This document shows positions 1-53,546 of a stretch of DNA of 53,546 nucleotides, piece by piece (positions within the stretch are counted from its first letter, which is position 1; every line of letters starts with the position of its first letter). The position numbers were made by a program, and so were the translations under genes. The notes under the pieces are model-generated. The model worked only from the letters and a program-made list of their open reading frames with translations, was not told the DNA's origin and searched no databases. The stretch is from a virus. Where the stretch lies: the IMG/VR virus record IMGVR_UViG_3300035698_014122, positions 1-53,546 of that record, one strand, 5' to 3'.

Positions 1-15
1 AAAAGAAAAAATCTA

Positions 16-325
16 ATGCCTCTTCATATGTGTAATGAGATAAAGAAATTTCATAATAATGAAGATGTTGATACAGATTTATTATGCAAAAACTGTGACC
101 AATTATATGCTCCTGACGATCCTGTACTCATATATAATAGTAAATATGGTAAGGAAAGGATAAATAGATTATGGTTCAAGTATAAAATTAGTAGCAGCAT
201 CAATACATACAATTGAAGAAGTTGTATATGCAATGAAATTAGGTTATAGATATATAACTATTAGACCTGATTGTTTAGAAAAAATATTTAGCAACAAATA
301 TGCTATCAAGGACGTTATAAAATGA
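16..325 (+). pseudogene. Frame-disrupted gene with a transaldolase-like C-terminus (5' partial)
   Basis: The frame is open from the left edge. An ATG at 16 gives 66 codons with one CxxC pair, ending at 216. From about 165 the +1 frame reads on to a stop at 323-325 and encodes a segment with LVAASIHTIEEVVYAMKLG, which resembles the C-terminal strand of the transaldolase/fructose-6-phosphate aldolase family (AASIR followed by a VLEAALAG-like stretch). Its stop overlaps the next start as ATGA, as expected of a translated upstream gene. Removing one base near 168-175 joins the two frames. It may be a pseudogene, a sequencing indel or two unrelated ORFs. The N-terminal part is not recognisably aldolase. 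Confidence 0.35.
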
Positions 326-738
326 CATTAGGAACTTTCGTAGGAAATACAGAAGGATTAAGAAAATATGATACTATATCATTCGCACCAAATAAAGCTT
401 TCAATTCATACAATACTGTTGAATTTATAGATGCACAAATAGCATCTTGGAATAAAATGAAAGATGAATATATTGTAAAGAATGGAGCTCACAATGAAGA
501 AACTGATGAATTTTCAGTTCAGAGCAAAGAACTGTTTGGCCCTTTTATGAAGTGGTCAGATGGAGTTTTGAATACAGAAGTAAAACTTCCAGATTATTAT
601 GAAACTTTTACGAGAGAAGAGATAGGAGAGGAAGCTCTATCTTCAAAAGAAATAAGGCAATTAAAAGCTTTAGGTCTATTAGTAGAAGCAGAAGAAGAAG
701 TTAAAGAAGAAGTTAAAGAAGAAGTAAAAAAGAAATAA
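322..738 (+). CDS. Hypothetical acidic protein, 138 aa
   Basis: I do not recognise a family. The protein is soluble, has no membrane segment, and ends in a low-complexity charged tail built from EEVK repeats (about residues 122-138) that is probably a helical or disordered extension. The start overlaps the upstream stop (ATGA), suggesting translational coupling. It precedes the KdsB-like gene in the same orientation. Confidence 0.75.
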   Translation: MTLGTFVGNTEGLRKYDTISFAPNKAFNSYNTVEFIDAQIASWNKMKDEYIVKNGAHNEETDEFSVQSKELFGPFMKWSDGVLNTEVKLPDYYETFTREEIGEEALSSKEIRQLKALGLLVEAEEEVKEEVKEEVKKK

Positions 739-753
739 TTTCTGGAGGGTCAA

Positions 754-1503
754 ATGAGCAACGGTGTCTGTCTAATAATCCCTGTAAGATTAAAGAGTGA
801 AAGGTTTCCAGATAAAGCTTTAGCTTTATATAATGGAAGAACCCTATTACAAAGTTCAATCATAATAGCTAAAAGATTAGACTTTGTAGATAAAATCGTA
901 GTAGCTATGGCTGATGACGATGATAGGTTGAAAGATATCTGTAATAAGAATAATATAGAATACGTTATTTCATATAAGAAAGCTTCATGCGGAACTGAGA
1001 GAGCTTACTTTGCCAGTAAAACAAAAGAATGTAAAGGATTTTTATATTATATCACTCTTCCTGTAGATGAGCCATCCATTAAAGCATACGAATTAAATAA
1101 GGTATGGAAGAAAAAGAAGAACCATTCCTCTGATAAGATATACACTATGTATAGTGATTTCTTTTGTGAGGAAGATGTTCTTGATGAAAGATCTTGTAAA
1201 ATAGTATCTAAAGGCAAGAAGGTTTTATACACATCAAGAGCTGTAATTCCATCAAGTAAGAATGGAATAATGCATCACATATCTGTATTCAAAAGGCATG
1301 TTGCAGTTTTTGTTTTTCCTTCTGCTATGCTACAAAAGTATGGCGAAAAAATATGGAGCCATGATAATAATGCTACATGGGAAAGCTTAGAACAAAACTC
1401 TATGATACCTTTTGATTTAACTCTTTGCAAAATAGAGCATGATGGCTTTGGAATAGATACACCAGATCAGATAAAACTATTAGAAGAAAGGATGAATAAA
1501 TGA
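754..1503 (+). CDS. kdsB: KdsB-like 3-deoxy-manno-octulosonate cytidylyltransferase
   Basis: The 249-aa length fits the CMP-KDO synthetase family, which activates the LPS sugar KDO with CTP. The N-terminus IIPVRLKSERFPDKAL matches the nucleotide-binding signature (IIPARxxSxRxPGKxL). Other family marks are the SCGTERA block (family xSGTER), LPVDEPSI where cellular enzymes have VQGDEPxI, and GIDTPDQIKLLEE near the C-terminus. A GGAGG ribosome site lies just upstream. The loss of the Q-G before DEP is a visible deviation, so the substrate could be another nonulosonate or acidic sugar. It may serve host surface remodelling or nucleotide-sugar supply in a Gram-negative host. Confidence 0.8.
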   Translation: MSNGVCLIIPVRLKSERFPDKALALYNGRTLLQSSIIIAKRLDFVDKIVVAMADDDDRLKDICNKNNIEYVISYKKASCGTERAYFASKTKECKGFLYYITLPVDEPSIKAYELNKVWKKKKNHSSDKIYTMYSDFFCEEDVLDERSCKIVSKGKKVLYTSRAVIPSSKNGIMHHISVFKRHVAVFVFPSAMLQKYGEKIWSHDNNATWESLEQNSMIPFDLTLCKIEHDGFGIDTPDQIKLLEERMNK

Positions 1504-1706
1504 AAATAACATTAGAAACAACAGAAGGTAAACCTGAATTTCTTAAAACAAATGCTTATGTTGAAGATATTAAAAGGTTTTTAGAAATAGTTATGTCAAA
1601 AGGCGAACCTCTTATTATAGAATTAACCTTAAATGGTCAAGTTACAACAACAGTAACTATAACTATTGATAAAAGCAATGATGAATATGGATTAACTGTA
1701 TCATAA
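1500..1706 (+). CDS. Hypothetical protein, 68 aa
   Basis: Unknown family. Its ATG overlaps the KdsB-like stop (ATGA), so it is probably translated together with that gene. The sequence alternates as expected for a small alpha/beta protein with a Thr-rich strand near residues 47-58. No cysteine or membrane segment. Confidence 0.65.
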   Translation: MKITLETTEGKPEFLKTNAYVEDIKRFLEIVMSKGEPLIIELTLNGQVTTTVTITIDKSNDEYGLTVS

Positions 1707-1750
1707 AGGTTAAACTCCTTCTTCTAAGTTTGAGCTAATAACATAAATAA

Positions 1751-1761
1751 GTAAAGATAAT
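1751..1761 (+). promoter_or_regulatory. GTAAAGRTAAT motif (candidate late promoter)
   Basis: GTAAAGATAAT lies 38 nt before the tail-fibre-like gene start, followed by a TTGGAG ribosome site. It is one of about ten copies preceding late-type genes in this window. Confidence 0.5.
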
Positions 1762-1788
1762 ATAAAGCTCAAACTTGGAGATAAAAAT

Positions 1789-3108
1789 ATGTTAAAGTTT
1801 TTCGGTAGAAAAGATATAGTTCGTGACGAAGAGATATTCGATGGTAGTTCCGAATATCGACATTTAGAATTTTATACTACAGATGATACAAAAACAGGTC
1901 ACGATATCGAGAGACCTATAGAAAATTTATATGAAAATCAATTTCAAATAATCAAATTCCTTGAAGAGTTAGCAGCAAAGACATACAGTGAAGATGGTGT
2001 ATTCTCTAGCTCTTATACTGATGAATTTACAATTACTTCTGATGATATTGTTCAAGTAACTATAAATTCAGTAGAAGAAAATTACGTAAGAATTCCTCCT
2101 GGCGTTGCTGCTATTAAATATGCAGACTCTTATTATTCTAAACATAATCCAATCATAGTTGTAAACACTCCATCCTTAAAATTAGCGGAAAGACAAATTG
2201 CGAAAATCTTAGGGATGAATTTACCCTCTGGTAGAGAATCTATTGAAATAAAATACTTTGAAACAACAGATGTATTCACAGCAAAAATTATAAAGACAAC
2301 TTCAGGGACTACAACTAATTATTACTATGGTTGTTCTGATGAAACTACATTTTTAGATGGTTCAGTAGGTAAAGCAACTGGTGTTGAATTATTAGTAGAT
2401 ATGTATAATGAAGTTGACTTCTTAACTTTCTTTGTAGATTCATTAGCTGGAGATATTACTAAGATTATTCTCGAACCTGTTTTTAAGATAACTGCAATTG
2501 ATGTTTATTATTTCTATTTAGATAAAACTGATGGTGAAATAAAAATGACTACTACCGATCCAGTAGCCGATGCAACTAAATTCCAATTAACTGAAGTAGA
2601 TATAACAAATATAAGTTCTGGCACACTGGCTGGTACTCCAGACAATACACACGTAGGTGTAGGGGCAAATCCTGCTGTTAGTTTATTTCAGTACGAAGAA
2701 GCAACGACCGTTAATGGTCATGCTCTTACGACAGCAACTTGGAATACAGTTCAAATAGCTACATCTAAAAGAAATGAAATCGGAGCTACATTAGCAACGA
2801 ATACAATTTCACTTGATGAAGGAATTTACGATATTGAAGCAATGGCAATTGGTTATCAAACTGGTGGTCATAAAATAAGATTATATGATACGACAAATAC
2901 TACAGTATTATTAACTGGATTAAATTCTGGAAATGGTGCAGCAACAGCAGAACAAACAAAAGCCGTTTTAGTTGGACAGATAACTTTAACTGGAACCGCT
3001 GTATTGAGATTAGATCATTATGCAGTTTCTACAGGAACAAATGGAATGGCTATTTCTGATGGTGGTCAAGAAGTTTATGCATATATTAAAATAACTCAAA
3101 GGGGTTAA
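1789..3108 (+). CDS. Tail fibre / receptor-binding-like virion protein
   Basis: 439 aa. The last 150 residues (about 290-439) have the pattern of a domain common at the C-terminus of phage fibre proteins: an ATWNTVQI strand, an EIGATLATNTISLDEGIYDIEA block, KIRLYDTTNTTVLLTG, and a final EVYAYIKI strand. This is typical of a C1q/TNF-like jelly roll that trimerises and displays receptor loops. The N-terminal 290 residues are unfamiliar and probably attach to the virion. The gene has its own candidate late promoter and is followed by a small gene with a frame problem. Confidence 0.7.
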   Translation: MLKFFGRKDIVRDEEIFDGSSEYRHLEFYTTDDTKTGHDIERPIENLYENQFQIIKFLEELAAKTYSEDGVFSSSYTDEFTITSDDIVQVTINSVEENYVRIPPGVAAIKYADSYYSKHNPIIVVNTPSLKLAERQIAKILGMNLPSGRESIEIKYFETTDVFTAKIIKTTSGTTTNYYYGCSDETTFLDGSVGKATGVELLVDMYNEVDFLTFFVDSLAGDITKIILEPVFKITAIDVYYFYLDKTDGEIKMTTTDPVADATKFQLTEVDITNISSGTLAGTPDNTHVGVGANPAVSLFQYEEATTVNGHALTTATWNTVQIATSKRNEIGATLATNTISLDEGIYDIEAMAIGYQTGGHKIRLYDTTNTTVLLTGLNSGNGAATAEQTKAVLVGQITLTGTAVLRLDHYAVSTGTNGMAISDGGQEVYAYIKITQRG

Positions 3109-3110
3109 TA

Positions 3111-3383
3111 GTGTCACAAGGTAAAGTAGAATTTATAAAGAAAGCAACAATTCAAAAAAGCAAGCTGGACGCAGCAGCTATAACATTTGATGAACAGCAG
3201 AATGTTGAATACTTTCAAAGGATATTAAATGCAGCGATAGATACAGGAGATACAATCGTTGATGCTGAGATGCCTACATCTATGTTTAATGCGACTTTAG
3301 ATTGGTCTGCTCAAGCTGTAGAAAATGATTTAGTAGTACAAATATCGGAATTAAAACAGGTTGTTTTGACGGATGTACTTTAA
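3111..3383 (+). CDS. Small protein downstream of fibre gene, possible -1 frameshift
   Basis: Starts with GTG two bases after the fibre gene stop and gives 90 aa. At 3352-3360 the sequence TTAAAACAGG allows a -1 slip on Lys AAA; the shifted frame continues 27 codons to a TAA at 3434-3436 with a well-formed end (TDYASISTGTGDWRTV). The in-frame ending (QVVLTDVL) is possible too. Either a programmed frameshift, a one-base deletion in an A-run or a sequencing error is involved. Function unknown; position suggests a fibre accessory or chaperone. Confidence 0.6.
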   Translation: MSQGKVEFIKKATIQKSKLDAAAITFDEQQNVEYFQRILNAAIDTGDTIVDAEMPTSMFNATLDWSAQAVENDLVVQISELKQVVLTDVL

Positions 3384-3465
3384 TAACTGATTATGCTTCC
3401 ATTTCAACAGGAACAGGCGATTGGAGAACTGTTTAATTCATAGATAATATAAAAGGAGAAAAAAT

Positions 3466-3711
3466 ATGACACCATTAGAATTAAAAGAAACAAGAGAAGA
3501 TGCATCAAAAAATAAGTTCAAGTCAAGAACTTTTTGGTTGGCAATAGTTTGGATGTCTTTCATTCCAATTTCAATAGTAGCACAGGTTTTATTCCCTGAA
3601 GTAGATATATCAGTAGCTGCTATATCTTCATTCGCAGGTTCAATAAGTTTGTTATACATTGGTGGAAACAAAGGTATCAACCTTGCAGAAACATTAAAAC
3701 TAAGTAAGTAA
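3466..3711 (+). CDS. Small two-helix membrane protein, holin candidate
   Basis: 81 aa with a charged N-terminal 22 residues, a hydrophobic segment at about 24-43 (FWLAIVWMSFIPISIVAQVL), a short acidic turn, a second segment at about 50-66, and a Lys-terminated tail. Size and topology fit a class II-type holin, and the gene faces a minus-strand amidase across a shared terminator. Holin identity is inferred from shape and position only. Confidence 0.55.
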   Translation: MTPLELKETREDASKNKFKSRTFWLAIVWMSFIPISIVAQVLFPEVDISVAAISSFAGSISLLYIGGNKGINLAETLKLSK

Positions 3712-3712
3712 A

Positions 3713-3742
3713 AAAAAGACACTCAATCAAGAGTGTCTTTTT
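3713..3742. terminator. Bidirectional intrinsic terminator
   Basis: A GACACTC / GAGTGTC stem with a six-base loop, flanked by A-run and T-run, sits between convergent genes. The same stem recurs near 14413 and 49359. Confidence 0.85.
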
Positions 3743-3745
3743 CAT

Positions 3746-4465
3746 TTAACCTATACATCTGGTCGGTATCCATCCATAATAAACTTCGGATAAGGTTGGC
3801 CAGTATTCTACTTTAGTAACTTCATTTCCAAATTCCATAATTCTCACTCTATTGTATTTAGGAATGAAACGATGCATCTTAATCTTAAAGTCATCAGTCA
3901 TCATACATTTTGAATTAGTTCTTAATGTAATTCCTGCATCCATCATTATTTCAGTTTCTCTTTTGAACCTGTCAAATTCTTCAGGGAATGTTTTGAACCA
4001 TCTCGGACAATCTTTCCATCCAACAATCGCCATGTGTGTTGTCAAATCATTTATCGTTAAATTATATGTCGTCAATAATATAGCTACTAATCTTTTAGTG
4101 GCTTCCCAAGTTTCATCAGTGAAGGAACCTTCCCAATCCATATGAGACATTTCGATACCGACCGTACAGTTGTTGGGATAACTCGATAGAGACAATCCAT
4201 AATCTGTATAGGTCTTGCTTCCTACGTGATATGCCATTTCATTTATAGGTATATATTGTAAAGTTTCTCCATCCATCCCTACGCAAAAATGGGCGGAACC
4301 GTATCCGGTTTTTCCGCGCTTTCTTTCTTCGAAATATTTATAAACTCCTTGAGGAGTTCCTCTTGGTGATGCCAGCCAATGTAAAACAACTGCTTTCACA
4401 TCGTCAATTTTTCTGTTTGGTCTTGAATATTCATTTACTGTCAAATACTTTTTTTTAATTATCAT
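3746..4465 (-). CDS. N-acetylmuramoyl-L-alanine amidase endolysin
   Basis: 239 aa with an Amidase_2/PGRP-type domain in residues about 20-170. VVLHWLASPRGT holds the first zinc-ligand histidine, GYGSAHFCVGMDGETLQYIP is the classical second block, AYHVG follows, TVGIEMSH carries the Glu/His strand, and TTHMAIVGWKDCPRW is the last block with the H and C ligands. It cleaves the amide bond between MurNAc and L-Ala. The C-terminal 60 residues are probably an SH3-like wall-binding domain. It starts at the base overlapping the stop of the upstream membrane protein gene, so the lysis genes are translationally coupled. Confidence 0.88.
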   Translation of the reverse strand: MIIKKKYLTVNEYSRPNRKIDDVKAVVLHWLASPRGTPQGVYKYFEERKRGKTGYGSAHFCVGMDGETLQYIPINEMAYHVGSKTYTDYGLSLSSYPNNCTVGIEMSHMDWEGSFTDETWEATKRLVAILLTTYNLTINDLTTHMAIVGWKDCPRWFKTFPEEFDRFKRETEIMMDAGITLRTNSKCMMTDDFKIKMHRFIPKYNRVRIMEFGNEVTKVEYWPTLSEVYYGWIPTRCIG

Positions 4466-4953
4466 TAAAATCTAACTCCTGCTCCAAGTTTAATATTTAT
4501 CCCTACTGTATGAATATATTCTGCTCCTGCCAATATAGAAAATGGTAGTTTAGGAATATCTGCGGATATAATAAGTTCTCCTAATGGATGTTCTCCAAAA
4601 TATCCTATGTTCGCAAATACAGTAAAGTATTTTAGATCTACATATTCAGACAATGTTGCTATATGTCCTCTTAACAAACTTATTTCATCTTTGTCTAATA
4701 AGATTTGTTCTTTTGATAATTGATGTTTATCAATTTCTAATTTATATGTATTATTTAACGCTTCCAATGCATCTGTAGAAGTTTCATAGTCATTAAGAAG
4801 ATCTTCATAATCATCTAACAGAGATTCATAATCAGTCAATAGAACTGCATAATCTTCTGTGGTAGTTTGAGGAATTAAATCTATTGCCACTATGGTTAAC
4901 ATTAAAGTAATAAAAACTAAAACTCTAATTATTCTAAAGGTATCACTTTTCAT
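4465..4953 (-). CDS. Membrane-anchored coiled-coil protein, spanin candidate
   Basis: 162 aa. One N-terminal membrane anchor (residues 9-27, IRVLVFITLMLTIVAIDLI), then a coiled coil with an approximately 7-residue DYESLLDDYEDLLNDYE repeat (about 33-60), and a C-terminal region of alternating hydrophobic strands ending in AGVRF, which resembles the end of an outer-membrane beta protein. Lying between a membrane gene and the amidase, it could bridge inner and outer membranes during lysis. The spanin role is inference; I see no lipobox. Confidence 0.55.
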   Translation of the reverse strand: MKSDTFRIIRVLVFITLMLTIVAIDLIPQTTTEDYAVLLTDYESLLDDYEDLLNDYETSTDALEALNNTYKLEIDKHQLSKEQILLDKDEISLLRGHIATLSEYVDLKYFTVFANIGYFGEHPLGELIISADIPKLPFSILAGAEYIHTVGINIKLGAGVRF

Positions 4954-5242
4954 CTAACTTTTCTCTTCTCTCTAACAGAGCTTTTCTTTTTTCTAAAAGA
5001 TTTTCTCTATTGCTTTCTATTACTGTATCAACTGCAGCAGTTGTATCTTTAATTTCTTCTTGGTGTTCTTCGATATCATCTACGATTTCGGTTCTGTCTT
5101 TATCATTCTCTTTTGAAATAATAACATCATCGTTTGCTTTATCAAGAACTTTATTACCAAAGCATTTTCTTAGTGATAAAGTTCCAACCACAATAATTAC
5201 TGCGATGGTTACTACAGCCATAACAGATACTGATACTACCAT
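4943..5242 (-). CDS. Small membrane protein with charged cytoplasmic helix
   Basis: 99 aa. One hydrophobic segment at residues 2-24, followed by a long highly charged helix (DRTEIVDDIEEHQEE then RKALLERREKL) likely to form a coiled coil. It overlaps the next gene by 11 bases and has a CAGGAG ribosome site. It resembles i-spanin-like or colicin-immunity-sized anchors in shape but I recognise no family. Confidence 0.6.
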   Translation of the reverse strand: MVVSVSVMAVVTIAVIIVVGTLSLRKCFGNKVLDKANDDVIISKENDKDRTEIVDDIEEHQEEIKDTTAAVDTVIESNRENLLEKRKALLERREKLDEK

Positions 5243-5246
5243 ATTT

Positions 5247-5486
5247 TTATTCTCCTGAGTCTTGAACGACTCTTGCCTTCTGGGTTACTCTTTTAGCTCT
5301 TGAAGCATCTGAGCCACTATTTTTTCCACCCCAACCATTTCCTTTGAAATGAGTTGCGCATCCACCTGTAATAATTCTTTTCATTATGGAATTGCATTTA
5401 GTGCATCTAATTTCTGGATCTTCTGTGATAGAGTGATTGATTTCTTCTTGATAGCCGCACTCACGGCATATATAATCATAAAACAT
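5247..5486 (-). CDS. FmdB-family zinc ribbon protein
   Basis: 79 aa. The N-terminal 40 residues match the FmdB-type regulatory zinc ribbon: MFYDYICRECGYQEE, then IRCTKCNSIMKRIITGG, giving two CxxC knuckles. The remaining 40 residues are basic and disordered. It heads the minus-strand lysis block, with an AAAGGAG ribosome site. Role in the phage is unknown; a small nucleic-acid-binding protein is likely. Confidence 0.75.
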   Translation of the reverse strand: MFYDYICRECGYQEEINHSITEDPEIRCTKCNSIMKRIITGGCATHFKGNGWGGKNSGSDASRAKRVTQKARVVQDSGE

Positions 5487-5512
5487 ACATTACTCCTTTC
5501 TCTATATAAGAA

Positions 5513-5523
5513 GTAAAGGTAAT
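5513..5523 (+). promoter_or_regulatory. GTAAAGRTAAT motif (candidate late promoter)
   Basis: GTAAAGGTAAT lies 29 nt before the start of the 70-aa leader-bearing gene at 5542. Confidence 0.5.
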
Positions 5524-5541
5524 ATTATTAGGAGATATAAT

Positions 5542-5754
5542 ATGACATTAAAAGATTTTTTAGAAGCAAATTTACAAGAGAGTTCTTGTTCTAAGATGCA
5601 AGCTGACGGAGCAACATACAAACAGTATTACGCTGCTGTTATGAAGTCCTTCAAACTTGACACAAAGACACCTATATTCAAACTCAGCAAAGCGCAGAAG
5701 AGTAAATTGGATTCTGGTTGGAAATCAGCCGAAGAGAAGAAAGGAAAGGAATAA
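5542..5754 (+). CDS. Small basic protein with capsid-targeting-type leader
   Basis: 70 aa. The N-terminus MTLKDFLEANLQE|SSC has the form seen repeatedly in this window: a short amphipathic acidic helix ending in L-N/Q-E before a small residue, which fits T4 gp21-type prohead protease sites. The rest is Lys-rich. It is probably an internal head protein. It is co-oriented with the HAD and Lys-rich genes below, four bases apart from the next. Confidence 0.6.
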   Translation: MTLKDFLEANLQESSCSKMQADGATYKQYYAAVMKSFKLDTKTPIFKLSKAQKSKLDSGWKSAEEKKGKE

Positions 5755-5757
5755 AGT

Positions 5758-6426
5758 ATGAATTTTGCAGAAGTAATCACTGAAGATTTATTTCTTAATG
5801 AAGCAGCAAGTAATAGTTTGTTGTTATTAGATCTGGACGACACTTTACTTACAGCACAAAACGTATTTGTTTATAGAACTAAGGAACATCCTTCAGGTGC
5901 TGCTAAACTTACTCCACAGCAATACGCAAAAGAGAAAGTAACAGCATCAACGAAAGGATTTTATGACTATAAAGACTTTAGAACTGCTGAAACAGTTGGT
6001 AATTCAATTATTACAGGAATTCCTATTATTAGTAATCTAAAGATGATGGATAGTTATATTAAAAATGGATGGAAGATTGGTATTCTTACTGCTCGCGGTA
6101 TGGAAAACGTAGTATTCAAATCCATTAAAGTTTTCTTGAAGTTCAAAGAAGCTGGAGAGCTGAAAGACATTGGCGATAAATTAGTAAGAGAACTTGTATT
6201 TGCTATCAATGATGATAATAAGAAATACAAAGGAAATACAGACTTTACCAGAAAGAAAAATGTTATGTTGTCTTTACTTGATAAATATGATAGAGTATGG
6301 CTCTTGGACGACGACTTAAAAAATATTAAAGCAATTAACGATTTGAAAACAGAATTGAAAAACAAAAAAGATATTCGACATGGAAAGCTTAGAGCAATTT
6401 TTGCCAAAAAGAAACAGGAGATATAA
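5758..6426 (+). CDS. HAD-superfamily phosphatase with head-targeting leader
   Basis: 222 aa. HAD motif I is LLDLDDTLL (residues 23-31, nucleophile D25 and acid D27), motif II is ILTARG, and the acidic motif IV is WLLDDDLKNI. The first 15 residues (MNFAEVITEDLFLNE before AAS) look like a cleavable capsid-targeting sequence. The enzyme would be a Mg-dependent phosphohydrolase of unknown substrate, possibly nucleotide or nucleic-acid ends. If the leader works as in T4 it is packaged and injected with the DNA. Confidence 0.8.
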   Translation: MNFAEVITEDLFLNEAASNSLLLLDLDDTLLTAQNVFVYRTKEHPSGAAKLTPQQYAKEKVTASTKGFYDYKDFRTAETVGNSIITGIPIISNLKMMDSYIKNGWKIGILTARGMENVVFKSIKVFLKFKEAGELKDIGDKLVRELVFAINDDNKKYKGNTDFTRKKNVMLSLLDKYDRVWLLDDDLKNIKAINDLKTELKNKKDIRHGKLRAIFAKKKQEI

Positions 6427-7659
6427 ATGAAAATTATTGATTTAGTCGAGATGGCTATTCCAACAGAAGCTGGCCCAATGGTTTGGAAAAAGATAAATGA
6501 CTTATTAAACGCAGGAGACTATGCGGCTGCTGCTAAGCACTTCGTAGATTCTGGTGGTAACGTTAGAGGTGCTAAAAGAACCTGGAATGTTGCTCAAGCA
6601 AATACAAAAGTATCAGGTAAGAAAGTTCCTGGCCCTATTTATGGAATGGTTGATAAGAAACATAGTTATGAAAAGTTTATGGCTGCCATGCCAAAAGAAG
6701 TTACAGGCCCAAAGACAAACAAAGAAAGAAATAAAGTATCTAAAGATCCTGATGAACTATCTGATGAATATAAAAACTTAGCAATTATTAAAAGAAGGAA
6801 GGCTTCTCATGTTAAGTTAGGTGATGCTAAAGGTCAAGACATTGCTCGCATATTGTCACATGATAAAAAAAATCCAGACAGTGATCCTATTAAAACTTTA
6901 ACAGCAAGAGCTGATGAATTAGATTTAACGGCTAAAGAGTTGAAACGTTTCAAAGAATTAAGGAAAAAAAATTCCAGTGGCACAGACATGACACCTGAAG
7001 AAAGAGGTGAATATGCAAAGTTAAAAAAGTCTACTCTTAAAAAAAGAGGAAAGGCTGGAATTATCGAACAAGCCAAAAAAGATATTAAAGAAATAGAATC
7101 AGCAGAAGAGATTAAAAACATTCTTGCTAAATACATTAATGATAAAACAAGAATTGATGATAGAGATTTAGTTGTTACTCTTCTTAACAAGATTAGAAAG
7201 TTAGCTAAAGGTGACGAAGCTACAAAGATTAATACTCAATTGAAACAGATTTTTAGAAATAAAGATAATGCACCTGGTGTTGATAATCTAATTAAAAAAT
7301 ATAATGAAGAAACTGGAAAAGGATTAGCGCACTTAAAAACTATTGATTCTGTTCTTGATCGTTATAACGCTGGTAAAGATGTTTCTCTTGCTCAGTTGAA
7401 AACGATGCATAAAGAAATAGAAAAAATGATTCCTACAATGGAAGAAGATCAGAAATTTGATGTGAAAGGTTATAGCATATATAAAACAACAGAAAGAAAG
7501 CTTAAAGCTTTTATAGCTAAAGGCGAAGAACCTGATGTTGATGCAATTGAAGAATTACTTGACGGAATGTCTCAGTATCATGATAACTTGAAGAAAGAAG
7601 TTAAGAAACCTATTAAGAAAAAGAACATCAAAGAAGATATACTGTACAATCTAAATTAA
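6427..7659 (+). CDS. Lys-rich internal head protein candidate
   Basis: 410 aa, strongly basic and helical, rich in K/E with no membrane segments. It begins MKIIDLVE|MAIP, again an acidic leader with an LVE cleavage-type site. It starts at the base after the HAD stop. I recognise no domain. Its charge, length and leader fit an internal protein that condenses DNA or is ejected with it. Runs such as KKKNIKEDILYNLN close the C-terminus. Confidence 0.6.
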   Translation: MKIIDLVEMAIPTEAGPMVWKKINDLLNAGDYAAAAKHFVDSGGNVRGAKRTWNVAQANTKVSGKKVPGPIYGMVDKKHSYEKFMAAMPKEVTGPKTNKERNKVSKDPDELSDEYKNLAIIKRRKASHVKLGDAKGQDIARILSHDKKNPDSDPIKTLTARADELDLTAKELKRFKELRKKNSSGTDMTPEERGEYAKLKKSTLKKRGKAGIIEQAKKDIKEIESAEEIKNILAKYINDKTRIDDRDLVVTLLNKIRKLAKGDEATKINTQLKQIFRNKDNAPGVDNLIKKYNEETGKGLAHLKTIDSVLDRYNAGKDVSLAQLKTMHKEIEKMIPTMEEDQKFDVKGYSIYKTTERKLKAFIAKGEEPDVDAIEELLDGMSQYHDNLKKEVKKPIKKKNIKEDILYNLN

Positions 7660-7663
7660 AAGG

Positions 7664-7692
7664 TTGACAATAAAAGAATAATTTAGTATACT
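7664..7692 (+). promoter_or_regulatory. Early-type sigma-70 promoter for the Ro60 gene
   Basis: TTGACA at 7664-7669, a 17-nt spacer, TATACT at 7687-7692, then an AGAGGAG ribosome site. It is the only plus-strand member of a nine-copy family sharing the spacer ATAAAAGAATAATTTAG. Confidence 0.85.
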
Positions 7693-7710
7693 TCTATTAG
7701 AGGAGCAACA

Positions 7711-9225
7711 ATGTCAGACCGCCAGCCAGTGAAGAAGAAGATAATTGTTTATAAAAGGAAGAAGGAAAAAGTTGGGATAACTTATAAAGATATTTTACTC
7801 ATTAGAAAATGGATCTTAACTGGTTCCTTTTCTAATGAGTTATCATCTGATACAAACAAATTAGATTTGAGTAAGTTGTTTTTAATTAAGCAGCTTGCTT
7901 CTAATGAACCTCAGCAATTAAACAAAACTCTATTAGAGTATTCTCAGATTGCTGTAAATAAAGATACTCTAATAACAACTCTTGTAATACTCTCATCAGG
8001 AAACTTTCAAGCTAAACATTGTTTTAGAGAAAGCTTTAATAAAATAATAAAGAGTCCTAACGACCTTTATAGATTTTTATTTATTATGAAGAAGTATCGC
8101 GGTTTAGGAAGTATCATTCACTTGGCTATAAAGAAATGGTTTACGTATAACGACGTAAACTCTTTAGAGAAAATGTTTATAAAAGAACGCTCAAAATATA
8201 CTTGGTCAGGTCAAGACATTATGAGATTGATTAAACCAAAGCCAAGAGACAAGAAAGAAAATCTTTTATTCAAATGGTTAGCGAAAGATAAAATTAATGA
8301 AAATGATATTCAAGATTATAAAACGTATTTACCATTAATTTGTGCTTATGAAGAAATGAGAAGTAATAATTATTCAAAACATATTTATAATTTGATTAAA
8401 AAATATAAGTTTACTTCATTAATGATTCCTGGAAACGTTTATGGTTCAGAAGAATTATTACTTGAATTGCTTAAAGCTAAAACAAATGAAGAGTTAATCT
8501 CTTATTATAAAAATCATGTAACTGATGATATCGTTAATTATGCTGTTAGTAATAGGCTTAAGAGTATCATTAATAACAAAGAAACATTACATATGGAAAC
8601 AATAGAATTAACATCCTTATTAGAGAATATGATTCAAGGTTCTGTTTCGCCTATTATTATTTCTGATATGGAAACTATCATTCATGATAAAATAATAAAA
8701 TCAATATCGACTAATAAGAATGTAGTAAACATTATAGATATGTCAACAGAAATGTTTAGCACTATAAACAACAGCACTAAATTAACTCCTGCTGTTATAA
8801 CTTCTATTCTAACGAGTAAGTGTTCGAGAAACTATAGTCTTTCAGGAATATTTCGAAATAATTTTGACATAAGACCTATAATGGAAGCTGAAGGTAAAAT
8901 AGAGAGAACTGATAGAATTGCTTTTAATACTATTATTAAGAGCGTCGGAGCAGCTCCTGCTGTTGTCTATATTTGGACAAACAAAGTTTTTATAAAAAAT
9001 ATAGAGATAGACGCAAAAAAGTTAAAACTTGAATTTCCGGATTCAACAGTTTGTATCATGAACATGAACGATTCAGTTGTTCATTGTAAATTCAGTAATT
9101 GTTACGTTATTAACGGATTTAATTTTAATACAAAAAAACTAATGAAAGCAGTAGAAAAAGGGAAAGAGGGAAAGAATGAAACAAGAGGGCGGACTATTAA
9201 AAAAAATAGTTCAGAAAGAAACTGA
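7711..9225 (+). CDS. rsr: Ro60 / TROVE-domain RNA-binding protein
   Basis: 504 aa, close to the usual ~520-540 aa of Ro60. The HEAT-repeat TROVE ring shows the diagnostic blocks KKYRGLGSIIHLAIKKWF (127-144) and YTWSGQDIMRLIKPKP (163-178). From about 338 a Rossmann-like VWA domain begins with VVNIIDMSTEMFS; the MIDAS has DxSxE (D343, S345, E347) instead of DxSxS, so metal binding may be altered. Ro60 binds Y RNAs and misfolded RNA ends, and in Deinococcus it couples Y RNA to PNPase for structured RNA decay. It has its own early promoter, unlike neighbouring late genes, so the protein acts early in infection. The last 50 nt overlap the next gene. Confidence 0.82.
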   Translation: MSDRQPVKKKIIVYKRKKEKVGITYKDILLIRKWILTGSFSNELSSDTNKLDLSKLFLIKQLASNEPQQLNKTLLEYSQIAVNKDTLITTLVILSSGNFQAKHCFRESFNKIIKSPNDLYRFLFIMKKYRGLGSIIHLAIKKWFTYNDVNSLEKMFIKERSKYTWSGQDIMRLIKPKPRDKKENLLFKWLAKDKINENDIQDYKTYLPLICAYEEMRSNNYSKHIYNLIKKYKFTSLMIPGNVYGSEELLLELLKAKTNEELISYYKNHVTDDIVNYAVSNRLKSIINNKETLHMETIELTSLLENMIQGSVSPIIISDMETIIHDKIIKSISTNKNVVNIIDMSTEMFSTINNSTKLTPAVITSILTSKCSRNYSLSGIFRNNFDIRPIMEAEGKIERTDRIAFNTIIKSVGAAPAVVYIWTNKVFIKNIEIDAKKLKLEFPDSTVCIMNMNDSVVHCKFSNCYVINGFNFNTKKLMKAVEKGKEGKNETRGRTIKKNSSERN

Positions 9226-9517
9226 GAATACAAACAACGCAGTAAAAAAGGTTTATGAATCGATGGCTTCATTGATTGATGAAAAGAATAAAAGATATGG
9301 TAATTCCGTAATGGAACCTATGGGAGTATTTAGTAGTTTCGTAAAAGCAAACAATACAGAATCAAAGAATGGTGTTTTAATTCGTCTTGACGATAAACTA
9401 AAGAGAATAAAAAATTCTGAAACTCTTCGCAAGAATGATGTTTCAGATCTAATTGGTTATTTAGGTTTCCTTTGTGTAGAAGAAGATTGGACTAATTTTG
9501 ACGATTTGATTGACTAA
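9176..9517 (+). CDS. Small protein resembling Nmad1/DUF1599 domain
   Basis: 113 aa. The block NKRYGNSVMEPMGVFSS, followed by LIRLDDKLKRIKNSE and SDLIGYLGFLCV, resembles the DUF1599/Nmad1-type domain of phage proteins linked to modified nucleotides and MazG-like all-alpha folds. It starts inside the Ro60 gene behind a GAGGGAAAG ribosome site, so it is co-expressed with Ro60. Function is inferred only from pattern. Confidence 0.55.
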   Translation: MKQEGGLLKKIVQKETENTNNAVKKVYESMASLIDEKNKRYGNSVMEPMGVFSSFVKANNTESKNGVLIRLDDKLKRIKNSETLRKNDVSDLIGYLGFLCVEEDWTNFDDLID

Positions 9518-9559
9518 CATAATCTGCTTCATACATACACTATAAGGAGCAAAATTTAT

Positions 9560-9772
9560 ATGTTTAAGCAAAGTAAAGATAATACAAACAGTTATAAATT
9601 CAAGGCTGGGAATAAGACCATAGGAGTATTCTTCTCAGAAGGAGATGAGCACTCTGAAGTGTATGATGAAGCTGATCCCGGTAGGACTGGGTTTATTTTC
9701 AATGATCACAAACAACTCATAAGTTTCATAAATGGTCTAACAGATATAGCTGAAAACCACTTAGGAGATTAA
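9560..9772 (+). CDS. Hypothetical protein, 70 aa
   Basis: Unknown small soluble protein with an AAGGAG ribosome site. Alternating strands and a central acidic segment (EGDEHSEVYDEADPG). Ends one base before the next gene's start. Confidence 0.6.
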   Translation: MFKQSKDNTNSYKFKAGNKTIGVFFSEGDEHSEVYDEADPGRTGFIFNDHKQLISFINGLTDIAENHLGD

Positions 9773-9773
9773 C

Positions 9774-10466
9774 ATGATCACATTAAAAGATTTAGTTGAT
9801 GAAGTCATTCTTGAAGTAAAGCAAGAAAACTTAAAACTATTTTATGACATAGACGTTTTTATTCAAGAATTCAAAGATGAAGAAGAGCCAGAAGAGCCAG
9901 AAGTAGCAGCTGAACCAGTTGCTGAACCAGCGCCAACCGCTGTCGAACCAGTAAACACGCCTGTAGCAACTGCAACTGAAAGTGTAAAAGATACAGATAA
10001 TTTATTAGATGAAGCAATTATAAAAAGCAAAGTAGCCGGTGAATTACTTGTTCCAAAAGAAGATGCATTAAATATTCAGACTATTCAAGATCTTGTGGAT
10101 TATCTATCAGATAAGAAACACACTAAACAATCAATAGTAGAAAAAGTATTAGATAAGAAAGGAACTCAACAGCAGGTTAATATTATTAATCCTGAGATAC
10201 AAGAAGTTATTCTTATTCTTGCTGGAGCTGGTGGCGAAGGCGCTAAAGAGCTTGGTGATATTGTAGACAAGGGTGATAAAGTAATTGTTGATATTGATTA
10301 TGGAACTAATAAAACTACAAGTATAGGCTTTAAAATTAATAAAAATGCAGGAACAGAAGTATTCTCTATCATGTTAAAGAAAGATGGAAAGATATTACCT
10401 GGCTCATTCGATTCGACAATTCTAAATAAACAGATACTGTTTTATAGAAACTCTTTAGAAAGTTAA
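9774..10466 (+). CDS. Acidic protein with Pro/Ala/Glu linker, possible virion cargo
   Basis: 230 aa. The N-terminus MITLKDLVDEVILEV resembles the acidic leaders of the putative head-targeted proteins, with a possible site at FIQE near residue 33. A low-complexity linker rich in E, P, A and V (about 36-70) separates this from a folded C-terminal part (about 80-230). I do not recognise that domain. Confidence 0.55.
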   Translation: MITLKDLVDEVILEVKQENLKLFYDIDVFIQEFKDEEEPEEPEVAAEPVAEPAPTAVEPVNTPVATATESVKDTDNLLDEAIIKSKVAGELLVPKEDALNIQTIQDLVDYLSDKKHTKQSIVEKVLDKKGTQQQVNIINPEIQEVILILAGAGGEGAKELGDIVDKGDKVIVDIDYGTNKTTSIGFKINKNAGTEVFSIMLKKDGKILPGSFDSTILNKQILFYRNSLES

Positions 10467-10473
10467 TTAAAAA

Positions 10474-10686
10474 GTGAGTAGAAAAGTTTCAACAGAAGAA
10501 TTTATAAAAAGAAGTAATGCTATACATAATAATGAATATATTTATTCTTCTGCTAAATACGTTCGTATGCATGATAAAGTTGAAATAATATGTCATAAAC
10601 ATGGAAGTTTTTTTCAAGAACCTCATTCTCACTTGAAAGGTAGAGGGTGTCCAAAGTGTAGATATGAAAAATCAGCAAAAAAGTAA
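10474..10686 (+). CDS. Zinc-knuckle module of a broken homing-type endonuclease (part 1)
   Basis: GTG start, 70 aa. One copy of a modular domain: hNNEYIYSSAKY, then DKVEIICHKHGSFFQ, then HLKGRGCPKCR. This C-HKHG...GCPxC arrangement is found in tandem in phage and plasmid homing-type nucleases (DUF723-like). It ends in a run of six A before TAA; the next module continues in the +1 frame. Confidence 0.6.
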   Translation: MSRKVSTEEFIKRSNAIHNNEYIYSSAKYVRMHDKVEIICHKHGSFFQEPHSHLKGRGCPKCRYEKSAKK

Positions 10687-10945
10687 TAAAGACACATTAA
10701 GTAGTTGGATTAAAAAAGCAAACTTAAAACATAAAAATGTTTATGATTATTCATTAGTTAAATATAATAAATCTGATAAAAAAGTAAAAATAATATGTCA
10801 TAAGCATGGTGTCTTTTTTCAAAGACCACAAGATCACATAAGAGGTAATGGATGTCCAATATGTAATGCGTCTAAAGGAGAAATTCAAGTTGAATTTTTC
10901 TTAAAAGAAAATAATATAAAATTTAAAAGGCAAAAAACAATTTAA
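10664..10945 (+). CDS. Second zinc-knuckle module of the broken endonuclease (part 2)
   Basis: 93 aa. Repeats the first module (YDYSLVKYNKSDKKVKIICHKHGVFFQ, then HIRGNGCPICN), followed by the start of a nuclease domain (GEIQVEFFLKENNIKFKRQK). The frame breaks again at a run of six A near 10934. Confidence 0.6.
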   Translation: MKNQQKSNKDTLSSWIKKANLKHKNVYDYSLVKYNKSDKKVKIICHKHGVFFQRPQDHIRGNGCPICNASKGEIQVEFFLKENNIKFKRQKTI

Positions 10946-11181
10946 TGAATGTAGAGATAAAAACCCGTTAAGATTTGATTTTTATTTACCAGAAAAAAAC
11001 ACCTGTATTGAATTTGATGGAGAACAACATTTTACACCTAAATCTTGCTGGGGCGGAGAGAAATCTTTTCAGGACATAAAAAGAAGAGATAATATTAAAA
11101 ACAAATATTGCTACGATAATGATATAGCTTTATTAAGAATATCATATAACGAAGACGTGAACAGCAAATTAAGGACAATAT

Positions 11182-11889
11182 ATGGCTAAGGCAACAGAAG
11201 TTAAAACTAAAAAGAAACCAAAAAGTAATAACTATTTCGATGAAGAAAAAGTATCGAAATGGATAGTTCAATATCAAAACTCTGCTATAAAAGAAGTTAA
11301 CTCAGAAGGAATAACTGTTGTAGTCTGGAAAGACACTGTGCTTGAAGAGTTGATTATGATAGAAGTAATTAAGATAGTTAAAGCTATCATCCAAGTTTAT
11401 CGCTATTACATATTTGAAGATTACGATGATTGTTTGCAACATGGTGCTATGTCATGCTATCAAAATTTTATGAAATGGACTTCACCTAAAGGAACTTGTT
11501 TTAACTTCTTTTCTATTATATCTAAGAGAAGTTTATTAAATTATACAGACCGAAGAAAGAAGCACAGAAACCATAACGACATTGCCGATCAGATACAATT
11601 GTATGATCACAACACGATGAACTTTGATTTTTATTTAGAAGAAGTTCAAGGAACTCTTATTGATATTGTAAACAATAACTTCATTGGCAAGAAGAGAAAA
11701 AGGTTTGTATCAATTTCTTTAATTCTTATTGATTACTTAGGTAAGACAAAGAAGTTTGTAAGTAAAACTGATTTTTATTCTTGGGCTCGTTCCTATGGAA
11801 TGAGAAGTATTGATATAAGAGAATTTATGAAAGCAATGAGAGAACATGGTCATGAATTATTTGGTGATGCCGAGAACGACTTGCTGTAA
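11182..11889 (+). CDS. 55: gp55-like late transcription sigma factor
   Basis: 235 aa. The central block YDDCLQHGAMSCYQNFMKW, then KGTCFNFFSIISKRSLLNYTDRRKKHR, resembles sigma-70 region 2 as reduced in T4 gp55-type late sigma factors (aromatic-rich melting segment followed by a basic stretch). The N-terminal 20 residues are basic. In T4 this factor directs RNA polymerase to late promoters with a DNA-loaded sliding clamp. It probably reads the GTAAAGRTAAT motif repeated in this window. Confidence 0.65.
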   Translation: MAKATEVKTKKKPKSNNYFDEEKVSKWIVQYQNSAIKEVNSEGITVVVWKDTVLEELIMIEVIKIVKAIIQVYRYYIFEDYDDCLQHGAMSCYQNFMKWTSPKGTCFNFFSIISKRSLLNYTDRRKKHRNHNDIADQIQLYDHNTMNFDFYLEEVQGTLIDIVNNNFIGKKRKRFVSISLILIDYLGKTKKFVSKTDFYSWARSYGMRSIDIREFMKAMREHGHELFGDAENDLL

Positions 11890-11910
11890 AGTTATAGTCA
11901 GGAGAATTAA

Positions 11911-12753
11911 ATGACTATAATTGAAGCATTACAAATAGAAGAAGGTGTTAGCCCAAGAAATTTATTTCACTTTACTGATATCCGAGGATTGAAGAGTATA
12001 TTAAAAAGTAAAAGGTTAAAGATGGATAATTATATTGGAGATAAAAAAACTTCTGTGTCATTAGCTGTAGTTAGACCAAGTATGGCAAATCCTAAAAATG
12101 TAGAAAGTCTTTCTGGTTCCAGTAGCGGTGGAATAAAATTTGTCATTAAAGCCTCTGAATTAAGTGATACTGTTCGCGGAGCTAAACTTAAAAAAATTGC
12201 AGAGTATCCTCTGCAATATACAAAATCTCTTGAACGTTCTATTAATAGTATTATTAATGATAACCCTAAAGTTCTTAAGTTAATAAAAAAAGAATTAGAT
12301 AAAATCTATAGATTAACTAAGGGTTTTAATCCTTATTATAACAAGTCACGTAAAACTCCAGAAGTTGATAAGATATTAGATGGATTAACTTCTAAGTATC
12401 AAATAACTTCAACGATTTTAACTAAATGGATTTCTAGGTATACGGCTCTTACAAATGAATTACAGAAAAGAGAAGGCGAAGAAAGAATTACTCTTAAGAA
12501 AGGAACTGATGAAAAACCAAGTTCTATTCCTTTAGATAGAAAGTATATAACAATAGAAATTGTAGATTTTAAGAGATCTATTCAAAATGCTCCTAGAAAA
12601 ACAATAGAAGAATTTTGTGATGCTGTTTATGATAATAAAAAGTATTTCAAGAAAGATGATGAATATATTAAAGCTATTAAGTGGCGAGAAGATAACATTA
12701 AAAAGTTAAAAGGTTCAATGCTTCAAAACATTAAGGAAAGAGTATATGATTAA
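11911..12753 (+). CDS. ADP-ribosyltransferase-like protein with head-targeting leader
   Basis: 280 aa. After a leader MTIIEALQIEE|GVS, the segment NLFHFTDIRGLKSILKSKRL matches the first strand and helix of DarT/ART-like folds. A VSLAVVRPS strand, GGIKFVIKASEL, and a late EERITLKK...YITIEIVDF block follow. The same four blocks occur in the gene at 15852, so the two are paralogues. T4 packages the ADP-ribosyltransferase Alt in the head by a similar leader, which makes an injected host-modifying enzyme plausible. The catalytic assignment is tentative. Confidence 0.55.
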   Translation: MTIIEALQIEEGVSPRNLFHFTDIRGLKSILKSKRLKMDNYIGDKKTSVSLAVVRPSMANPKNVESLSGSSSGGIKFVIKASELSDTVRGAKLKKIAEYPLQYTKSLERSINSIINDNPKVLKLIKKELDKIYRLTKGFNPYYNKSRKTPEVDKILDGLTSKYQITSTILTKWISRYTALTNELQKREGEERITLKKGTDEKPSSIPLDRKYITIEIVDFKRSIQNAPRKTIEEFCDAVYDNKKYFKKDDEYIKAIKWREDNIKKLKGSMLQNIKERVYD

Positions 12754-12940
12754 AATAACGGATGAGATGAAGCTGTATTATGATAAGAAACTTCGTTGTC
12801 CAATTTGTAATTCAAAAATAGTAGAAACAAATATAAAACCTCCGACTCCAGTATACGGAAAAGAATATAAAGATACAATTAACAGAACAGTTTGTCCTGA
12901 TTGCGGATGGGTTGGCGTTATGGATAAATTAAGGAAATGA
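12746..12940 (+). CDS. Small zinc-ribbon protein
   Basis: 64 aa with two knuckles, RCPICN and VCPDCGW, spaced 37 residues, giving a treble-clef or rubredoxin-like zinc site. It overlaps the preceding gene by 8 bases and the following one by 4 (ATGA). Confidence 0.7.
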   Translation: MIKITDEMKLYYDKKLRCPICNSKIVETNIKPPTPVYGKEYKDTINRTVCPDCGWVGVMDKLRK

Positions 12941-13401
12941 TTATGGACGATGTAGATATTGATGCTATAATGGCAGGCTTAGAAGAAGATACAACAAAAG
13001 ACATACAACCAATTTCTGAAATTGTTACAGAAATAGAAATAGAAGCAAATTTAGAAATAGAAGCTGCAAAGACTAACGTAGCTGAAATAATAGATCTGGA
13101 AGATAAAAATGCTTTATCTAATAGAATAGTAAATACTTCTTTAGATATAGTAGAGAATGCCAAAAAGGTTTTCGAGAACTTTTCAGATGATGTCTTTCAC
13201 GGCAAAGACAGGTCAACTTCTTCAAAAGAAGCTATGCTGAAAGCTTTAGATGTTCAGAACAATGCTAACAAGAATATGATTGATTTAGCAAAAGTTTTAT
13301 CTAATAAAGACTCCGGAAAAGGAAACAATATCCTAATTCAGAATGTCTCCGAAAAACAAGCTGGTATCTCTTTAAATAATATTCGTAATAATTTAGACTA
13401 A
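12937..13401 (+). CDS. Terminase small subunit candidate (gp16-like)
   Basis: 154 aa; ATG at 12937 overlaps the previous stop, with a second ATG at 12943. The N-terminal third is acidic, and the core pattern NTSLDIVENAKKVF...TSSKEAMLKALDVQNNANKNMIDLAKVL resembles the central helical pair of T4-type small terminase subunits, where a PRAYEVL-like helix precedes an ANKDLLDLHK-like helix. It lies upstream of the large terminase. No other gene in the window fits better, but this is pattern-based. Confidence 0.45.
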   Translation: MIMDDVDIDAIMAGLEEDTTKDIQPISEIVTEIEIEANLEIEAAKTNVAEIIDLEDKNALSNRIVNTSLDIVENAKKVFENFSDDVFHGKDRSTSSKEAMLKALDVQNNANKNMIDLAKVLSNKDSGKGNNILIQNVSEKQAGISLNNIRNNLD

Positions 13402-13761
13402 TCTTGTCTTCTTAGGAAAAGATTTAACAGTTTCTTCTATAGTAATTACTATAACATCTCTACCTCTTTTCCTGGCTTCTTTGATTGTATCGTTAGTTCC
13501 ACTTGACTTTCCATCCCAAAATGCTATGATATAATCTGAATAAGCAACTATCTCACAATTCCTAAAGTGAAAAGACCATCTATCTGGATAGAAGATTTTC
13601 TTTTCCATTCCATTTTCATCAGCAAAAGCTTCAGCAATAGATTCTACACCTTCAGCTCCACCAGACACAATCACATCATCAAACTCTATCATCTCAAAAA
13701 GTGCTTCTTCTATTCTTTTATAATTATCATACTTTCTATTTCCAACTATTCCTATTTTCAT
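13393..13761 (-). CDS. SLOG-superfamily (DUF2493/YspA-like) nucleotide-binding protein
   Basis: 122 aa. MKIGIVGNRKYDNY forms the first Rossmann strand, VIVSGGAEGVESIAEAFA is the SLOG glycine signature, and YIIAFWDGKSSGTNDTIKEA is the closing block. SLOG proteins bind nucleotides or small ligands and act in signalling and conflict systems. It is a lone minus-strand gene in a plus-strand region with its own early-type promoter and converges on the gene before it. Confidence 0.78.
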   Translation of the reverse strand: MKIGIVGNRKYDNYKRIEEALFEMIEFDDVIVSGGAEGVESIAEAFADENGMEKKIFYPDRWSFHFRNCEIVAYSDYIIAFWDGKSSGTNDTIKEARKRGRDVIVITIEETVKSFPKKTRLV

Positions 13762-13777
13762 TTTTAACTCCTAAATT

Positions 13778-13806
13778 ATTATAACCTATTATTCTTTTAT
13801 TGTCAA
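13778..13806 (-). promoter_or_regulatory. Early-type sigma-70 promoter for the SLOG gene
   Basis: On the minus strand, TTGACA at 13806-13801, 17-nt spacer, TATAAT at 13783-13778. Close copy of the shared early promoter. Confidence 0.85.
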
Positions 13807-13815
13807 GAGTTAAAA

Positions 13816-13826
13816 GTAAAGGTAAT
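13816..13826 (+). promoter_or_regulatory. GTAAAGRTAAT motif (candidate late promoter)
   Basis: GTAAAGGTAAT lies 32 nt before the HD hydrolase start, back to back with the minus-strand early promoter. Confidence 0.5.
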
Positions 13827-13847
13827 AAACATACAGGAGATTTTTTC

Positions 13848-14414
13848 ATGAAACTTAAAGATGCACTTGACGCTTCGAGAGGCGAGAGACAAATAAAGAA
13901 AGCAGATAAATATGCCACAAAACAACACGAAGGTCAAACAAGAAAAGGCAACGGAGAGCCTTATGTAAATCACCCTAAACGAGTTGCCGCTATAATAAGA
14001 AAATATAAAGATTCAAAAGAAATTTATAAAATAATTCAAGCTTCATTACTACATGATACAAGGGAAGATACTTCAACTACAGAGAAAGACTTAAAGAGAA
14101 AGTTTGGAAAATTAGTTGCATCATTAGTTGGAGAGTTAACCAGCGATAAAGAAGAGATGGCAAAACAAGGCGGTAAGAGACTTTACTTGGCAAACAAAAC
14201 ACAGAAGATGTCAAGTTGGGCATTAGTAATTAAGTTAGCTGATAGGTTAGATAATGTATCAGACTTTAGTAAAATGTCTGATGAGTTTGTTAAAAACTAT
14301 ACTAAACAAACGAATTATATTCTTGATGAATTAGAAAAGAAAAGAAAACTTTCTGGAACGCAGAAGGCTTTAATTAGAGACATTAGAAAAAGTATGATAA
14401 ACTTTAAGAAATAA
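13848..14414 (+). CDS. HD-domain (p)ppGpp hydrolase-like protein (MESH1/SpoT type)
   Basis: 188 aa from the ATG at 13848, chosen for its ACAGGAG ribosome site. Family blocks: YATKQHEGQTRKGNGEPYVNHPKRVA, ASLLHDTREDT (the HD pair) and KLADRLDNV. These match the Mn-dependent hydrolase of RelA/SpoT homologues and small alarmone hydrolases; no synthetase domain is present. It could lower host alarmone during infection. The N-terminus MKLKDALDASRGE resembles the head-targeting leaders, so the enzyme may be injected. Confidence 0.82.
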   Translation: MKLKDALDASRGERQIKKADKYATKQHEGQTRKGNGEPYVNHPKRVAAIIRKYKDSKEIYKIIQASLLHDTREDTSTTEKDLKRKFGKLVASLVGELTSDKEEMAKQGGKRLYLANKTQKMSSWALVIKLADRLDNVSDFSKMSDEFVKNYTKQTNYILDELEKKRKLSGTQKALIRDIRKSMINFKK

Positions 14415-14442
14415 AAAAAGACACTCAATTGAGTGTCTTTTT
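14413..14442. terminator. Bidirectional intrinsic terminator
   Basis: GACACTC-AATT-GAGTGTC stem between A-run and T-run, separating convergent genes. Same stem as at 3713 and 49359. Confidence 0.87.
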
Positions 14443-14463
14443 ATGCTATAAGTCCTTTGTCTT

Positions 14464-15246
14464 TTAGGAAAGAATTCCGTAAACAACCATATTAGCTTTT
14501 GCAAGAGCAGAAGAATCTGTTCCAGTAAGTGCAACACGAACATATTTTCCAAGGCCTTCAGTATATTCAACTTCAATATAAACTGGGCCGTTTGTATCAA
14601 CAACAACCAAACCGTTTGTAACGTCAGCCGCTAAATCAAACCATCTTACATTATCAATAGAAGTCTGAACTTTATATCCAATAGTCGTACCAACAGTAAT
14701 ATCAGAACTATCAGGAACGATAATTACGATACCTGCATAATCTAAATGAGCAGGAGTTGCTAAACTTAAAGCTGCTGTAACCTGAGTGGTTGCGCCAGAA
14801 AGATTTGCTGCAATCGTAGTAGCAGCTGTAATTTCTTTAATTACACTCTGAACTTCTTCTTCAACAACAAGGTCAACCTGTGCGCCGTGAGTTGCAGTAA
14901 GAGCACCAAAAGCATCAAAAATTCCGTCAACTCTAATTCTTGGAATTAAACTTCCTAAAGAAACTCTTGAACTAATTGCGCCGTCTGCTCCACCTGTTAA
15001 AGTTTCATCTTCATTAATTGCGTAATAAGTTGTTCCACCGTCCCAACTACCATAACTTGTAATAGTTAAATCGTCAGTTACAGCGTCTCCGTCTAATGCT
15101 GAAATTAACAATGTCGTTGCGCCGAAAGTATTTGCTTCATATAAAGCAACTACATCACCTGTAATTGTTGCTACACCAGCAGCTTTTGTTGCAGGAAATG
15201 TAATCACGTCTTCGTAAAATGCTTTTCTTAATCTTTTATCTACCAT
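14464..15246 (-). CDS. Virion structural/decoration protein candidate
   Basis: 260 aa, rich in Ala, Thr, Val and Gly with beta-strand alternation and no charged clusters, typical of phage surface proteins. The last 100 residues (VPDSSDITVGTTIGYKVQTSIDNVRWFDLAADV...YVRVALTGTDSSALAKANMVVYGILS) resemble Ig-like or discoidin-type domains of virion proteins. It is transcribed alone from the minus strand behind a GTAAAGATAAC motif and a CAAGGAG ribosome site, and ends at a terminator. An outer capsid decoration role is inferred. Confidence 0.6.
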   Translation of the reverse strand: MVDKRLRKAFYEDVITFPATKAAGVATITGDVVALYEANTFGATTLLISALDGDAVTDDLTITSYGSWDGGTTYYAINEDETLTGGADGAISSRVSLGSLIPRIRVDGIFDAFGALTATHGAQVDLVVEEEVQSVIKEITAATTIAANLSGATTQVTAALSLATPAHLDYAGIVIIVPDSSDITVGTTIGYKVQTSIDNVRWFDLAADVTNGLVVVDTNGPVYIEVEYTEGLGKYVRVALTGTDSSALAKANMVVYGILS

Positions 15247-15271
15247 TATATATTCTCCTTGAATTTATATA

Positions 15272-15282
15272 GTTATCTTTAC
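15272..15282 (-). promoter_or_regulatory. GTAAAGRTAAT motif, minus orientation (candidate late promoter)
   Basis: GTAAAGATAAC on the minus strand, 36 nt before the structural gene start and five bases from an oppositely oriented copy. Confidence 0.55.
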
Positions 15283-15287
15283 AAGCC

Positions 15288-15298
15288 GTAAAGATAAT
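15288..15298 (+). promoter_or_regulatory. GTAAAGRTAAT motif (candidate late promoter)
   Basis: GTAAAGATAAT, 48 nt before a small ribbon-helix-helix gene; forms a divergent pair with the minus-strand copy. Confidence 0.55.
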
Positions 15299-15335
15299 TG
15301 TATATTATTATATACATATATTTATGAGGTAGAAA

Positions 15336-15482
15336 ATGAGAAAGTCAGTATTGATTTCAGAAGAATTACACAAAGAATTAAAAGAGTTGTCTGCTTTGTC
15401 AGGTATATCACTAAAGAATTTAATGGAGATGGGAATTAAGTTAGTTATAAAGAGAGTAAAAATACGTGAGGAAGACGAGTAA
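15336..15482 (+). CDS. Ribbon-helix-helix (Arc/CopG-like) DNA-binding protein
   Basis: 48 aa. A short beta strand (KSVLISEELHKELKELS) followed by two helices (GISLKNLMEMGIKLVIKRVK) is the Arc/MetJ/CopG pattern. GAGGTAGAAA serves as ribosome site. It lies directly behind a divergent pair of candidate late promoters, a typical autoregulator position. Its stop codon is part of another GTAAAGATAAT motif. Confidence 0.7.
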   Translation: MRKSVLISEELHKELKELSALSGISLKNLMEMGIKLVIKRVKIREEDE

Positions 15483-15489
15483 AGATAAT
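15479..15489 (+). promoter_or_regulatory. GTAAAGRTAAT motif (candidate late promoter)
   Basis: GTAAAGATAAT overlaps the stop of the ribbon-helix-helix gene and ends four bases before the ATG at 15493. If it is a promoter the transcript would be nearly leaderless. Confidence 0.4.
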
Positions 15490-15492
15490 CAT

Positions 15493-15834
15493 ATGAATAT
15501 ATTAGAATTATTAAACGAAGAAGACGTTTCATCTGCTGGAAGTTTTAATGCTATGATTAAAGCAATTAAAACTAATGACCCAATTATAGCACAACGAAAA
15601 GCAAATAAGTTAGTGCGACAATTTTATGCCAGAAAAGAAGGCAAAGGTGCAAATCCGCACACTGTTGCTAATCTAAAAAATAGATTAGCTATGATTATTT
15701 TTGGATATGTTAATAAAAAAAACAATAAAGCAAAATCAAATTATAACAATACAGTAAAAGAACTAAATAAATTGTTAGAAAATACAAGCATAGAACATCA
15801 ATTAAATAGCTTTTATGATGAATTAAATGAATAA
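15493..15834 (+). CDS. Small basic protein with head-targeting leader
   Basis: 113 aa from the ATG at 15493; a GTG at 15466 is in frame but would bury the leader. MNILELLNEE|DVSSAG is a clear acidic leader with an LNE site. The remainder is Lys/Asn-rich and helical. Probable internal head protein. Confidence 0.6.
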   Translation: MNILELLNEEDVSSAGSFNAMIKAIKTNDPIIAQRKANKLVRQFYARKEGKGANPHTVANLKNRLAMIIFGYVNKKNNKAKSNYNNTVKELNKLLENTSIEHQLNSFYDELNE

Positions 15835-15851
15835 CATACATAAGGATAACA

Positions 15852-16733
15852 ATGATGAAATTAATAGAAGAAATTAAAAAGAACTCTGGACTACAAGAAT
15901 TGAATGAAACACTTTCCTCTGGAATTTATAGGTTTATTAGTATAAATGATTTAGAACGCTTATTAAAAACAAACACATTTAGTTTAGCTTTAGCCGCGGG
16001 AGCTAACAAGTTATCCAATAAGTTTTATTTCTTATCTTTATCCAGAAATAAGTATGGCGGATTTGCAAGAGCCAATACTGGTAAAGAAGGTGTTACATTA
16101 GTTCTTGATAGTGCTAAGTTTAATACTAAATTCAAAAGTAAGTCTGTTGATTATTGGGGAAAAGCTTTCTCTACGATTGCTCCTGAAGACGTAAAGAAAA
16201 TGCCGCCTTGGAAGAAAGAAGAATATCTTGAAAGAAAATTAAAGAATGATGAAAATGAAGAGAGAATACTTAGTGATAAAAACACTATCCCTAATGCTTT
16301 ATCATACGTGAAAGCAATTCATGTTTTAGCTCCTGAAGATGAAGTGTATCAAAGTAAATTCAAAGATCTTAAAAATGCAGCAACGATGAAAAAGATTCCT
16401 CTTTATATATATACAGACAAGAAAGCTTGGGAATTACATGACACAAGAAGACAATTGAAAACTTTCAAAGAAGTAAAACCAAATAATCAAAGATTACAAA
16501 TACTTATCGATATTTATAATGGAACCGCAACTGATGCACAAAAACAAGATATTGCAAGGTCAACCAGATGGGGACTTGATGACTTTATGATTGGATTAGA
16601 AAATGACATGACAGGTTATAAATCTAAGTCAGAAGCGCCATTAATACAGAAATTTACAGACATAAAAATAAAATCAAAAGTAAGAGATACTAAAAAGTTT
16701 ATAGAGAAAATTATTATCCCTAAATTAGACTAA
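15852..16733 (+). CDS. ADP-ribosyltransferase-like protein, paralogue of the 11911 gene
   Basis: 293 aa (second ATG at 15855). Leader MKLIEEIKKNSGLQELNE|TLSSG, then GIYRFISINDLERLLKTNTF, FYFLSLSRNK, GVTLVLDSAKF and EERILSDKNTIPNALSYVKAIHVL. The blocks align one-to-one with those of the gene at 11911. The R-x-F/H start, the L-S-x-x-R strand and the conserved EERI are compatible with an ART-like fold, with Glu as a possible catalytic residue. Likely packaged and injected. An alternative is a non-enzymatic derivative of this fold. Confidence 0.5.
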   Translation: MMKLIEEIKKNSGLQELNETLSSGIYRFISINDLERLLKTNTFSLALAAGANKLSNKFYFLSLSRNKYGGFARANTGKEGVTLVLDSAKFNTKFKSKSVDYWGKAFSTIAPEDVKKMPPWKKEEYLERKLKNDENEERILSDKNTIPNALSYVKAIHVLAPEDEVYQSKFKDLKNAATMKKIPLYIYTDKKAWELHDTRRQLKTFKEVKPNNQRLQILIDIYNGTATDAQKQDIARSTRWGLDDFMIGLENDMTGYKSKSEAPLIQKFTDIKIKSKVRDTKKFIEKIIIPKLD

Positions 16734-16743
16734 AGGATTAACA

Positions 16744-19700
16744 TTGGCACTTTCCAGAGAAGAGGCGAAGTTCGTAAACTCGATAAAGAATAAAATAAAA
16801 ACATATAATATCAGAACAACAATAAAAGAAGCTGTTGGTTATAGTGCTGACTATTTGGTTAATACTATTTATAATTCAGATAGTATAGAATTAGTAGATA
16901 TGGGAATTGAAATGTTTCTTATTAAGAAGTCATTCTCTTATTTCTTAAGCCAATATGGTAGAGTAGATATTCCAGGATTAGGAACTATTAAAATGGAACC
17001 ATATTACTTTCAAGCAGAAGTCTCAAAAGAAATAATGGATTATAGAAAAGTGGTTCTTGATAAAACAAGACAGTGCTTAACAGAAGAAAATTTTGTTATG
17101 ACAGATCGTGGATATATATCCATTAAAGACGTAAAGCCTGGTGATATGATTGAAACTATTATTAATGGAAAATCATCTTTTACGTTAGTAGAGAATTTCT
17201 ATAATCAAGGAAAGAAAAAAATATGTAGAATTTTAACTAATTCTGGAGCTGATATTAAATGCACTTTAGACCATAAAATAATGACAAAAGAAGGGTGGAA
17301 AGAAGCTGGAGATTTATCATTAAATGATGAAATAACGTCATTAATAAATAAAGGGACTTTTGGAAACTACAGATTAGAAGATGATAAACATGTTGCTTTA
17401 ATAGGATACTATTTAGCAGATGGAAGAGCTTCTCAGCCAAGTTTTGTAAATACTAATTTAACTTATATTAATGAAGTTTTAGAAGCCGGAGAAACATTTA
17501 AGAATTGTGAACCTTATATATATAAAAGACCAGAAGATAAAACAAGAAAACAAGGTTATGATGTTAGACTTGTATCTAAATCAAAAGGTAAAATGTATAG
17601 ACCTATATTAGATTTTATGAAAGAACATAACTTAAGTAAAAAATCTAATGACAGAATATTAACAAAAAACTTAATGAATTTAAATAAACATCAAATGTCT
17701 ATACTATTAAATAGATTGTTTGCTGGAGATGGATACATTACATACCAAAAAGACAAAAGAAGACCTAACTATATTCAATATGAAATAGGATTAGGTGCGC
17801 CTAATTTTACATTGGTCAAGCAATTAGAATATATATTACAAACTAAATATGGAATACACTGTTGGATAGACGAACAGTTTGATAAGAGATTTACTCAAAG
17901 ATTTTGGAAAATAAGAATAACTCAAAAAAAATCAGTAATTAAATTTGTAAATGAAATAGGAATAAAAGATAAAACAGATACAAAAGAGATGATTGATTTA
18001 ATCTCTAAAGAAAAGCCATACAATACAAACCAATCATTTGAGAAGATAAGAAAAATAGAGAAGAAGAATAAGAAAGAATTAGTGTATGATATAACAACTT
18101 TTACAAATGATTTTTTAACTAATGGGTTGTTAGTTCATAATTGCGGCATTTCTACTATCTTTGCTTTATATAGCTTTTGGAGAGCTCACTTCTTTACCGC
18201 TGAATCAATTGATGTAGTTTCAATTAAACAAAAGAAAGCACAACAATTCGTTAAGAAAATAAGTTCTACTATGTTGAGTTTACCTGAATGGATGAGAACT
18301 CCTATAAAATATCAGAACCAACAAGAAATCACTTTTGATCACGGTGCATCAACTTCAACTATATTATCAGAATCACAATCAGAAAATGCTGGTCGTGGTG
18401 ATTCTTTATCAGTATTGATTTTAGATGAAGTTGCCCATTATCAATCAGAAAAAATGGTTAGAGGAATTATAGCATCTGCGCGACCAACCCTAGACAAAAC
18501 TGGTGGACAGATCGTATTGATCTCTACACCTAATGGTGTGTCGGGTAAAGGCGCTTATTATTACGAACAAGTAGTTAATGCAAGAAGTGGAATTAAAGAC
18601 ACAAAGTATCTTGAGATTGATTGGTGGGAAGTTCCTGATGATCCTCGTATATCTGGTGCAAAGAAAGGATATAATGATATTCTTGAGAAAGCTATTAAAG
18701 AAGGATACTATTATAATTTAAACATTAAAAAGAAATATAAGGATTATTTTGATCCAATTGCAAGAAATAACTTTTTAGATAATGAATGGTTAAAATCATC
18801 TCATGATGATCTTAATGCTGCTGGATATAGACAAGAAGTTTTACATGATTTTATTATTGGTGGAGACAAAGTATTCTCGGAAGAGATACTTAAAAATGTT
18901 GAAGATAGGTGTAAAGAACCAATCCTTAAAGATATCTTAGGAACTTCTGAGTATGAAGGATTTTGGACATGGAAGAAACCTATTCCTGGTCATAGATACA
19001 TTCTTGGTGCTGATATTTCAACAGGAACAGGTAATGACTATTCATCATTAGAAATAATGGATGTTGCAGATGACGAACAAGTTGCAGAATATAAAGGACA
19101 TATGTCTACTCCAAACTTTGCCAGATTTTTAAAGAAGGTTGCAAATTATTATAATGAAGCCTTCGTAGTAATAGAATCTAACAGCATCGGAGAAGCTGTG
19201 TTTAATGCAGTATATTATTCTGAAGTAGATCCTTATCAAAATGTATATAAACAAAAGAAAACAAAAAATGGTGTAACCAGAATGACTGGTTGGGTAACAG
19301 ATGTTAAAACGAGAAAGCTTCTAACGAATGATTTCATAGATTGGATTTCTGTTCCTGAGTTATTTGACAGTATAAAGATTTACAGTAAAAGATTATGGAT
19401 GGAATTAACTACTTGGATTTGGGCTGGCGGAAATAAACCAGATCATAGCGGAGGATGTGTTTCTGAAAATACAATAATTACTTGTGAAGATGGATTTAAA
19501 GAAATAAAAGACATAAAGATTGGAGATAAAGTATTAACTCATACTGGGGATTTTAAAAAAGTTTACAATACTTTTAAGTTTAAAGATGAAAGTAAGAAAA
19601 TGTTAGAGGTAAAATCTTGGGGATGCGAAAGAATAAATATAACTTCAAACCAAGAATTTTATTTAAATGAAGGAGAGTTTAAAAATTTTGATGATATTTA

Positions 19701-20781
19701 TGATTATAGAAATATAAAATCTAATTCTACATATAGTAGAAAAGTTAAACCTTGTGAGTTAAATAAAGATGAATTATTTTTATTTTTTATAGGACATGTT
19801 TTATCAGATGGAACAATTTCTAAAAAAAATAATATTACTATAACAAGCGAAAATAAAGAAAGTATTATAATCTTTGAAAAATATTACAATTATTTTAAAG
19901 ATAAAGTTGAAAATTTATATATCTCTGAATATCCAAAAGAACAATTTAGAAGATTTACGATTAAAGATAAATCACTATGGAATACTCTAAATGAAATTGG
20001 AGTCTCAAAAGATAAAAATATTCCATTAAGTTTAAGATATATAGAGCCAAATTTACAAAAAAATATTTTATATGGATACTTATTTGGAGATGCTTGCTTT
20101 ACGCCAAGCAAAACAGGAAAAATAACAGCTAATTCTATATCATATAATTTATCATATTTTATATCATCTATTTTATTTAGAAATAATATATCTTTTAACT
20201 TAAATAAACAATACCCAAAAAGATATGGAGAAGATACAAATCCTCAGTGGAGTATTTCTATATTAGGAAAAGAATGCTTAAAGATATTCGAAAATAATTT
20301 TAAAGACATTTTTAGTTTAAAAAATAATTATAAACAAACTTATAGCTTTATTAACTCTAAAAAACAGAAAAAAACTTCAAAGTTAAGAAATTATAATAAT
20401 GATTTTTTACAAAGTAGTATAAGCTCAGTTAAAAGAGTTAAATGGAATGATTATTATTATGATATTTCTGTAGAAGAAGACCATTCTTATGTTGCAAATG
20501 GATATACAGTTCATAATTCGCACGATGATAGTATCATCGCTTTCTCATTAGCCATTTATAACAAGAGCAAAGCAGTTATGTCTGGTGATTCATTCCTCAT
20601 AACTGATGATGGTGAAGTTGTAGCTATGGATAGTAAAGATAATACTGATGAAGTTAAAGCAAGTAATACTATTGAAGAATTTGACATCATTGAATCTGGA
20701 ACAGTTGATCCAGATGAGTTTCAGGATCGTTATGGTTGTTCGAAAGAAGAATATGATTGGTTGATAGGAAGTATAAATTGA
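16744..20781 (+). CDS. 17: Terminase large subunit (gp17-like) with two inteins
   Basis: 1345 aa precursor from a TTG behind AAGGATTAAC; about 635 aa after removal of both inteins, near the usual gp17 length. ATPase: the P-loop DKTRQ/CGISTIFALYSFW is interrupted by intein 1, and Walker B is LSVLILDEVAHY. Nuclease: ILGADISTGTGNDYSSLEIMD carries the first Asp, FVVIESNSIG the Glu, and SHDDSIIAF the last Asp pair, interrupted just before by intein 2. It powers DNA packaging and cuts concatemers at the portal. The stop overlaps the next TTG start. Confidence 0.92.
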   Translation: MALSREEAKFVNSIKNKIKTYNIRTTIKEAVGYSADYLVNTIYNSDSIELVDMGIEMFLIKKSFSYFLSQYGRVDIPGLGTIKMEPYYFQAEVSKEIMDYRKVVLDKTRQCLTEENFVMTDRGYISIKDVKPGDMIETIINGKSSFTLVENFYNQGKKKICRILTNSGADIKCTLDHKIMTKEGWKEAGDLSLNDEITSLINKGTFGNYRLEDDKHVALIGYYLADGRASQPSFVNTNLTYINEVLEAGETFKNCEPYIYKRPEDKTRKQGYDVRLVSKSKGKMYRPILDFMKEHNLSKKSNDRILTKNLMNLNKHQMSILLNRLFAGDGYITYQKDKRRPNYIQYEIGLGAPNFTLVKQLEYILQTKYGIHCWIDEQFDKRFTQRFWKIRITQKKSVIKFVNEIGIKDKTDTKEMIDLISKEKPYNTNQSFEKIRKIEKKNKKELVYDITTFTNDFLTNGLLVHNCGISTIFALYSFWRAHFFTAESIDVVSIKQKKAQQFVKKISSTMLSLPEWMRTPIKYQNQQEITFDHGASTSTILSESQSENAGRGDSLSVLILDEVAHYQSEKMVRGIIASARPTLDKTGGQIVLISTPNGVSGKGAYYYEQVVNARSGIKDTKYLEIDWWEVPDDPRISGAKKGYNDILEKAIKEGYYYNLNIKKKYKDYFDPIARNNFLDNEWLKSSHDDLNAAGYRQEVLHDFIIGGDKVFSEEILKNVEDRCKEPILKDILGTSEYEGFWTWKKPIPGHRYILGADISTGTGNDYSSLEIMDVADDEQVAEYKGHMSTPNFARFLKKVANYYNEAFVVIESNSIGEAVFNAVYYSEVDPYQNVYKQKKTKNGVTRMTGWVTDVKTRKLLTNDFIDWISVPELFDSIKIYSKRLWMELTTWIWAGGNKPDHSGGCVSENTIITCEDGFKEIKDIKIGDKVLTHTGDFKKVYNTFKFKDESKKMLEVKSWGCERINITSNQEFYLNEGEFKNFDDIYDYRNIKSNSTYSRKVKPCELNKDELFLFFIGHVLSDGTISKKNNITITSENKESIIIFEKYYNYFKDKVENLYISEYPKEQFRRFTIKDKSLWNTLNEIGVSKDKNIPLSLRYIEPNLQKNILYGYLFGDACFTPSKTGKITANSISYNLSYFISSILFRNNISFNLNKQYPKRYGEDTNPQWSISILGKECLKIFENNFKDIFSLKNNYKQTYSFINSKKQKKTSKLRNYNNDFLQSSISSVKRVKWNDYYYDISVEEDHSYVANGYTVHNSHDDSIIAFSLAIYNKSKAVMSGDSFLITDDGEVVAMDSKDNTDEVKASNTIEEFDIIESGTVDPDEFQDRYGCSKEEYDWLIGSIN
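17074..18141 (+). mobile_element. Intein 1 with LAGLIDADG endonuclease, in the terminase P-loop
   Basis: Residues 111-466 (356 aa). Block A CLTEENFVMTDRGYISIKDV with Cys1; block B CTLDHKIMT; LAGLIDADG motifs LIGYYLADGR and LNRLFAGDGYI; C-terminal block LTNGLLVHN followed by Cys+1. Splicing restores TRQCGISTI. The endonuclease domain appears intact. Confidence 0.93.
19456..20517 (+). mobile_element. Intein 2 with LAGLIDADG endonuclease, in the terminase nuclease motif
   Basis: Residues 905-1258 (354 aa). Block A CVSENTIITCEDGFKEIKDI; LAGLIDADG-type motifs FFIGHVLSDGTI and LYGYLFGDACF; C-terminal VEEDHSYVANGYTVHN followed by Ser+1. Block B reads INITSNQEFYL, with Gln where a His is usual. Splicing restores GG-SHDDSIIAF, the metal-binding nuclease motif. 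Confidence 0.9.
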
Positions 20782-21212
20782 TACTTGACATTGACGGAAT
20801 AAAAGTATTAGAAAGTAAGCCTAATTATGGAACTAATTATAAATTTGATGATACCAGAGGAAATGAAATAAATTTAGACTTAACAGAATTAACTATGGAT
20901 GATTTTTATTATTTTAGTATAGACATGGATGATTTTGAAGAATATGAAATAATCAAAGATTATGATGTAGAAGATATAGTTGGTTATGATTGGGATATAA
21001 AACTTAATGGTAATAAAGCAAACGTTAGGTTAATCTTTAACACTATTGAAAAGATTGGAAAGAGATATACTGGAATTTATTATCCGAACATTATGTATTA
21101 TAGATACACGGATGATAGGATGCATCGACACTACAGAGATTGGATTAAATTCATGGGTTATGAGTTAGTTTTCGAAAAAAATCTTGCTGTATATTATAGA
21201 GAGAAAACATGA
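20778..21212 (+). CDS. Hypothetical protein downstream of terminase
   Basis: About 144 aa from a TTG at 20778 that overlaps the terminase stop (TTGA) and follows AGGAAG; an upstream TTG at 20757 is in frame but less well placed. Acidic N-terminal half, and a C-terminal segment HYRDWIKFMGYELVFEKNLAVYYRE that resembles the end of GNAT-type acetyltransferases. That resemblance is weak and I assign no function. Confidence 0.6.
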   Translation: MILDIDGIKVLESKPNYGTNYKFDDTRGNEINLDLTELTMDDFYYFSIDMDDFEEYEIIKDYDVEDIVGYDWDIKLNGNKANVRLIFNTIEKIGKRYTGIYYPNIMYYRYTDDRMHRHYRDWIKFMGYELVFEKNLAVYYREKT

Positions 21213-21643
21213 AATACAAAAACAAGACTGATGAAAGATTAAAAGAACGATTAGGAAAGAAGATTAATAGTACTGATAGAATTATTTCAGCTAACAAGAT
21301 GAAAAAGATAAAATCATCTTCTAATTCTGCCAGCTTCAACATTGGAAGAATTGTTAATAAAACTGGTGAATATGATAAAGCAATTGATAAAGTTGAAGAC
21401 AAGATGGTTAAGAAAGAAGAGCCAAAAGAAGAAGTAATAGATGCATCAGTACCAAAGGCGTATCGAAAAGGCGAGATCACTTATATAAAATATGCAGGAA
21501 AAGATGTTCCTGTTAGTAAACTATTAGTGTTGGCGCAACAAGATAGTAAAATAAATAATTTAGTAAAAAACATTAATAAGAATAAAGCGAAAGCTAACTT
21601 TCAAGGTTCGTTTCCAGAATTTGTTCTTAACCAATACGCTTAG
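21209..21643 (+). CDS. Hypothetical basic protein between terminase and portal
   Basis: 144 aa, Lys-rich, with a coiled N-terminal half and a folded C-terminal segment (RKGEITYIKYAGKDVPVSKLLVLAQQ). Its ATG overlaps the previous stop. Unknown family; position suggests a head-assembly accessory. Confidence 0.65.
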   Translation: MKYKNKTDERLKERLGKKINSTDRIISANKMKKIKSSSNSASFNIGRIVNKTGEYDKAIDKVEDKMVKKEEPKEEVIDASVPKAYRKGEITYIKYAGKDVPVSKLLVLAQQDSKINNLVKNINKNKAKANFQGSFPEFVLNQYA

Positions 21644-21652
21644 GAGTAAAGT

Positions 21653-23554
21653 ATGCCACTTATAGATGGAGTTGAAGTATTTGTTGATGAGAAGACTGCC
21701 AGAAGAATACAGACAGAAATAAATGCAGTTCCTGATTTAAGTCAGGACTTAAAGACAGATATTGATCCAAAAAAAATAGATTTAACTGACCAGATACAAG
21801 ACGGATCTGACTTCGGTATATTCTTTGATGAAACAGAATATGGCGAAAACGGTTCCTTAAACTCAAGAAGAGATTCCTATGATACATATAAAGAAATGGA
21901 TGGAATGGAATTTATTCATAGAGGTGTTGAAATAATAGCAGATGATTCATCTCAGCCTAACTCTGATGGTGATGTAATGAAGTTTTATTCTGATGATGAA
22001 AACTCTAAAGATGTTCTTGATGAATTATTTATTAAGAAGTTAGACATGAATAATGAACTTTGGTCTATATTTTATGAAACAGTCAAGATGGGTGATAATT
22101 TCTATGAGATTATACCAGATGATTATAAAAAGCCAAAAGAGGTTCGTCGGATTAGGTATCTCGAACCTGATAAAATGGAACGAATAGAAAAAGATGGAAA
22201 ACTTTCTCACTTCACTTATAAAGTAATAAAGAAAGAAAGAGGTTCTACTAACGTATCAGAAACTCAAGAGTATAGACTATTTCCTTGGCAGATAATTCAC
22301 TTTAAGATTGAGAACAAATCTCATGCTCCTTACGGAGGAAGTTTATTAGAAGCTGGAGTTAGAACATTCCGAAGACTTGTTATGTTAGAAGACCTAATGC
22401 TTGTTTATAGAATAAGCAGAGCACCAGAAAGAAGAGTTTTCTACATAGACGTTGGTAACTTAAATGCAGTTGAAGCTAAAAGATTTTTAACGAAGATGAA
22501 GAACGCATATCGTTCACAATCTTTCATTGATGAGAATGGTAATATAAATAAAAAAGCAAACGTAATGTCGATTACATCTGATATTTTTGTTCCTGTTAGA
22601 GAGGGACAAACTGGTACGAGAATAGATACGCTTCAAGGTGGAGCTGCTATGGGAGCTTCAGGAAGCGAAGATCCGTTATTGAAATACTTTAAGAATAAAA
22701 TTCTAAAGACGATGAATATTCCGCCATCTTATATGGGTGAATCAGCAGACAACAGTAGAAGTCTTTCAACTATAGATCAGAAATTTGGTAGATTTATTGA
22801 GAGAGTTCAGTCTCAAATAATACAAGGATTGAATAAAATAGCTGCACTTGAATTGTTCTTTAGGGGATATAAAAAAGAAGATTTAAACAACTTTAAGATT
22901 GAGCTTACTCCTCCATCAAATGTAAAAGAGATTACTGAAATTGAACTTATCAATCAGAGAATGACTTTGATTGCAACTATTCAGCAGTTAAATCTTTTCC
23001 CTAACGAGTGGATATTCAAAAACATTTTGAAGTTTTCTGATAAAGAAGTTGCTGATGTTATAATGAAGAAGAAACTTGAAGGAAACGAAGCCGCAGCAGG
23101 TGGAATGGCCGGAGCGGCCGCAGCTGGTGGTGCTATGGGAGATATGGGTGGTATGGAAATACCAGCAGAAACTCCTCCAGCGGAAGGTGAAGCTCCAGCA
23201 GCGGCACCAGAAGAATTAGCTGCAAATACTATTATAAATATGTTTGGAAAAGATTTCTTGATAGAAAGCAAAGAAGACTTCTTTCAATTGGTTAAAAATT
23301 CTAATGAATATAATAAGCCAACTAAGTTAGCACCTATGTTTGAAGCAGCTTCTGAGTTTATCCTTAGAGATTTGAACATCAAAAACAATAAAACTAATAG
23401 AAATAACTTTGTTGCATTATCTAATTTGAATGAGTTCAAGGGAATCGATTTTAATGACAGAAACATTCGTCTTTGGGAAAAGGACGAAAATGGAACAAAG
23501 GAAAACCTCAACGAATTAACTGTTGAGTGTGGAGTTAAGGCATTAAATGGATAA
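21653..23554 (+). CDS. 20: Portal protein (gp20-like)
   Basis: 633 aa. Strong gp20 signature around residues 240-275, with LEDLMLVYRISRAPERRVFY followed by IDVGNLN and a FLTKMKNAYR helix. The later DTLQGGAAMG and LKYFKNKILKTMNIPPSYMG blocks also match. The protein forms the dodecameric ring at the head vertex where terminase docks. The C-terminal 150 residues include an Ala/Gly/Pro-rich low-complexity stretch (about 478-525) not usual in T4. A TAGGAG ribosome site precedes ATG. Confidence 0.93.
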   Translation: MPLIDGVEVFVDEKTARRIQTEINAVPDLSQDLKTDIDPKKIDLTDQIQDGSDFGIFFDETEYGENGSLNSRRDSYDTYKEMDGMEFIHRGVEIIADDSSQPNSDGDVMKFYSDDENSKDVLDELFIKKLDMNNELWSIFYETVKMGDNFYEIIPDDYKKPKEVRRIRYLEPDKMERIEKDGKLSHFTYKVIKKERGSTNVSETQEYRLFPWQIIHFKIENKSHAPYGGSLLEAGVRTFRRLVMLEDLMLVYRISRAPERRVFYIDVGNLNAVEAKRFLTKMKNAYRSQSFIDENGNINKKANVMSITSDIFVPVREGQTGTRIDTLQGGAAMGASGSEDPLLKYFKNKILKTMNIPPSYMGESADNSRSLSTIDQKFGRFIERVQSQIIQGLNKIAALELFFRGYKKEDLNNFKIELTPPSNVKEITEIELINQRMTLIATIQQLNLFPNEWIFKNILKFSDKEVADVIMKKKLEGNEAAAGGMAGAAAAGGAMGDMGGMEIPAETPPAEGEAPAAAPEELAANTIINMFGKDFLIESKEDFFQLVKNSNEYNKPTKLAPMFEAASEFILRDLNIKNNKTNRNNFVALSNLNEFKGIDFNDRNIRLWEKDENGTKENLNELTVECGVKALNG

Positions 23555-23981
23555 GATTTATACACTGGGCTCTTTATTAGAGGAGCTCAGACAACAGACA
23601 CCTAAGTTTGAAGATGGACAATTTTATGAAGTGCTAAAAGGTATTTATCCTGCAGGAGATGTTATTGCAGAGAACAAGAACTTTATGTTTAATGAAACTA
23701 AGCTTACAATACCTCTTGCATCATCACAGAAAGCTAAACGGCAATTCAAAAAAGATAATAGCCCATTTTTTAAGTTTTCGAAAGATAATACAAGAGGGGA
23801 CTTTTTAGAAATTGTTGAAACGGATGGTTATACTGCGAAGTGTATCAATCGTTCTATCAACCCAGAAATACAAGCAAAATTTTATATAAATGACGATGTG
23901 CGGTATATTACAATTACATTCAACGATGTTTTGGATAGTACAGTAAAGCGTGTTTATAGAGGAATTAAAAAATATATTTAG
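23547..23981 (+). CDS. Hypothetical head-region protein
   Basis: 144 aa, overlapping the portal stop by 8 bases. Mixed alpha/beta with no motif I recognise. In T4 small core proteins (gp67) follow the portal, but this one is neither small nor strongly acidic. Confidence 0.65.
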   Translation: MDKIYTLGSLLEELRQQTPKFEDGQFYEVLKGIYPAGDVIAENKNFMFNETKLTIPLASSQKAKRQFKKDNSPFFKFSKDNTRGDFLEIVETDGYTAKCINRSINPEIQAKFYINDDVRYITITFNDVLDSTVKRVYRGIKKYI

Positions 23982-24002
23982 ATTATATATGGAGGCAAAA
24001 AT

Positions 24003-25157
24003 ATGGCTTTAGAAATGTCATTAAGAGAATTTGAGGATATGAACCTATATTCTAATAAGAGTATGGAAAGAATTATATCTTCCATCGTTAATGAAACGTC
24101 AAACGCAGCGCTGGTTAATATGTTTGAAGACAGTGTGGTTTTATTAGATCATGAAAATGGAACGTTCTATACATCCGATTATGAATTTAACCCAAAAACT
24201 TTAACGCTTAAGTTAGAGAACTTCGAAGAGATCTTTCTTGCAAAAGAGGAATCAGGCTTCAAAAGTTCAGTAAAGAATTTCTTTGAGGATGAAGATGCGT
24301 CTATCGATGACCTTACAGAATCTTATAAAGAAAACGTGTTAGAGCAAGAAAATTTCATCAACGAACTTATCAATGAGGCACTTTCTGTAAAGAACTTTGA
24401 AGACATTATTGATTATGGTCAGTTGGCTGAAGCAAACAATGAGTCATCTATTAAGAATGAAGATTTCTTCAAATCTTATTTAGGTAGACTTGAGACACAT
24501 CCATTCAATGAAGCAAAGTTTATTAACTTTGAAGATGCTGTTATAGTATCACTTCTTGAAAACGAAAAGATTAAACTTATCAATTCATCTATTGCAGAAA
24601 AAGCAGCTATATTATGGAAAAGAGTTGAGTTTAAGGAATCATTCACAGAAGCAGCTAAAACATTCGTTGAAGATGTAGAAGCAGGTAAAGAATTATTCGT
24701 AAGTCTTTTTGAAGAATATCCACAAGTATTTTTCCTTGACAATGCTGACAGAAAAACATTGTTTGGCAAGGCTATCCTTTCAGATTCATTGATTAGAGAG
24801 TCCCTACAAGATCTTATAAAAGGATTGGACATTCTATTTGAAGATGAAGATGTATCTTCAGTGAGAGACGCATATCTGTTAGAGGCGGAAGGTGAAGAGG
24901 ACATGGCGACTGACGATGCAGAAGCACCAGCAGACGCAGAGAAAGAAAAAGAAGAGAAAGAAGAAGATCCTGCACCAGAGCTTACACCAGAGCAGATTAA
25001 AAAGATTTCCGGTGAACTTAAAAAAGTAGCCGAGAAAGTTGAAGACGAAAAGCTTAAAGAAAAATTAGATGGAATTGTTGGTAAGCTTGACGGAAGTGTT
25101 GAAGAAGGAACTCGTCCTGATTTGATTAAAGAAGCCATCTATCTATTAAGTATCTAA
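24003..25157 (+). CDS. Acidic prohead core protein candidate
   Basis: 384 aa, helical and strongly acidic, with an E/K/A/P low-complexity region at about 300-335. It sits between portal and protease where T4 carries core proteins gp67 and gp68. The ribosome site is TGGAGG. Several LxE sequences, such as NEALSVKN and LLEAEGEE, could be protease sites. A scaffold-core role is inferred from composition and position. Confidence 0.6.
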   Translation: MALEMSLREFEDMNLYSNKSMERIISSIVNETSNAALVNMFEDSVVLLDHENGTFYTSDYEFNPKTLTLKLENFEEIFLAKEESGFKSSVKNFFEDEDASIDDLTESYKENVLEQENFINELINEALSVKNFEDIIDYGQLAEANNESSIKNEDFFKSYLGRLETHPFNEAKFINFEDAVIVSLLENEKIKLINSSIAEKAAILWKRVEFKESFTEAAKTFVEDVEAGKELFVSLFEEYPQVFFLDNADRKTLFGKAILSDSLIRESLQDLIKGLDILFEDEDVSSVRDAYLLEAEGEEDMATDDAEAPADAEKEKEEKEEDPAPELTPEQIKKISGELKKVAEKVEDEKLKEKLDGIVGKLDGSVEEGTRPDLIKEAIYLLSI

Positions 25158-25170
25158 GGAGAAATTTAAT

Positions 25171-25821
25171 ATGGATATGAATGAAGCATTACTTGAAGAC
25201 TTCGATCTATTATTTGAAGAGTCTACAGAAAAAATCCTTAGTGAAGAAATGTCTGATACAAAAGTAGCTAAAGAAGTTAAGAAAATAAAGGCAAGTTTTC
25301 CTTACAAAGAACTTTCAAAAGGTCTTTGGGGAGATTCTGCAGCAATCAGAGCTGCCGGATTAGATGTAGCTGCAATGAGAGTTTGGCAAAAGAAATATGC
25401 AGCAGCACTCAAAACTTTTAACACAAGCATAGCACCTAAAAACATGGCTTCTGCTAAAGCTGCAGAGTATATGGTTAAAGCTAAGGTTGCTAAAAAAGAA
25501 CTAAAAAGTATGTATGGTAAAGTTGTTGGCTTTGAAAAGAAAATTTCTAAAGGAACAGCAAAAGCAGCTGGAGCTAAAGGCAAAGCTGTAGTTGGAAAAA
25601 TCAATACAAAAGTTGCAGCAGAAAAAGCAAAAGCTGTAGGCGATAAGAAAGTAGCAGATGCTGCTATAGCAAAGAAAGCAGCCGCTAAAAAGAAACGTGA
25701 TGGTAATAAAGTAGCTAAAGCCAAAGCAGCAATTGCTGCTGACAAGAAAGCTAAAAAAGATGCTTTCATAGGAAAAGTCAAAGGTAAAGTTGCTAAAATA
25801 AACTTTGTTTCTGGCAAATAA
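25171..25821 (+). CDS. Histone H1-like Ala/Lys-rich internal head protein
   Basis: 216 aa. The first 30 residues are acidic (MDMNEALLEDFDLLFEESTE, then KILSEE) and look like a propeptide with LSE/LFEE sites. From about residue 95 the protein is an almost pure Ala/Lys/Gly chain (AKAAGAKGKAVVGK, KKAAAKKKRDG), as in histone H1 tails. Cleavage would remove the acidic part and release a polycation suited to DNA neutralisation. It occupies the gp68 position directly before the protease. Confidence 0.7.
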   Translation: MDMNEALLEDFDLLFEESTEKILSEEMSDTKVAKEVKKIKASFPYKELSKGLWGDSAAIRAAGLDVAAMRVWQKKYAAALKTFNTSIAPKNMASAKAAEYMVKAKVAKKELKSMYGKVVGFEKKISKGTAKAAGAKGKAVVGKINTKVAAEKAKAVGDKKVADAAIAKKAAAKKKRDGNKVAKAKAAIAADKKAKKDAFIGKVKGKVAKINFVSGK

Positions 25822-25831
25822 GGAGACTGAT

Positions 25832-26446
25832 ATGGATAATTTATTCTTAGAAGATTATACAGACATATTTGAATATCAGTTAGTGGAATCCACTAAAGAT
25901 AGCAAAGGCTATTTTATTCGTGGAGTAGTTTCCAGAGCTGGTTCTAAAAATAAAAATAAAAGAGTTTATCCTATTTCTGTTATGGAAAGCGCAATAGAGT
26001 CCTTACAAGAGGCAGTCGGTAGTGGTGGATTTGTCGGAGAATTAGACCATCCACCTACACCAAAAATTAATATCAATAAAATTTCCCATAAAATTACTAA
26101 ATTAAAAATGGCACCAGATGGTGCAGTGCTTGCAGAAATGGTTGTGCTTGATACCGATGAAGGTGTTACATTAAAAAAATTAATTGATGGTGGAGTTAGA
26201 CTTGGTGTTTCAACAAGAGGATTAGGTGGCGTTAAACCATATTCTGGCCCTCTCGGATCTATAGGAGAAGGACTTGTAGAAGTTCAGCCTGGATTTAGAA
26301 TGAAAGCAATTGATGTTGTTTTCGATCCATCGGCTGGAGATGATGGAAGACCAAACTTTGTAACGGAGGACGTTACAGAAAATGGTATAGTATTAGGATA
26401 CTCAGCAACATTTGAAAGAGTGTGGACTGATGTATTTGGAAGTTAA
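25832..26446 (+). CDS. 21: Prohead protease (gp21-like)
   Basis: 204 aa from the ATG at 25832, preceded by AAGGAG; an in-frame upstream TTG overlaps the previous gene and is unlikely. GELDHPP contains the catalytic His and LGVSTRGLGG the nucleophilic Ser of the herpesvirus-assemblin-like T4 protease fold; IDVVFDPSAGD closes the core. It matures capsid, scaffold and internal proteins at L/I-x-E sites. The N-terminal MDNLFLEDYTDIFEYQLVE may be its own propeptide. Confidence 0.9.
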   Translation: MDNLFLEDYTDIFEYQLVESTKDSKGYFIRGVVSRAGSKNKNKRVYPISVMESAIESLQEAVGSGGFVGELDHPPTPKININKISHKITKLKMAPDGAVLAEMVVLDTDEGVTLKKLIDGGVRLGVSTRGLGGVKPYSGPLGSIGEGLVEVQPGFRMKAIDVVFDPSAGDDGRPNFVTEDVTENGIVLGYSATFERVWTDVFGS

Positions 26447-26458
26447 ATACGTTATTTT

Positions 26459-26485
26459 GGGATATATTAAAGATAATAATATCCC
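26459..26485. repeat. Inverted repeat GGGATAT/ATATCCC before the scaffold gene
   Basis: Seven-base arms 13 nt apart enclose AAAGATAAT, a partial late motif. No T-run follows, so it is not a classical terminator; an mRNA hairpin or operator is possible. Confidence 0.5.
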
Positions 26486-26522
26486 TAATAACAACATATA
26501 AATTAATTTGGAGGAAACCAAT

Positions 26523-27320
26523 ATGGCTAATGAAATACTTCATATGGAACTATCAACTGAAGATGAAACATTACTAAGAGAAAGCCTTTCTACTTGGAAA
26601 GAGGAAGTTTATGCTACACTTTTAGAAGAAGTTGAAGAGTTGAAAACTACGAAGATCGAAGAACTTGAAGAAGCTAATAGAGAATATCAGTCAGAAGTGA
26701 AAGAAGAATTTGCTTCTAAGATGGTAAACGCTCTTGAAGAAATGAGATCTGAAATCAGAGCAGAAGTTCTAAGTGAAATGATCGAATCGAATCCTGAGTT
26801 ACAGATTCTGGAAAGAATTAAGGAACTCGTTGCACCAACTATTAACGAAGAGTATTTTGGAAACATTTATGCTGAAGAGATTCAGACACTTCGTGAAGAA
26901 AATGACAAACTTGTAGCTGCAGCAGAATTAGAAGAAGGAGCTGAAACGCTTGCTGAACTTATCGCACCTTACGCAGAAAGAACTCAAGGCATCATTCTTG
27001 CAATGATTAAAGAAGGAAATTCTGAAGAAGTAACAGAACAATTTTATGAACTAATCGAAAGTCTTAAAGGACTTGAGGAAGACGATGAAGTTGAAGACGA
27101 AGACGACGAAGAAGATGTTGACGACGAAGATTCTGAAGACGATGAAGATTCCGAAGATGACGATGACGAAGAAAATGAAGAAGAAGATGATGATGACGTA
27201 GATGAGTCAACTGACGAAAACGCTGATGGTTACATTAACGAAAACGAAACTGGCGAAGAAACTACTCCTAAAAAGAAAATAAATTCATTACTTTCTGAAA
27301 TGAGAGGTCTATCTAACTAA
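26523..27320 (+). CDS. 22: Scaffold / prohead core protein (gp22-like)
   Basis: 265 aa from the ATG at 26523 behind GGAGG. Long acidic helices (about 1-150), then a near-continuous Asp/Glu tract (about 183-230), and a basic C-terminus PKKKINSLLSEMRGLSN like the capsid-contacting end of scaffolds. It lies between protease and capsid genes as in T4. Multiple LxE sites would allow complete digestion. The identity rests on position and composition. Confidence 0.75.
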   Translation: MANEILHMELSTEDETLLRESLSTWKEEVYATLLEEVEELKTTKIEELEEANREYQSEVKEEFASKMVNALEEMRSEIRAEVLSEMIESNPELQILERIKELVAPTINEEYFGNIYAEEIQTLREENDKLVAAAELEEGAETLAELIAPYAERTQGIILAMIKEGNSEEVTEQFYELIESLKGLEEDDEVEDEDDEEDVDDEDSEDDEDSEDDDDEENEEEDDDDVDESTDENADGYINENETGEETTPKKKINSLLSEMRGLSN

Positions 27321-27388
27321 TAAACTATAATTTTATAGATATTGGTAAGGTAAGTATTAGATAATATATTATATGGAGGACAATACAT

Positions 27389-28894
27389 ATGTATTTAGAT
27401 AGAAATGCACGTCTTCAAGAAGAAGCTAATATGACTGGAAACTGGTCATGGTTAACAGAAGGACTTGAAGATAAAGATGAAATAGTTAATACGTCAATAG
27501 TTTTACAGAACTCTTACGAGTCCATGATTGCTGAAGGACAATTAGCTGAAGGTTGGTTAGAAGCTCTTCTTAACGAAGATGAAATAAATGAAGCACCTCA
27601 GACTTCCACAGCAGTTGGAACAAATGTAATTCCAAAAGTTTTATTCCCAGTAATCAGACGAGTTATGCCTGCACTTATTGCTAATCAGTTAGTATCTGTA
27701 CAGCCAATTACCGCAAGAACCGGTATTATTTATAATATCGCTTATACATTTTCTGATTCAAAAGGAGATATTAGTGCTGATGATGAATATACAGGTAACG
27801 TAACTTTGGGTTCCCCAGGTTTCTCTACTTTCTATTCAAGTGAAAGAATTGGCCCATTTACTGCTACTGTAAATAGTACAGATGATACTGATGATGACAT
27901 TGCTGCTAATACGTTGACATTTTTCGGAACAACGATTGCAGATTTTGAAATTAAAAGAATAGAAGTTTATTCAGCAGCTGGAATAAGATTAACAACAATT
28001 CTTGATACAGTTGACGGAGCAACTCCAGGTTGGGAAGTATCTAATTCAAATGTTGGTTATGATGCATCTACCGGAGATATCGTTCTTAAATCAGCAGAAA
28101 CCGCAGATGTTCCTTGGGCAGCAGGTGATGTACTTACAGTATTCTTGGTTTATAATCAGGAAGGTTCCAGTAAAATTCCTGAGATGGAATTCAGTATCAA
28201 CAGTCAGACTGTTGACACGACTGAAAGAAAATTAAAGATCAGATGGACAAAAGAAGCTGAACAGGATATGAAAGCTTTCCATAAGATCGATGTAGAAAGT
28301 GAACTTGTAAAAGTTGCTTCTATGGAAATGAATTATGAAATTGACCGTGAACTTCTTACTTATATTAGTGATACGGTTACTGACGAACTTTCGTTCACTC
28401 ATAATTGGTTAGATGACGCATCCGTAACTGGAAATAATACTACTGGTAACTATTTAGATAGACACCGAGCACTTTCACAGAAAATCGCAATGGTTTCTGC
28501 AAAAGTTGCACAGTATAATAGACAGGGTGCAGCAAACTGGGCAGTGGTTTCACCACAAGTGGCATCAGTACTTGCAATGCTTCCTAACTTCAAAGGCGAA
28601 ATTGCTGGAAATAGCTTGAACGTAACTCAGGCTGGTGTTCTTGGTGGAAATATCAAGATTTACATCGATCCTAATAATTCTTCTAGCGAAATTCTTATGG
28701 GTTATAAGAGTAATTCTTCAACCTACGGCGCTGGTGTAGTTTATTCTCCATATACAAATTGGATGAGTAATACTGTTACACATCCTGATAACTTTAACTC
28801 TATCAGAGGGTTCTTCTCTCGATACGCAGTAACGAAAGTTGTTAGAGGACAGTGGTTCTACGCAAAACTTAACGTAACCGGACTTACTTTCTAA
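27389..28894 (+). CDS. 23: Major capsid protein (gp23-like)
   Basis: 501 aa, HK97 fold of the T4 type. VLFPVIRRVMPALIANQLVSV followed by QPITARTG is the family hallmark (residues about 87-115). The N-terminal 66 residues are an acidic delta domain ending ALLNEDEINE|APQTS, a convincing gp21-type cleavage site. KLKIRWTKEAEQDMKAFHKIDVE and the C-terminal RGFFSRYAVTKVVRGQWFY strands are also typical. A TGGAGG ribosome site follows an AT-rich segment with AGATAATATATTAT. Confidence 0.93.
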   Translation: MYLDRNARLQEEANMTGNWSWLTEGLEDKDEIVNTSIVLQNSYESMIAEGQLAEGWLEALLNEDEINEAPQTSTAVGTNVIPKVLFPVIRRVMPALIANQLVSVQPITARTGIIYNIAYTFSDSKGDISADDEYTGNVTLGSPGFSTFYSSERIGPFTATVNSTDDTDDDIAANTLTFFGTTIADFEIKRIEVYSAAGIRLTTILDTVDGATPGWEVSNSNVGYDASTGDIVLKSAETADVPWAAGDVLTVFLVYNQEGSSKIPEMEFSINSQTVDTTERKLKIRWTKEAEQDMKAFHKIDVESELVKVASMEMNYEIDRELLTYISDTVTDELSFTHNWLDDASVTGNNTTGNYLDRHRALSQKIAMVSAKVAQYNRQGAANWAVVSPQVASVLAMLPNFKGEIAGNSLNVTQAGVLGGNIKIYIDPNNSSSEILMGYKSNSSTYGAGVVYSPYTNWMSNTVTHPDNFNSIRGFFSRYAVTKVVRGQWFYAKLNVTGLTF

Positions 28895-28920
28895 AGAAAA
28901 GTAATAATTAGACTTATATG

Positions 28921-28945
28921 ACCCACTCAATTGAGTGGGTTTTTT
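28921..28945 (+). terminator. Intrinsic terminator after the capsid gene
   Basis: ACCCACTC-AATT-GAGTGGGT stem (8 bp) followed by six T. Confidence 0.9.
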
Positions 28946-28956
28946 ATTTCTCTAAC

Positions 28957-28967
28957 GTAAAGTTAAT
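28957..28967 (+). promoter_or_regulatory. GTAAAGRTAAT motif variant (candidate late promoter)
   Basis: GTAAAGTTAAT, 36 nt before the ATG at 28993 and directly after the capsid terminator. Confidence 0.45.
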
Positions 28968-28992
28968 GTTAAATAATCATAAGGAAAAATAT

Positions 28993-29514
28993 ATGAACTT
29001 AATAGAAATGAATGAAGCGTATGACGAGAATGCTTTAACTGAAGAATATTTATTACAAGAAGGATTGAAGTTTTTTAAGAAAAGTAAAAAACTTTATAAT
29101 TATGTGGATAGAGTAGATAAGAAATTAGCAAAGAAAGAAACTAAAAGCAAAATCTCTGCTTCTGAGATTTCTAAATTGAAAGCAATGAGTAAGGATTTGT
29201 TAAGGCTTGCTGATGAGTATAAGGTTGTTGAAGATAATGCTGCAGCAGGAAAGACAGATAAAAAAGTCGCTAAAGGAAAAATTAAACAGCTTGGTCAGAA
29301 AAATGCAAGGCTTTTAGCTTTATTGAAAAAAGATGAAACAAAACAAATTTTTAAGAAGATTGGTTTTGGAGCTATTGCTATTGGATTGACGGCTGCATTA
29401 ACACAGTTAGGAATGATGAATCCAACGATTGGTAAATTTCTTTATAGTAAAACAGCAACAGCAGCATCCACTCATTCATTGATACCTGATGGTGCTGATA
29501 TTCTTAAACGTTAG
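28993..29514 (+). CDS. Internal head protein candidate with leader and membrane segment
   Basis: 173 aa from the ATG at 28993. MNLIEMNEAYDENALTEEY then LLQE|GLKFF is a two-site acidic leader (MNE, LQE). The mature part is Lys-rich with one hydrophobic helix near the C-terminus (FGAIAIGLTAALTQLGMM). A basic protein that can insert in membrane fits an ejection protein. It has its own candidate late promoter and an adjacent terminator. Confidence 0.6.
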   Translation: MNLIEMNEAYDENALTEEYLLQEGLKFFKKSKKLYNYVDRVDKKLAKKETKSKISASEISKLKAMSKDLLRLADEYKVVEDNAAAGKTDKKVAKGKIKQLGQKNARLLALLKKDETKQIFKKIGFGAIAIGLTAALTQLGMMNPTIGKFLYSKTATAASTHSLIPDGADILKR

Positions 29515-29698
29515 AATCTTTATTTTCATATTCTAACCATAAATCACGAAAACTCTTAGAGTATTTATTAATATATTCTAAGAGTTTTTTATTTTCTAGT
29601 TCTTCATTACAACAACTTTCTTCTAGTAAACACTTTAATGTAAAAAGCTGAATCTTATTAAAAAGAATTGGCTGCCTTACTGGCTTGACCTTCTCCAT
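29504..29698 (-). CDS. Hypothetical small protein
   Basis: 64 aa from an ATG at 29698 (GTG at 29707 possible). It overlaps the end of the upstream minus gene by about 40 nt and the end of the convergent plus gene by 11 nt. Unknown; two adjacent Cys (ESCCNEE). Confidence 0.45.
   Translation of the reverse strand: MEKVKPVRQPILFNKIQLFTLKCLLEESCCNEELENKKLLEYINKYSKSFRDLWLEYENKDSNV
29551..29592 (+). terminator. Intrinsic terminator inside a convergent ORF
   Basis: A perfect 10-bp stem AACTCTTAGA / TCTAAGAGTT with T-run closes the plus-strand internal head protein transcript while lying within the minus-strand 64-aa ORF. Confidence 0.75.
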
Positions 29699-30095
29699 CG
29701 TTAACACCTATTTCCTGTATATTGGCCTTGTGCTTCGTAATTAAGTCACAAGAAATATTAATAACGTTTTCGAAACTACCATCTAAAGTTTTATATATTT
29801 CATATTTTGCATCGGACTTTTTTAAGTCTTCAATGTTATCAAGAGTAATAGTACCACCATCTGCAATATCTAATGTCTTCTTAAAGAACACCATTTTCCA
29901 TTCATCGTTAAAGGAATCATCCATATCTTCTTTTATAAGAATAAAGGCTATGTCATAATGTTCTGGAATATATCCCATTTGAAATTCTGGATACTCTTTG
30001 GTTAATAATCTTATAACATCGTTGTTAGTATATAATTCTAATTTTTCAGAATCAATTTTTGATGTATAAAACTTTGATGTATTGTTTTTAAACAC
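29658..30095 (-). CDS. Hypothetical protein, 145 aa
   Basis: GTG start overlapping the upstream stop. Soluble, mixed composition, no recognised motif. A GTAAAGGTAA motif lies on the same strand at 30110-30101, inside the upstream gene. Confidence 0.55.
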   Translation of the reverse strand: MFKNNTSKFYTSKIDSEKLELYTNNDVIRLLTKEYPEFQMGYIPEHYDIAFILIKEDMDDSFNDEWKMVFFKKTLDIADGGTITLDNIEDLKKSDAKYEIYKTLDGSFENVINISCDLITKHKANIQEIGVNDGEGQASKAANSF

Positions 30096-30426
30096 TATAT
30101 TTACCTTTACTATACCGCCACTGCATTAGTCCAACGATACCTTCTTTTTTAATTTTATCATATTCTTCTAAATCTTTTTCCAGTTTTTCTATTTGCTTTA
30201 CTTTGTCTTTAATGATTTCTCCGCTTCTGGTTAATTTATTACCCAAATGAAGCCAGCAAGCACCATCGCTTTTCCATCTAATAGTTGTGCCTAAGAATAC
30301 TTCGTCACAACCAGGCTTTTTGTGTATAACTTCTTCAGATATTCTTACTTCTTTAGAATGTTCTGACATTTCTTTTAACTTTAAGTATTCACCTAAAGTT
30401 ATTTCTACTTTTTGTTCCTCATTCAT
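30088..30426 (-). CDS. Hypothetical protein with coiled coil
   Basis: 112 aa. A folded N-terminal part (VEITLGEYLKLKEMS, then DEVFLGTTIRWKSDGACWLHL) followed by a predicted coiled coil (KDKVKQIEKLEKDLEEYDKI). Starts 8 bases inside the upstream gene. Confidence 0.55.
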   Translation of the reverse strand: MNEEQKVEITLGEYLKLKEMSEHSKEVRISEEVIHKKPGCDEVFLGTTIRWKSDGACWLHLGNKLTRSGEIIKDKVKQIEKLEKDLEEYDKIKKEGIVGLMQWRYSKGKYSV

Positions 30427-30595
30427 TTTTAGTTACCTCTTCCCAATATTTTTTTACAATAAACTTCATAGGTTTATTACATATGTGACAAAAGTCAACA
30501 ACACATTTAAGTTTTTTCTGGCTTTTGCTTATCCATATAAAATTTCTTTTATGACCACATTCTCCAACTGCATAAAAATCATGTTTATAACTCAT
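30419..30595 (-). CDS. Small zinc-finger-like protein
   Basis: 58 aa. AVGECGHKRNF with FCHICNKPMKF gives a C-x-H and C-x2-C type metal site. Its ATG overlaps the stop of the AAA ATPase gene and its own stop overlaps the next start. Function unknown. Confidence 0.6.
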   Translation of the reverse strand: MSYKHDFYAVGECGHKRNFIWISKSQKKLKCVVDFCHICNKPMKFIVKKYWEEVTKNE

Positions 30596-31740
30596 AACAT
30601 ATAATCCTTACTATTTCCAGCTTCTTTTGCTTTATTAGCTCCGCTCACCTTATTCTTAATTATACTAATTATTTCTTTTATTGTCAAGTTTTCTTCTGAG
30701 AACTTATAAATGTTTATATCATCACAAATTCCTTTTAAGGTTGCGTAAGAGATATCAGCATTTAATAAAGATAAATGCTCAATCATTTTTGTGAAATATT
30801 CATTCTCTTCTGGAATATATGCTTTGAAAAATTCCAAATAATTTTCTTTAGTTGGAAGATTATAGTCAAAAACTTTATCTATTCTTCCTGGTCGTATGAA
30901 AGCACTATCAAACATATCTATATTGTTAGTAGTGAATATAGAAACAACATCGTTAATCTCTTCTACACCCTCAAGTGTATTTAAGATAATTCCAAGTATT
31001 TCACTTGGAGAGTTATGTGTTTCAGTTCTTTCCATAATAGCTGCGTCAAAGTCTTCAAATACAAATATCTTTTTTCCTTCTTCGTAGTATTCATCTATAT
31101 CGTTAAGAAATTCCTTAACTGTTTTGAACTGATGATATGCTATTCCTTTTTTTGTTGCTTCGTTTCTTAACCACTGTAAAGTTAAAGTTTTTCCAGTTCC
31201 TGGCTGTCCTTGAAGAGCAATGCCTCTTTTGAGCTTTATGTGCTTATCTCTACAATAACTTCTAAACTCTTCGTTTTCAAGAAATTCAATTGTTTCTTTT
31301 TGAATTTTTTCAAAGTCAAATCCAATAATAGGAATACTTTCATTAAACTTAAAGTTTTTCTTTTCCTCTCTTTCTTTAAGCTCTTTTAGAATCAGTTCCA
31401 TTTCTGATGTTCTACCAAGCAAGAAATCATAAGCTCTATCAAATGTAAAAGGAGTAACGAATTTAATAAAGCTCATATCGTTTATAGTGCAATAGTTTAT
31501 ATCAGAAATGACATGTTTTCTGTCTTCTTTTAAGCTATAATCTTGTATGAATTTAACCTTATAGTCAAAATCGCTATTAAATTTATTATACTTTAATACG
31601 TTCGTTGGTTCACTTTTAATAGAATCAACAAACTCATCACTTTCAGCAAAAAAGCTTACTGTTAAATTATATTCTCCATCAAAAAAATCTGCAATTTCTT
31701 TTCCGTAATTATCAAATACGAATTTTAATATATCATCCAT
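30592..31740 (-). CDS. AAA+ ATPase (FtsH/BCS1-like AAA module)
   Basis: 382 aa. The N-terminal 160 residues are unfamiliar. The AAA domain has Walker A GQPGTGKTLTL, Walker B FVFEDFDA, sensor 1 IFTTNN and arginine-finger block RPGRIDKVFDY. The arrangement is that of classical AAA remodelling ATPases such as BCS1 or FtsH, without a protease or membrane part. The 3' end of the gene contains an early-type promoter in the same direction. Confidence 0.85.
   Translation of the reverse strand: MDDILKFVFDNYGKEIADFFDGEYNLTVSFFAESDEFVDSIKSEPTNVLKYNKFNSDFDYKVKFIQDYSLKEDRKHVISDINYCTINDMSFIKFVTPFTFDRAYDFLLGRTSEMELILKELKEREEKKNFKFNESIPIIGFDFEKIQKETIEFLENEEFRSYCRDKHIKLKRGIALQGQPGTGKTLTLQWLRNEATKKGIAYHQFKTVKEFLNDIDEYYEEGKKIFVFEDFDAAIMERTETHNSPSEILGIILNTLEGVEEINDVVSIFTTNNIDMFDSAFIRPGRIDKVFDYNLPTKENYLEFFKAYIPEENEYFTKMIEHLSLLNADISYATLKGICDDINIYKFSEENLTIKEIISIIKNKVSGANKAKEAGNSKDYML
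30659..30687 (-). promoter_or_regulatory. Early-type sigma-70 promoter inside the AAA gene
   Basis: TTGACA at 30687-30682, a 17-nt spacer, TATAAT at 30664-30659, within the AAA coding region (about residues 352-361) and pointing at the small downstream genes. The spacer is rearranged slightly (AAATAATTAG). Confidence 0.75.
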
Positions 31741-31958
31741 GAATGTGTTCCTTTCTTTGAGTTGTTTGCGATATCAGATGAATCGTCACTATTCGAATCA
31801 TGATACATTGGTGTGTGTGATACATCAGAACAATCTATTATTGAGTTGTCTTTACCACAATTTATTATAAACATAGAGTCCCATTTATCTTCTTTTATTT
31901 CATATGTCGTCCTAGAAAACCAAGTAGGCTTATGCAAAATTTGATTATAAATATTCAT
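31725..31958 (-). CDS. Small hypothetical protein, tandem paralogue A
   Basis: 77 aa from an ATG at 31958 behind AGAAGAA; a GTG at 32006 is an alternative that overlaps the upstream gene. MNIYNQILHKPTWFSRTTYEIKED resembles the start of the neighbour encoded at 32166 (IYDSFIGFHEPSFIREKYEI). Ser/Asp-rich tail. Function unknown. Confidence 0.5.
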   Translation of the reverse strand: MNIYNQILHKPTWFSRTTYEIKEDKWDSMFIINCGKDNSIIDCSDVSHTPMYHDSNSDDSSDIANNSKKGTHSWMIY

Positions 31959-32166
31959 TTCTTCTATTGTTAATGAACTGGCAACAATAAAAAGAGGTAG
32001 ATTCACAATTTTTAATCATACTTTCTTTACAAGATGCTTTTTTAATTATTCCTATGTTCTTACTTCTAATGGTAAATGGTGCATGCCGTTCATCATTTAT
32101 TATTTCATATTTTTCTCTAATAAATGATGGTTCATGAAATCCAATAAAACTATCATAAATTATCAT
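31945..32166 (-). CDS. Small hypothetical protein, tandem paralogue B
   Basis: 73 aa. Shares the pattern IY..........P-S/T-x2-R-x2-YEI with the next gene, suggesting local duplication. Cys-rich C-terminus (SFYCCQF). Function unknown. Confidence 0.5.
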   Translation of the reverse strand: MIIYDSFIGFHEPSFIREKYEIINDERHAPFTIRSKNIGIIKKASCKESMIKNCESTSFYCCQFINNRRNEYL

Positions 32167-32534
32167 CTCTTAACAAGTCTCTCTATTTTATTAGACATAG
32201 CTTTTGCTATGTCGTTAATACTTTCAGGAGTTAAACTCATTAGCTCTTGAACGTTTTGCATTTCAAGCCCGTAACAAAGAGCAAATAATTTTGCTTTCCA
32301 TAAAGATCTTTCATCTTCTAACTCTTTAATTCTATCAGTAAAAGTTTTTCCTTTAATTGTTATACTATTTACAAATATTGACGCAGCCTCTGGAGGTTCT
32401 AAATCTCCTGTCGGCTCCCACGTATTCATATTAAAAGTTAGAGTTTTACCATCCTTTCCTGTAAAACAAACCGTAGGTTCTATCTTTGAGAACTCTAAGA
32501 CGTTTGCTTCATATACTTTATCATTTATTTTCAT
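32163..32534 (-). CDS. Hypothetical protein, 123 aa
   Basis: Start set at the ATG at 32534 behind AAAGGAT; a TTG two codons upstream is in frame. A beta-rich N-terminal half (VCFTGKDGKTLTFNMNTW) and a helical C-terminal half. Overlaps both neighbours by a few bases. Unknown family. Confidence 0.55.
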   Translation of the reverse strand: MKINDKVYEANVLEFSKIEPTVCFTGKDGKTLTFNMNTWEPTGDLEPPEAASIFVNSITIKGKTFTDRIKELEDERSLWKAKLFALCYGLEMQNVQELMSLTPESINDIAKAMSNKIERLVKR

Positions 32535-33025
32535 ATCCAATCCTTTGTTGGTTTACCTGCATCTGTTGATACAAATAGTTTTTTTGGTATAGTTCGCAAA
32601 CCTGCATAAAACATAGCTTTGTTTGAATCTTCATGCAAAGTCCACATTCCAAAATCAAATAACCATACCGCTGTTTTCCATACTCCTGGATCTGGAAGGT
32701 TATTATCGATATACCATTTTCTATATTCATCAAGAGTATATTGAACAGGAATTTCTCCTAAACCTTCACAAGTTTTACAGTCATGAACTGCTTTCCCATC
32801 ACCTCCGCAATATGGGCATCCTATTAAAAACCCTCCGCACTCGCAGCCATGAATACCGATTCCCATAGCCATCCCTTCCGAACATTTTTCGCAATCAGGA
32901 CACATTTCATGTGTTGGCGGATGAATAAGATGTTTGACTTCATCTTCTCTTAAATAACTACCAGTATCCCAAACATGCATTTCAGAAACACATTCATTTC
33001 CCCAAACATCATATCTTTTAATCAT
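32531..33025 (-). CDS. Cys-rich zinc-binding protein with DnaJ-like cysteine repeats
   Basis: 164 aa. Consecutive CxxC-type elements, CPDCEKC, HGCECGG, GCPYCGGDG and CKTCEGLGE, resemble the DnaJ central zinc domain (CxxCxGxG). The C-terminal 70 residues are aromatic-rich and unfamiliar. A chaperone-like or nucleic-acid-binding role is possible. Confidence 0.65.
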   Translation of the reverse strand: MIKRYDVWGNECVSEMHVWDTGSYLREDEVKHLIHPPTHEMCPDCEKCSEGMAMGIGIHGCECGGFLIGCPYCGGDGKAVHDCKTCEGLGEIPVQYTLDEYRKWYIDNNLPDPGVWKTAVWLFDFGMWTLHEDSNKAMFYAGLRTIPKKLFVSTDAGKPTKDWI

Positions 33026-33218
33026 TTTTTTCCCTTGCTTTTGCTTTTCCTGCCATAAACCCTACAGCAAATCCGGTTGCATACACTATAGTATCATCAC
33101 TACTTCTTGTATTTGTAACCATTGTTGCAAATCTCATGCTATTGAAGAAGTTGTCACTATCGTCACTATAAAATGATTTATTATACGCTTCTTCCATTTC
33201 TTTTTCTTCTTCACTCAT
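33018..33218 (-). CDS. Hypothetical small protein
   Basis: 66 aa. Acidic N-terminus and one weakly hydrophobic Gly-rich segment (TIVYATGFAVGFMAGKAKA). Overlaps both neighbours by a few bases, consistent with an operon. Unknown. Confidence 0.5.
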   Translation of the reverse strand: MSEEEKEMEEAYNKSFYSDDSDNFFNSMRFATMVTNTRSSDDTIVYATGFAVGFMAGKAKAREKND

Positions 33219-34831
33219 TTGTATATAACCTTCTTTATACCTGCTGGTATGTTATCTCCGCTTCTTGTTAAGAACATCAAACTCTTTTTATCTTCTTTGT
33301 AAAACCCGAGACTTTCATCATCTAAATTAGTATAAAAATATCCATCAGTAACAAATAATAAAAATGGTAATTGCTTTTTATTTGGAATAAAAATGCTTTC
33401 TTTATCATTAAGGATTAAAATCATACTTCCATTCTTTTCTTCGGTTTTGCTTTCTAAAAAATGAAACACACTTCTTGGATTAGTTCCACCACCTCCGGAA
33501 AGTCTAAAGTGTTTCCAATCACCCGGCTTATATTCTTTTATCTGTGAAGATGTTACACTCCAATCCCACATCATTGTATAAACTTTTCCTGATGAACTAA
33601 AGCTCATTTCTTTTGCTATTTCATCAATTTCAGTAAAGAACCTTTCTTTATCATATTCATCATGAAAACAAGAACCAGAAGTATCAATTGCAATAATTAT
33701 ATAATTCTGTTTCTTTGTAGAAGTTCTCAATCTATGCTTTCCAATCATTCCATAACGGCTTCTTGGATTCAATAAATGAGTTATATAACTTTGTTTATAA
33801 CCTTTTACTGTTCCTCTGTCTGACATATAAATATTCAATCCCTGCTTAAATTCTTTTTTCCAATTAACTTGAGACTTTAATAATTGTCCTACAGCTTTAA
33901 TCAAAGAATTACCATCATTCATTCCAGCGGCCTTTTGTGCTGCCTGTAATGCTTTATTATTGTCCAGCATTTTTTCGGCTTGCTTTACGAGATTTTCAGT
34001 AAATGCTCTTTGCGGTATTAAGTTTTCGTATTCAGAATCTCCATCAATTTTTACTTCCATTATGTCTGGATCATTAAATCCGTGAGTTTCACATTCAAAG
34101 TCTTGTTCCATTCCTGTATTAAACGATTCTGAACTTCCCATCATTACGACAGGAGTTAAATCATCAACGTTTTCACTACAGTATTCACCTTCTTGTCTAT
34201 CACCATTAAAGTCTTTATATGCTTTTTCTAAAGTTGGAAACTTAACAATAGACAATTTGTTTTCATTCTCTGAATCAGTATATTCTGCTTTCCCGTATTC
34301 GCCCTTTTCATTTTTACAATATTCGTTCTTTAGTAAGAACTCTTTCTTATTGCTTTCTTTATTTTTCTTATACCAATTATATAATCTTGGAGTTGTATAA
34401 GCATCCTCTTTAAGACTTTTATATTCTCTTTTGAAATCTTCTGGAATTTCAATACCTTTGCCTTTAGTTGGCATTTTAGGTTGAACTCCAAGAAATTTCA
34501 TTTTAAGAATTTCAGTATTTATTATTGCATCTTCAGCAATATTCCTTAATTCATGATTTTTTAGATTATCATGAATACTTAAATGATGCTTGAAGATATG
34601 TTGTGCTTCATGAATTAATATGAAGTATAGCTCTTCTACAGGAAGAGTTATAAATCTATTAGTATAATGAAACTGAACTCTATTATTTAGATATCTAACC
34701 CCAGCAAAGTCATCTTTTTTTAAGTTAGTTTCATCAAGAATAAAATCCGAATTGATTATAAATAGATATATCAATGGTTCTTTATCTATAAGATAAAAAG
34801 ATAATTTAGATATTATCTCTGGTCTTGCCAT
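33215..34831 (-). CDS. VWA-domain zincin-like metallopeptidase (DUF2201-like)
   Basis: 538 aa. The N-terminal third has a zincin-type helix LIHEAQHIFKHH (HExxH read as HEAQH, with a following His) and a downstream NIAEDAIINTEI acidic helix. The C-terminal 190 residues are a VWA-like domain with MIDAS DTSGS (IIIAIDTSGSCFHDEY), then an SGGGGTNP loop. Such proteins are commonly paired with MoxR AAA ATPases; a MoxR-like gene lies about 1.8 kb upstream on the same strand. Together they likely form an ATP-driven remodelling or metal-insertion module. Transcribed from the early promoter at 34878-34850. Confidence 0.78.
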   Translation of the reverse strand: MARPEIISKLSFYLIDKEPLIYLFIINSDFILDETNLKKDDFAGVRYLNNRVQFHYTNRFITLPVEELYFILIHEAQHIFKHHLSIHDNLKNHELRNIAEDAIINTEILKMKFLGVQPKMPTKGKGIEIPEDFKREYKSLKEDAYTTPRLYNWYKKNKESNKKEFLLKNEYCKNEKGEYGKAEYTDSENENKLSIVKFPTLEKAYKDFNGDRQEGEYCSENVDDLTPVVMMGSSESFNTGMEQDFECETHGFNDPDIMEVKIDGDSEYENLIPQRAFTENLVKQAEKMLDNNKALQAAQKAAGMNDGNSLIKAVGQLLKSQVNWKKEFKQGLNIYMSDRGTVKGYKQSYITHLLNPRSRYGMIGKHRLRTSTKKQNYIIIAIDTSGSCFHDEYDKERFFTEIDEIAKEMSFSSSGKVYTMMWDWSVTSSQIKEYKPGDWKHFRLSGGGGTNPRSVFHFLESKTEEKNGSMILILNDKESIFIPNKKQLPFLLFVTDGYFYTNLDDESLGFYKEDKKSLMFLTRSGDNIPAGIKKVIYK

Positions 34832-34849
34832 TCTCTCCCCCTGTGTTTA

Positions 34850-34878
34850 ATTATAACATATTATTCTTTTACTGTCAA
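34850..34878 (-). promoter_or_regulatory. Early-type sigma-70 promoter for the VWA gene
   Basis: TTGACA at 34878-34873, 17-nt spacer, TATAAT at 34855-34850; it overlaps the last codons of the ThyX-like gene. Confidence 0.85.
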
Positions 34879-35508
34879 ACAAAGTCTCTTAAACTCTGGA
34901 AGTTCTTCTAAATAATTGCAAAACTCTATCCAGTCATCAAGCTTATGATTACATCTTTGTTTATAAATATTCTGTAGCTGATAATAGTTTGTAGTAAACC
35001 TTGCCCATAATTCAAATCCGCTTGGAAGGTTTGAAACAATTGTCATAAACAATTCATGTTTATCTGTTTCTGTTGTTATGCCATTAAACTCAATTCTTCT
35101 TACTTCATCTTTCTTCATATCGTTATAAATTCTTAAGGAATTATTTATAACATCAATAACTCTTTGATCTGTAAATGAATTACAGTATTCGCCAACGTCT
35201 TTTCTCTTCGTCAGAGTATACATAGTGGACTGTGACGACACGAAATCTATAAAATGATATCTTTGTATCTGTTTCGTGAAATATAAACTATACTGCAAGT
35301 CAAAATTTACAGTAATGCCTTTTAGAAAGCATCCGTGACCTGAACCTGATGCTGAATTACCAAGAGCTACTGCTCTCTTAAATTCCTTATCGCTTATAAA
35401 AAGATCTTCATCTGTATATAAATCTGCAGGTTCTCCAAATCTCGTAGGATAACCTGATGCTTTAATTGATTCTTCAAGTCCGTAGACTTTAATGTTTTTC
35501 ATTTTCAT
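34861..35508 (-). CDS. thyX: ThyX-like flavin-dependent thymidylate synthase
   Basis: 215 aa. QIQRYHFIDFVSSQSTMY corresponds to the ThyX motif region (RHRxxSxxxxSxR), although the exact Arg/His spacing is changed. SGFELWARFTTNYYQLQNIYKQRCNHKLDDW matches the second conserved block (TNxRxLxxFxxxRxxxxAQxE) in divergent form. ThyX makes dTMP from dUMP with FAD and methylenetetrahydrofolate. The divergence at the motif leaves open a related non-canonical role. Confidence 0.65.
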   Translation of the reverse strand: MKMKNIKVYGLEESIKASGYPTRFGEPADLYTDEDLFISDKEFKRAVALGNSASGSGHGCFLKGITVNFDLQYSLYFTKQIQRYHFIDFVSSQSTMYTLTKRKDVGEYCNSFTDQRVIDVINNSLRIYNDMKKDEVRRIEFNGITTETDKHELFMTIVSNLPSGFELWARFTTNYYQLQNIYKQRCNHKLDDWIEFCNYLEELPEFKRLCLTVKE

Positions 35509-36271
35509 TTTTCATTTCCTTTTTTAATGTATGAGTTGCCCATTCCATAATTCCATCGTGCTGAATCTTTGATTTAGCAAATAAACTTATAGTCGGAACT
35601 AATTCTGAGCCGTCAGTATTATAAAACTGACCATATTCAATTCTGTCTTCTAAATAAGGCTTAAGAAACTTAAAACTTATTTCTAATCTTTTCAATCCTG
35701 AATCACCATATTCACTGTAATACTGTTCAAGATTTCTTTTATCACCACCTGTAATAGAATAGTTACCATTATTTATCCAGCCTGACTGAACATTGTCTTT
35801 TATGTCTGGATCTATATTTTTACATATTTCTCTATAACTGTCTTTGAAAGTCTTTATAACTTTCTCAAATTTTTTACTACTAGTAGTTTTATTTTTCCCT
35901 TGTATATTATTAACGAGCAATTTATTGCCTGTTCCAGGAGCAATTTTTTGCTCCTTAAAACCTGATTTAATAGGTTTGTATTGTAGAAGATGGTATGTGT
36001 TATGTTTCTTTTGTCCATAAAATACAGTAGTCCAGTTTAATAACTTGTGACCTTGCAACTTCTTTTTTAATAAATCTATATTTCTAATGCTACAGCCCAT
36101 ATCTTTTGCTAATGTTTCTCTTGATGGAAAAGCCGTGATTTTGTTTCGGGCATAACTTAACAAGATTAAATATAATCTCATTGAGGAGTGATCGATTGCT
36201 GTATTTATTAATAGAGATCTTTCGACTGGAACTTTCCAGTCTATTTTGTCATATTTGAAATCATCTGCCAT
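35489..36271 (-). CDS. Winged-HTH DNA-binding protein (HTH_36-like)
   Basis: 260 aa. RLYLILLSYARNKITAFPSRETLAKDMGCSIRNIDLLKKKL is the helix-turn-helix typical of replication initiator or DnaD-like phage proteins (SxxxLAxxxGxSxRTV). The C-terminal half is helical and unfamiliar. Start of an early subcluster; overlaps the ThyX-like gene by 20 bases. Confidence 0.65.
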   Translation of the reverse strand: MADDFKYDKIDWKVPVERSLLINTAIDHSSMRLYLILLSYARNKITAFPSRETLAKDMGCSIRNIDLLKKKLQGHKLLNWTTVFYGQKKHNTYHLLQYKPIKSGFKEQKIAPGTGNKLLVNNIQGKNKTTSSKKFEKVIKTFKDSYREICKNIDPDIKDNVQSGWINNGNYSITGGDKRNLEQYYSEYGDSGLKRLEISFKFLKPYLEDRIEYGQFYNTDGSELVPTISLFAKSKIQHDGIMEWATHTLKKEMKNENEKH

Positions 36272-36274
36272 TGT

Positions 36275-36481
36275 TTATCCACTTATAAGTATTTCTTGTT
36301 CCCGAGTAATTTTTTCTTGATTTCTGTCCCCTTCTACAAAGTTTATTATGTGATTAATTTCTTCAAAGTTATCAAGTTGCACGAAAGGCCCGTCTGTGCC
36401 TAAACTTTCGTTCGGACAGTAGACGAGCAATATGTTTTTTGATTTCAAGTAAAGAACAACTTCTTTAATTTTTTCTGTCAT
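36275..36481 (-). CDS. Hypothetical protein, 68 aa
   Basis: Small acidic protein with predicted alternating strands and helices; overlaps the upstream stop (ATGA). Unknown. Confidence 0.5.
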   Translation of the reverse strand: MTEKIKEVVLYLKSKNILLVYCPNESLGTDGPFVQLDNFEEINHIINFVEGDRNQEKITREQEILISG

Positions 36482-36693
36482 TCATCCTCCATTTTTATAA
36501 ATGCAAGTGTTCCAACCGGAACAGTAGTAAAAAATATTACAAAAAGATACCAATATTCTTTCATATATGAGACTTGTAAATTTTTTATTTCAATGAAAGT
36601 ATCCCATCCTGTTATTAACATTAAAGTAAAAGCAGTTAAACATATAACAGCTAAAAGTATGAATGATATTATTAAAAATGTTTTTTTACTCAT
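36478..36693 (-). CDS. Small two-helix membrane protein
   Basis: 71 aa from the ATG at 36693 behind AAAGGA, overlapping the MoxR gene's stop. Hydrophobic segments at about 5-29 and 48-64, with a short charged tail. Function unknown; a superinfection or membrane-active early protein is possible. Confidence 0.6.
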   Translation of the reverse strand: MSKKTFLIISFILLAVICLTAFTLMLITGWDTFIEIKNLQVSYMKEYWYLFVIFFTTVPVGTLAFIKMEDE

Positions 36694-39169
36694 TGTTTGT
36701 TTTTTCCTTTTGTAATCCAAATAATTCTTGGTCACTTGTGTAATAATATCCTTGATAAGAATTTTTATATCTATCGTTAATACTGTATAACAACTCTCCT
36801 AATTCTTCAGCGGGCTTCGTTTTTATATTATTAAGTTCGTAGATAAATACAGTTAAATCCTCTGCAGGAATATTTGTATCTGTCATGAACGTTGAAAGAT
36901 TTAATGCTGGCATTTTTACTCCAGCGTCTCCGTCCCATTTGTCAACTTCTGCAACTGAGTGAGCTACAGACAGAAGAAGGTATAGCATAGCTCCTTTTTT
37001 CTCAGATAGCTTTTTGATTTTATCACGAACATTAACGTAATCAAAAAGAACATCTTCTGGCAAAACTCTATTCTCTGCGAAATACGCATATTTTCCAATG
37101 ATGTCTTGAACTACTTGAACTCCATTTGTTATTCCAAATTCGTTAATGTTATTAATCAAAGCTTTAATCTGAACATTTGGGTCTTGATAAAATTTACTGA
37201 AATTTGCATATTTTTCTTTTGAAAGTTTGTCTTTATTCCACCAATTAATCATATCAAAAATCATATTATTTGCAACAAGAGTCCAAGCTCTTGGGGACAT
37301 AGTTGAGTCACCTTCTTCATCATCGTTATTGTTTTTAGGAATTAAGAATGGTGATTCTACTCTCCCATCTTCCATAAATTTATCGAAGATGTAATAACAC
37401 AATATAGAAGGTATTCTGGTTGGAAGTTTAATTCTATTAAATTCAAACGTTCTAAATGCAAATGAGTTTAACCAGCTTGGAGCGTTATATCCGATACTAA
37501 TGTTTCTGTGCCATCTTTCTGCTGTAGCAGTATCAAGATTGTTTACAGAGTTAAAGGATGAAACGTTTTTCTGAACTTTTCTATTACCAGAACCAATAAT
37601 AACTGTTCTCTTTGGAAGAGTATACTTCTCAGATTTTCCTGTTTCTTCGTTAAAGTCAGCACTACCGCCAATCTCTCCTGTAAGAATTAAATTCATTACA
37701 GCAGCCATTGATTCAGTATCAGCTTTGTTAAATTCATCTAAGTGAAGAATCCAAACTCTATCATCATCCGTTGGAGGAAGAACTGTTGGCTGAGCAAGTT
37801 TTACTACTGTCTTTCCTTCTGGTGTTTTATGCAGAAACGGAAATCCTTGTAGCTCTTCAATAGGAACTTTTTGAATTTCAAGTTTATGATAAATACAATC
37901 AGGATTTTCTTCAGCTATCTGTTTAATAATTTCTGTATTGTGAGTTACTGTAAAATCTCCTAGTACAAAAAGTTTATCTTCACCGCTTATTTCAAATCCA
38001 TAATAAGTATTTACTCCTGTACTTCTTACTTTTATTCCTGTTTTAAGAACGTCCTTTATTTGTTTTCTTTTATTAGCCTTTTTCCTATTAATTCTTGTAG
38101 GAATAATAGAGCAATCTCCTGATATATATATTCTATAATATGTCCCCTTATGACCTTTATAAGCTGATTTTATACATTTCTTTTTATATGCAGCCAATCC
38201 CAGTGATCTTACTAAGAATATAATGTCATCAATTAAATTTTCTTTTTTTTGTATTAGATCAAACCCTTTTTTGTTGTCACAGCTTCCATCAGTATCTATT
38301 AATCCAGCTAAAAGTTGTAATCTTTTTTCTCTTGAATTTATTTTATATTCTTGCGGAATATGCTTATTGTTTATTAAATTAAGCTTTTTAAACTCTTCCT
38401 TAATAGGATTAGAAATTCCTCTTTTTCCAGTAATAGCATACGAGCTGACCCTATTTTCACTTTTATACTCGCTAACTGATAAACCATCAAAGGTTCCAGC
38501 ATATTCTCTTAAATAGTTTATAACTTCTTTGTCAATATTTGTTATTGATGGGTCTCCGTTACTTCTTCCGTCACCTAACCATAATCCTAAAAAATATGGA
38601 TCGAGAGCAGTATCTTGCTCTCTCCAGTCTATACTTGTTCTGTACCCTTTTGCATAATTCTTAAAAGTTTTATTTTTTTTCAAATAATCTTCAACAGAAA
38701 TGTTTACAATTTTATTGTTTTCCTTTCCAGACATATTTAAGGATAAAATATGAGAACGATTTACATTATATGCTTCTCCTTTAGTAGGAATTATGTCAAA
38801 CATTTCTTCTGTACCAGAAGTGACTGACTTTATAATTCTTTCATTAGAATCTGGGCCTATAATCTTATCTCCTACTTCAATGTCTTCTGCGGTTTTTAAC
38901 GTTCCATCAAACATTAAAACCTTAGTCCCTTTAGCTAAACACTTACCAGTACCAGTTTCGCCATGAATAAAAAGTGAATGTTTGGTTCCATCAATGAACA
39001 TGTTATTTCTTGTTAAATCAATAGCTCTTCTGATTTCTGTTTTGAGTTCATCATATCCAGAAGCTTCTGTCGGAATTGTATTTGCGATTCCCTTTTCGAT
39101 TGTAGCAATGTTAAAATTACTACTTACAGACTTTTGTAATTCAAAGTATAGCTTTGAATATTCTTTCAT
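36686..39169 (-). CDS. MoxR-family AAA+ ATPase with an intein in the P-loop
   Basis: 827 aa precursor; 492 aa once the intein is removed. Walker A is LFIHGETGTGK/T, split by the intein before Thr; Walker B is WILHLDEFNKA, sensor 1 VIIGSGNR, with a MoxR-like helical lid (SPRAWTLVANN). MoxR ATPases act with VWA partners to remodel or mature protein complexes; the VWA metallopeptidase lies downstream in the same direction. The gene is in the early block and overlaps the next small membrane gene. Confidence 0.85.
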   Translation of the reverse strand: MKEYSKLYFELQKSVSSNFNIATIEKGIANTIPTEASGYDELKTEIRRAIDLTRNNMFIDGTKHSLFIHGETGTGKCLAKGTKVLMFDGTLKTAEDIEVGDKIIGPDSNERIIKSVTSGTEEMFDIIPTKGEAYNVNRSHILSLNMSGKENNKIVNISVEDYLKKNKTFKNYAKGYRTSIDWREQDTALDPYFLGLWLGDGRSNGDPSITNIDKEVINYLREYAGTFDGLSVSEYKSENRVSSYAITGKRGISNPIKEEFKKLNLINNKHIPQEYKINSREKRLQLLAGLIDTDGSCDNKKGFDLIQKKENLIDDIIFLVRSLGLAAYKKKCIKSAYKGHKGTYYRIYISGDCSIIPTRINRKKANKRKQIKDVLKTGIKVRSTGVNTYYGFEISGEDKLFVLGDFTVTHNTEIIKQIAEENPDCIYHKLEIQKVPIEELQGFPFLHKTPEGKTVVKLAQPTVLPPTDDDRVWILHLDEFNKADTESMAAVMNLILTGEIGGSADFNEETGKSEKYTLPKRTVIIGSGNRKVQKNVSSFNSVNNLDTATAERWHRNISIGYNAPSWLNSFAFRTFEFNRIKLPTRIPSILCYYIFDKFMEDGRVESPFLIPKNNNDDEEGDSTMSPRAWTLVANNMIFDMINWWNKDKLSKEKYANFSKFYQDPNVQIKALINNINEFGITNGVQVVQDIIGKYAYFAENRVLPEDVLFDYVNVRDKIKKLSEKKGAMLYLLLSVAHSVAEVDKWDGDAGVKMPALNLSTFMTDTNIPAEDLTVFIYELNNIKTKPAEELGELLYSINDRYKNSYQGYYYTSDQELFGLQKEKTNNE
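37937..38941 (-). mobile_element. Intein 3 with LAGLIDADG endonuclease, in the MoxR P-loop
   Basis: Residues 77-411 (335 aa). Block A CLAKGTKVLMFDGTLKTAED with Cys1; block B VNRSHILSL; LAGLIDADG motifs FLGLWLGDGR and LLAGLIDTDGS; C-terminal FVLGDFTVTHN followed by Thr+1. Splicing restores GETGTGKT. Confidence 0.94.
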
Positions 39170-39181
39170 ATTCTATTCCCC

Positions 39182-39487
39182 TTAATATTTATCATAATCA
39201 CAATCTTTAGTGATGAGATTGTGATTAAATGATGTTTCAAATTCTTTAACGTCTGATATGTTATATAAGTAAGCTAAAACTTTGTTTAATTCATCTTCGA
39301 TTTTTACAATACTTGATTTAGTATAATCTTGAAAGAGATAAGTTCTTAATCTGGCCATCCAAGTTTCAAAACCATAATCAGAAAAATACATATCAGAATA
39401 AGGAACTATGTTTACTCGACGCGACTCAATTAAATCTTCTCTATCCCCAAAACAGTTTATTTTATAATGTCTTACTTTTACTCTCAT
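39182..39487 (-). CDS. Hypothetical protein, 101 aa
   Basis: Unknown soluble protein, first gene behind an early promoter; ends 12 bases before the MoxR gene. Mixed alpha/beta with several aromatic residues. Because it leads the MoxR operon it may be functionally linked. Confidence 0.6.
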   Translation of the reverse strand: MRVKVRHYKINCFGDREDLIESRRVNIVPYSDMYFSDYGFETWMARLRTYLFQDYTKSSIVKIEDELNKVLAYLYNISDVKEFETSFNHNLITKDCDYDKY

Positions 39488-39492
39488 ACGTA

Positions 39493-39521
39493 ATTATATT
39501 AAATTATTCTTTTATTGTCAA
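39493..39521 (-). promoter_or_regulatory. Early-type sigma-70 promoter for the MoxR operon
   Basis: TTGACA at 39521-39516, 17-nt spacer, TATAAT at 39498-39493. Transcription would start almost at the next gene. Confidence 0.85.
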
Positions 39522-40322
39522 ATTTTTATTTGCGCTCTTCTGAATGAAGTCTATAGGGTCTATAAACACACCGTCTTTTTTGACACCATAGTGCAGATGA
39601 AGTCCTGTGGATAATCCGCTGTTTCCAATAATTCCAATCACATCACCTTTTTTCACAACATACCCTTCGTGAACAAAAACCTTTGACAGGTGTGCGTAAT
39701 GAGTTTCTATGAGATTAGCGTGTTCTATAACAAGCCATCTGCCAAAAATAGCATCCATAATATAATTATCTTTTACAATTCCATCAGCAGTAGCTAAAAT
39801 TTCTTCTCCAACAACACTAACAATATCTATTCCAGTATGAGGTTGCATTTTTCCTGTGAACGGAGAGTATCTATCACCGAATGGAGAAGACACACGAATT
39901 TTATTAGAGTATTTCATTGGCCATATGTTAGGAGTTTCACTTACATAATTTTCTCTTTCGTTGAAATAGTTTTCAGTATTATTTAACAGGTCAGAAAAAT
40001 TAGAGCTCATAGTAAGCATGTCTTCCATCTTCTTTAGGTTAAAAGCGTCGGCTTCTTCATTGTTAAATCCACCTACGAATAAATATGAATCTGTTATCTG
40101 AACTGTTTCCACAATTTCCTTAATGGTCTCTGAATAACTATTGAAGTTATCATCCATTTCTTCATTCAAGAAAGTTATAGTTGTATTTAATTCTAAAATA
40201 GTTTTGCTTAATTCAGCATTAGTATTATTTATGTTTATACAAAGCATACCAGCACAAAAAAGCAGAAAGGCTATTGCAGCAATTTGCAATATATCAGTAG
40301 AGATTTTTATTAGTGTATTCAT
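39504..40322 (-). CDS. Membrane-anchored M23 metallopeptidase
   Basis: 272 aa. N-terminal membrane segment (about 10-30), a helical periplasmic spacer, then an M23/LytM domain: VSSPFGDRYSP, MQPHTGIDIV (first zinc His and Asp) and GLHLHYGV (HxH). It cuts peptidoglycan cross-links. Expression from an early promoter suggests use in wall maintenance or entry-related remodelling and not only lysis. Metal ligands are all present. Confidence 0.88.
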   Translation of the reverse strand: MNTLIKISTDILQIAAIAFLLFCAGMLCININNTNAELSKTILELNTTITFLNEEMDDNFNSYSETIKEIVETVQITDSYLFVGGFNNEEADAFNLKKMEDMLTMSSNFSDLLNNTENYFNERENYVSETPNIWPMKYSNKIRVSSPFGDRYSPFTGKMQPHTGIDIVSVVGEEILATADGIVKDNYIMDAIFGRWLVIEHANLIETHYAHLSKVFVHEGYVVKKGDVIGIIGNSGLSTGLHLHYGVKKDGVFIDPIDFIQKSANKNLTIKE

Positions 40323-40339
40323 TTATATTCCTTTAGATA

Positions 40340-40368
40340 ATAATAACAAATTATTCTTTTATTGTCAA
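40340..40368 (-). promoter_or_regulatory. Early-type sigma-70 promoter for the M23 peptidase gene
   Basis: TTGACA at 40368-40363, 17-nt spacer, TATTAT at 40345-40340. Confidence 0.8.
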
Positions 40369-40409
40369 TAGAACTTATATACTTCATAATTACCTTACCT
40401 TCGTGATTA

Positions 40410-40420
40410 GTAAAGATAAT
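40410..40420 (+). promoter_or_regulatory. GTAAAGRTAAT motif (candidate late promoter)
   Basis: GTAAAGATAAT, about 42 nt before the neck-protein start and divergent from the early promoter beside it. Confidence 0.55.
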
Positions 40421-40453
40421 AATGAAAGATTAAAATGTAATAAGGATTTAATG

Positions 40454-42889
40454 ATGATAAAAGAGACTTTCAGACGAATAGAATATAGCGATGAGAGTAA
40501 GTTTCTTAAGACTGGTGATAGAATTGAACTCAAGGAATATTCAGATGACCTTGTTTTTCTGGTCAACTTTAACGGAACATTTGATGCTCAGTATGCATCA
40601 GGAGATAATTCTCCTACACTTGTTGGAGCTCCAGTTATAGCTGATTTTGATTCTTTTGGTTTGTCTCAGCACGGAGACTTAAAAGGCAGTGTAACTTATG
40701 GTTATGAATCTTTTTCCGACCTTAAAAACAATGGAAAGATAAGCTTTAGATTAAGCTCAGGGTTTGACAATAACTATGGAGAACAGACATTTACAAATGA
40801 AGATCCAGATACTATATTAGCTACTGAGGATTATGGATTTAAACTATTTTTAGGTAATATAGAAATAGGAGATTTTTCAGTTTCTTTAGGCGTAGGGACT
40901 GTTAAGTCTGATGTGTATAATGCACTGTCTATAGCGATAACTGCATACGCAAGCGTTTTGTATGACGACGATGGCAAAATAAGAATGTCATCCAGAACTA
41001 TTGCTCAAGAAATACACATAGAAGAACCAATTTCCGGTGAGTCTTTAATTACATTGATGGGTGGAGTTGAAGATCCAGTTATTCCAAACGCACCTTCTGA
41101 AGGCATAGACTTCTTTAATTTAATTCCTACTTCTGGAATGAATAATGCAATTATTTTAACTCATGATACTTCAAGTCATATCTTAATAAAAATGTATGAT
41201 GAAAATGGAGTTTTAGTTGTAGATGAAGATGCTGGAATATGGTCTAATGAATCAATAAGATATTATGAAATGGAATTGACTTGGAATGAAAACATAGGTC
41301 AATTTTATATAGGTGGAAATCTACAGTTAGTATTTATGACCAGTGTTGTTAGGGATAACGTAGTAACAAATTTAACTATACAGGGAAATGATACAACTAA
41401 TTATCACAAAATAGACGAAGTAATAATAGATAGTGCTTATGGGCATAGTAAGAATTATACACCAGCAGATCTTCCACTAACTCCATATAGTGCTGATAAT
41501 CCATATGTAGATATTTTCTTTGGTAGTGGATTTAAAGAAAATGAAGTTACAGATTTAATTCTTAGCAATTCAGACGGTACAAACTTTACGGTAAAAATAG
41601 GTAATACTTGGTACTATTATTTCTCCGGAGCTTGGAGAACATCCGATAACACTTTCTCACAGTCAACATCTTCTGATGTTTTTGAAACTCAATTTTCAGA
41701 ATTATTCTTTAATGAGAACTATGATTTAGATATTAGAATATATTTTCATACAGATGGTTATGAAACTGTTTGGATAGACGAATTATCCATCATAACAGAA
41801 GAAGGAAATTCGGCTGCAGCTTATATTACAGGAACAGTTGCTTTAACTGGAACAGTAGATTTATCAACAAATACATCAATTGAAATTACAACTGATGCTG
41901 GAAGTTTAGTAGTGGATTTAACTACAGCAGCAGTAGATTCTTCAGCAGTTACTCTTCAAGAAATTAAGCAGGCAATTAATGACGCTGGTGTTCCTGGCTT
42001 AGCCGCTGCAACAGATGATGGAAATGGTCATTTAATTCTTTTAAGTTTTAATACGGGAAATGAAGCATTAGTTGCAATAGATCATTCAGATACAGATTCA
42101 GCACTTGAAATAATTTGGGATAGTGAAGGTTCTACGGACTTAGGAGAAGATACAGAAGTAATTAGTGAATTTTCCGATTACTCTGAACTATATCGATTTG
42201 TAAGAGCTAAACTTGGTGCTCCATTAGTTCCTGTTGAATTAACAGATGAACAGTTAGATGATTGTATTTCTTCAGCAGTTTATCATTATAATAAATGGAG
42301 AAACTTTTCAGAGAATATTGAGTTTACAACATTAAATGGTTCAGCAGCATCGGGATATGAGATACCAGCAATAGTTGGTGGAGAAGAAAATATTACAGAG
42401 ATTGTATTATCTCCAAGATATCCTACTGCATATTATAGTGGAAGAAGCGACTTGATGAAGAACATTTACATTCAAGCAATATATGATAGTTCAGGAATTA
42501 TGGCAAACGCAGCTGATTATCACATTGCTTTAGTTGCATCTAAAGATTTAAGCATGATATTAAATACAGAAATTAGATGGGAATTTATGAATAAAAGAAT
42601 TTTCTTATACCCTACTCCACCATCTTCTGTGAGAATTGGCATAAAATATAAATCAGCATTAACTCTTAGCGAAATAAGTAATAGTCAATCTATTAAAGAT
42701 TTTACTTTAGCTGAAGCTAAGATAACACTTGGAACAATAAGAAGTACGTTTTCTAACCAAATTCCAGGCGGCGATGGAATGTTAACCCTAAATGGAAGCG
42801 AATTGAAGTCTGAAGGCACACAAGAAAAAGAAGCATTAAAGGCTAATTGGAAGTCAAGTACAAACGTGTACGAATTTATTATTGGCTGA
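40454..42889 (+). CDS. Large neck/head-tail structural protein with LamG-like region
   Basis: About 811 aa from ATG 40454 (or 40451) behind AAGGA; a GTG at 40403 would run through the candidate promoter. The N-terminal half is beta-rich and lectin/LamG-like. About 460-560 is a small domain with SIEITTDAGSLVVDL. From about 580, SELYRFVRAKLGAPLVPVELTDEQLDDCI is the signature of gp13-like neck proteins of T4-type phages. It probably caps the head completion ring, with the extra domain decorating the neck. Confidence 0.65.
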   Translation: MIKETFRRIEYSDESKFLKTGDRIELKEYSDDLVFLVNFNGTFDAQYASGDNSPTLVGAPVIADFDSFGLSQHGDLKGSVTYGYESFSDLKNNGKISFRLSSGFDNNYGEQTFTNEDPDTILATEDYGFKLFLGNIEIGDFSVSLGVGTVKSDVYNALSIAITAYASVLYDDDGKIRMSSRTIAQEIHIEEPISGESLITLMGGVEDPVIPNAPSEGIDFFNLIPTSGMNNAIILTHDTSSHILIKMYDENGVLVVDEDAGIWSNESIRYYEMELTWNENIGQFYIGGNLQLVFMTSVVRDNVVTNLTIQGNDTTNYHKIDEVIIDSAYGHSKNYTPADLPLTPYSADNPYVDIFFGSGFKENEVTDLILSNSDGTNFTVKIGNTWYYYFSGAWRTSDNTFSQSTSSDVFETQFSELFFNENYDLDIRIYFHTDGYETVWIDELSIITEEGNSAAAYITGTVALTGTVDLSTNTSIEITTDAGSLVVDLTTAAVDSSAVTLQEIKQAINDAGVPGLAAATDDGNGHLILLSFNTGNEALVAIDHSDTDSALEIIWDSEGSTDLGEDTEVISEFSDYSELYRFVRAKLGAPLVPVELTDEQLDDCISSAVYHYNKWRNFSENIEFTTLNGSAASGYEIPAIVGGEENITEIVLSPRYPTAYYSGRSDLMKNIYIQAIYDSSGIMANAADYHIALVASKDLSMILNTEIRWEFMNKRIFLYPTPPSSVRIGIKYKSALTLSEISNSQSIKDFTLAEAKITLGTIRSTFSNQIPGGDGMLTLNGSELKSEGTQEKEALKANWKSSTNVYEFIIG

Positions 42890-43173
42890 TGAATTACTAT
42901 GTTTATGAATTAATAGACCCAAGAGCAGAAGAGCCTTTTTATATTGGAAAAGGTTCTTCTAAAAGAGCTGATTCTCATTTTTTTCCATCATCAAAGGGTG
43001 AAAATCCTTACAAAGACAATAAAATAAATAAATTATTAAAACTTGGATTTAACAGAAAGGATATAATAAAGTATTTATTTTGCAGTAGTGATGAAAATAA
43101 GGTATTGAAAATTGAAGAGTTTTTAATAGATAATAGTAGAGAAAGTTCGAATATTTATAATAGGATAATGTAA
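42889..43173 (+). CDS. Small GIY-YIG nuclease-like protein
   Basis: 94 aa from the ATG at 42889, which overlaps the preceding stop (TGATG). NYYVYELIDPRAEEPFYIGKGSSKRADSH is the GIY-YIG core of the type seen in LEM-3-like and homing nucleases (YxY...FYIGKG...R...H). No DNA-binding domain follows, so it may be a minimal nuclease or a remnant of a mobile endonuclease inserted between virion genes. Confidence 0.75.
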   Translation: MNYYVYELIDPRAEEPFYIGKGSSKRADSHFFPSSKGENPYKDNKINKLLKLGFNRKDIIKYLFCSSDENKVLKIEEFLIDNSRESSNIYNRIM

Positions 43174-43180
43174 AGATACT
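43170..43180 (+). promoter_or_regulatory. GTAAAGRTAAT motif variant (candidate late promoter)
   Basis: GTAAAGATACT overlaps the GIY-YIG stop codon, 35 nt before the next ATG. Confidence 0.4.
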
Positions 43181-43204
43181 TATATATACAAACAAGAGGA
43201 AAAA

Positions 43205-43837
43205 ATGGAATCATTTAATGAATATGTAGAATTAAAAGAAGAAGAAGCTTATACTCAAGAAATGCTTAATGAAGATCCTTTAATTATTGCAGGAGCTGTT
43301 TTAGGTTATGCGGCCGCAGGATTATTAATTGGATGGGGCGGAGCGCTTCTCGTGACTGGATATACAAAACTTTTAGGCAAATTTGTAACTTCAATAAAAA
43401 GAACTTATAAGAGATTTTTCAAAAAAGATAAATCTCCTACTGAAATTACTAAGGCTCTTAAAGATTTGAAGACAGACACAAATGTTAGGATTCAACAGAA
43501 TAAAATGAAGGACGAGTCAAGAAAATATGACGAAGACTTCAAGGAAGTATTTGCGGCAATACGCGATAAAGAAGCGATTGTAACTAAAGAAAAAGTTTTA
43601 CAGTTAAAACTTGATCAGAAACTCATAAATAGAATGGTAGTACTTGAAACAACAAGAGCTTTTGGTGAACCACCATTACATTACGGAAACACTGGCAATA
43701 GCGCATATCTTTTTGTTAAAAAAGTTTTAGGAATAAAAGTTGCACAAGCTGCTTCGATGGTAGTTAAAAAAGCTTTTGAAAGTAAAGGTACTGAATTAGT
43801 AAAAGAACCAGAACCAAAAGTAACAGGAGATAAATAA
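43205..43837 (+). CDS. Leader-bearing protein with membrane hairpin, ejection protein candidate
   Basis: 210 aa. MESFNEYVELKEEEAYTQEM then LNE|DPLI is an acidic leader with an LNE site. Residues about 26-55 are a Gly/Ala-rich hydrophobic hairpin (AGAVLGYAAAGLLIGWGGALL), followed by a strongly basic helical region. The combination suggests a head-packaged protein that inserts in the host membrane at infection. Confidence 0.55.
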   Translation: MESFNEYVELKEEEAYTQEMLNEDPLIIAGAVLGYAAAGLLIGWGGALLVTGYTKLLGKFVTSIKRTYKRFFKKDKSPTEITKALKDLKTDTNVRIQQNKMKDESRKYDEDFKEVFAAIRDKEAIVTKEKVLQLKLDQKLINRMVVLETTRAFGEPPLHYGNTGNSAYLFVKKVLGIKVAQAASMVVKKAFESKGTELVKEPEPKVTGDK

Positions 43838-43838
43838 T

Positions 43839-44237
43839 ATGGCTTTATTAGTGCCAAATGTTGGCGAAGCAGAAATGCTTAAAAGAATTTTAGGACAAAC
43901 TACGACTGATGTTGTAGTTAAACTTTATAGTAATTCATACGTTCCATTAGAAACTTCTGTAGTAGGAGATTTCACAGAAAATGCAGAAGCAGGATATGCA
44001 TCAGCAACTTTAACGGCCGCGAGTTGGACTATTGCTGGAGATCCTACTGAAGCAAGTTACGCAGAGCAAAGTTTTGTATTTGACGCAGCAGCATCTACGG
44101 CTAACGTTGAGGGTTATTTTATAACTAACGTTGCTGGAACAATAGTTTTATGGGCAGAGAAATTTTCTGATGGCCCTTATACAATACCAACTAGAGGTGG
44201 AACGGTATTTGTAATACCTAAAATACAGTTAGCTTAA
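43839..44237 (+). CDS. Virion structural protein, 132 aa
   Basis: Beta-rich with the pattern VVVKLYSNSYVPLETSVVGDFTE, then GYASATLTAASWTIA and ASYAEQSFVFDA, which I associate with small structural proteins near neck genes in many tailed phages. The exact position in the virion is unknown. One base separates it from the previous gene. Confidence 0.65.
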   Translation: MALLVPNVGEAEMLKRILGQTTTDVVVKLYSNSYVPLETSVVGDFTENAEAGYASATLTAASWTIAGDPTEASYAEQSFVFDAAASTANVEGYFITNVAGTIVLWAEKFSDGPYTIPTRGGTVFVIPKIQLA

Positions 44238-44256
44238 ATTTTTATAGGAGAAAATT

Positions 44257-44451
44257 ATGACAGATAGAAAGAAAAAAGGAATTGGATTCCTTGTATCAGG
44301 GCTTGTTACAGCAGGAGTTGGAGCAGTTTTGATTAGTGTTGGTATAACACCAGATTGGGTTACTACTGGATTAGTAGTAATTGGTGCTATTGGAAACGCA
44401 TTAGGATTTGCTTTTGTATTCCCTGATGTTGAAAAACAGATAGAAAAGTAA
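44257..44451 (+). CDS. Small two-helix membrane protein, second holin candidate
   Basis: 64 aa with basic N-terminus, two hydrophobic segments (about 9-27 and 34-54) and a charged C-terminus. Late position and topology fit a holin or antiholin; no sequence family recognised. Confidence 0.5.
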   Translation: MTDRKKKGIGFLVSGLVTAGVGAVLISVGITPDWVTTGLVVIGAIGNALGFAFVFPDVEKQIEK

Positions 44452-44470
44452 TTTAATACAACTTGAACAT

Positions 44471-44501
44471 AAGGTTGGACTCGATGTCCAACCTTTTTTT
44501 T
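44471..44501 (+). terminator. Intrinsic terminator
   Basis: AAGGTTGGAC / GTCCAACCTT stem (10 bp) with a 5-base loop and T-run. Confidence 0.92.
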
Positions 44502-44515
44502 GTACGTAAAGATAA

Positions 44516-44526
44516 TATAAAGGATA
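44516..44526 (+). promoter_or_regulatory. GTAAAGRTAAT motif (candidate late promoter)
   Basis: GTAAAGATAAT 18 nt before the ATG at 44534, directly after a terminator, so a new transcript must start here. Confidence 0.6.
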
Positions 44527-44533
44527 AACGAAT

Positions 44534-44719
44534 ATGCCAAGTTATATAGGAAACGGAGAAATATTAATAAGTGGCTCAGCATCATATAAGAAGATAGAAC
44601 CATATCTTTTAAGTTTTGCTTCGTTTTCAAAAAATAGAGAGTATGAAGCTGGACTTGATGAGAATAACAAATATCCAGAAGATTACGCAGAAAATTATTC
44701 AGATATATTTAATAGTTAA
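44534..44719 (+). CDS. Hypothetical small protein, 61 aa
   Basis: Unknown; aromatic and Ser/Asn-rich. First gene of the neck-sheath transcript. The ribosome site is AAAGGAT. Confidence 0.55.
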   Translation: MPSYIGNGEILISGSASYKKIEPYLLSFASFSKNREYEAGLDENNKYPEDYAENYSDIFNS

Positions 44720-44730
44720 AGAGGAAGTAA

Positions 44731-45525
44731 ATGCAACAATGGGTTGATTTTATGTCAAAATCCTATATAGATTCAGTTGGGCCTGAAGTTAAAGTTTTCA
44801 AGATGGATAAAACTGAAACACAGCTTGATGAATTATATGGTGAAAGCAGTCAGGGAAGAATTTATTTACCTCCATTTCCAATAAGAACAATTTATGATAG
44901 CAATAAGTGGGTTGGCTTTTTAGATGCTGGTGGATATCAAGAGCAAGAAGAAACTCTTACTATGATGATAAACTTTGGTAATATGGTAAAGAAGATCACT
45001 GATCTTAGAAAGAAACACGTAGCAGAATTATACATAAGTTATGCCGGAAAGGGAACTCCTTTTGTTGAGAAAGTAGATAGTGTACTTATATTATACGTTA
45101 ATAATAAAGTTCATTTAACAATTGATTTAACTAATAATCTTTTTTCAACCATTAGAAAATTAGCAAGTAGAATAGATATGTATACTAATTGGTCTTGTAA
45201 GATAGAAGGTGAAAATGATTTAAGCGTAAATCTTATTGATTTTAATAAAACTTCATTTAATCAAAGAGAAACAATGATTTATACAATAGATCAAACATAT
45301 AAAAATATAACCGATGTTATAGAAATGGGAGATACAATTCTTACAAGTAGATATAGATTATATGAAGTAACATCAGCCGCTCCTGCGGGTGATTTTGGAT
45401 GGAATTATTCTTTATGGCAATTAGGCTTAGAATTAGCGTCGCCAGATAGATTTAACCTTCCAGGAAATTATATAGAACAAATGAGAGATAATCAACATGG
45501 TCTTACAAAGACAAAAACGGAGTAA
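44731..45525 (+). CDS. Neck protein (gp14-like)
   Basis: 264 aa. TQLDELYGESSQGRIYLPPFPIRTI resembles the LYGE-type core of T4-like gp14 neck proteins, which are also about 250 residues long. The C-terminal part (YRLYEVTSAAPAGDFGWNYSLWQLGLELASPDRF) is a beta barrel typical of head-tail joining proteins. The assignment also rests on its place between a gp13-like gene and the sheath gene. Confidence 0.6.
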   Translation: MQQWVDFMSKSYIDSVGPEVKVFKMDKTETQLDELYGESSQGRIYLPPFPIRTIYDSNKWVGFLDAGGYQEQEETLTMMINFGNMVKKITDLRKKHVAELYISYAGKGTPFVEKVDSVLILYVNNKVHLTIDLTNNLFSTIRKLASRIDMYTNWSCKIEGENDLSVNLIDFNKTSFNQRETMIYTIDQTYKNITDVIEMGDTILTSRYRLYEVTSAAPAGDFGWNYSLWQLGLELASPDRFNLPGNYIEQMRDNQHGLTKTKTE

Positions 45526-45528
45526 AAG

Positions 45529-46296
45529 ATGAAAAGCAAAGGATTAGGAAAATCATTAGATAGAAAATTAGAAAGTATGCTTAATGAAGCTTCTAAAGAA
45601 ATCACTGGACTTTATACAATAGTAGTTAAAGATGGTAACACCGAAAGAAGATTTACATTTCAAAGCCATAAGATAGGTTCTTTAAGAAAAGAACTCGCTA
45701 AAAGATATGGTTCTAAAGTAGTAACTAAAATTTCAGCTGCTATAAAGAAAGCTGAAACAAAAGGAACATTGAAGAATTTTGCTACAGATGATTCAGTTGA
45801 CTTTGAAATCAACGGTGAAAAAGTAAAATCTGTTTTCAAAGAAGGCGAACCTTTAGAAGAAGCTATGAAAGATGGTGGTGTACCTGATGGAACTGGCCCT
45901 CACGGAAGAGGCGATGGCCCAGGAAAAGGCAGAGCAGATGGTTCTGGAATGAGAGTTATGAGAAAATGCTCTAAAACTGGTAAAAATACTCTTGTTAAAA
46001 AATTTAATGATACTGATAAAGCTAAAGAATTTATTAAAACAAAAAATGCATCTGGAAAGAAGTATTTTATTGAAACAACGATTGAAATAAAAGATCCATC
46101 AGGTAAAAATGTTGAAGTAGATGGTAAAAAGTTTAAGGGAACTATAGGAGATTTAAAGTCTAATCCTAAATACAAAAACTTATTAGCTACTGTAATTAAA
46201 AAGTATGGTTCTCTCAAGTCATTTGGTGGAGACGATGCAAAAGTAGATATATCCAGAAGTGCTGATGGAATGATAAAAGTAAATAAAGATGCATAA
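45529..46296 (+). CDS. Leader-bearing protein with Gly-rich GTGPxGRG segment
   Basis: 255 aa. An N-terminal leader ends SMLNE|ASKEI. The central segment GTGPHGRGDGPGKGRADG resembles DUF5320-type Gly-rich motifs and recurs in a small gene at the right end of the window. Flanking parts are Lys-rich alpha/beta units that look duplicated (KKFNDTDKAKEFIKTK). Possibly head-packaged. Confidence 0.5.
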   Translation: MKSKGLGKSLDRKLESMLNEASKEITGLYTIVVKDGNTERRFTFQSHKIGSLRKELAKRYGSKVVTKISAAIKKAETKGTLKNFATDDSVDFEINGEKVKSVFKEGEPLEEAMKDGGVPDGTGPHGRGDGPGKGRADGSGMRVMRKCSKTGKNTLVKKFNDTDKAKEFIKTKNASGKKYFIETTIEIKDPSGKNVEVDGKKFKGTIGDLKSNPKYKNLLATVIKKYGSLKSFGGDDAKVDISRSADGMIKVNKDA

Positions 46297-46562
46297 TGAA
46301 CAAAGTAGAAATACTTAAAACTTATGAAAAAGCTATAACTGGCAGGCTTGATAAGTTTCTATCTAAAATAGAAAAAAATGAGTCTGTCAAATCAGCTTCA
46401 CTAAAAAATAATAAAGTACATATAGAATTTGCAGAACCAGTAGACATAGAAGGTCAAAATGTTTTGAATGTATTTATATACGGTGGAGCAATAAAGAAAT
46501 CGGATAGTAAAGATAACATAGACGAGCAATACTTTCAGATACCAGCAATTGGAGATTTTTAA
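46296..46562 (+). CDS. Hypothetical protein, 88 aa
   Basis: Starts at the base of the preceding stop and ends at the next start (overlaps of 1 nt). Small alpha/beta protein, unknown; probable assembly or head-tail joining factor from position. Confidence 0.55.
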   Translation: MNKVEILKTYEKAITGRLDKFLSKIEKNESVKSASLKNNKVHIEFAEPVDIEGQNVLNVFIYGGAIKKSDSKDNIDEQYFQIPAIGDF

Positions 46563-47176
46563 TGCCTAACTTAGTAGAACATTTTTTATTTAAGCAACAA
46601 TCAATTGCTGTTAAAGCATTTTTAAAAGCTAAACTTTGGCTGAGTAGATATCCTGCTGATATGAATGTTGATGTTTTTTATGCTACTCCTGAAAGAGCTT
46701 TTTCAAAGTTAATTGCACCAATTATAAATGGTGGAAATTTATATCCTACGATTTCGGTAGTATTACAGAGTATGGAAATGGCTGCTGGGCAAACTCCCGG
46801 AGGATTTTTCAAGAAGTATGCACAGTCAAAGTCAGATCCTAATGTTTTTGAAGAATATAAACATCCATTAGTATATGAATTAACTTATAGAGCAACAGTT
46901 TGGTCTGCTCTACAAACAGATATGGATGTTTTATTATACCAAGCAATGACCTCTGCACCACAAAATAATAAATTTGCTACGGTAGTTGATGGTCAGTGGA
47001 TGGAAATAGAAGTAAAAACCCCACAGTCAGAAAGTGTTTTAGATCCAGGTGAAGCTAGAGATGTATCGTTCCGATACGGATTTGACCTCATGGTTCCAAG
47101 AGCATATCTTCCTCTTAATCATGAAGAGTACTATGGACGGATATTATCTACTGAAGAAGTGTATGATATTATCTAA
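46562..47176 (+). CDS. Tail completion / sheath-terminator-type protein
   Basis: 204 aa. YKHPLVYELTYRATVWSALQTDMDVLLYQAM is a pattern seen in phage tail-end proteins next to sheath genes, and gene order (gp13-like, gp14-like, this, sheath) parallels T4 13-14-15-18. I therefore favour a gp15-like role, but sequence evidence is limited. Confidence 0.5.
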   Translation: MPNLVEHFLFKQQSIAVKAFLKAKLWLSRYPADMNVDVFYATPERAFSKLIAPIINGGNLYPTISVVLQSMEMAAGQTPGGFFKKYAQSKSDPNVFEEYKHPLVYELTYRATVWSALQTDMDVLLYQAMTSAPQNNKFATVVDGQWMEIEVKTPQSESVLDPGEARDVSFRYGFDLMVPRAYLPLNHEEYYGRILSTEEVYDII

Positions 47177-47188
47177 AGGAGTTTTTAA

Positions 47189-47341
47189 GTGTCCTATAAG
47201 ATATTTAACAAAACATACCAACCAATCAAACTGGTTGGTTGTATTGTATTAAAGAGAAACTTTATTATAATAGATAAATTAACATCTCAAGTAAAAAGAT
47301 TAGAAAGAAAAGGGTTGTTATTTATTAAAAAAATGAAGTAG
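47189..47341 (+). CDS. Small basic protein, 50 aa
   Basis: GTG start behind AAAGGAG. Sequence begins VSYKIFNKTYQPIKLVG, with a hydrophobic middle and a Lys/Arg-rich end. Its TAG overlaps a GTAAAGGTAAG motif. It fills the gap between tail completion and sheath genes. Unknown function. Confidence 0.6.
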   Translation: MSYKIFNKTYQPIKLVGCIVLKRNFIIIDKLTSQVKRLERKGLLFIKKMK

Positions 47342-47351
47342 TAAAGGTAAG
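47341..47351 (+). promoter_or_regulatory. GTAAAGRTAAT motif variant (candidate late promoter)
   Basis: GTAAAGGTAAG, 40 nt before the sheath gene start. Confidence 0.5.
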
Positions 47352-47380
47352 TTTATAGATAATTTTATGGAGGAAATAAA

Positions 47381-49339
47381 ATGGCTAAATCACCTAGTAT
47401 TACAATATTAGAGAAAAATATGTCTGCTTATACAGTAACGTCTTCCGATACAGTGCTTGCGATAGTTGGATATGCTACCAAAGGCCCAATCGGAACGCCT
47501 ACTTTAGTGACATCACGAACTGATTTTAACACGAAATTTGGAACCAGCGTAATCGGTTCACCTTATGCCGCATTAGCAGCGTATAGAGCATTTAATCAGG
47601 GAAATCAAGTAATTTTTGATAGAGTTGCAACAGAAACCGGAGATTATGCAGCATCAGCAGCAGAAGTTGTTGTTTCAACAGACGCAGTTACAGTTTCAGC
47701 AGGAACGATGGGAATCGATCTTGGAGCAGATCCAATGGCTGGATTGACAGCAGCAGAAACTTATGGTCTTGTGATTACAATTGACGGTGGAACAGAACAA
47801 GAAGTTTCAATAACCGCAGATGGCTCAGAAGGAGATACTGTTGCATCAGTAAAAACAGAAATTGATACTGCTCTTGCAGCAGAAGGAACTGAAGCAACGG
47901 CAGCACTTGTTGGAAATATAATTACAATTACTTCTGGAACTACAGGAATTTTAAGTAAAGTTTTAATTGCAACAGGTTCAGAAGCAACAAATGATTTAAT
48001 CGGTTCTGGAACAGAGCCAATAGTTGTAGTAGCAGCAGTAGACGGAGTTGCAGCAGCAGACGGAGATTTTGTTCAATTCGCAGCTTTAGAAAAAGGTTCT
48101 TCAACAAACCTTCTCTCTGTTGTTAAATCAACGAGAACAAATCCTGTTACAGATACTGATATTTATAAGATCGAAGTTTTATATGACGATGAAGTTGTAG
48201 AAACTTTTGATGATGTAAGTTTTACAATAGCTAATGCTACATATTTCAAAACAGTTATAAATCAGGATTCCGATAATGGTGGATCAGAATATATAGAAAT
48301 AGATGTTCTCGACGGTGCTGTAGATGCATTAACTACTGTTTTAGATGACGGAACTTATGAATTAGGAGAAGGAACAACAGCATATACAGCATTAGATGCA
48401 CTTTCTGCTTATGATTATGTTCTTGGACTTGATGGATTTGATTCTGAAGCAATTGCTTTGGCAAATGAAGGACTTTTCACGGCAGAACTTACAACAGCAT
48501 CTGGACTTGCAAATGGTGAAGCTTTTGATTATCATATTCTTATTACACCTGATATGCCAGAAGTAACAGTTCAAGACGCAGCTTTAACGTTAGCTGAATA
48601 TAGAGAAGATTTTATATATATAGTAGATCCTCCTTTTGGATATACTTATGACGAAGTTGTAGACTGGCATAATGGAAAACATGGTGACAGAACTTCAGCA
48701 ATAAATACTTCTTATGGTGCTATGTATTGGAGTTGGTTAAAAGATTTTAATTCAGATACAAGTGAATATGTTTGGTGTCCACCATCTGTATTTGTAGCTG
48801 AAAAATTCATGGAAGTTGATAGACTTTATGGCCCTTGGGCAGCACCAGCAGGTGACTTAAGAGGAAAAATTACAGCCGCTGATTATGAATCTTCACCATC
48901 TTTCGCAGAAAGAGAATTAATGTATGGTGACTTTAATGCTGTTAACCCAATCGTTAACTTTGTATCTAAAGGTCTTGAGATTTACGGACAGAAAACTCTT
49001 CTTAGAGATACTTCTTCTCTTAATAGATTGAGTGTTAGAAGAATGATTATTTTCGCAAAGAAATTAATTAAAAAGGCTCTTGAGGCTATAATCTTCGAAC
49101 CTCATAATCCTGAGTCTTGGAGAAAAGCAACTAATTCGGTTACAGCAATTCTTGAACCAATTAGACAAGCTGGTGGTATCGACAAGTACAGTGTAATTAT
49201 TGACAGTTCTGTTAATACAGCAGACGTAATCGCACAGAATATAATGAAAGGTACTATCAAGATTATTCCTATGAATACTATTGAAATTGTAGAAATTACA
49301 ATGCAAGTACATAAATCTGGAGCTTCATTAAGCGAATAA
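47381..49339 (+). CDS. 18: Tail sheath protein (gp18-like)
   Basis: 652 aa, the same size as T4 gp18. The N-terminus has SPSITILEKN, then VLAIVGYATKGPIGTPTLVTS, and GSPYAALAAYRAFNQGN; the C-terminal domain has RRMIIFAKKLIKKALEAIIFEPHNPESWRKA, the conserved core that interlocks neighbouring subunits. The middle (about 100-320) is a variable outer insertion with a repeated Ig-like pattern. It contracts to drive the tail tube through the envelope. A TGGAGG ribosome site precedes it. Confidence 0.93.
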   Translation: MAKSPSITILEKNMSAYTVTSSDTVLAIVGYATKGPIGTPTLVTSRTDFNTKFGTSVIGSPYAALAAYRAFNQGNQVIFDRVATETGDYAASAAEVVVSTDAVTVSAGTMGIDLGADPMAGLTAAETYGLVITIDGGTEQEVSITADGSEGDTVASVKTEIDTALAAEGTEATAALVGNIITITSGTTGILSKVLIATGSEATNDLIGSGTEPIVVVAAVDGVAAADGDFVQFAALEKGSSTNLLSVVKSTRTNPVTDTDIYKIEVLYDDEVVETFDDVSFTIANATYFKTVINQDSDNGGSEYIEIDVLDGAVDALTTVLDDGTYELGEGTTAYTALDALSAYDYVLGLDGFDSEAIALANEGLFTAELTTASGLANGEAFDYHILITPDMPEVTVQDAALTLAEYREDFIYIVDPPFGYTYDEVVDWHNGKHGDRTSAINTSYGAMYWSWLKDFNSDTSEYVWCPPSVFVAEKFMEVDRLYGPWAAPAGDLRGKITAADYESSPSFAERELMYGDFNAVNPIVNFVSKGLEIYGQKTLLRDTSSLNRLSVRRMIIFAKKLIKKALEAIIFEPHNPESWRKATNSVTAILEPIRQAGGIDKYSVIIDSSVNTADVIAQNIMKGTIKIIPMNTIEIVEITMQVHKSGASLSE

Positions 49340-49358
49340 ACTTAATGGAATAGCAATA

Positions 49359-49388
49359 AAAAAGACACTCAATTGAGTGTCTTTTTTT
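49359..49388. terminator. Bidirectional intrinsic terminator after the sheath gene
   Basis: GACACTC-AATT-GAGTGTC stem with A-run and T-run, identical in stem to 14413. Confidence 0.9.
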
Positions 49389-49402
49389 ATATTAAAATTG
49401 TA

Positions 49403-49798
49403 TTAAAATGTTTTTGGGTTATCTGTCTCAACTATATCAACAGAAAAACCTGCTTTTACATCCGCGCCTTCTGCTGGGTCAACAGAAAAACCCGCTTTTT
49501 CATCTGCACCTTTTGCTGGTTCAACAGCAATTTCTGCTTTTTCATCTGTGCCTTCTGTTGGTTCAACAGCAATTCCTGCTTTTTCGTCTGTGCCTTCTGT
49601 TGGTTCAACAGCAATTCCTGCTTTTTCGTCTGTACCTTCTATTGGTTCAATAGCAATTCCTGCTTTTATATCTGTGCCTTCTGTTGGTTCAACAGCAATT
49701 CCTGCTTTTATATCTGTACCTTCTGTTGGTTCAATAACAGTTCCTGCTTTTGCGTCTGTACCATCTACAAGATCTATAGTTACTTGTTCATCAGCCAT
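49403..49798 (-). CDS. Tandem-repeat acidic protein (14-residue repeat)
   Basis: 131 aa. About eight copies of a 14-residue unit, consensus GTDEKAGIAVEPTE, follow MADEQVTIDLVD; the last two are diverged (GADVKAGFSVDIVE). The repeat is 42 nt at DNA level. The minus frame is chosen because of a GAGGAG ribosome site, a sensible composition and an upstream coupled gene; the plus-strand reading would be Cys/Phe-rich. Function unknown; a repeating beta structure or an adhesive tail is possible. Confidence 0.7.
   Translation of the reverse strand: MADEQVTIDLVDGTDAKAGTVIEPTEGTDIKAGIAVEPTEGTDIKAGIAIEPIEGTDEKAGIAVEPTEGTDEKAGIAVEPTEGTDEKAEIAVEPAKGADEKAGFSVDPAEGADVKAGFSVDIVETDNPKTF
49420..49770 (-). repeat. 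42-bp coding tandem repeat array
   Basis: Eight in-phase units that keep the reading frame, with third-position differences between units. The unit number could vary by recombination. Confidence 0.8.
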
Positions 49799-50063
49799 TG
49801 TTTATCTCCTCTTCTGAATAAAATTCTTCTTCATCTATAGTTACCTTTTCATTTAGTAAAAAGAAGTAAATATTTTTACAGGATTCTCTGCTTGCTGCAG
49901 CTTCTTCAAGTATGATGTGAAACATATCGTCTATAATGCCATCGCTTAAGACTTTTCCAAAATCCTCTTCTGGAAAAAAGTCATTACATAATTTCAAAAT
50001 GTTTTTACCAGATGTTTCCGAAAGACTGTTTTCTATTGTATCAATTACTTCTGTTAATTCCAA
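49791..50063 (-). CDS. Hypothetical acidic protein, 90 aa
   Basis: Helical, acidic, ends EEFYSEEEINNG and overlaps the repeat-protein start by 8 bases. Unknown family. Confidence 0.6.
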   Translation of the reverse strand: MELTEVIDTIENSLSETSGKNILKLCNDFFPEEDFGKVLSDGIIDDMFHIILEEAAASRESCKNIYFFLLNEKVTIDEEEFYSEEEINNG

Positions 50064-50072
50064 TTCTTTTTC

Positions 50073-50210
50073 CTATTCTTTATACCACTCGCCGGCCTTA
50101 AATATAATTACTATTACAACAGCAGTTACTCCAACAGCTACATGTGGATACAATCCGCACAAAAGAATAACAACTCCTGCAAAAACAAGCCCAGCTATTA
50201 ACTTACCCAT
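50073..50210 (-). CDS. Small two-helix membrane protein, 45 aa
   Basis: MGKLIAGLVFAGVVILLCGL, then YPHVAVGVTAVVIVIIFKAG and a WYKE tail. AAGGATAT precedes the ATG. Two short membrane helices with a Pro/His turn. Unknown early membrane protein. Confidence 0.65.
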   Translation of the reverse strand: MGKLIAGLVFAGVVILLCGLYPHVAVGVTAVVIVIIFKAGEWYKE

Positions 50211-50240
50211 AAATATTCATATCCTTTTTTATTTTTAGAC

Positions 50241-50325
50241 AAAAAAAGTGTAGCGAATAAATGATTGTTCTCAAGTTTGAAGGGGGATAAACAAACTAAG
50301 GAAAATGAACAATCACAGCTACACT
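50241..50325 (-). ncRNA. Structured small RNA with three nested stems and a poly-U end
   Basis: Read on the minus strand: AGTGTAGC (50325-50318) pairs with GCTACACT (50254-50247); TGATTGTTC with GAACAATCA (9 bp); AGTTTG with CAAACT; the apical loop is TTTATCCCCCTT, and the 3' end runs into seven T. The long end-to-end helix, pyrimidine-rich loop and U tail recall Y RNAs in shape, but the bulged Ro-site sequence is absent. It may equally be an elaborate terminator for the upstream gene. A GTAAAGATAAC motif lies just upstream at 50358-50348. Confidence 0.6.
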
Positions 50326-50354
50326 GTAAATTATTATTGTTATTACTGTTATCT

Positions 50355-50558
50355 TTACTTTACTGGAACTTTTGGTTTAACTTCATATTTATTTTTAGCC
50401 CAAGCTTCAATCTGTTCCATGTCTTCCATTAATTGTTTAATGTCATCATTACGAACAGTAACTGTCCAGTTATAACCTTTTGTGTTTTTGGTTACTTCAA
50501 GCTTATATGTTTTAGGAAGTTCTACTTCATTTTCTCCACCAGTTTCTACTTTATCCAT
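50355..50558 (-). CDS. Hypothetical protein, 67 aa
   Basis: A compact beta-rich core (YKLEVTKNTKGYNWTVTVRND) followed by a helix (IKQLMEDMEQIEAWAKNKY). It lies directly behind an early promoter with an AAGGAG ribosome site. This shape is common among small early phage proteins; function unknown. Confidence 0.65.
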   Translation of the reverse strand: MDKVETGGENEVELPKTYKLEVTKNTKGYNWTVTVRNDDIKQLMEDMEQIEAWAKNKYEVKPKVPVK

Positions 50559-50575
50559 ATATTTCTCCTTAGTTA

Positions 50576-50604
50576 ATTATACTAAATTATTCTTTTATTG
50601 TCAA
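50576..50604 (-). promoter_or_regulatory. Early-type sigma-70 promoter
   Basis: TTGACA at 50604-50599, 17-nt spacer, TATAAT at 50581-50576. Drives the 67-aa gene and probably the structured RNA beyond it. Confidence 0.87.
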
Positions 50605-50606
50605 TG

Positions 50607-50792
50607 TTATGCAAGCAAGTTAATTATAACTCCAGTAGGAATTACTACTTTAGATTTAATTCCGTTTTTACTATAAGAGATAGGTAATAGATTAAATCCT
50701 TTTTTTACATTCTCTTCTATTCCTTTTTCTATAACTAAAGGCTTTATTAATCTATCTTGGTAATAATATTTAGAGTAATTGTTTATCTTCAT
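50607..50792 (-). CDS. Hypothetical basic protein, 61 aa
   Basis: ATG at 50792 behind GGAGAAAGAAAG. Basic, ends VVIPTGVIINLLA. The ribosome site lies in a duplicated 25-bp segment. Unknown. Confidence 0.55.
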   Translation of the reverse strand: MKINNYSKYYYQDRLIKPLVIEKGIEENVKKGFNLLPISYSKNGIKSKVVIPTGVIINLLA

Positions 50793-50793
50793 T

Positions 50794-50843
50794 ACTTTCT
50801 TTCTCCAAATCGTCAAGAACTTTCTTTCTCCAAATCGTCAAGA
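50794..50843. repeat. Perfect 25-bp tandem duplication
   Basis: Two abutting copies of a 25-bp unit containing TTTCTCCAAATCGTCAAGA. One copy encodes the end of the 73-aa gene and the other supplies the ribosome site of the next gene. Confidence 0.85.
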
Positions 50844-51034
50844 TACTTATTGCTTTTAGGATCTTTAACGAGCATGGCATTGATTGTTCCTATGTCTTTT
50901 GACAATCCTTTGAAATAAATAAAGTCCATATCATCAGTCCCTCTTGCATCAGTCATAGAAAATTTCTTTCCCATAACCATAATATCTTTTCCTATATACG
51001 TTTTATAAAAGTCAATTCTCTTCTGGTTTTTCAA
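50813..51034 (-). CDS. Hypothetical protein, 73 aa
   Basis: Mixed alpha/beta (FYKTYIGKDIMVMGKKFSMTDARG), C-terminus formed by the duplicated segment (LDDLEKES). Overlaps the upstream gene by 23 bases. Unknown. Confidence 0.55.
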   Translation of the reverse strand: MKNQKRIDFYKTYIGKDIMVMGKKFSMTDARGTDDMDFIYFKGLSKDIGTINAMLVKDPKSNKYLDDLEKESS

Positions 51035-51479
51035 TTTCTTTTACCGTCTTAATACTTGTTACTTCCGCTTGATCCATATATCTAATTTCCTGACCATGCT
51101 TTTCCATATATGTTTTACTTAACTTTTCATACGCTCTTAAGTTTCTTTCGAATGAATTTTCAACCATTTCACTAGTTGTTTCTGACGTGATAATCTGTCG
51201 AAAAGCAATAATCTCATCAGCAATAATTTCAATAATATCATGATAATCATCTTCAAGAATTGTATATTCAAATGAAGATTTGGAGTATACTTTCCTTAAG
51301 TTATTTATTACAGTATCAATAACTTCTGCTATGGTTTTTTCTCTAACATCTTCTCCGCTAGAGTTTTCCTCTTCGCTATTGGCTTCTCTACTTTTATTGT
51401 CTTCGAAGACGAGCTCCTTGAAGGCTTCGACTTTGGTTTCGTTACTGATTTCTTCGTTGCTTTTCTTTTCGGTTTGCAC
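51012..51479 (-). CDS. Acidic protein overlapping the upstream gene
   Basis: 155 aa from a GTG at 51479 behind GAGGGAGA; a TTG at 51500 is in frame. The first 50 residues are acidic and disordered (EEISNETKVEAF, REANSEEENSSGED), the rest helical. It overlaps the preceding gene in another frame by about 150 nt. Function unknown. Confidence 0.55.
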   Translation of the reverse strand: MQTEKKSNEEISNETKVEAFKELVFEDNKSREANSEEENSSGEDVREKTIAEVIDTVINNLRKVYSKSSFEYTILEDDYHDIIEIIADEIIAFRQIITSETTSEMVENSFERNLRAYEKLSKTYMEKHGQEIRYMDQAEVTSIKTVKEIEKPEEN

Positions 51480-51691
51480 TCTATTTCTCCCTCTTTCCAA
51501 GCTATCTCTGTAGCTTTGGTTAATATCCCTAATTTTTTTTCACTTTCTAAGTCTTCTTTAGACCATTTTTCTTTGTGTATGACACCACTTTTTAAGTGAT
51601 GAATAGTATCATAATAACCATCAGTTCTTAATTTTACTTCTACAAAACTTTCTGGATTTTTGCATCTTCCTTTACATCTATAAAGTTCCAT
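51329..51691 (-). CDS. Small protein with Cys-rich start and basic tail
   Basis: 120 aa. YRCKGRCKNPESFVEV gives a CxxxC knuckle; the C-terminal 50 residues are a Lys/Ser/Pro-rich basic tail (KPKRKATKKSVTKPKSK) read in a different frame from the overlapping acidic gene. Probably nucleic-acid binding. Confidence 0.6.
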   Translation of the reverse strand: MELYRCKGRCKNPESFVEVKLRTDGYYDTIHHLKSGVIHKEKWSKEDLESEKKLGILTKATEIAWKEGEIECKPKRKATKKSVTKPKSKPSRSSSSKTIKVEKPIAKRKTLAEKMLEKKP

Positions 51692-51993
51692 TAATATAAG
51701 TTTCTCAACCCTCCATCTTCATGTCCTATAAAATCTCGCTTCTTTGCTCTAATAACTATTTTAGAAAAAGTAGCCTTTACTTCTTCAACATCTGAATCAT
51801 AAACTTCTAATTTAATTTGAGTTTTTATGCTTATATCTGATGCAAGATGTATAACTCTAACTCCTTTACCCATAAGGTCTGAAATAGAAATTATGGAATA
51901 GCCTAAGCTTCCAACTTCATACTCTACTCTTTTTAGAAATATTGGAACTGTTTCGTAGCCTTTAATTGTGAAAAATTTTAATGTTGTTGACAT
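51691..51993 (-). CDS. Hypothetical protein, 100 aa
   Basis: Alpha/beta protein, first gene after the early promoter at 52077-52049 with a leader of about 50 nt containing a terminator-like hairpin. Unknown. Confidence 0.6.
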   Translation of the reverse strand: MSTTLKFFTIKGYETVPIFLKRVEYEVGSLGYSIISISDLMGKGVRVIHLASDISIKTQIKLEVYDSDVEEVKATFSKIVIRAKKRDFIGHEDGGLRNLY

Positions 51994-52015
51994 ACTACCT
52001 ACCTTTTTTAGCGCA

Positions 52016-52040
52016 ATAAAAAAGGAGTATTAAACTCCCT
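52016..52040 (-). terminator. Leader hairpin with U-run (attenuator candidate)
   Basis: AGGGAGT / ACTCCTT stem followed by a T-run, about 10 nt downstream of the early promoter's -10 box and before the first gene. It could attenuate that promoter. Confidence 0.6.
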
Positions 52041-52048
52041 TATAATTA

Positions 52049-52077
52049 ATTATACTAAATTATTCTTTTACTGTCAA
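52049..52077 (-). promoter_or_regulatory. Early-type sigma-70 promoter
   Basis: TTGACA at 52077-52072, 17-nt spacer, TATAAT at 52054-52049. A GTAAAGATAAT copy sits immediately upstream. Confidence 0.87.
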
Positions 52078-52088
52078 GATTATCTTTA

Positions 52089-52457
52089 CTATTCCGTCTG
52101 TTGTTTGGTAAATGGTTTGTTACTTGAGTGTTTTCTATTTCTTTGTAATGAAGAAGCTCTTTCAATGCCTTTTTCGATAGCATTTTCCATTGCTATAAAT
52201 TCCCCTTTATAAGTAAAACCTCCAATAGCTCCAACTACTATAAATGAATTAACCAACATTGTTTTATCAACAGGATCAAAATTCCAATCATAAACCTGTT
52301 TAATGTTGTTATCAGTTCCCCTTTCTATCCACAAAGTTTCATAAAACCTTGAAATACCATCTACTCTTTCCAATGTGCTTTTAAGAGGCCCTCCTGGCTT
52401 TCGTAAACCATTACAAATTGAGCATACCCCACAGTCACAATCGTAACTATCTTTCAT
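52089..52457 (-). CDS. Hypothetical protein with N-terminal Cys cluster
   Basis: 122 aa. CDCGVCSICNG near the N-terminus suggests a metal-binding knuckle; the rest is a beta-alpha domain (VNSFIVVGAIGGFTYKGEFIAMENAIEKGIERA) with a basic end. It follows the tRNA at 52479 in the same operon. Unknown. Confidence 0.6.
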   Translation of the reverse strand: MKDSYDCDCGVCSICNGLRKPGGPLKSTLERVDGISRFYETLWIERGTDNNIKQVYDWNFDPVDKTMLVNSFIVVGAIGGFTYKGEFIAMENAIEKGIERASSLQRNRKHSSNKPFTKQQTE

Positions 52458-52478
52458 TACTTTTCCTTATTTTCATAT

Positions 52479-52549
52479 CGGGCCATGTAGGAATTGAACC
52501 CACATCAAAAGGGTTGGAATCTCTTATGCTACCGTTACACCAATGACCC
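52479..52549 (-). tRNA. tRNA, Trp (CCA) or Gly (TCC)
   Basis: 71 nt. Acceptor GGGTCAT/ATGGCCC, D-arm with AACGGTA, T-arm GTGGG-TTCAATT-CCTAC. The loop can be framed as TTCCAAC (CCA, Trp) or ATTCCAA (TCC, Gly), each with one stem mismatch. The D-stem and the G discriminator favour Trp. CCA is not encoded. Confidence 0.8.
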
Positions 52550-52555
52550 ATATTT

Positions 52556-52663
52556 TTATACTTTTTTTTCTTTTTTCCCTTTATAAAAAACTATTAAAGC
52601 GTGTGATACAAACCCTAAAGTTACCGACAATGTAATTATAATTAGTAATAATCCAAACGGCAT
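52556..52663 (-). CDS. Very small membrane protein, 35 aa
   Basis: MPFGLLLIIITLSVTLGFVS, then HALIVFYKGKKEKKV: one membrane helix with a strongly basic end. GAAGGAGA ribosome site one codon after the previous gene's stop. Unknown. Confidence 0.6.
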   Translation of the reverse strand: MPFGLLLIIITLSVTLGFVSHALIVFYKGKKEKKV

Positions 52664-52664
52664 T

Positions 52665-52769
52665 TTATTCTCCTTCTCGACCTTCGTGCGAAACAACTAA
52701 TAAAGCACATGCCATAAATCCTACAGCTCCACTTAATCCCATTAAACAGAAAGCTAACCACAATGCCAT
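52665..52769 (-). CDS. Very small membrane protein, 34 aa
   Basis: MALWLAFCLMGLSGAVGFMA, then CALLVVSHEGREGE: one membrane helix with an acidic end. AAGGAG ribosome site. It pairs with the next small membrane gene in the tRNA operon. Confidence 0.6.
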   Translation of the reverse strand: MALWLAFCLMGLSGAVGFMACALLVVSHEGREGE

Positions 52770-52789
52770 AAATACTCCTTATAAAATAT

Positions 52790-52869
52790 ACCAAAGAAGG
52801 GAATCGAACCCTTAAACCTTTCGATACTAGTTCTTAAAACTAGCGCGTTTACCGTTTCGCCACTCTGGC
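52790..52869 (-). tRNA. tRNA-Leu (TAA)
   Basis: 80 nt class II tRNA. Acceptor GCCAGAG/CTTTGGT, anticodon stem CTAGT/ACTAG with loop TTTAAGA (anticodon TAA), long variable arm, T-arm AAGGG-TTCGATT-CCCTT, discriminator A. Confidence 0.9.
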
Positions 52870-52877
52870 TTGAAAAT

Positions 52878-52958
52878 TACCAATGAAGGGATTCGAACCC
52901 ATACACCTCTCGGCACTAGTTTCTAAAACTAGCATGTCTACCGTTCCAACACATTGGC
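52878..52958 (-). tRNA. tRNA-Leu (TAG)
   Basis: 81 nt class II tRNA. Acceptor GCCAATG/CATTGGT, anticodon stem CTAGT/ACTAG with loop TTTAGAA (anticodon TAG), long variable arm, T-loop TTCGAAT. Confidence 0.9.
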
Positions 52959-52962
52959 ATGA

Positions 52963-53104
52963 AGAAGATTTAATCCCTGTTTTTGCTTCGAATAACCAGA
53001 GCTACACGCATTGCTTGACTAGCAGCTTGACGTATAATTTCATCACAAAATTATACCGCTTTAGTCCAAGGTGGATGCTTTCAGACCTTTACCAACTATC
53101 TTCT
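52963..53104 (-). ncRNA. tRNA-like structured RNA in the tRNA operon, permuted Y-RNA candidate
   Basis: 142 nt on the tRNA strand, 4 nt from the next tRNA. Ends pair as AGAAGAT/ATCTTCT like an acceptor stem; TTGGTAAAGGT resembles a D-loop, and TTCGAA sits in a T-arm-like hairpin (CTCTG/CAGGG). In place of an anticodon arm is a long helix: GCAT/ATGC, then CTTG(G)ACTA paired with TAGTCAAG with one bulged base, capped by GTATAATTT/AAATTATAC around a 7-nt loop. The bulged CUUGACU-type helix resembles the Ro60-binding site of Y RNAs, and bacterial YrlA RNAs combine such a site with a tRNA-like domain. I find no usable anticodon. The identification is tentative. Confidence 0.45.
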
Positions 53105-53171
53105 GAATAAATTTTACGTTAGTTTAGGGAGCTACAAAAAAATATTCATAAACGATCACTCCAATTTTATA

Positions 53172-53261
53172 TACGGATGGTGGGAATCGAACCCACGATG
53201 TTTACCTCTCGGGTATGAGGTTTTAAGCCTCATGCGTTTTAACCAGCTTCGCCACATCCGC
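53172..53261 (-). tRNA. tRNA-Leu (TAA), second copy
   Basis: 90 nt class II tRNA. Acceptor GCGGATG/CATCCGT, anticodon stem TGAGG/CCTCA with loop CTTAAAA (anticodon TAA), long variable arm, T-arm GTGGG-TTCGATT-CCCAC. First gene after the promoter. Confidence 0.92.
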
Positions 53262-53291
53262 AAATCTTAACCTACCACTCAGCCATACATA

Positions 53292-53320
53292 ATTATACTA
53301 AATTATTCTTTTATTGTCAA
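53292..53320 (-). promoter_or_regulatory. Early-type sigma-70 promoter for the tRNA operon
   Basis: TTGACA at 53320-53315, 17-nt spacer, TATAAT at 53297-53292. Two bases upstream on this strand is a 38-bp palindrome. Confidence 0.88.
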
Positions 53321-53322
53321 AC

Positions 53323-53360
53323 TTAATCTGATGGCATAAAATTTTATGCCATCAGATTAA
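53323..53360. repeat. Perfect 38-bp palindrome upstream of the tRNA promoter
   Basis: Arms TTAATCTGATGGCATAAAA and its exact complement meet without spacer. It can act as a terminator-like hairpin for the gene to the right (no U-run follows) or as an operator for the abutting -35 box. Confidence 0.85.
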
Positions 53361-53364
53361 ACTC

Positions 53365-53535
53365 TTATCTTGAATTTCTACCTCTTCCGGTTCCTGCATT
53401 TCCTTTTCCAGGACGTCCTGGACGTGCTGCAGGTTTTCGTGTAGGTCTTGCTGTTCTATTTGGAGGACAGTTTCCTGCGCCTCTACCCGTTCTTGGGCCC
53501 TGATTGTTAGGGCCAGTTCCATCTTTGTTTGCCAT
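53365..53535 (-). CDS. Small Gly/Arg/Pro-rich protein (DUF5320-like motif)
   Basis: 56 aa. DGTGPNNQGPRTGRGAGNC matches the GTGPxxxGPxTGRGxGxC pattern of DUF5320-type small proteins; the rest is basic (RPTRKPAARPGRPGKG). GGAGAAAAATT lies at the window edge. Shares the motif with the 255-aa gene at 45529. Function unknown. Confidence 0.7.
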   Translation of the reverse strand: MANKDGTGPNNQGPRTGRGAGNCPPNRTARPTRKPAARPGRPGKGNAGTGRGRNSR

Positions 53536-53546
53536 AATTTTTCTCC

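What the first reader, a model, noticed from the sequence alone, without database searches (positions are those of the whole stretch)
5542..46296. A shared LNE/LQE capsid-targeting leader marks a large injected-protein cargo
At least ten proteins (starts at 5542, 5758, 6427, 11911, 15493, 15852, 25171, 28993, 43205, 45529) begin with a short acidic amphipathic leader ending in L/I-N/Q-E before a small residue. The same site (INE/A) ends the capsid delta domain. Known: T4 gp21 removes such leaders from internal proteins, including the injected ADP-ribosyltransferase Alt. Inferred: a HAD phosphatase, two ART-like proteins, membrane-inserting and DNA-condensing proteins are packaged.
Basis: partly seen in the sequence, partly recalled or inferred. 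Interest (0 to 1): 0.82.

Follow-up and report, generated by a model that had tools for sequence, protein, structure and literature searches.

The report
Leader-tagged proteins packed in phage heads
This T4-like phage appears to tag a set of unrelated, positively charged proteins (including two ADP-ribosyltransferase-like enzymes and a phosphatase) with a short removable leader so that they are packed into the phage head and, probably, delivered into the host with the DNA: a known T4 trick, here with mostly new cargo in an uncultured lineage.

Summary
Only 5 of the 10 N-termini have L/I-N/Q-E followed by a small residue (0.8-1.0 expected, shuffle P=0.0008), but all ten fit T4 gp21's actual rule, L/I-X-E. 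One site was misplaced: 6427 is LVE|MA at residue 8, not PTE|A. The record encodes a gp21-type protease, and its capsid protein carries [LI][NT]E|AP in 12/12 relatives.

Independent support: mature bodies of all ten have pI 9.5-10.3 (other ORFs median 5.0; P=5e-6), as T4 internal proteins are basic. One family keeps [LI]xE|[GS] in ~10/10 homologues with unrelated upstream sequence, including inside a fusion. In relative G001, two adjacent unrelated genes share an identical 28-bp leader ending at the cleavage site. The 15852 ART family has the leader in 6/6 phages with a gp21-type protease and 0/4 without. The 11911 model matches ADP-ribosyltransferase-superfamily folds.

Most likely: T4-type capsid-targeting leaders; packaging and cleavage probable, injection plausible but unshown. 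25171 is better read as a gp68-position core protein. Caveats: the motif alone is unspecific in T4 (8 of 27 hits are known head proteins), and a loose rule shows no pI enrichment across relatives. New member of a known kind.

The parts
25832..26446 (+). prohead protease, T4 gp21 type (Peptidase_S77), with its own N-terminal site LVE19|S
   Evidence: PF03420 E 1.9e-20; phrog_207 E 2.9e-46; many relatives have [LI]xE|[SAG] at the same place
27389..28894 (+). major capsid protein (gp23 type), delta domain ending INE68|AP at about base 27592
   Evidence: phrog_138 E 1.7e-63; [LI][NT]E|AP in 12/12 distinct relatives
26520..27320 (+). acidic scaffold/core protein in the gp22 position
   Evidence: synteny protease-scaffold-capsid; conserved in 19 related contigs; computed pI 4.05
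21653..23554 (+). portal protein (gp20 type)
   Evidence: phrog_213 E 2.4e-73
5542..5754 (+). 70-aa basic protein, leader MTLKDFLEANLQE|S (bases 5542-5580)
   Evidence: motif and mature pI 9.7 only; no homologue in the relatives
5758..6426 (+). HAD/DUF2608-type phosphatase, leader ...LFLNE|A (bases 5758-5802)
   Evidence: DUF2608 in 3 of 4 family members, best 4.5e-12; phrog_415 polynucleotide kinase E 3.3e-6; orthologues keep an acidic leader with L-x-E
6427..7659 (+).
   Evidence: orthologue G001_30289 has LNE|MA at the aligned place
11911..12753 (+). ADP-ribosyltransferase-superfamily protein, leader MTIIEALQIEE|G (bases 11911-11943)
   Evidence: model pLDDT 65, best folds Tpt1/KptA Z 8.3 and DarT Z 7.0; G001 orthologue LTE|G
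15493..15834 (+). 113-aa basic protein, leader MNILELLNE|E (bases 15493-15519)
   Evidence: G001 orthologue MNILQLLTE|D; that leader is 28/28 nt identical to its unrelated neighbour's
15852..16733 (+). ART-like protein with H...R...ExExR motif, leader ...LQELNE|T (bases 15852-15908)
   Evidence: family A1 with jumbo-phage proteins; profile picks up the 11911 family at E 1.3e-5; leader and protease co-occur
25171..25821 (+). Lys/Ala-rich basic protein in the T4 gp68 position, acidic leader ending ILSE|E (bases 25171-25245); probably prohead core
   Evidence: orthologues INE|E (G001, G002); synteny with T4 20-67-68-21-22-23
28993..29514 (+). basic protein with C-terminal hydrophobic segment, leader ...LLQE|G (bases 28993-29061)
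   Evidence: [LI]xE|[GS] kept across the family with upstream sequence of very different length
43205..43837 (+). membrane-type protein, leader ...MLNE|D (bases 43205-43273), strong hydrophobic segment directly after the site
   Evidence: LNE|D, FNE|S, LDE|S in orthologues; hydropathy 2.0 at residues 26-44
45529..46296 (+). basic 255-aa protein, N-terminus ...MLNE|ASKEI (bases 45529-45588)
   Evidence: syntenic G003_12054 (LDE|VSAEI) and similar L021_1023 (LQE|MSIEI) by eye; BLAST finds no homologue
   Evidence: L/I-x-E at the N-terminus in the family members printed; acidic body (pI 4.5), so not classed as cargo

Best explanation
A T4-superfamily myophage packages a set of otherwise unrelated late proteins by means of a short N-terminal capsid-targeting leader (about 8-25 residues, mostly acidic, ending L/I-X-E). 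Inferred steps: the leader docks the protein into the prohead core; after shell assembly the gp21-type protease at 25832-26446 cuts after the glutamate, as in the capsid protein; the basic mature body stays inside with the DNA. Enzymes (two ART-superfamily proteins, a HAD-type phosphatase) and membrane-type proteins (28993, 43205) are then probably ejected into the host at infection; 25171 is more likely a core protein. Shown by sequence: the protease, the sites, their conservation, modularity and charge pattern. Not shown: cleavage, presence in virions, ejection, enzyme activity.
For: Protease, capsid and portal are T4-type. T4 gp21 cuts after L/I-X-E and T4 internal proteins are basic (PMC9026906). 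Mature pI 9.55-10.3 in all ten vs median 5.04 in the other 59 ORFs, P=5e-6; first 15 residues more acidic, P=0.0016; all ten on the structural-gene strand, P=0.007. Site kept while context changes: 28993 family, 43205 family, 11911 and 15493 with G001, capsid 12/12. In G001, 28/28 identical nucleotides from ATG to the glutamate codon (plus one base) in two adjacent unrelated genes, with unrelated flanks; only these two and, with 3 mismatches, window 15493 match in all related contigs. ART family A1: leader in 6/6 phages with PF03420, none in 4/4 without (Fisher P=1/210); PF03420 presence coincides with a T4-type capsid. Cultured phage Slickus01: seven neighbouring genes, ARTs and others, share MKIDxLYESLLEE-like leaders, bodies pI 9.1-9.5 vs 5.9 (P=0.0006), leader DNA 67% identical with flanks at 32-35%. 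11911 folds like ART-superfamily enzymes.
Against: The motif alone is unspecific: in T4 only 8 of 27 hits at residues 8-25 are known head proteins, and a loose leader rule over relatives shows no enrichment for basic proteins (26/88 vs 108/369), partly because scaffold, capsid and protease also match. The ten were picked by eye. G009's 11911 homologue has LTD instead of an E site. Leader/protease linkage is confounded with lineage, because the same phages share the whole T4-type head. No proteomics; the phage is uncultured.
Confidence: 0.78

Rival explanations
1. The leaders target the proteins into the prohead core and are cleaved, but most of the proteins are structural core or DNA-condensing components that stay in the head or act in assembly, not injected effectors.
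For: 25171 lies in the gp68 position; 6427, 25171 and 45529 are Lys-rich with no enzymatic family; T4 IPIII affects head assembly (PMC9026906).
Against: ART-superfamily and HAD-type enzymes have no evident structural role; they differ between close relatives, as T4 internal proteins do.
Confidence: 0.3
2. The N-termini are ordinary acidic N-termini of late proteins; L/I-X-E occurs by chance and is not cut.
For: Low specificity of the motif in T4 and no pI enrichment for a loose rule over relatives.
Against: Strict motif enrichment P=0.0008, charge split P=5e-6, conserved sites in variable contexts, 28-bp identical leaders on unrelated genes, leader/protease co-occurrence.
Confidence: 0.08
3. 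The shared N-terminus is a binding tag for another virion part (neck, tail) or a chaperone site, without head packaging.
For: 43205 and 45529 are encoded between neck and tail genes.
Against: The junction matches the capsid's own protease site and the leader is absent from homologues in phages without this protease.
Confidence: 0.07

Closest known systems
T4 capsid-targeting sequence with gp21 (IPI, IPII, IPIII, Alt)
   Same: short N-terminal propeptide ending L/I-X-E, gp21-type protease, basic mature bodies, an injected ART (Alt) among the cargo
   Different: leader sequences differ from T4's MKTYQEF; cargo families (11911 and 15852 ART families, HAD/DUF2608 phosphatase, membrane-type proteins) are not T4's; virion evidence is lacking
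P1 DarB N-terminal packaging signal (PMC9024508)
   Same: a short N-terminal signal sends large effectors to the head
   Different: P1 Dar proteins show no shared N-terminal consensus, and P1's protease is HK97-like
phiKZ/SPN3US ejection proteins (PMC5694885)
   Same: prohead-protease-processed inner-head proteins, one mature form with an N-terminal membrane helix
   Different: propeptides mostly longer than 100 residues, and the SPN3US cleavage motif is A-X-E
Head-packaged phage ARTs inferred from gene context (PMC9503650)
   Same: ARTs encoded next to terminase and capsid genes in myophages
   Different: here the leader and its link to the protease give a sequence-level delivery signal

Membership tests
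T4-type capsid-targeted internal proteins | gp21-type prohead protease encoded | tested here: met
   PF03420 E 1.9e-20, phrog_207 E 2.9e-46
T4-type capsid-targeted internal proteins | short N-terminal leader ending L/I-X-E | tested here: met
   10/10 at residues 8-26, though the ten were chosen for this and P1' varies
T4-type capsid-targeted internal proteins | same site used in the capsid protein | tested here: met
   [LI][NT]E|AP in 12/12 relatives
T4-type capsid-targeted internal proteins | leader is modular across unrelated proteins | tested here: met
   G001 28-bp identity; Slickus01 cluster
T4-type capsid-targeted internal proteins | basic mature body | tested here: met
   pI 9.55-10.3 in all ten, P=5e-6; not seen for a loose rule over relatives
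T4-type capsid-targeted internal proteins | present in virions, N-terminus removed | not testable with these tools
   needs mass spectrometry
ADP-ribosyltransferase superfamily (11911) | ART fold | tested here: inconclusive
   model pLDDT 65; Tpt1/KptA Z 8.3 over 84 residues, DarT Z 7.0 over 131-137 residues, Foldseek best E 0.05; consistent set of ART hits, none decisive alone
ADP-ribosyltransferase superfamily (15852) | ART fold | tested here: inconclusive
   single-sequence model failed, pLDDT 37; link by profile to the 11911 family only
HAD phosphatase (5758) | DxDxT motif and HAD-family match | tested here: met
   invariant DxDxTL and DDD in four members; DUF2608 in 3 of 4 members, window protein below the cut-off

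The most novel reading that the evidence does not exclude
Packaging leaders are an evolvable plug-in code. In phages with a T4-type head, a short leader ending L/I-X-E is copied or evolved onto unrelated genes (down to an exact 28-bp cassette), turning them into head cargo. A phage group in which no gp21-type protease is detected (Lu11, HRDY3) has a separate code, MKIQLAVA/MELMLALA-like N-termini shared by about ten neighbouring unrelated genes, including members of the same ART family. Injected proteomes could then be read from N-termini alone.
Probability: 0.35. Interest if true: 0.8.

Novelty: new member of a known kind. Interest (0 to 1): 0.6.

Why it matters
It extends T4-style protein injection, established in T4 and its close relatives, to an uncultured lineage with mostly new cargo (two ART families of which neither has a clear Pfam match, a phosphatase, membrane-type proteins). 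It also gives a sequence-level criterion (leader plus protease site plus basic body plus gene context) for predicting what such phages may deliver into hosts, with a cultured phage, Slickus01, in which the prediction can be tested directly.

Tried and rejected
A loose mechanical rule (acidic N-terminus plus [LI]xE) was tried across relatives and did not separate basic proteins; the T4 control showed the same low specificity. The search for related loci with 15852, 11911 and LR756508's ART alone found nothing confirmable, and alignment A1 was not conserved enough to scan with. tblastn of 11911 and 5758 against named phages gave no match. The single-sequence fold of 15852 failed (pLDDT 37) and was not searched. 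Profile A1 found no relevant solved structure, and A3 only spurious coiled-coil hits. Greater amphipathicity of the ten leaders was not significant. HK97-type protease (PF04586) was not found in the leaderless phages. No family beyond those listed can be excluded by the structure comparison. Genes in relatives were called with a simple home-made caller, so some start codons there may be wrong.
Full report
What was checked. The window is a complete IMG/VR virus record of 53,546 bases from a T4-superfamily myophage. Its portal, gp21-type protease, capsid protein and sheath all match T4-type families, and its capsid protein is about 25-29% identical to named T4-like phages over most of its length. 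It is probably a fragment: the genes expected for a T4-type phage are only partly present, and T4-like genomes are usually several times larger (general knowledge).

The observation. The ten ORFs are real. T4 gp21's documented rule is broader, cleavage after L/I-X-E (PMC9026906), and all ten satisfy that.

How weak the motif is alone. Applied to T4 with the same gene caller, [LI]xE plus A/S/G/T/C/D at residues 8-25 finds 27 proteins, of which 8 are known head proteins. A loose rule over the relatives gives 88 proteins with no tendency to be basic. So the argument cannot rest on the motif.

Independent evidence. First, charge: after removal of the leader all ten proteins have pI 9.55-10.3, while the other 59 ORFs have a median of 5.04 (P=5e-6), and the first 15 residues are more acidic than elsewhere (P=0.0016). 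T4 internal proteins are described as basic (PMC9026906). Second, site conservation in changing context: in the 28993 family the junction [LI]xE|[GS] followed by a (G/S)(hydrophobic)xxFKxS-like start is kept in essentially all ten members, with upstream stretches from three residues to a several-hundred-residue fused domain (G001_30289, which joins the 6427 and 28993 families through ...IQLDE|GIFFFKDSKK...). The 43205 family keeps LNE|D, FNE|S or LDE|S. Third, modularity: in G001, adjacent genes 19606-19899 (orthologue of 15493) and 18755-19609 (orthologue of the ART-like 11911) share exactly 28 nucleotides, from ATG through the P1 glutamate codon plus one base, with unrelated sequence on both sides; a scan of all related contigs finds this 28-mer only there, plus 15493 in the window with 3 mismatches. 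In the window the 11911 leader is different, so leader and cargo have been reassorted.

The ART family as a natural experiment. 15852 has homologues in named large phages. Their alignment (A1) has invariant S62, R65, E134 and E136 and nearly invariant H27 and R138, an H...R...ExExR pattern. Phages with a PF03420 protease (the window, LR756508, K566, SCTP-2, Slickus01, Mel-JY01) carry an N-terminal leader with an x-E junction just before the ART domain (LNE|T, LFE|A, LAE|A, LNE|S, LEE|G, VTE|T; in Mel-JY01 the P3 residue is V). Dickeya JA13, Sen-NF, Lu11 and HRDY3 lack a detectable gp21-type protease (PF03420 and phrog_207), a T4-type capsid and that leader. 6/6 against 0/4 gives Fisher P=0.0048, but this is confounded with lineage because the whole T4-type head comes with it. 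In Slickus01 seven neighbouring genes, ARTs and others, share MKIDxLYESLLEE-like leaders with bodies of pI 9.1-9.5 (P=0.0006); an eighth, slightly different one lies nearby. Leader DNA is about 67% identical and flanks about 32-35%, so there the leader is kept by selection on the protein and not by recent copying.

Cargo. 11911: a four-sequence AlphaFold2 model (pLDDT 65, pTM 0.62; core 80-90) has ART-superfamily folds as its best solved matches by VIA-align (Tpt1/KptA Z 7.5-8.3, AvrPphF ORF2 Z 7.2, DarT Z 6.7-7.0) and DarT as Foldseek's top six (best E 0.05). Such Z values are middling, and the claim rests on the consistency of the hits together with the His/Arg/ExEER residues. 15852 could not be folded (pLDDT 37); profile A1 reaches the G001 orthologue of 11911 at E 1.3e-5, and hhalign of A1 with A2 gives E 1.3e-4 at 54% probability. 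5758 is a HAD/DUF2608-type phosphatase. 43205 has a strong hydrophobic segment immediately after the cleavage site and 28993 a weaker one near its C-terminus. 25171 lies where T4 has gp68 (order 20-67-68-21-22-23) and is better read as core. In relatives, other proteins with leader-like N-termini include a P-loop kinase-like protein (G004_3873 MLLKNLNEG..., L021_1854 MNFNYLLESMND...).

Mechanism and confidence. Shown by sequence: protease, sites, modularity, charge split. Inferred from T4: core docking through the leader, cleavage after Glu, retention with DNA, ejection. I put packaging plus cleavage of most of the ten at about 0.8 and delivery of the enzymes into the host at about 0.65.

Relation to what is known. 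The T4 capsid-targeting sequence, its sufficiency for packaging foreign proteins, and the idea that T4-like phages use it to vary their cargo are established (PMC9026906, PMC5694885). P1 has a functional analogue in DarB (PMC9024508). ARTs of myophages have been inferred to be head-packaged from gene context (PMC9503650). What is added is a new lineage and cargo, the leader/protease linkage for one ART family, the exact-DNA leader copy, and a possible second, unrelated leader type in Lu11 and HRDY3. A relative of that group, PaBG, is reported to process virion proteins proteolytically (PMC7412058).

Noticed in passing
Pseudomonas phages Lu11 (L069, L103-L104) and HRDY3 (L068): About ten neighbouring, mostly unrelated genes in each phage share a different N-terminus (Lu11 MKIQLAVA, HRDY3 MELMLALA/MEMMLALA), including ART and GNAT proteins; no gp21-type or HK97-type protease was detected. 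In Lu11 leader DNA is 68% identical, flanks 27-28%. Possibly a second, independent packaging leader.
   Followed up: partly
window 16744-20781: Terminase large-subunit gene interrupted by two intein-like insertions: C-terminal HNC and HNS junctions at about residues 465 and 1257, Intein_splicing, LAGLIDADG and Hint matches.
   Followed up: partly
window 36686-39169: AAA ATPase gene with an intein-like insertion in the Walker A motif (GETGTGK|CLAKGTK); the G002 homologue is 494 aa against 827 aa here.
   Followed up: partly
G001 6721-8358 and 10629-13733; LR756508 about 156480-158198: The prohead protease gene itself (545-576 aa instead of about 205) and the G001 portal gene (1034 aa) are enlarged in these phages; inteins are the likely cause but were not analysed further.
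   Followed up: no
window 13800-14414: HD_4 domain protein (HD family, E 1.6e-15), possibly a (p)ppGpp hydrolase, among late genes, with a leader-like start MKLKDALD but no L/I-X-E site.
   Followed up: no
window 52478-53262: Four tRNA genes on the minus strand, three of them tRNA-Leu and one tRNA-Trp.
   Followed up: no
window 754-1503: Cytidylyltransferase (CTP_transf_3, E 2.5e-20), a sugar-activating enzyme, beside structural genes.
   Followed up: no
T4 gp61.1, 18966-19130 (L052): T4 gp61.1 begins MKTFKEFIKED, resembling the IPI leader; it may be an unrecognised capsid-targeted protein.
   Followed up: no

What the first reader, a model, noticed from the sequence alone, without database searches (positions are those of the whole stretch)
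7664..9225. Phage-encoded Ro60 under its own early promoter, with a candidate partner RNA in the same genome
Seen: a 504-aa TROVE protein with a consensus early promoter, set among late-type genes. Known: Ro60 proteins work with Y RNAs and, in Deinococcus, with PNPase in structured-RNA decay; Y RNAs have been reported near Ro60 genes in bacteria and some phages. Inferred: early expression plus a tRNA-like RNA with a Ro-site-like helix in the phage tRNA operon suggest a phage RNP that redirects host RNA decay or surveils phage tRNAs. The MIDAS is altered to DxSxE.
Basis: partly seen in the sequence, partly recalled or inferred. Interest (0 to 1): 0.9.

Follow-up and report, generated by a model that had tools for sequence, protein, structure and literature searches.

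The report
Phage Ro60 protein with conserved RNA
This phage carries its own version of Ro60, a protein known from human lupus research that binds small RNAs, switched on by an early-type promoter, and close relatives share a matching small structured RNA, so the phage probably builds its own RNA-protein particle for handling RNA during infection.

Summary
Window 7711-9225 encodes a divergent Ro60 (TROVE) protein. Annotated phage Ro proteins match it, and its model matches Deinococcus Rsr at Z 19 over 413 residues, with Ro60/TROVE chains filling the top ten rows. A perfect sigma-70-type promoter lies directly upstream and is conserved in all four members of its clade. It is the only such promoter on the structural-gene strand of the window. 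The MIDAS is lost in the whole clade (DMSTE, DMSNN, DMNTN, DMSHR), while a more distant clade-mate keeps an intact one.

Of the two proposed partner RNAs, 52963-53104 fails: it folds no better than chance and is not conserved. The other, 50241-50325 (-), is a real RNA. Two relatives carry it with three covarying base pairs, a fixed pyrimidine loop and a U7 tail; one has the early promoter directly upstream, and that 201-kb genome also encodes Ro60, RtcB, an Rnl2-type ligase and a tmRNA. Its bulged-stem architecture resembles Y RNAs, but Ro60 binding is not shown.

Phage Ro60 itself is already known. New here are the MIDAS-less branch, its early promoter and a Y-like RNA without a tRNA-like domain.

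The parts
7664..7692 (+). Early-type sigma-70 promoter of the Ro60 gene (TTGACA-17-TATACT)
   Evidence: Exact 27-mer shared with 53294-53320 and 50578-50604 (-). The same promoter class lies directly upstream of the Ro60 gene in G001, G024 and G023. Only + strand copy in the window.
7711..9225 (+). Ro60/TROVE-family protein, 504 aa
   Evidence: tblastn to annotated phage Ro proteins; Xenopus Ro60; Ro60 chains fill the top structure ranks; orthologues in G001, G024, G023 at 44-46% identity.
7783..8703 (+). Alpha-solenoid (HEAT-like) ring region, residues 25-331; best conserved at residues 95-190
   Evidence: Secondary structure of model m97db7b622e14; alignment A5.
8713..9174 (+). vWA-like alpha/beta domain, residues about 335-488
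   Evidence: the aligned range with Ro60 chains reaches residues 461-485.
8737..8751 (+). Degenerate MIDAS DMSTE (canonical DxSxS)
   Evidence: Relatives DMSNN, DMNTN, DMSHR; intact DVSGS in G022.
50241..50325 (-). Conserved structured RNA, Y-RNA-like: 8-bp stem, asymmetric bulge, 9-bp stem, 6-bp apical stem, pyrimidine loop UUUAUCCCCCUUC, U7 tail
   Evidence: Homologues in G023 and G025; covariation at three pairs; fold z -6.4 to -6.9.
50576..50604 (-). Early-type promoter upstream of the 67-aa gene and the RNA
   Evidence: Exact 27-mer.
50355..50558 (-). 67-aa ORF between that promoter and the RNA
   Evidence: Same order in G025. In G023 the promoter lies directly in front of the RNA.
53292..53320 (-). 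Early-type promoter of the tRNA operon, identical to the Ro60 promoter over 27 nt
52478..53262 (-). tRNA operon: Leu(taa), Leu(tag), Leu(taa), Trp(cca)
5758..6426 (+). HAD-type phosphatase / polynucleotide-kinase-like protein two genes upstream; possible RNA-end processing (inference)
   Evidence: PHROG 415 polynucleotide kinase E 3.3e-6; 70% identical in G023; also present in G017, where no Ro60 was found.

Best explanation
A T4-like phage encodes an early-expressed Ro60-type ribonucleoprotein. The Ro60 protein is an alpha-solenoid ring plus a vWA-like domain that has lost its metal site. It is made from its own early promoter while most neighbouring genes on its strand are structural. It most likely binds a phage-encoded Y-like RNA (50241-50325, -) through that RNA's bulged lower stem, and the complex handles cleaved or misfolded tRNAs and other structured RNAs during infection, alongside phage tRNAs and, in the fullest relative, RtcB, an Rnl2-type RNA ligase and tmRNA. 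Shown by sequence: protein family, promoter, MIDAS loss, and the RNA's existence as a conserved structure. Inferred: early timing, protein-RNA pairing, and role.
For: Protein. Promoter: conserved in four clade members and the only one of its class on the structural strand; identical to the tRNA-operon promoter. RNA: three homologues, covariation GC/UA/AU, GC/AU/AU and UA/CG/UA, fold z -6.9, -3.8, -4.7; in G023 a promoter stands directly in front of it; downstream genes differ, so it is not a leader of one gene. Ro60 and the RNA co-occur in both held records that reach both loci, the window and G023; G025 does not cover the Ro60 locus. Clade-mate G022 has a canonical Ro60 inside a tRNA array with four hairpins sharing GCUGA/ACUUGC at a bulged stem; 4 found, 0.045 expected. 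RNA repair set in G023: RtcB and Rnl2-type ligase, tmRNA.
Against: No binding or expression data. The window RNA's bulge (5' UG, 3' UUUAUUC) is not the canonical Ro site: the G022 RNAs read UGA opposite CUU, and vertebrate sites have a 1-nt bulge opposite 3 nt. The covariance model of this RNA scores the G022 RNAs only at noise level (21.5 bits against 21.6 for a spurious hit). Only three RNA homologues exist, so covariation is limited (26 of 500 shuffles reach the score). Two loci pairs is a small co-occurrence sample. A C-rich loop and U-tail also fit a UCCC-type regulatory RNA. The window is a fragment, so its own RtcB or ligase is unseen.
Confidence: 0.55

Rival explanations
1. The 50241-50325 RNA is an independent phage regulatory RNA whose exposed UCCCCC loop pairs with G-rich ribosome-binding sites of host or phage mRNAs. 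The Ro60 protein acts separately, with other RNAs.
For: The loop UUUAUCCCCCUUC is the best conserved part. AAGGGG-type ribosome-binding sites recur downstream of the phage's early promoters (sequences printed). C-rich-loop small RNAs are common in Firmicutes (own knowledge).
Against: The asymmetric bulged lower stem is conserved too, which such RNAs do not need. Vertebrate Y RNA loops are also pyrimidine-rich (PMC4726728).
Confidence: 0.25
2. The hairpin is only an unusual intrinsic terminator or attenuator of the short gene before it or the gene after it.
For: It ends in U7 and in the window and G025 lies just downstream of a small early gene.
Against: In G023 no gene lies between the promoter and the hairpin. 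The genes after it differ among the three genomes. The loop sequence and internal bulge are conserved, which a terminator does not require.
Confidence: 0.12
3. The Ro60 protein works on RNA without a dedicated phage Y RNA: it binds misfolded host or phage RNAs, or uses host PNPase, and its degenerate vWA domain is vestigial.
For: Ro60 binding to misfolded RNA is largely sequence-independent (PMC4726728). The Y-binding histidine (H187 of vertebrate Ro60, own knowledge) is Lys175 here (alignments).
Against: Ro60 orthologues in all organisms studied bind Y or Y-like RNAs (PMC4726728), and G022 has four Y-like hairpins. K170 and R174 counterparts (K158, K162) and a basic residue at 175 are kept in the window protein.
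Confidence: 0.2
4. The partner is the tRNA-like RNA at 52963-53104.
For: It lies between two tRNA genes under the same promoter as the Ro60 gene; a short GGUCUGAAAG...CCUUGGACU match to a Ro site.
Against: Fold z -0.32; no homologue in G023, G015 or G025; no Rfam hit; the equivalent tRNA gap in G015 holds an ORF.
Confidence: 0.04

Closest known systems
Phage Ro-like RNA-binding proteins (mycobacteriophages Myrna and Phabba, Gordonia phage Forza, Microbacterium phages Cece and A3Wally, Agrobacterium phage Atu_ph07, Sinorhizobium phage Phosso)
   Same: Homologous over the ring region; several lie beside tRNA clusters.
   Different: They keep a canonical MIDAS (DxSGSM). The window clade is about 16-20% identical to them over the full alignment, lacks the MIDAS and carries its own early-type promoter.
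Thermus phage phiLo Ro60 (PDB 9L5Y)
   Same: Phage-encoded Ro60 with a solved structure; the model aligns at Z 14.9.
   Different: 14% identity.
Deinococcus radiodurans Rsr, Y RNA and PNPase
   Same: Closest solved fold (Z 19.0). A Ro60 plus small structured RNA is the same kind of pairing.
   Different: No PNPase domain found in any relative; MIDAS lost.
Salmonella rsr-yrlBA-rtcBA RNA repair operon (PMC7790460)
   Same: Ro60 occurs with RtcB; G023 encodes both.
   Different: In G023 the genes are about 60 kb apart. The Y-like RNA here has no tRNA-like module.
Listeria phage CKA15 Rsr and abundant putative Y RNAs (PMC12282133)
   Same: Lytic phage with an Rsr-like gene and highly transcribed RNAs proposed as Y RNAs.
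   Different: There the RNAs lie within 2 kb of the gene and their identity is left open; here the RNA is 41 kb away and its structure is supported by covariation.

Membership tests
Ro60 / TROVE protein family | Sequence homology to Ro60 | tested here: met
   Pfam TROVE not reached directly but reached by the homologue G022.
Ro60 / TROVE protein family | HEAT-like alpha-solenoid ring followed by a vWA domain | tested here: met
   Model with pLDDT 70; Ro60/TROVE chains fill ranks 1-10, Z 14-19 over about 400 residues.
Ro60 / TROVE protein family | MIDAS DxSxS...T...D in the vWA domain (a feature of most members, role not established; not required for filing here) | tested here: not met
   DMSTE, and later Thr/Asp motifs absent, in all four clade members. 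Filed as a MIDAS-less branch of the family.
Ro60 / TROVE protein family | Binds Y RNA | not testable with these tools
   Needs a binding assay.
Y RNA (50241-50325) | Small structured non-coding RNA with paired ends | tested here: met
   Covariation and folding.
Y RNA (50241-50325) | Ro-binding site: about 7-bp helix with a 1-nt bulge opposite a 3-nt bulge (vertebrate definition, PMC4726728) | tested here: inconclusive
   8-bp helix with 1-2 nt opposite 6-7 nt: the same kind of asymmetry, but larger and of different sequence.
Y RNA (50241-50325) | Encoded with a Ro60 gene | tested here: met
   Both present in the window and in G023, 41 kb and about 38 kb apart; G025 does not cover the Ro60 locus.
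Y RNA (50241-50325) | Bound by Ro60 | not testable with these tools
   Needs pull-down.
YrlA (tRNA-mimicking Y RNA), for 52963-53104 | Conserved tRNA-like module plus Ro stem | tested here: not met
   z -0.32, no homologues, ARAGORN and Rfam negative.

The most novel reading that the evidence does not exclude
One branch of phage Ro60 proteins has lost its vWA metal site and its Y-binding histidine and has co-evolved with a new class of Y RNA that has no tRNA-like domain and a re-shaped Ro site; protein, RNA and phage tRNAs are switched on by one early promoter class and work with phage RtcB and an RNA ligase to keep tRNAs functional against host tRNA-cutting defences.
Probability: 0.35. Interest if true: 0.75.

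Novelty: new variant of a known kind. Interest (0 to 1): 0.58.

Why it matters
What phage Ro60 proteins do is unknown. This clade offers a defined, testable pair: one protein and one 85-nt RNA with conserved structure, under an early-type promoter shared with the phage tRNAs. The natural loss of the vWA metal site in a conserved branch would suggest that the site is dispensable for the phage role, an open question for Ro60 in general.

Tried and rejected
The 52963-53104 tRNA-like RNA: fold z -0.32, no Rfam match at E up to 10 beyond neighbouring tRNAs, no homologue in G015, G023 or G025; the G015 gap holds an ORF. Direct Pfam TROVE match: none. First structure model from four sequences was poor (pLDDT 57); replaced by the five-sequence model. 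First covariance model R1 used a helix shifted by one column (seen); replaced by R2. R2 as a bridge to the G022 hairpins: its top two hits in 20 kb of G022 fall on two of the four, but control stretches give similar scores (21.6 and 16.6 bits), so this is not proof. A covariance model of the G022 hairpins was not built because their second stems do not align in register. A relaxed two-helix descriptor hit only the window RNA and one G022 hairpin among the contigs held then, but it was designed with the candidate in view and is not counted as evidence. A relaxed DNA pattern for more RNA homologues gave three false hits. T4-type late promoters (TATAAATA) are not found upstream of the + strand genes, so 'late' rests on gene content and strand only. 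No close bacterial relative of the clade protein in genome contigs (the pattern prefilter can miss relatives). PNPase-type domain: absent from seven related records, most of them fragments.

Full report
THE OBSERVATION. The ORF at 7711-9225 (+) is 504 aa, with a good ribosome-binding site and a perfect sigma-70-type promoter at 7664-7692. tblastn against annotated phages finds only proteins called Ro-like RNA-binding protein, RNA-binding protein or, once, Clp protease-like, with E-values down to 4e-11; phmmer finds Xenopus Ro60 (7e-4) and, weakly, Deinococcus Rsr (0.11). Pfam TROVE is not reached directly. The link is completed by a clade-mate, G022 (IMGVR 3300022555_000119): it aligns to the window protein at E 6e-29 and itself scores TROVE 3e-24 and vWA_Ro60 2e-30.

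STRUCTURE. A model from five clade sequences (pLDDT 70, pTM 0.49) has an all-alpha solenoid at residues 25-331 and an alpha/beta domain after it. In Foldseek every chain below E 0.001 is Ro60 or TROVE. The second aligner puts Deinococcus Rsr first at Z 19.0 over 413 residues, and the top ten rows are all Ro60/TROVE; the next row has Z 7.8 and matches the C-terminal domain only. One of the hits is a solved Ro60 of Thermus phage phiLo (PDB 9L5Y), so phage Ro60 is not new.

MIDAS. The window reads DMSTE. Syntenic orthologues at 44-46% identity in G001, G024 and G023 read DMSNN, DMNTN and DMSHR; the later Thr and Asp motifs are gone as well. G022 keeps DVSGS, GGTD and TDNE. The metal site was thus lost in this branch while the ring, residues 95-190 above all, stayed conserved. 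At the position of vertebrate His187 (important for Y RNA binding, own knowledge) the four clade proteins have lysine and G022 has histidine.

PROMOTER. The 27-mer in front of the gene is identical to that of the tRNA operon (53294-53320, -) and of the 50355-50558 gene. Of nine such promoters in the window, eight are on the minus strand and only this one is on the plus strand, which carries structural genes; in the 201-kb relative G023 (IMGVR 3300033146_004404) the split is 39 to 3, and the Ro60 promoter is among the 3. The promoter is conserved directly upstream of the Ro60 gene in G001, G024 and G023. G017, a more distant relative, holds homologues of flanking genes but no Ro60 in its 63.9 kb, and G022 has its Ro60 elsewhere, in a tRNA array. 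The gene thus behaves as an accessory unit that brings its own promoter. Early timing is inferred from promoter type; T4-type late promoters were not found upstream of the neighbours.

PARTNER RNA, CANDIDATE 1 (52963-53104, -). Its fold is no better than shuffles (z -0.32). Rfam and ARAGORN give nothing. It has no homologue in G015, G023 or G025, which carry related tRNA clusters, and the equivalent gap of G015 holds an ORF. I reject it.

PARTNER RNA, CANDIDATE 2 (50241-50325, -). It folds far better than shuffles (z -6.4; -6.9). A closely similar RNA was found in G023 at 42937-43020 (+) and in G025 (IMGVR 3300033146_003054) at 21842-21926 (-). In all three the structure is an 8-bp stem (one mismatch in G023), a short 5' and long 3' bulge, a 9-bp stem, a 6-bp apical stem, the loop UUUAUCCCCCUUC and a U7 tail. 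Three pairs change on both sides and stay paired: GC/AU/AU, GC/UA/AU and UA/CG/UA; 96% of cells are paired in register, against at most 53% when slid. In G023 an early promoter (42892-42918) stands directly in front of the RNA with no gene between; in the window and G025 a 67-aa gene or its homologue lies between. The genes after the RNA differ, so it is not simply the leader of one gene. The place in the genome (between the tRNA cluster and the tail-sheath gene) is the same in all three.

IS IT A Y RNA? For: it has the general plan of Y RNAs (paired ends, asymmetric bulge above a 7-8-bp stem, pyrimidine-rich loop, U-tail; PMC4726728; the U-tail from own knowledge). Both held records that reach both loci, the window and G023, have Ro60 as well. 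G022, with a canonical Ro60, has four hairpins next to tRNA genes that share GCUGA on one side and ACUUGC on the other at the bulge; 4 were found where 0.045 are expected, and two stand directly before the tRNA-Trp and Ro60 genes. Against: the window's bulge sequence differs (GCUG opposite UUCGC), and the covariance model does not tell the G022 hairpins from noise by score. I put the probability that the window RNA is a Ro60 partner at about 0.55-0.6.

CONTEXT AND MECHANISM. G023, the longest relative, encodes RtcB (20674-21813, E 1e-54), an Rnl2-type RNA ligase (31033-31539), 21 tRNA genes and a tmRNA besides Ro60 and the RNA. In Salmonella the Ro60-Y RNA genes lie in the RtcB operon that responds to cut tRNAs (PMC7790460); jumbo-phage surveys already list TROVE proteins with RNA repair genes (PMC7824862). 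The likeliest role is therefore protection, repair or clearance of cut and misfolded tRNAs and other structured RNAs during infection. PNPase redirection remains possible through the host enzyme only: no related record has a PNPase-type domain.

NOVELTY. Phage Ro60 proteins, and the idea that phages carry Y RNAs, are in the literature (PMC12282133; PMC7765460). New here are a MIDAS-less branch, its conserved early-type promoter, and a structurally supported Y-like RNA without a tRNA-like domain. I file the protein as a variant member of the Ro60 family and the RNA as a candidate Y RNA, not an established one.

Noticed in passing
G022 (IMGVR_UViG_3300022555_000119) 642-769, 11647-11714, 14705-14773, 14792-14851; Ro60 from about 14995: Four Y-RNA-like hairpins with a shared GCUGA/ACUUGC bulge next to tRNA genes, two of them just before the tRNA-Trp and canonical Ro60 genes; a Ro60/Y-RNA/tRNA locus in a phage related to the window.
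   Followed up: partly
G023 (IMGVR_UViG_3300033146_004404) 20674-21813, 31033-31539, 32523-32807: RtcB, an Rnl2-type RNA ligase and a tmRNA (tag DETETYYAQVA) in or beside the phage tRNA array.
   Followed up: partly
window 16744-20781 (+): Large terminase gene carrying an intein with a LAGLIDADG domain (residues 144-466) and a second Hint-like segment near residue 900.
   Followed up: no
window 36686-39169 (-): ATPase gene with an N-terminal Hint/LAGLIDADG intein-like insertion (residues 76-351); relatives match mainly from about residue 400 on.
   Followed up: no
G023 27434-27508; G025 42227-42300: ARAGORN calls tRNA-Pyl (anticodon CTA), that is amber-suppressor-like tRNAs, while 6 of 67 window ORFs still end in TAG; possible partial stop-codon recoding in the clade.
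   Followed up: no
window 30592-31740 and 33215-34831 (-): A MoxR-like AAA ATPase and a VWA-like (DUF2201) protein close together, a second vWA-type protein in the phage (weak match).
   Followed up: no
window 11182-11889 (+): Weak match to T4-type late sigma factor (PHROG 234), although no TATAAATA late promoters were found upstream of structural genes.
   Followed up: no

What the first reader, a model, noticed from the sequence alone, without database searches (positions are those of the whole stretch)
17074..20517. Two inteins in one terminase, one per catalytic centre
Intein 1 splits the ATPase P-loop (TRQ/CGIST) and intein 2 splits the nuclease HDD motif. Packaging therefore needs two splicing events, each restoring a different active site. 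Double inteins in gp17 are uncommon in my knowledge and would couple late packaging to splicing efficiency.
Basis: seen in the sequence. Interest (0 to 1): 0.7.

Follow-up and report, generated by a model that had tools for sequence, protein, structure and literature searches.

The report
Two inteins in a phage terminase
The DNA-packaging motor gene of an uncultured tailed phage carries two self-removing protein inserts, one in the ATP site and one beside a nuclease catalytic residue; this arrangement has been seen before, but the gene belongs to a group that collects up to four such inserts, and one insert type lacks a histidine that inteins almost always need.

Summary
Confirmed. ORF 16744-20781 is a T4-gp17-like large terminase with two in-frame class 1-type LAGLIDADG inteins, at exactly the stated coordinates: 17074-18141 inside a deviant Walker A (KTRQ|CGIST) and 19456-20517 just before nuclease motif III (GG|SHDDS). 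Both pass Pfam cut-offs and keep their reading frames across saturated synonymous divergence. A double-intein terminase, one insert per domain, is already published (Microcystis phage Mic1; also two inteins in a crAss-like phage), so the rarity claim is overstated. Nine relatives show the wider picture: the terminase of this clade is a four-site homing target (Walker A, ATPase C-motif, nuclease motif I Asp, nuclease motif III), with 0 to 4 inteins per gene and patchy occupancy. This fits selfish homing better than a conserved packaging switch. Splicing and homing are inferred, not shown. A moderately interesting new variant of a known kind.

The parts
16744..20781 (+). terL, 1345-codon precursor of the large terminase (TTG start; a relative, L003, has ATG at the same codon)
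   Evidence: phrog_5989 and phrog_38 terminase large subunit; T4 gp17 structures 3ezk/3cpe, E 2e-14 and 2e-13
16744..17073 (+). N-extein, ending in KTRQ of the deviant Walker A
17074..18141 (+). Intein 1 (site 1, Walker A), 356 aa; Cys1, block B TLDH, LAGLIDADG motifs GYYLADG and LFAGDG, C-terminal HN, Cys+1
18142..19455 (+). Middle extein: rest of Walker A, Walker B LILDEVAH (18415), C-motif ISTPNG (empty site 3), nuclease GADIS (19006, empty site 4), nuclease Glu VIES (19168)
19456..20517 (+). Intein 2 (site 2, nuclease motif III), 354 aa; Cys1, block B TSNQ (Gln for His), HVLSDG and LFGDAC, C-terminal HN, Ser+1
19642..19653 (+). Block B T-S-N-Q of intein 2; the last codon is Gln where inteins have His
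   Evidence: position; profile alignment: His67 of intein 1 opposite Gln66 of intein 2
20518..20778 (+). C-extein starting SHDDS, the nuclease motif III
37937..38941 (-). Third intein of the record (335 aa), in the P-loop GETGTGK|C...HN|T of a MoxR-like AAA ATPase; same kind of event, different gene

Best explanation
The gene encodes a T4-gp17-like large terminase invaded by two independent class 1-type inteins carrying LAGLIDADG homing endonucleases. After translation each intein should excise itself (Cys1 acyl shift, transfer to Cys+1 or Ser+1, Asn cyclisation) and rejoin the exteins, restoring KTRQCGIST in the ATPase and GGSHDDS in the nuclease. The inteins are mobile parasites: their endonucleases cut intein-free terminase alleles in co-infected cells and repair copies the intein in. 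Target sites sit in motifs that can hardly change, so the same four sites are hit repeatedly in this phage clade. The nuclease-site intein lineage has replaced the block B His by Gln and must activate its N-terminal junction some other way, perhaps with the Gln amide. Shown: anatomy, homology, constraint, site occupancy. Inferred: splicing, homing, the role of Gln.
For: Profile matches over cut-off for splicing and LAGLIDADG domains in both inserts. Intein-free relatives align cleanly across each site: site 1 in L004, L005, L008, L024, LR756508 and KVP40; site 2 in L003, L006, L008, L020, L024, LR756508 and KVP40. Constraint like the host gene: dN/dS 0.12-0.16 for intein 1 (three pairs) and 0.135 for intein 2 (one pair), versus 0.13 and 0.085 for the window-L003 and window-L004 middle exteins; dS is above 1, so ratios are rough. 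Endonuclease catalytic Asp residues retained. Occupancy in 10 terminases of the clade: site 1 4 of 8 readable; C-motif 4 of 10; nuclease motif I 2 of 10; nuclease motif III 5 of 10. Inteins without the LAGLIDADG motifs at site 1 (L009) and site 2 (L005, L007, L009) look like endonuclease loss. At nuclease motif I both occupied alleles have Cys+1 while all 8 empty ones have Ala, Val or Ile, as if inteins bring their own +1 residue. Five mycobacteriophage TerL inteins splice and two cut intein-free alleles in experiment (PMC5050341, passages).
Against: No splicing or cleavage was measured. Intein 2 lacks the block B His, loss of which is usually inactivating (PMC7765530, passages). AlphaFold models of both inteins were poor (mean pLDDT 40.4 and 43.1), so there is no structural test of the active sites. 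The second endonuclease motif of intein 2 is GDA rather than GDG, so its homing may be weakening.
Confidence: 0.9

Rival explanations
1. The inteins are kept as regulators: slow or condition-dependent splicing delays assembly of active terminase, so packaging waits for a signal.
For: Both sites should abolish a catalytic centre until spliced. Mic1's authors proposed its inteins as biosensors controlling packaging (PMC7156551, passages). A His-less intein 2 might be slow.
Against: Patchy occupancy: L003 and L004, 76% and 79% identical to the window's middle extein, each lack one of the two inteins, and L008 shows none at any of the four sites. Gains and losses without a fixed set argue against a conserved switch.
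Confidence: 0.1
2. Intein 2 is splicing-defective, so the window carries a dead or dying terminase allele.
For: Gln replaces the block B His. The Arthrobacter FB24 DnaB intein, which lacks this His, is a pseudogene (PMC7765530, passages).
Against: Gln is present in 5 of 5 site-2 inteins whose middle exteins are as little as about 56% identical, including three that lost the endonuclease motifs. The frame is intact and dN/dS is 0.135 against L004. A dead intein here would kill an essential gene.
Confidence: 0.07
3. The inserts are assembly chimeras or misjoined contigs.
For: Metagenomic record (a virus record of IMG/VR type); L007 begins exactly at the site 1 +1 codon and L020 begins inside a site 3 intein, so assemblies do break at inteins.
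Against: Both inserts are in frame, uninterrupted, and recur at the same codon in independent contigs (L003, L006, L009 for site 1; L004, L005, L007, L009 for site 2).
Confidence: 0.01

Closest known systems
Microcystis phage Mic1 TerL, two inteins (MN013189; PMC7156551)
   Same: One intein in the ATPase domain and one in the nuclease domain of TerL; by eye the nuclease one lies at motif III (DHL|C...SN|CDAL).
   Different: Its ATPase intein is at the C-motif (LTG|C...HN|TPKG), not Walker A; both its inteins have block B His; only the large one carries an endonuclease according to the paper.
crAss-like phage OBYQ01000140 TerL with two inteins (PMC7886860)
   Same: Two inteins in one TerL (passages).
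   Different: Recoded TAG stops; described as Hint-Hop type; its sequence was not examined here.
Mycobacteriophage TerL inteins TerL1-a to -e, TerL6-f (PMC5050341)
   Same: Inteins at Walker A and C-motif; five shown to splice, two shown to cut intein-free alleles.
   Different: All seven reported sites are in the ATPase domain, none in the nuclease; their classic P-loop site is between Lys and Thr, ours RQ|xGxS.
Haloarchaeal MCM inteins, four sites in one gene (PMC10643990)
   Same: Several insertion sites in one gene; double inteins mostly thought to arise by invading single-intein alleles (abstract and summary).
   Different: Archaeal helicase; homing shown by experiment there, only inferred here.
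Tko CDC21-1 intein group lacking the block B His (PMC7765530, PMC6333167)
   Same: Natural inteins without the block B His.
   Different: Those use a Lys and have a bulky Leu at -1 (passages); ours have Gln and Gly or Asn at -1.

Membership tests
Class 1 intein | Nucleophilic residue at position 1 (Cys, Ser or Thr) | tested here: met
   Cys1 in both inserts
Class 1 intein | Block B Thr and His | tested here: not met
   Met in intein 1 (TLDH). Intein 2 has TSNQ: Thr kept, His replaced by Gln. Intein 2 is therefore called class 1-type (by Cys1 and junctions) with this departure stated, not a full member.
Class 1 intein | Terminal His-Asn and Cys/Ser/Thr at +1 | tested here: met
   VHN|C and VHN|S
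Class 1 intein | Protein splicing occurs | not testable with these tools
   Needs expression
LAGLIDADG homing endonuclease (intein-borne) | Two LAGLIDADG motifs with catalytic Asp | tested here: met
   GYYLADG/LFAGDG and HVLSDG/LFGDAC; LAGLIDADG_3 above cut-off in both
LAGLIDADG homing endonuclease (intein-borne) | Cuts the intein-free allele | not testable with these tools
   Needs a cleavage assay
T4 gp17-like large terminase | Sequence match to gp17 with Walker A, Walker B, C-motif, nuclease D, E, D | tested here: met
   3ezk/3cpe matches; all motifs align with KVP40 gp17. Walker A is the deviant form without GKT. The match to Terminase_6C is below its cut-off.
CDC21-1-type compensated intein | Bulky residue at -1 accompanying loss of block B His | tested here: not met
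   -1 is Gly, Gly, Gly, Asn, Asn in the window, L004, L005, L007, L009

The most novel reading that the evidence does not exclude
The nuclease motif III inteins form a lineage that splices natively with a block B Gln and a small -1 residue: a catalytic solution distinct from the Lys (CDC21-1) and bulky -1 routes. It sits in a terminase that can carry four inteins at once (L009), one at each of four catalytic elements, so a working motor needs four correct splicing events.
Probability: 0.6. Interest if true: 0.62.

Novelty: new variant of a known kind. Interest (0 to 1): 0.46.

Why it matters
It gives a compact natural system for two open questions. First, how an intein does its first step without the residue called the most conserved in inteins: the five site-2 inteins are a ready series to test. 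Second, how several homing elements share one essential gene: here one gene shows 0, 1, 2 and 4 inteins in relatives. The double terminase intein alone would matter little, because Mic1 already shows it.

Tried and rejected
Structure prediction of both inteins (alignments A2, A3) gave mean pLDDT 40.4 and 43.1; no fold search was made on such models and nothing rests on them. A search of bacterial and archaeal genome contigs with the middle extein alignment found no relative (594 stretches matched a pattern, none confirmed), so no host was inferred. Intein 1 as a query found only two viral loci, both already known terminases. The site-2 alignment brought 18 loci: four are known terminases of the clade and 14 are more distant inteins or Hint-like proteins; those 14 were left out of the clade counts. 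L025, L026 and L027 (21-30% identity) were also left out. Considered and rejected: class 3 intein (Cys1 is present), split inteins (one uninterrupted frame), chance open frame. A mosaic origin of intein 1 is suggested: its N-terminal splicing part shares more sites with L009 than L006's does (15 to 3, p 0.0075) or L003's does (19 to 4, p 0.0026), while the middle-extein controls give 21 to 18 and 33 to 24. These p values are uncorrected and only about 90 codons are involved, so it is kept as a hint. A tree of exteins resolves little (1 of 7 inner branches starred; the site-2 label needs 2 changes, 64 of 500 shuffles as low), so shared descent versus repeated gain of site 2 is open.

Full report
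What is there. The plus-strand frame 16744-20781 is open for 1345 codons. It matches terminase large subunit families and the T4 gp17 structures 3ezk and 3cpe at E 2e-14 and 2e-13. Two stretches interrupt it: aa 111-466 (17074-18141) and aa 905-1258 (19456-20517), leaving 635 aa of extein. Searched alone, each exceeds Pfam's cut-offs for the intein splicing domain and for LAGLIDADG_3. Both start with Cys and end with His-Asn; the next residue is Cys for the first and Ser for the second. Neither would stay open by chance (0 of 20000 simulations each).

Where they sit. Aligned with KVP40 gp17 and with the intein-free terminase of LR756508, insertion 1 falls in Walker A after RQ and before xGxS/T; insertion 2 falls directly before the residue that precedes HDD or NDD, the nuclease motif III. 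The window's Walker A is the deviant kind with no GKT lysine. That the Lys two residues before RQ may serve instead is recalled from work on lambda terminase, not tested.

Relatives. Scans of viral contigs gave nine other terminases of the same clade (L003, L004, L005, L006, L007, L008 = L022, L009, L020, L024). Their occupancy, read, shows four sites. Site 1, Walker A: 4 of 8 readable (window, L003, L006, L009; L007 and L020 cannot be read there). Site 3, the C-motif IS|TPNG: 4 of 10 (L006, L009, L020 in part, L024). Site 4, with one residue between it and the first nuclease Asp: 2 of 10 (L009, L024). Site 2, nuclease motif III: 5 of 10 (window, L004, L005, L007, L009). L009 holds all four in one 1842-codon frame. 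L008 shows none, though its frame is broken just after the C-motif. So the window, with two, is an ordinary member of an intein-rich clade.

Mobility. Inteins at one site are relatives: intein 1 is 76% identical to L006's and 70% to L003's; intein 2 is 73% identical to L004's. Between sites of one gene they are only distantly alike (22% for the window's two). dN/dS is 0.12-0.16 for intein 1 and 0.135 for intein 2, close to the exteins, with saturated dS. The inteins are poorer in G+C than the middle extein (26% and 22% versus 33%). L009 at site 1 and L005, L007, L009 at site 2 lack the LAGLIDADG motifs. At site 4 the +1 residue is Cys in 2 of 2 occupied and Ala, Val or Ile in 8 of 8 empty alleles, as expected if an intein brings its own +1 codon. 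This is the picture of homing followed by decay; homing itself was not tested.

The missing histidine. In profile alignment, His67 of intein 1 stands opposite Gln66 of intein 2. All 5 site-2 inteins have Gln there; the 13 other inteins whose block B I listed (sites 1, 3, 4, the L006 portal intein, the window's third intein, two of Mic1) have His (these 18 were picked by eye from the loci in hand and are not independent). A review calls the residue highly conserved and names two exceptions, a pseudogene and Tko CDC21-1, which uses a Lys (PMC7765530, passages). Friedel and co-workers show that bulk at -1 can compensate, and note Leu at -1 in the CDC21-1 group (PMC6333167, passages). Site-2 inteins have Gly or Asn at -1. 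Since Gln is shared by diverged and endonuclease-less copies in an essential gene, I infer that they splice. The means is open; a hydrogen bond from the Gln amide at the scissile bond is my guess.

Known or new. Mic1 (PMC7156551, passages; sequence) and a crAss-like phage (PMC7886860, passages) already have two TerL inteins, in Mic1 one per domain. Mycobacteriophage TerL inteins were all in the ATPase domain (PMC5050341, one section and passages). I saw no report of three or four inteins in one terminase, or of a Gln block B intein, in the listings of searches of an open-access library, or in the passages opened; that is a limited statement.

Verdict. Observation confirmed; interpretation partly supported. 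Two splicing events are very likely needed, but the arrangement has precedent, and patchy occupancy favours parasitic homing over a packaging switch. The His-less site-2 lineage and the four-site clade raise it above routine.

Noticed in passing
window 37937-38941 (-), in ORF 36686-39169: A third intein, in the P-loop GETGTGK|C...HN|T of a MoxR-like AAA ATPase. It is 47-49% identical to inteins in the P-loop of helicase-like proteins of Klebsiella phage JD001 (annotated 'terminase large subunit' or 'putative helicase') and Vibrio phage 1.009.O, so one intein family seems to have moved between P-loops of different ATPases.
   Followed up: partly
L009 2-5527: Four inteins in one terminase frame of 1842 codons: Walker A, C-motif, nuclease motif I, nuclease motif III.
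   Followed up: yes
L006 7169-8374: The portal gene of a relative also carries an intein (402 aa) with an HNH-like stretch in place of LAGLIDADG; the HNH reading is by eye.
   Followed up: no
window 17074-17343: The N-terminal splicing part of intein 1 shares more with L009 than the L003 and L006 copies do, although middle exteins are about equidistant; hints at a mosaic intein.
   Followed up: partly
L007 position 1; L020 position 1: One contig begins exactly at the +1 codon of site 1 and another inside a site 3 intein; assemblies may break where a population mixes intein-plus and intein-minus alleles.
   Followed up: no
L022 (L008) about 480-530: Frame break just after the C-motif of an otherwise intein-free terminase; sequencing error or damaged allele not distinguished.
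   Followed up: no
L044, L045, L046, L053, L054, L047, L012, L013: Other, distant terminase-like genes have inteins at Walker A (before SRGLSKS; HGK|S; GK|T) or at the C-motif (NS|TPYG); gene identities of L044-L047, L053 and L054 judged by eye.
   Followed up: partly
window 13800-14414 (+): HD-domain protein (Pfam HD_4, E 1.6e-15), possibly a (p)ppGpp-hydrolase-like enzyme (function recalled, not tested).
   Followed up: no
window 33215-34831 (-) and 36686-39169 (-): VWA-like DUF2201 protein (below Pfam cut-offs) near the MoxR-like ATPase, resembling MoxR-VWA pairs (resemblance recalled).
   Followed up: no
window 52478-53262 (-): Four tRNA genes, one Trp and three Leu (two with anticodon taa).
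   Followed up: no
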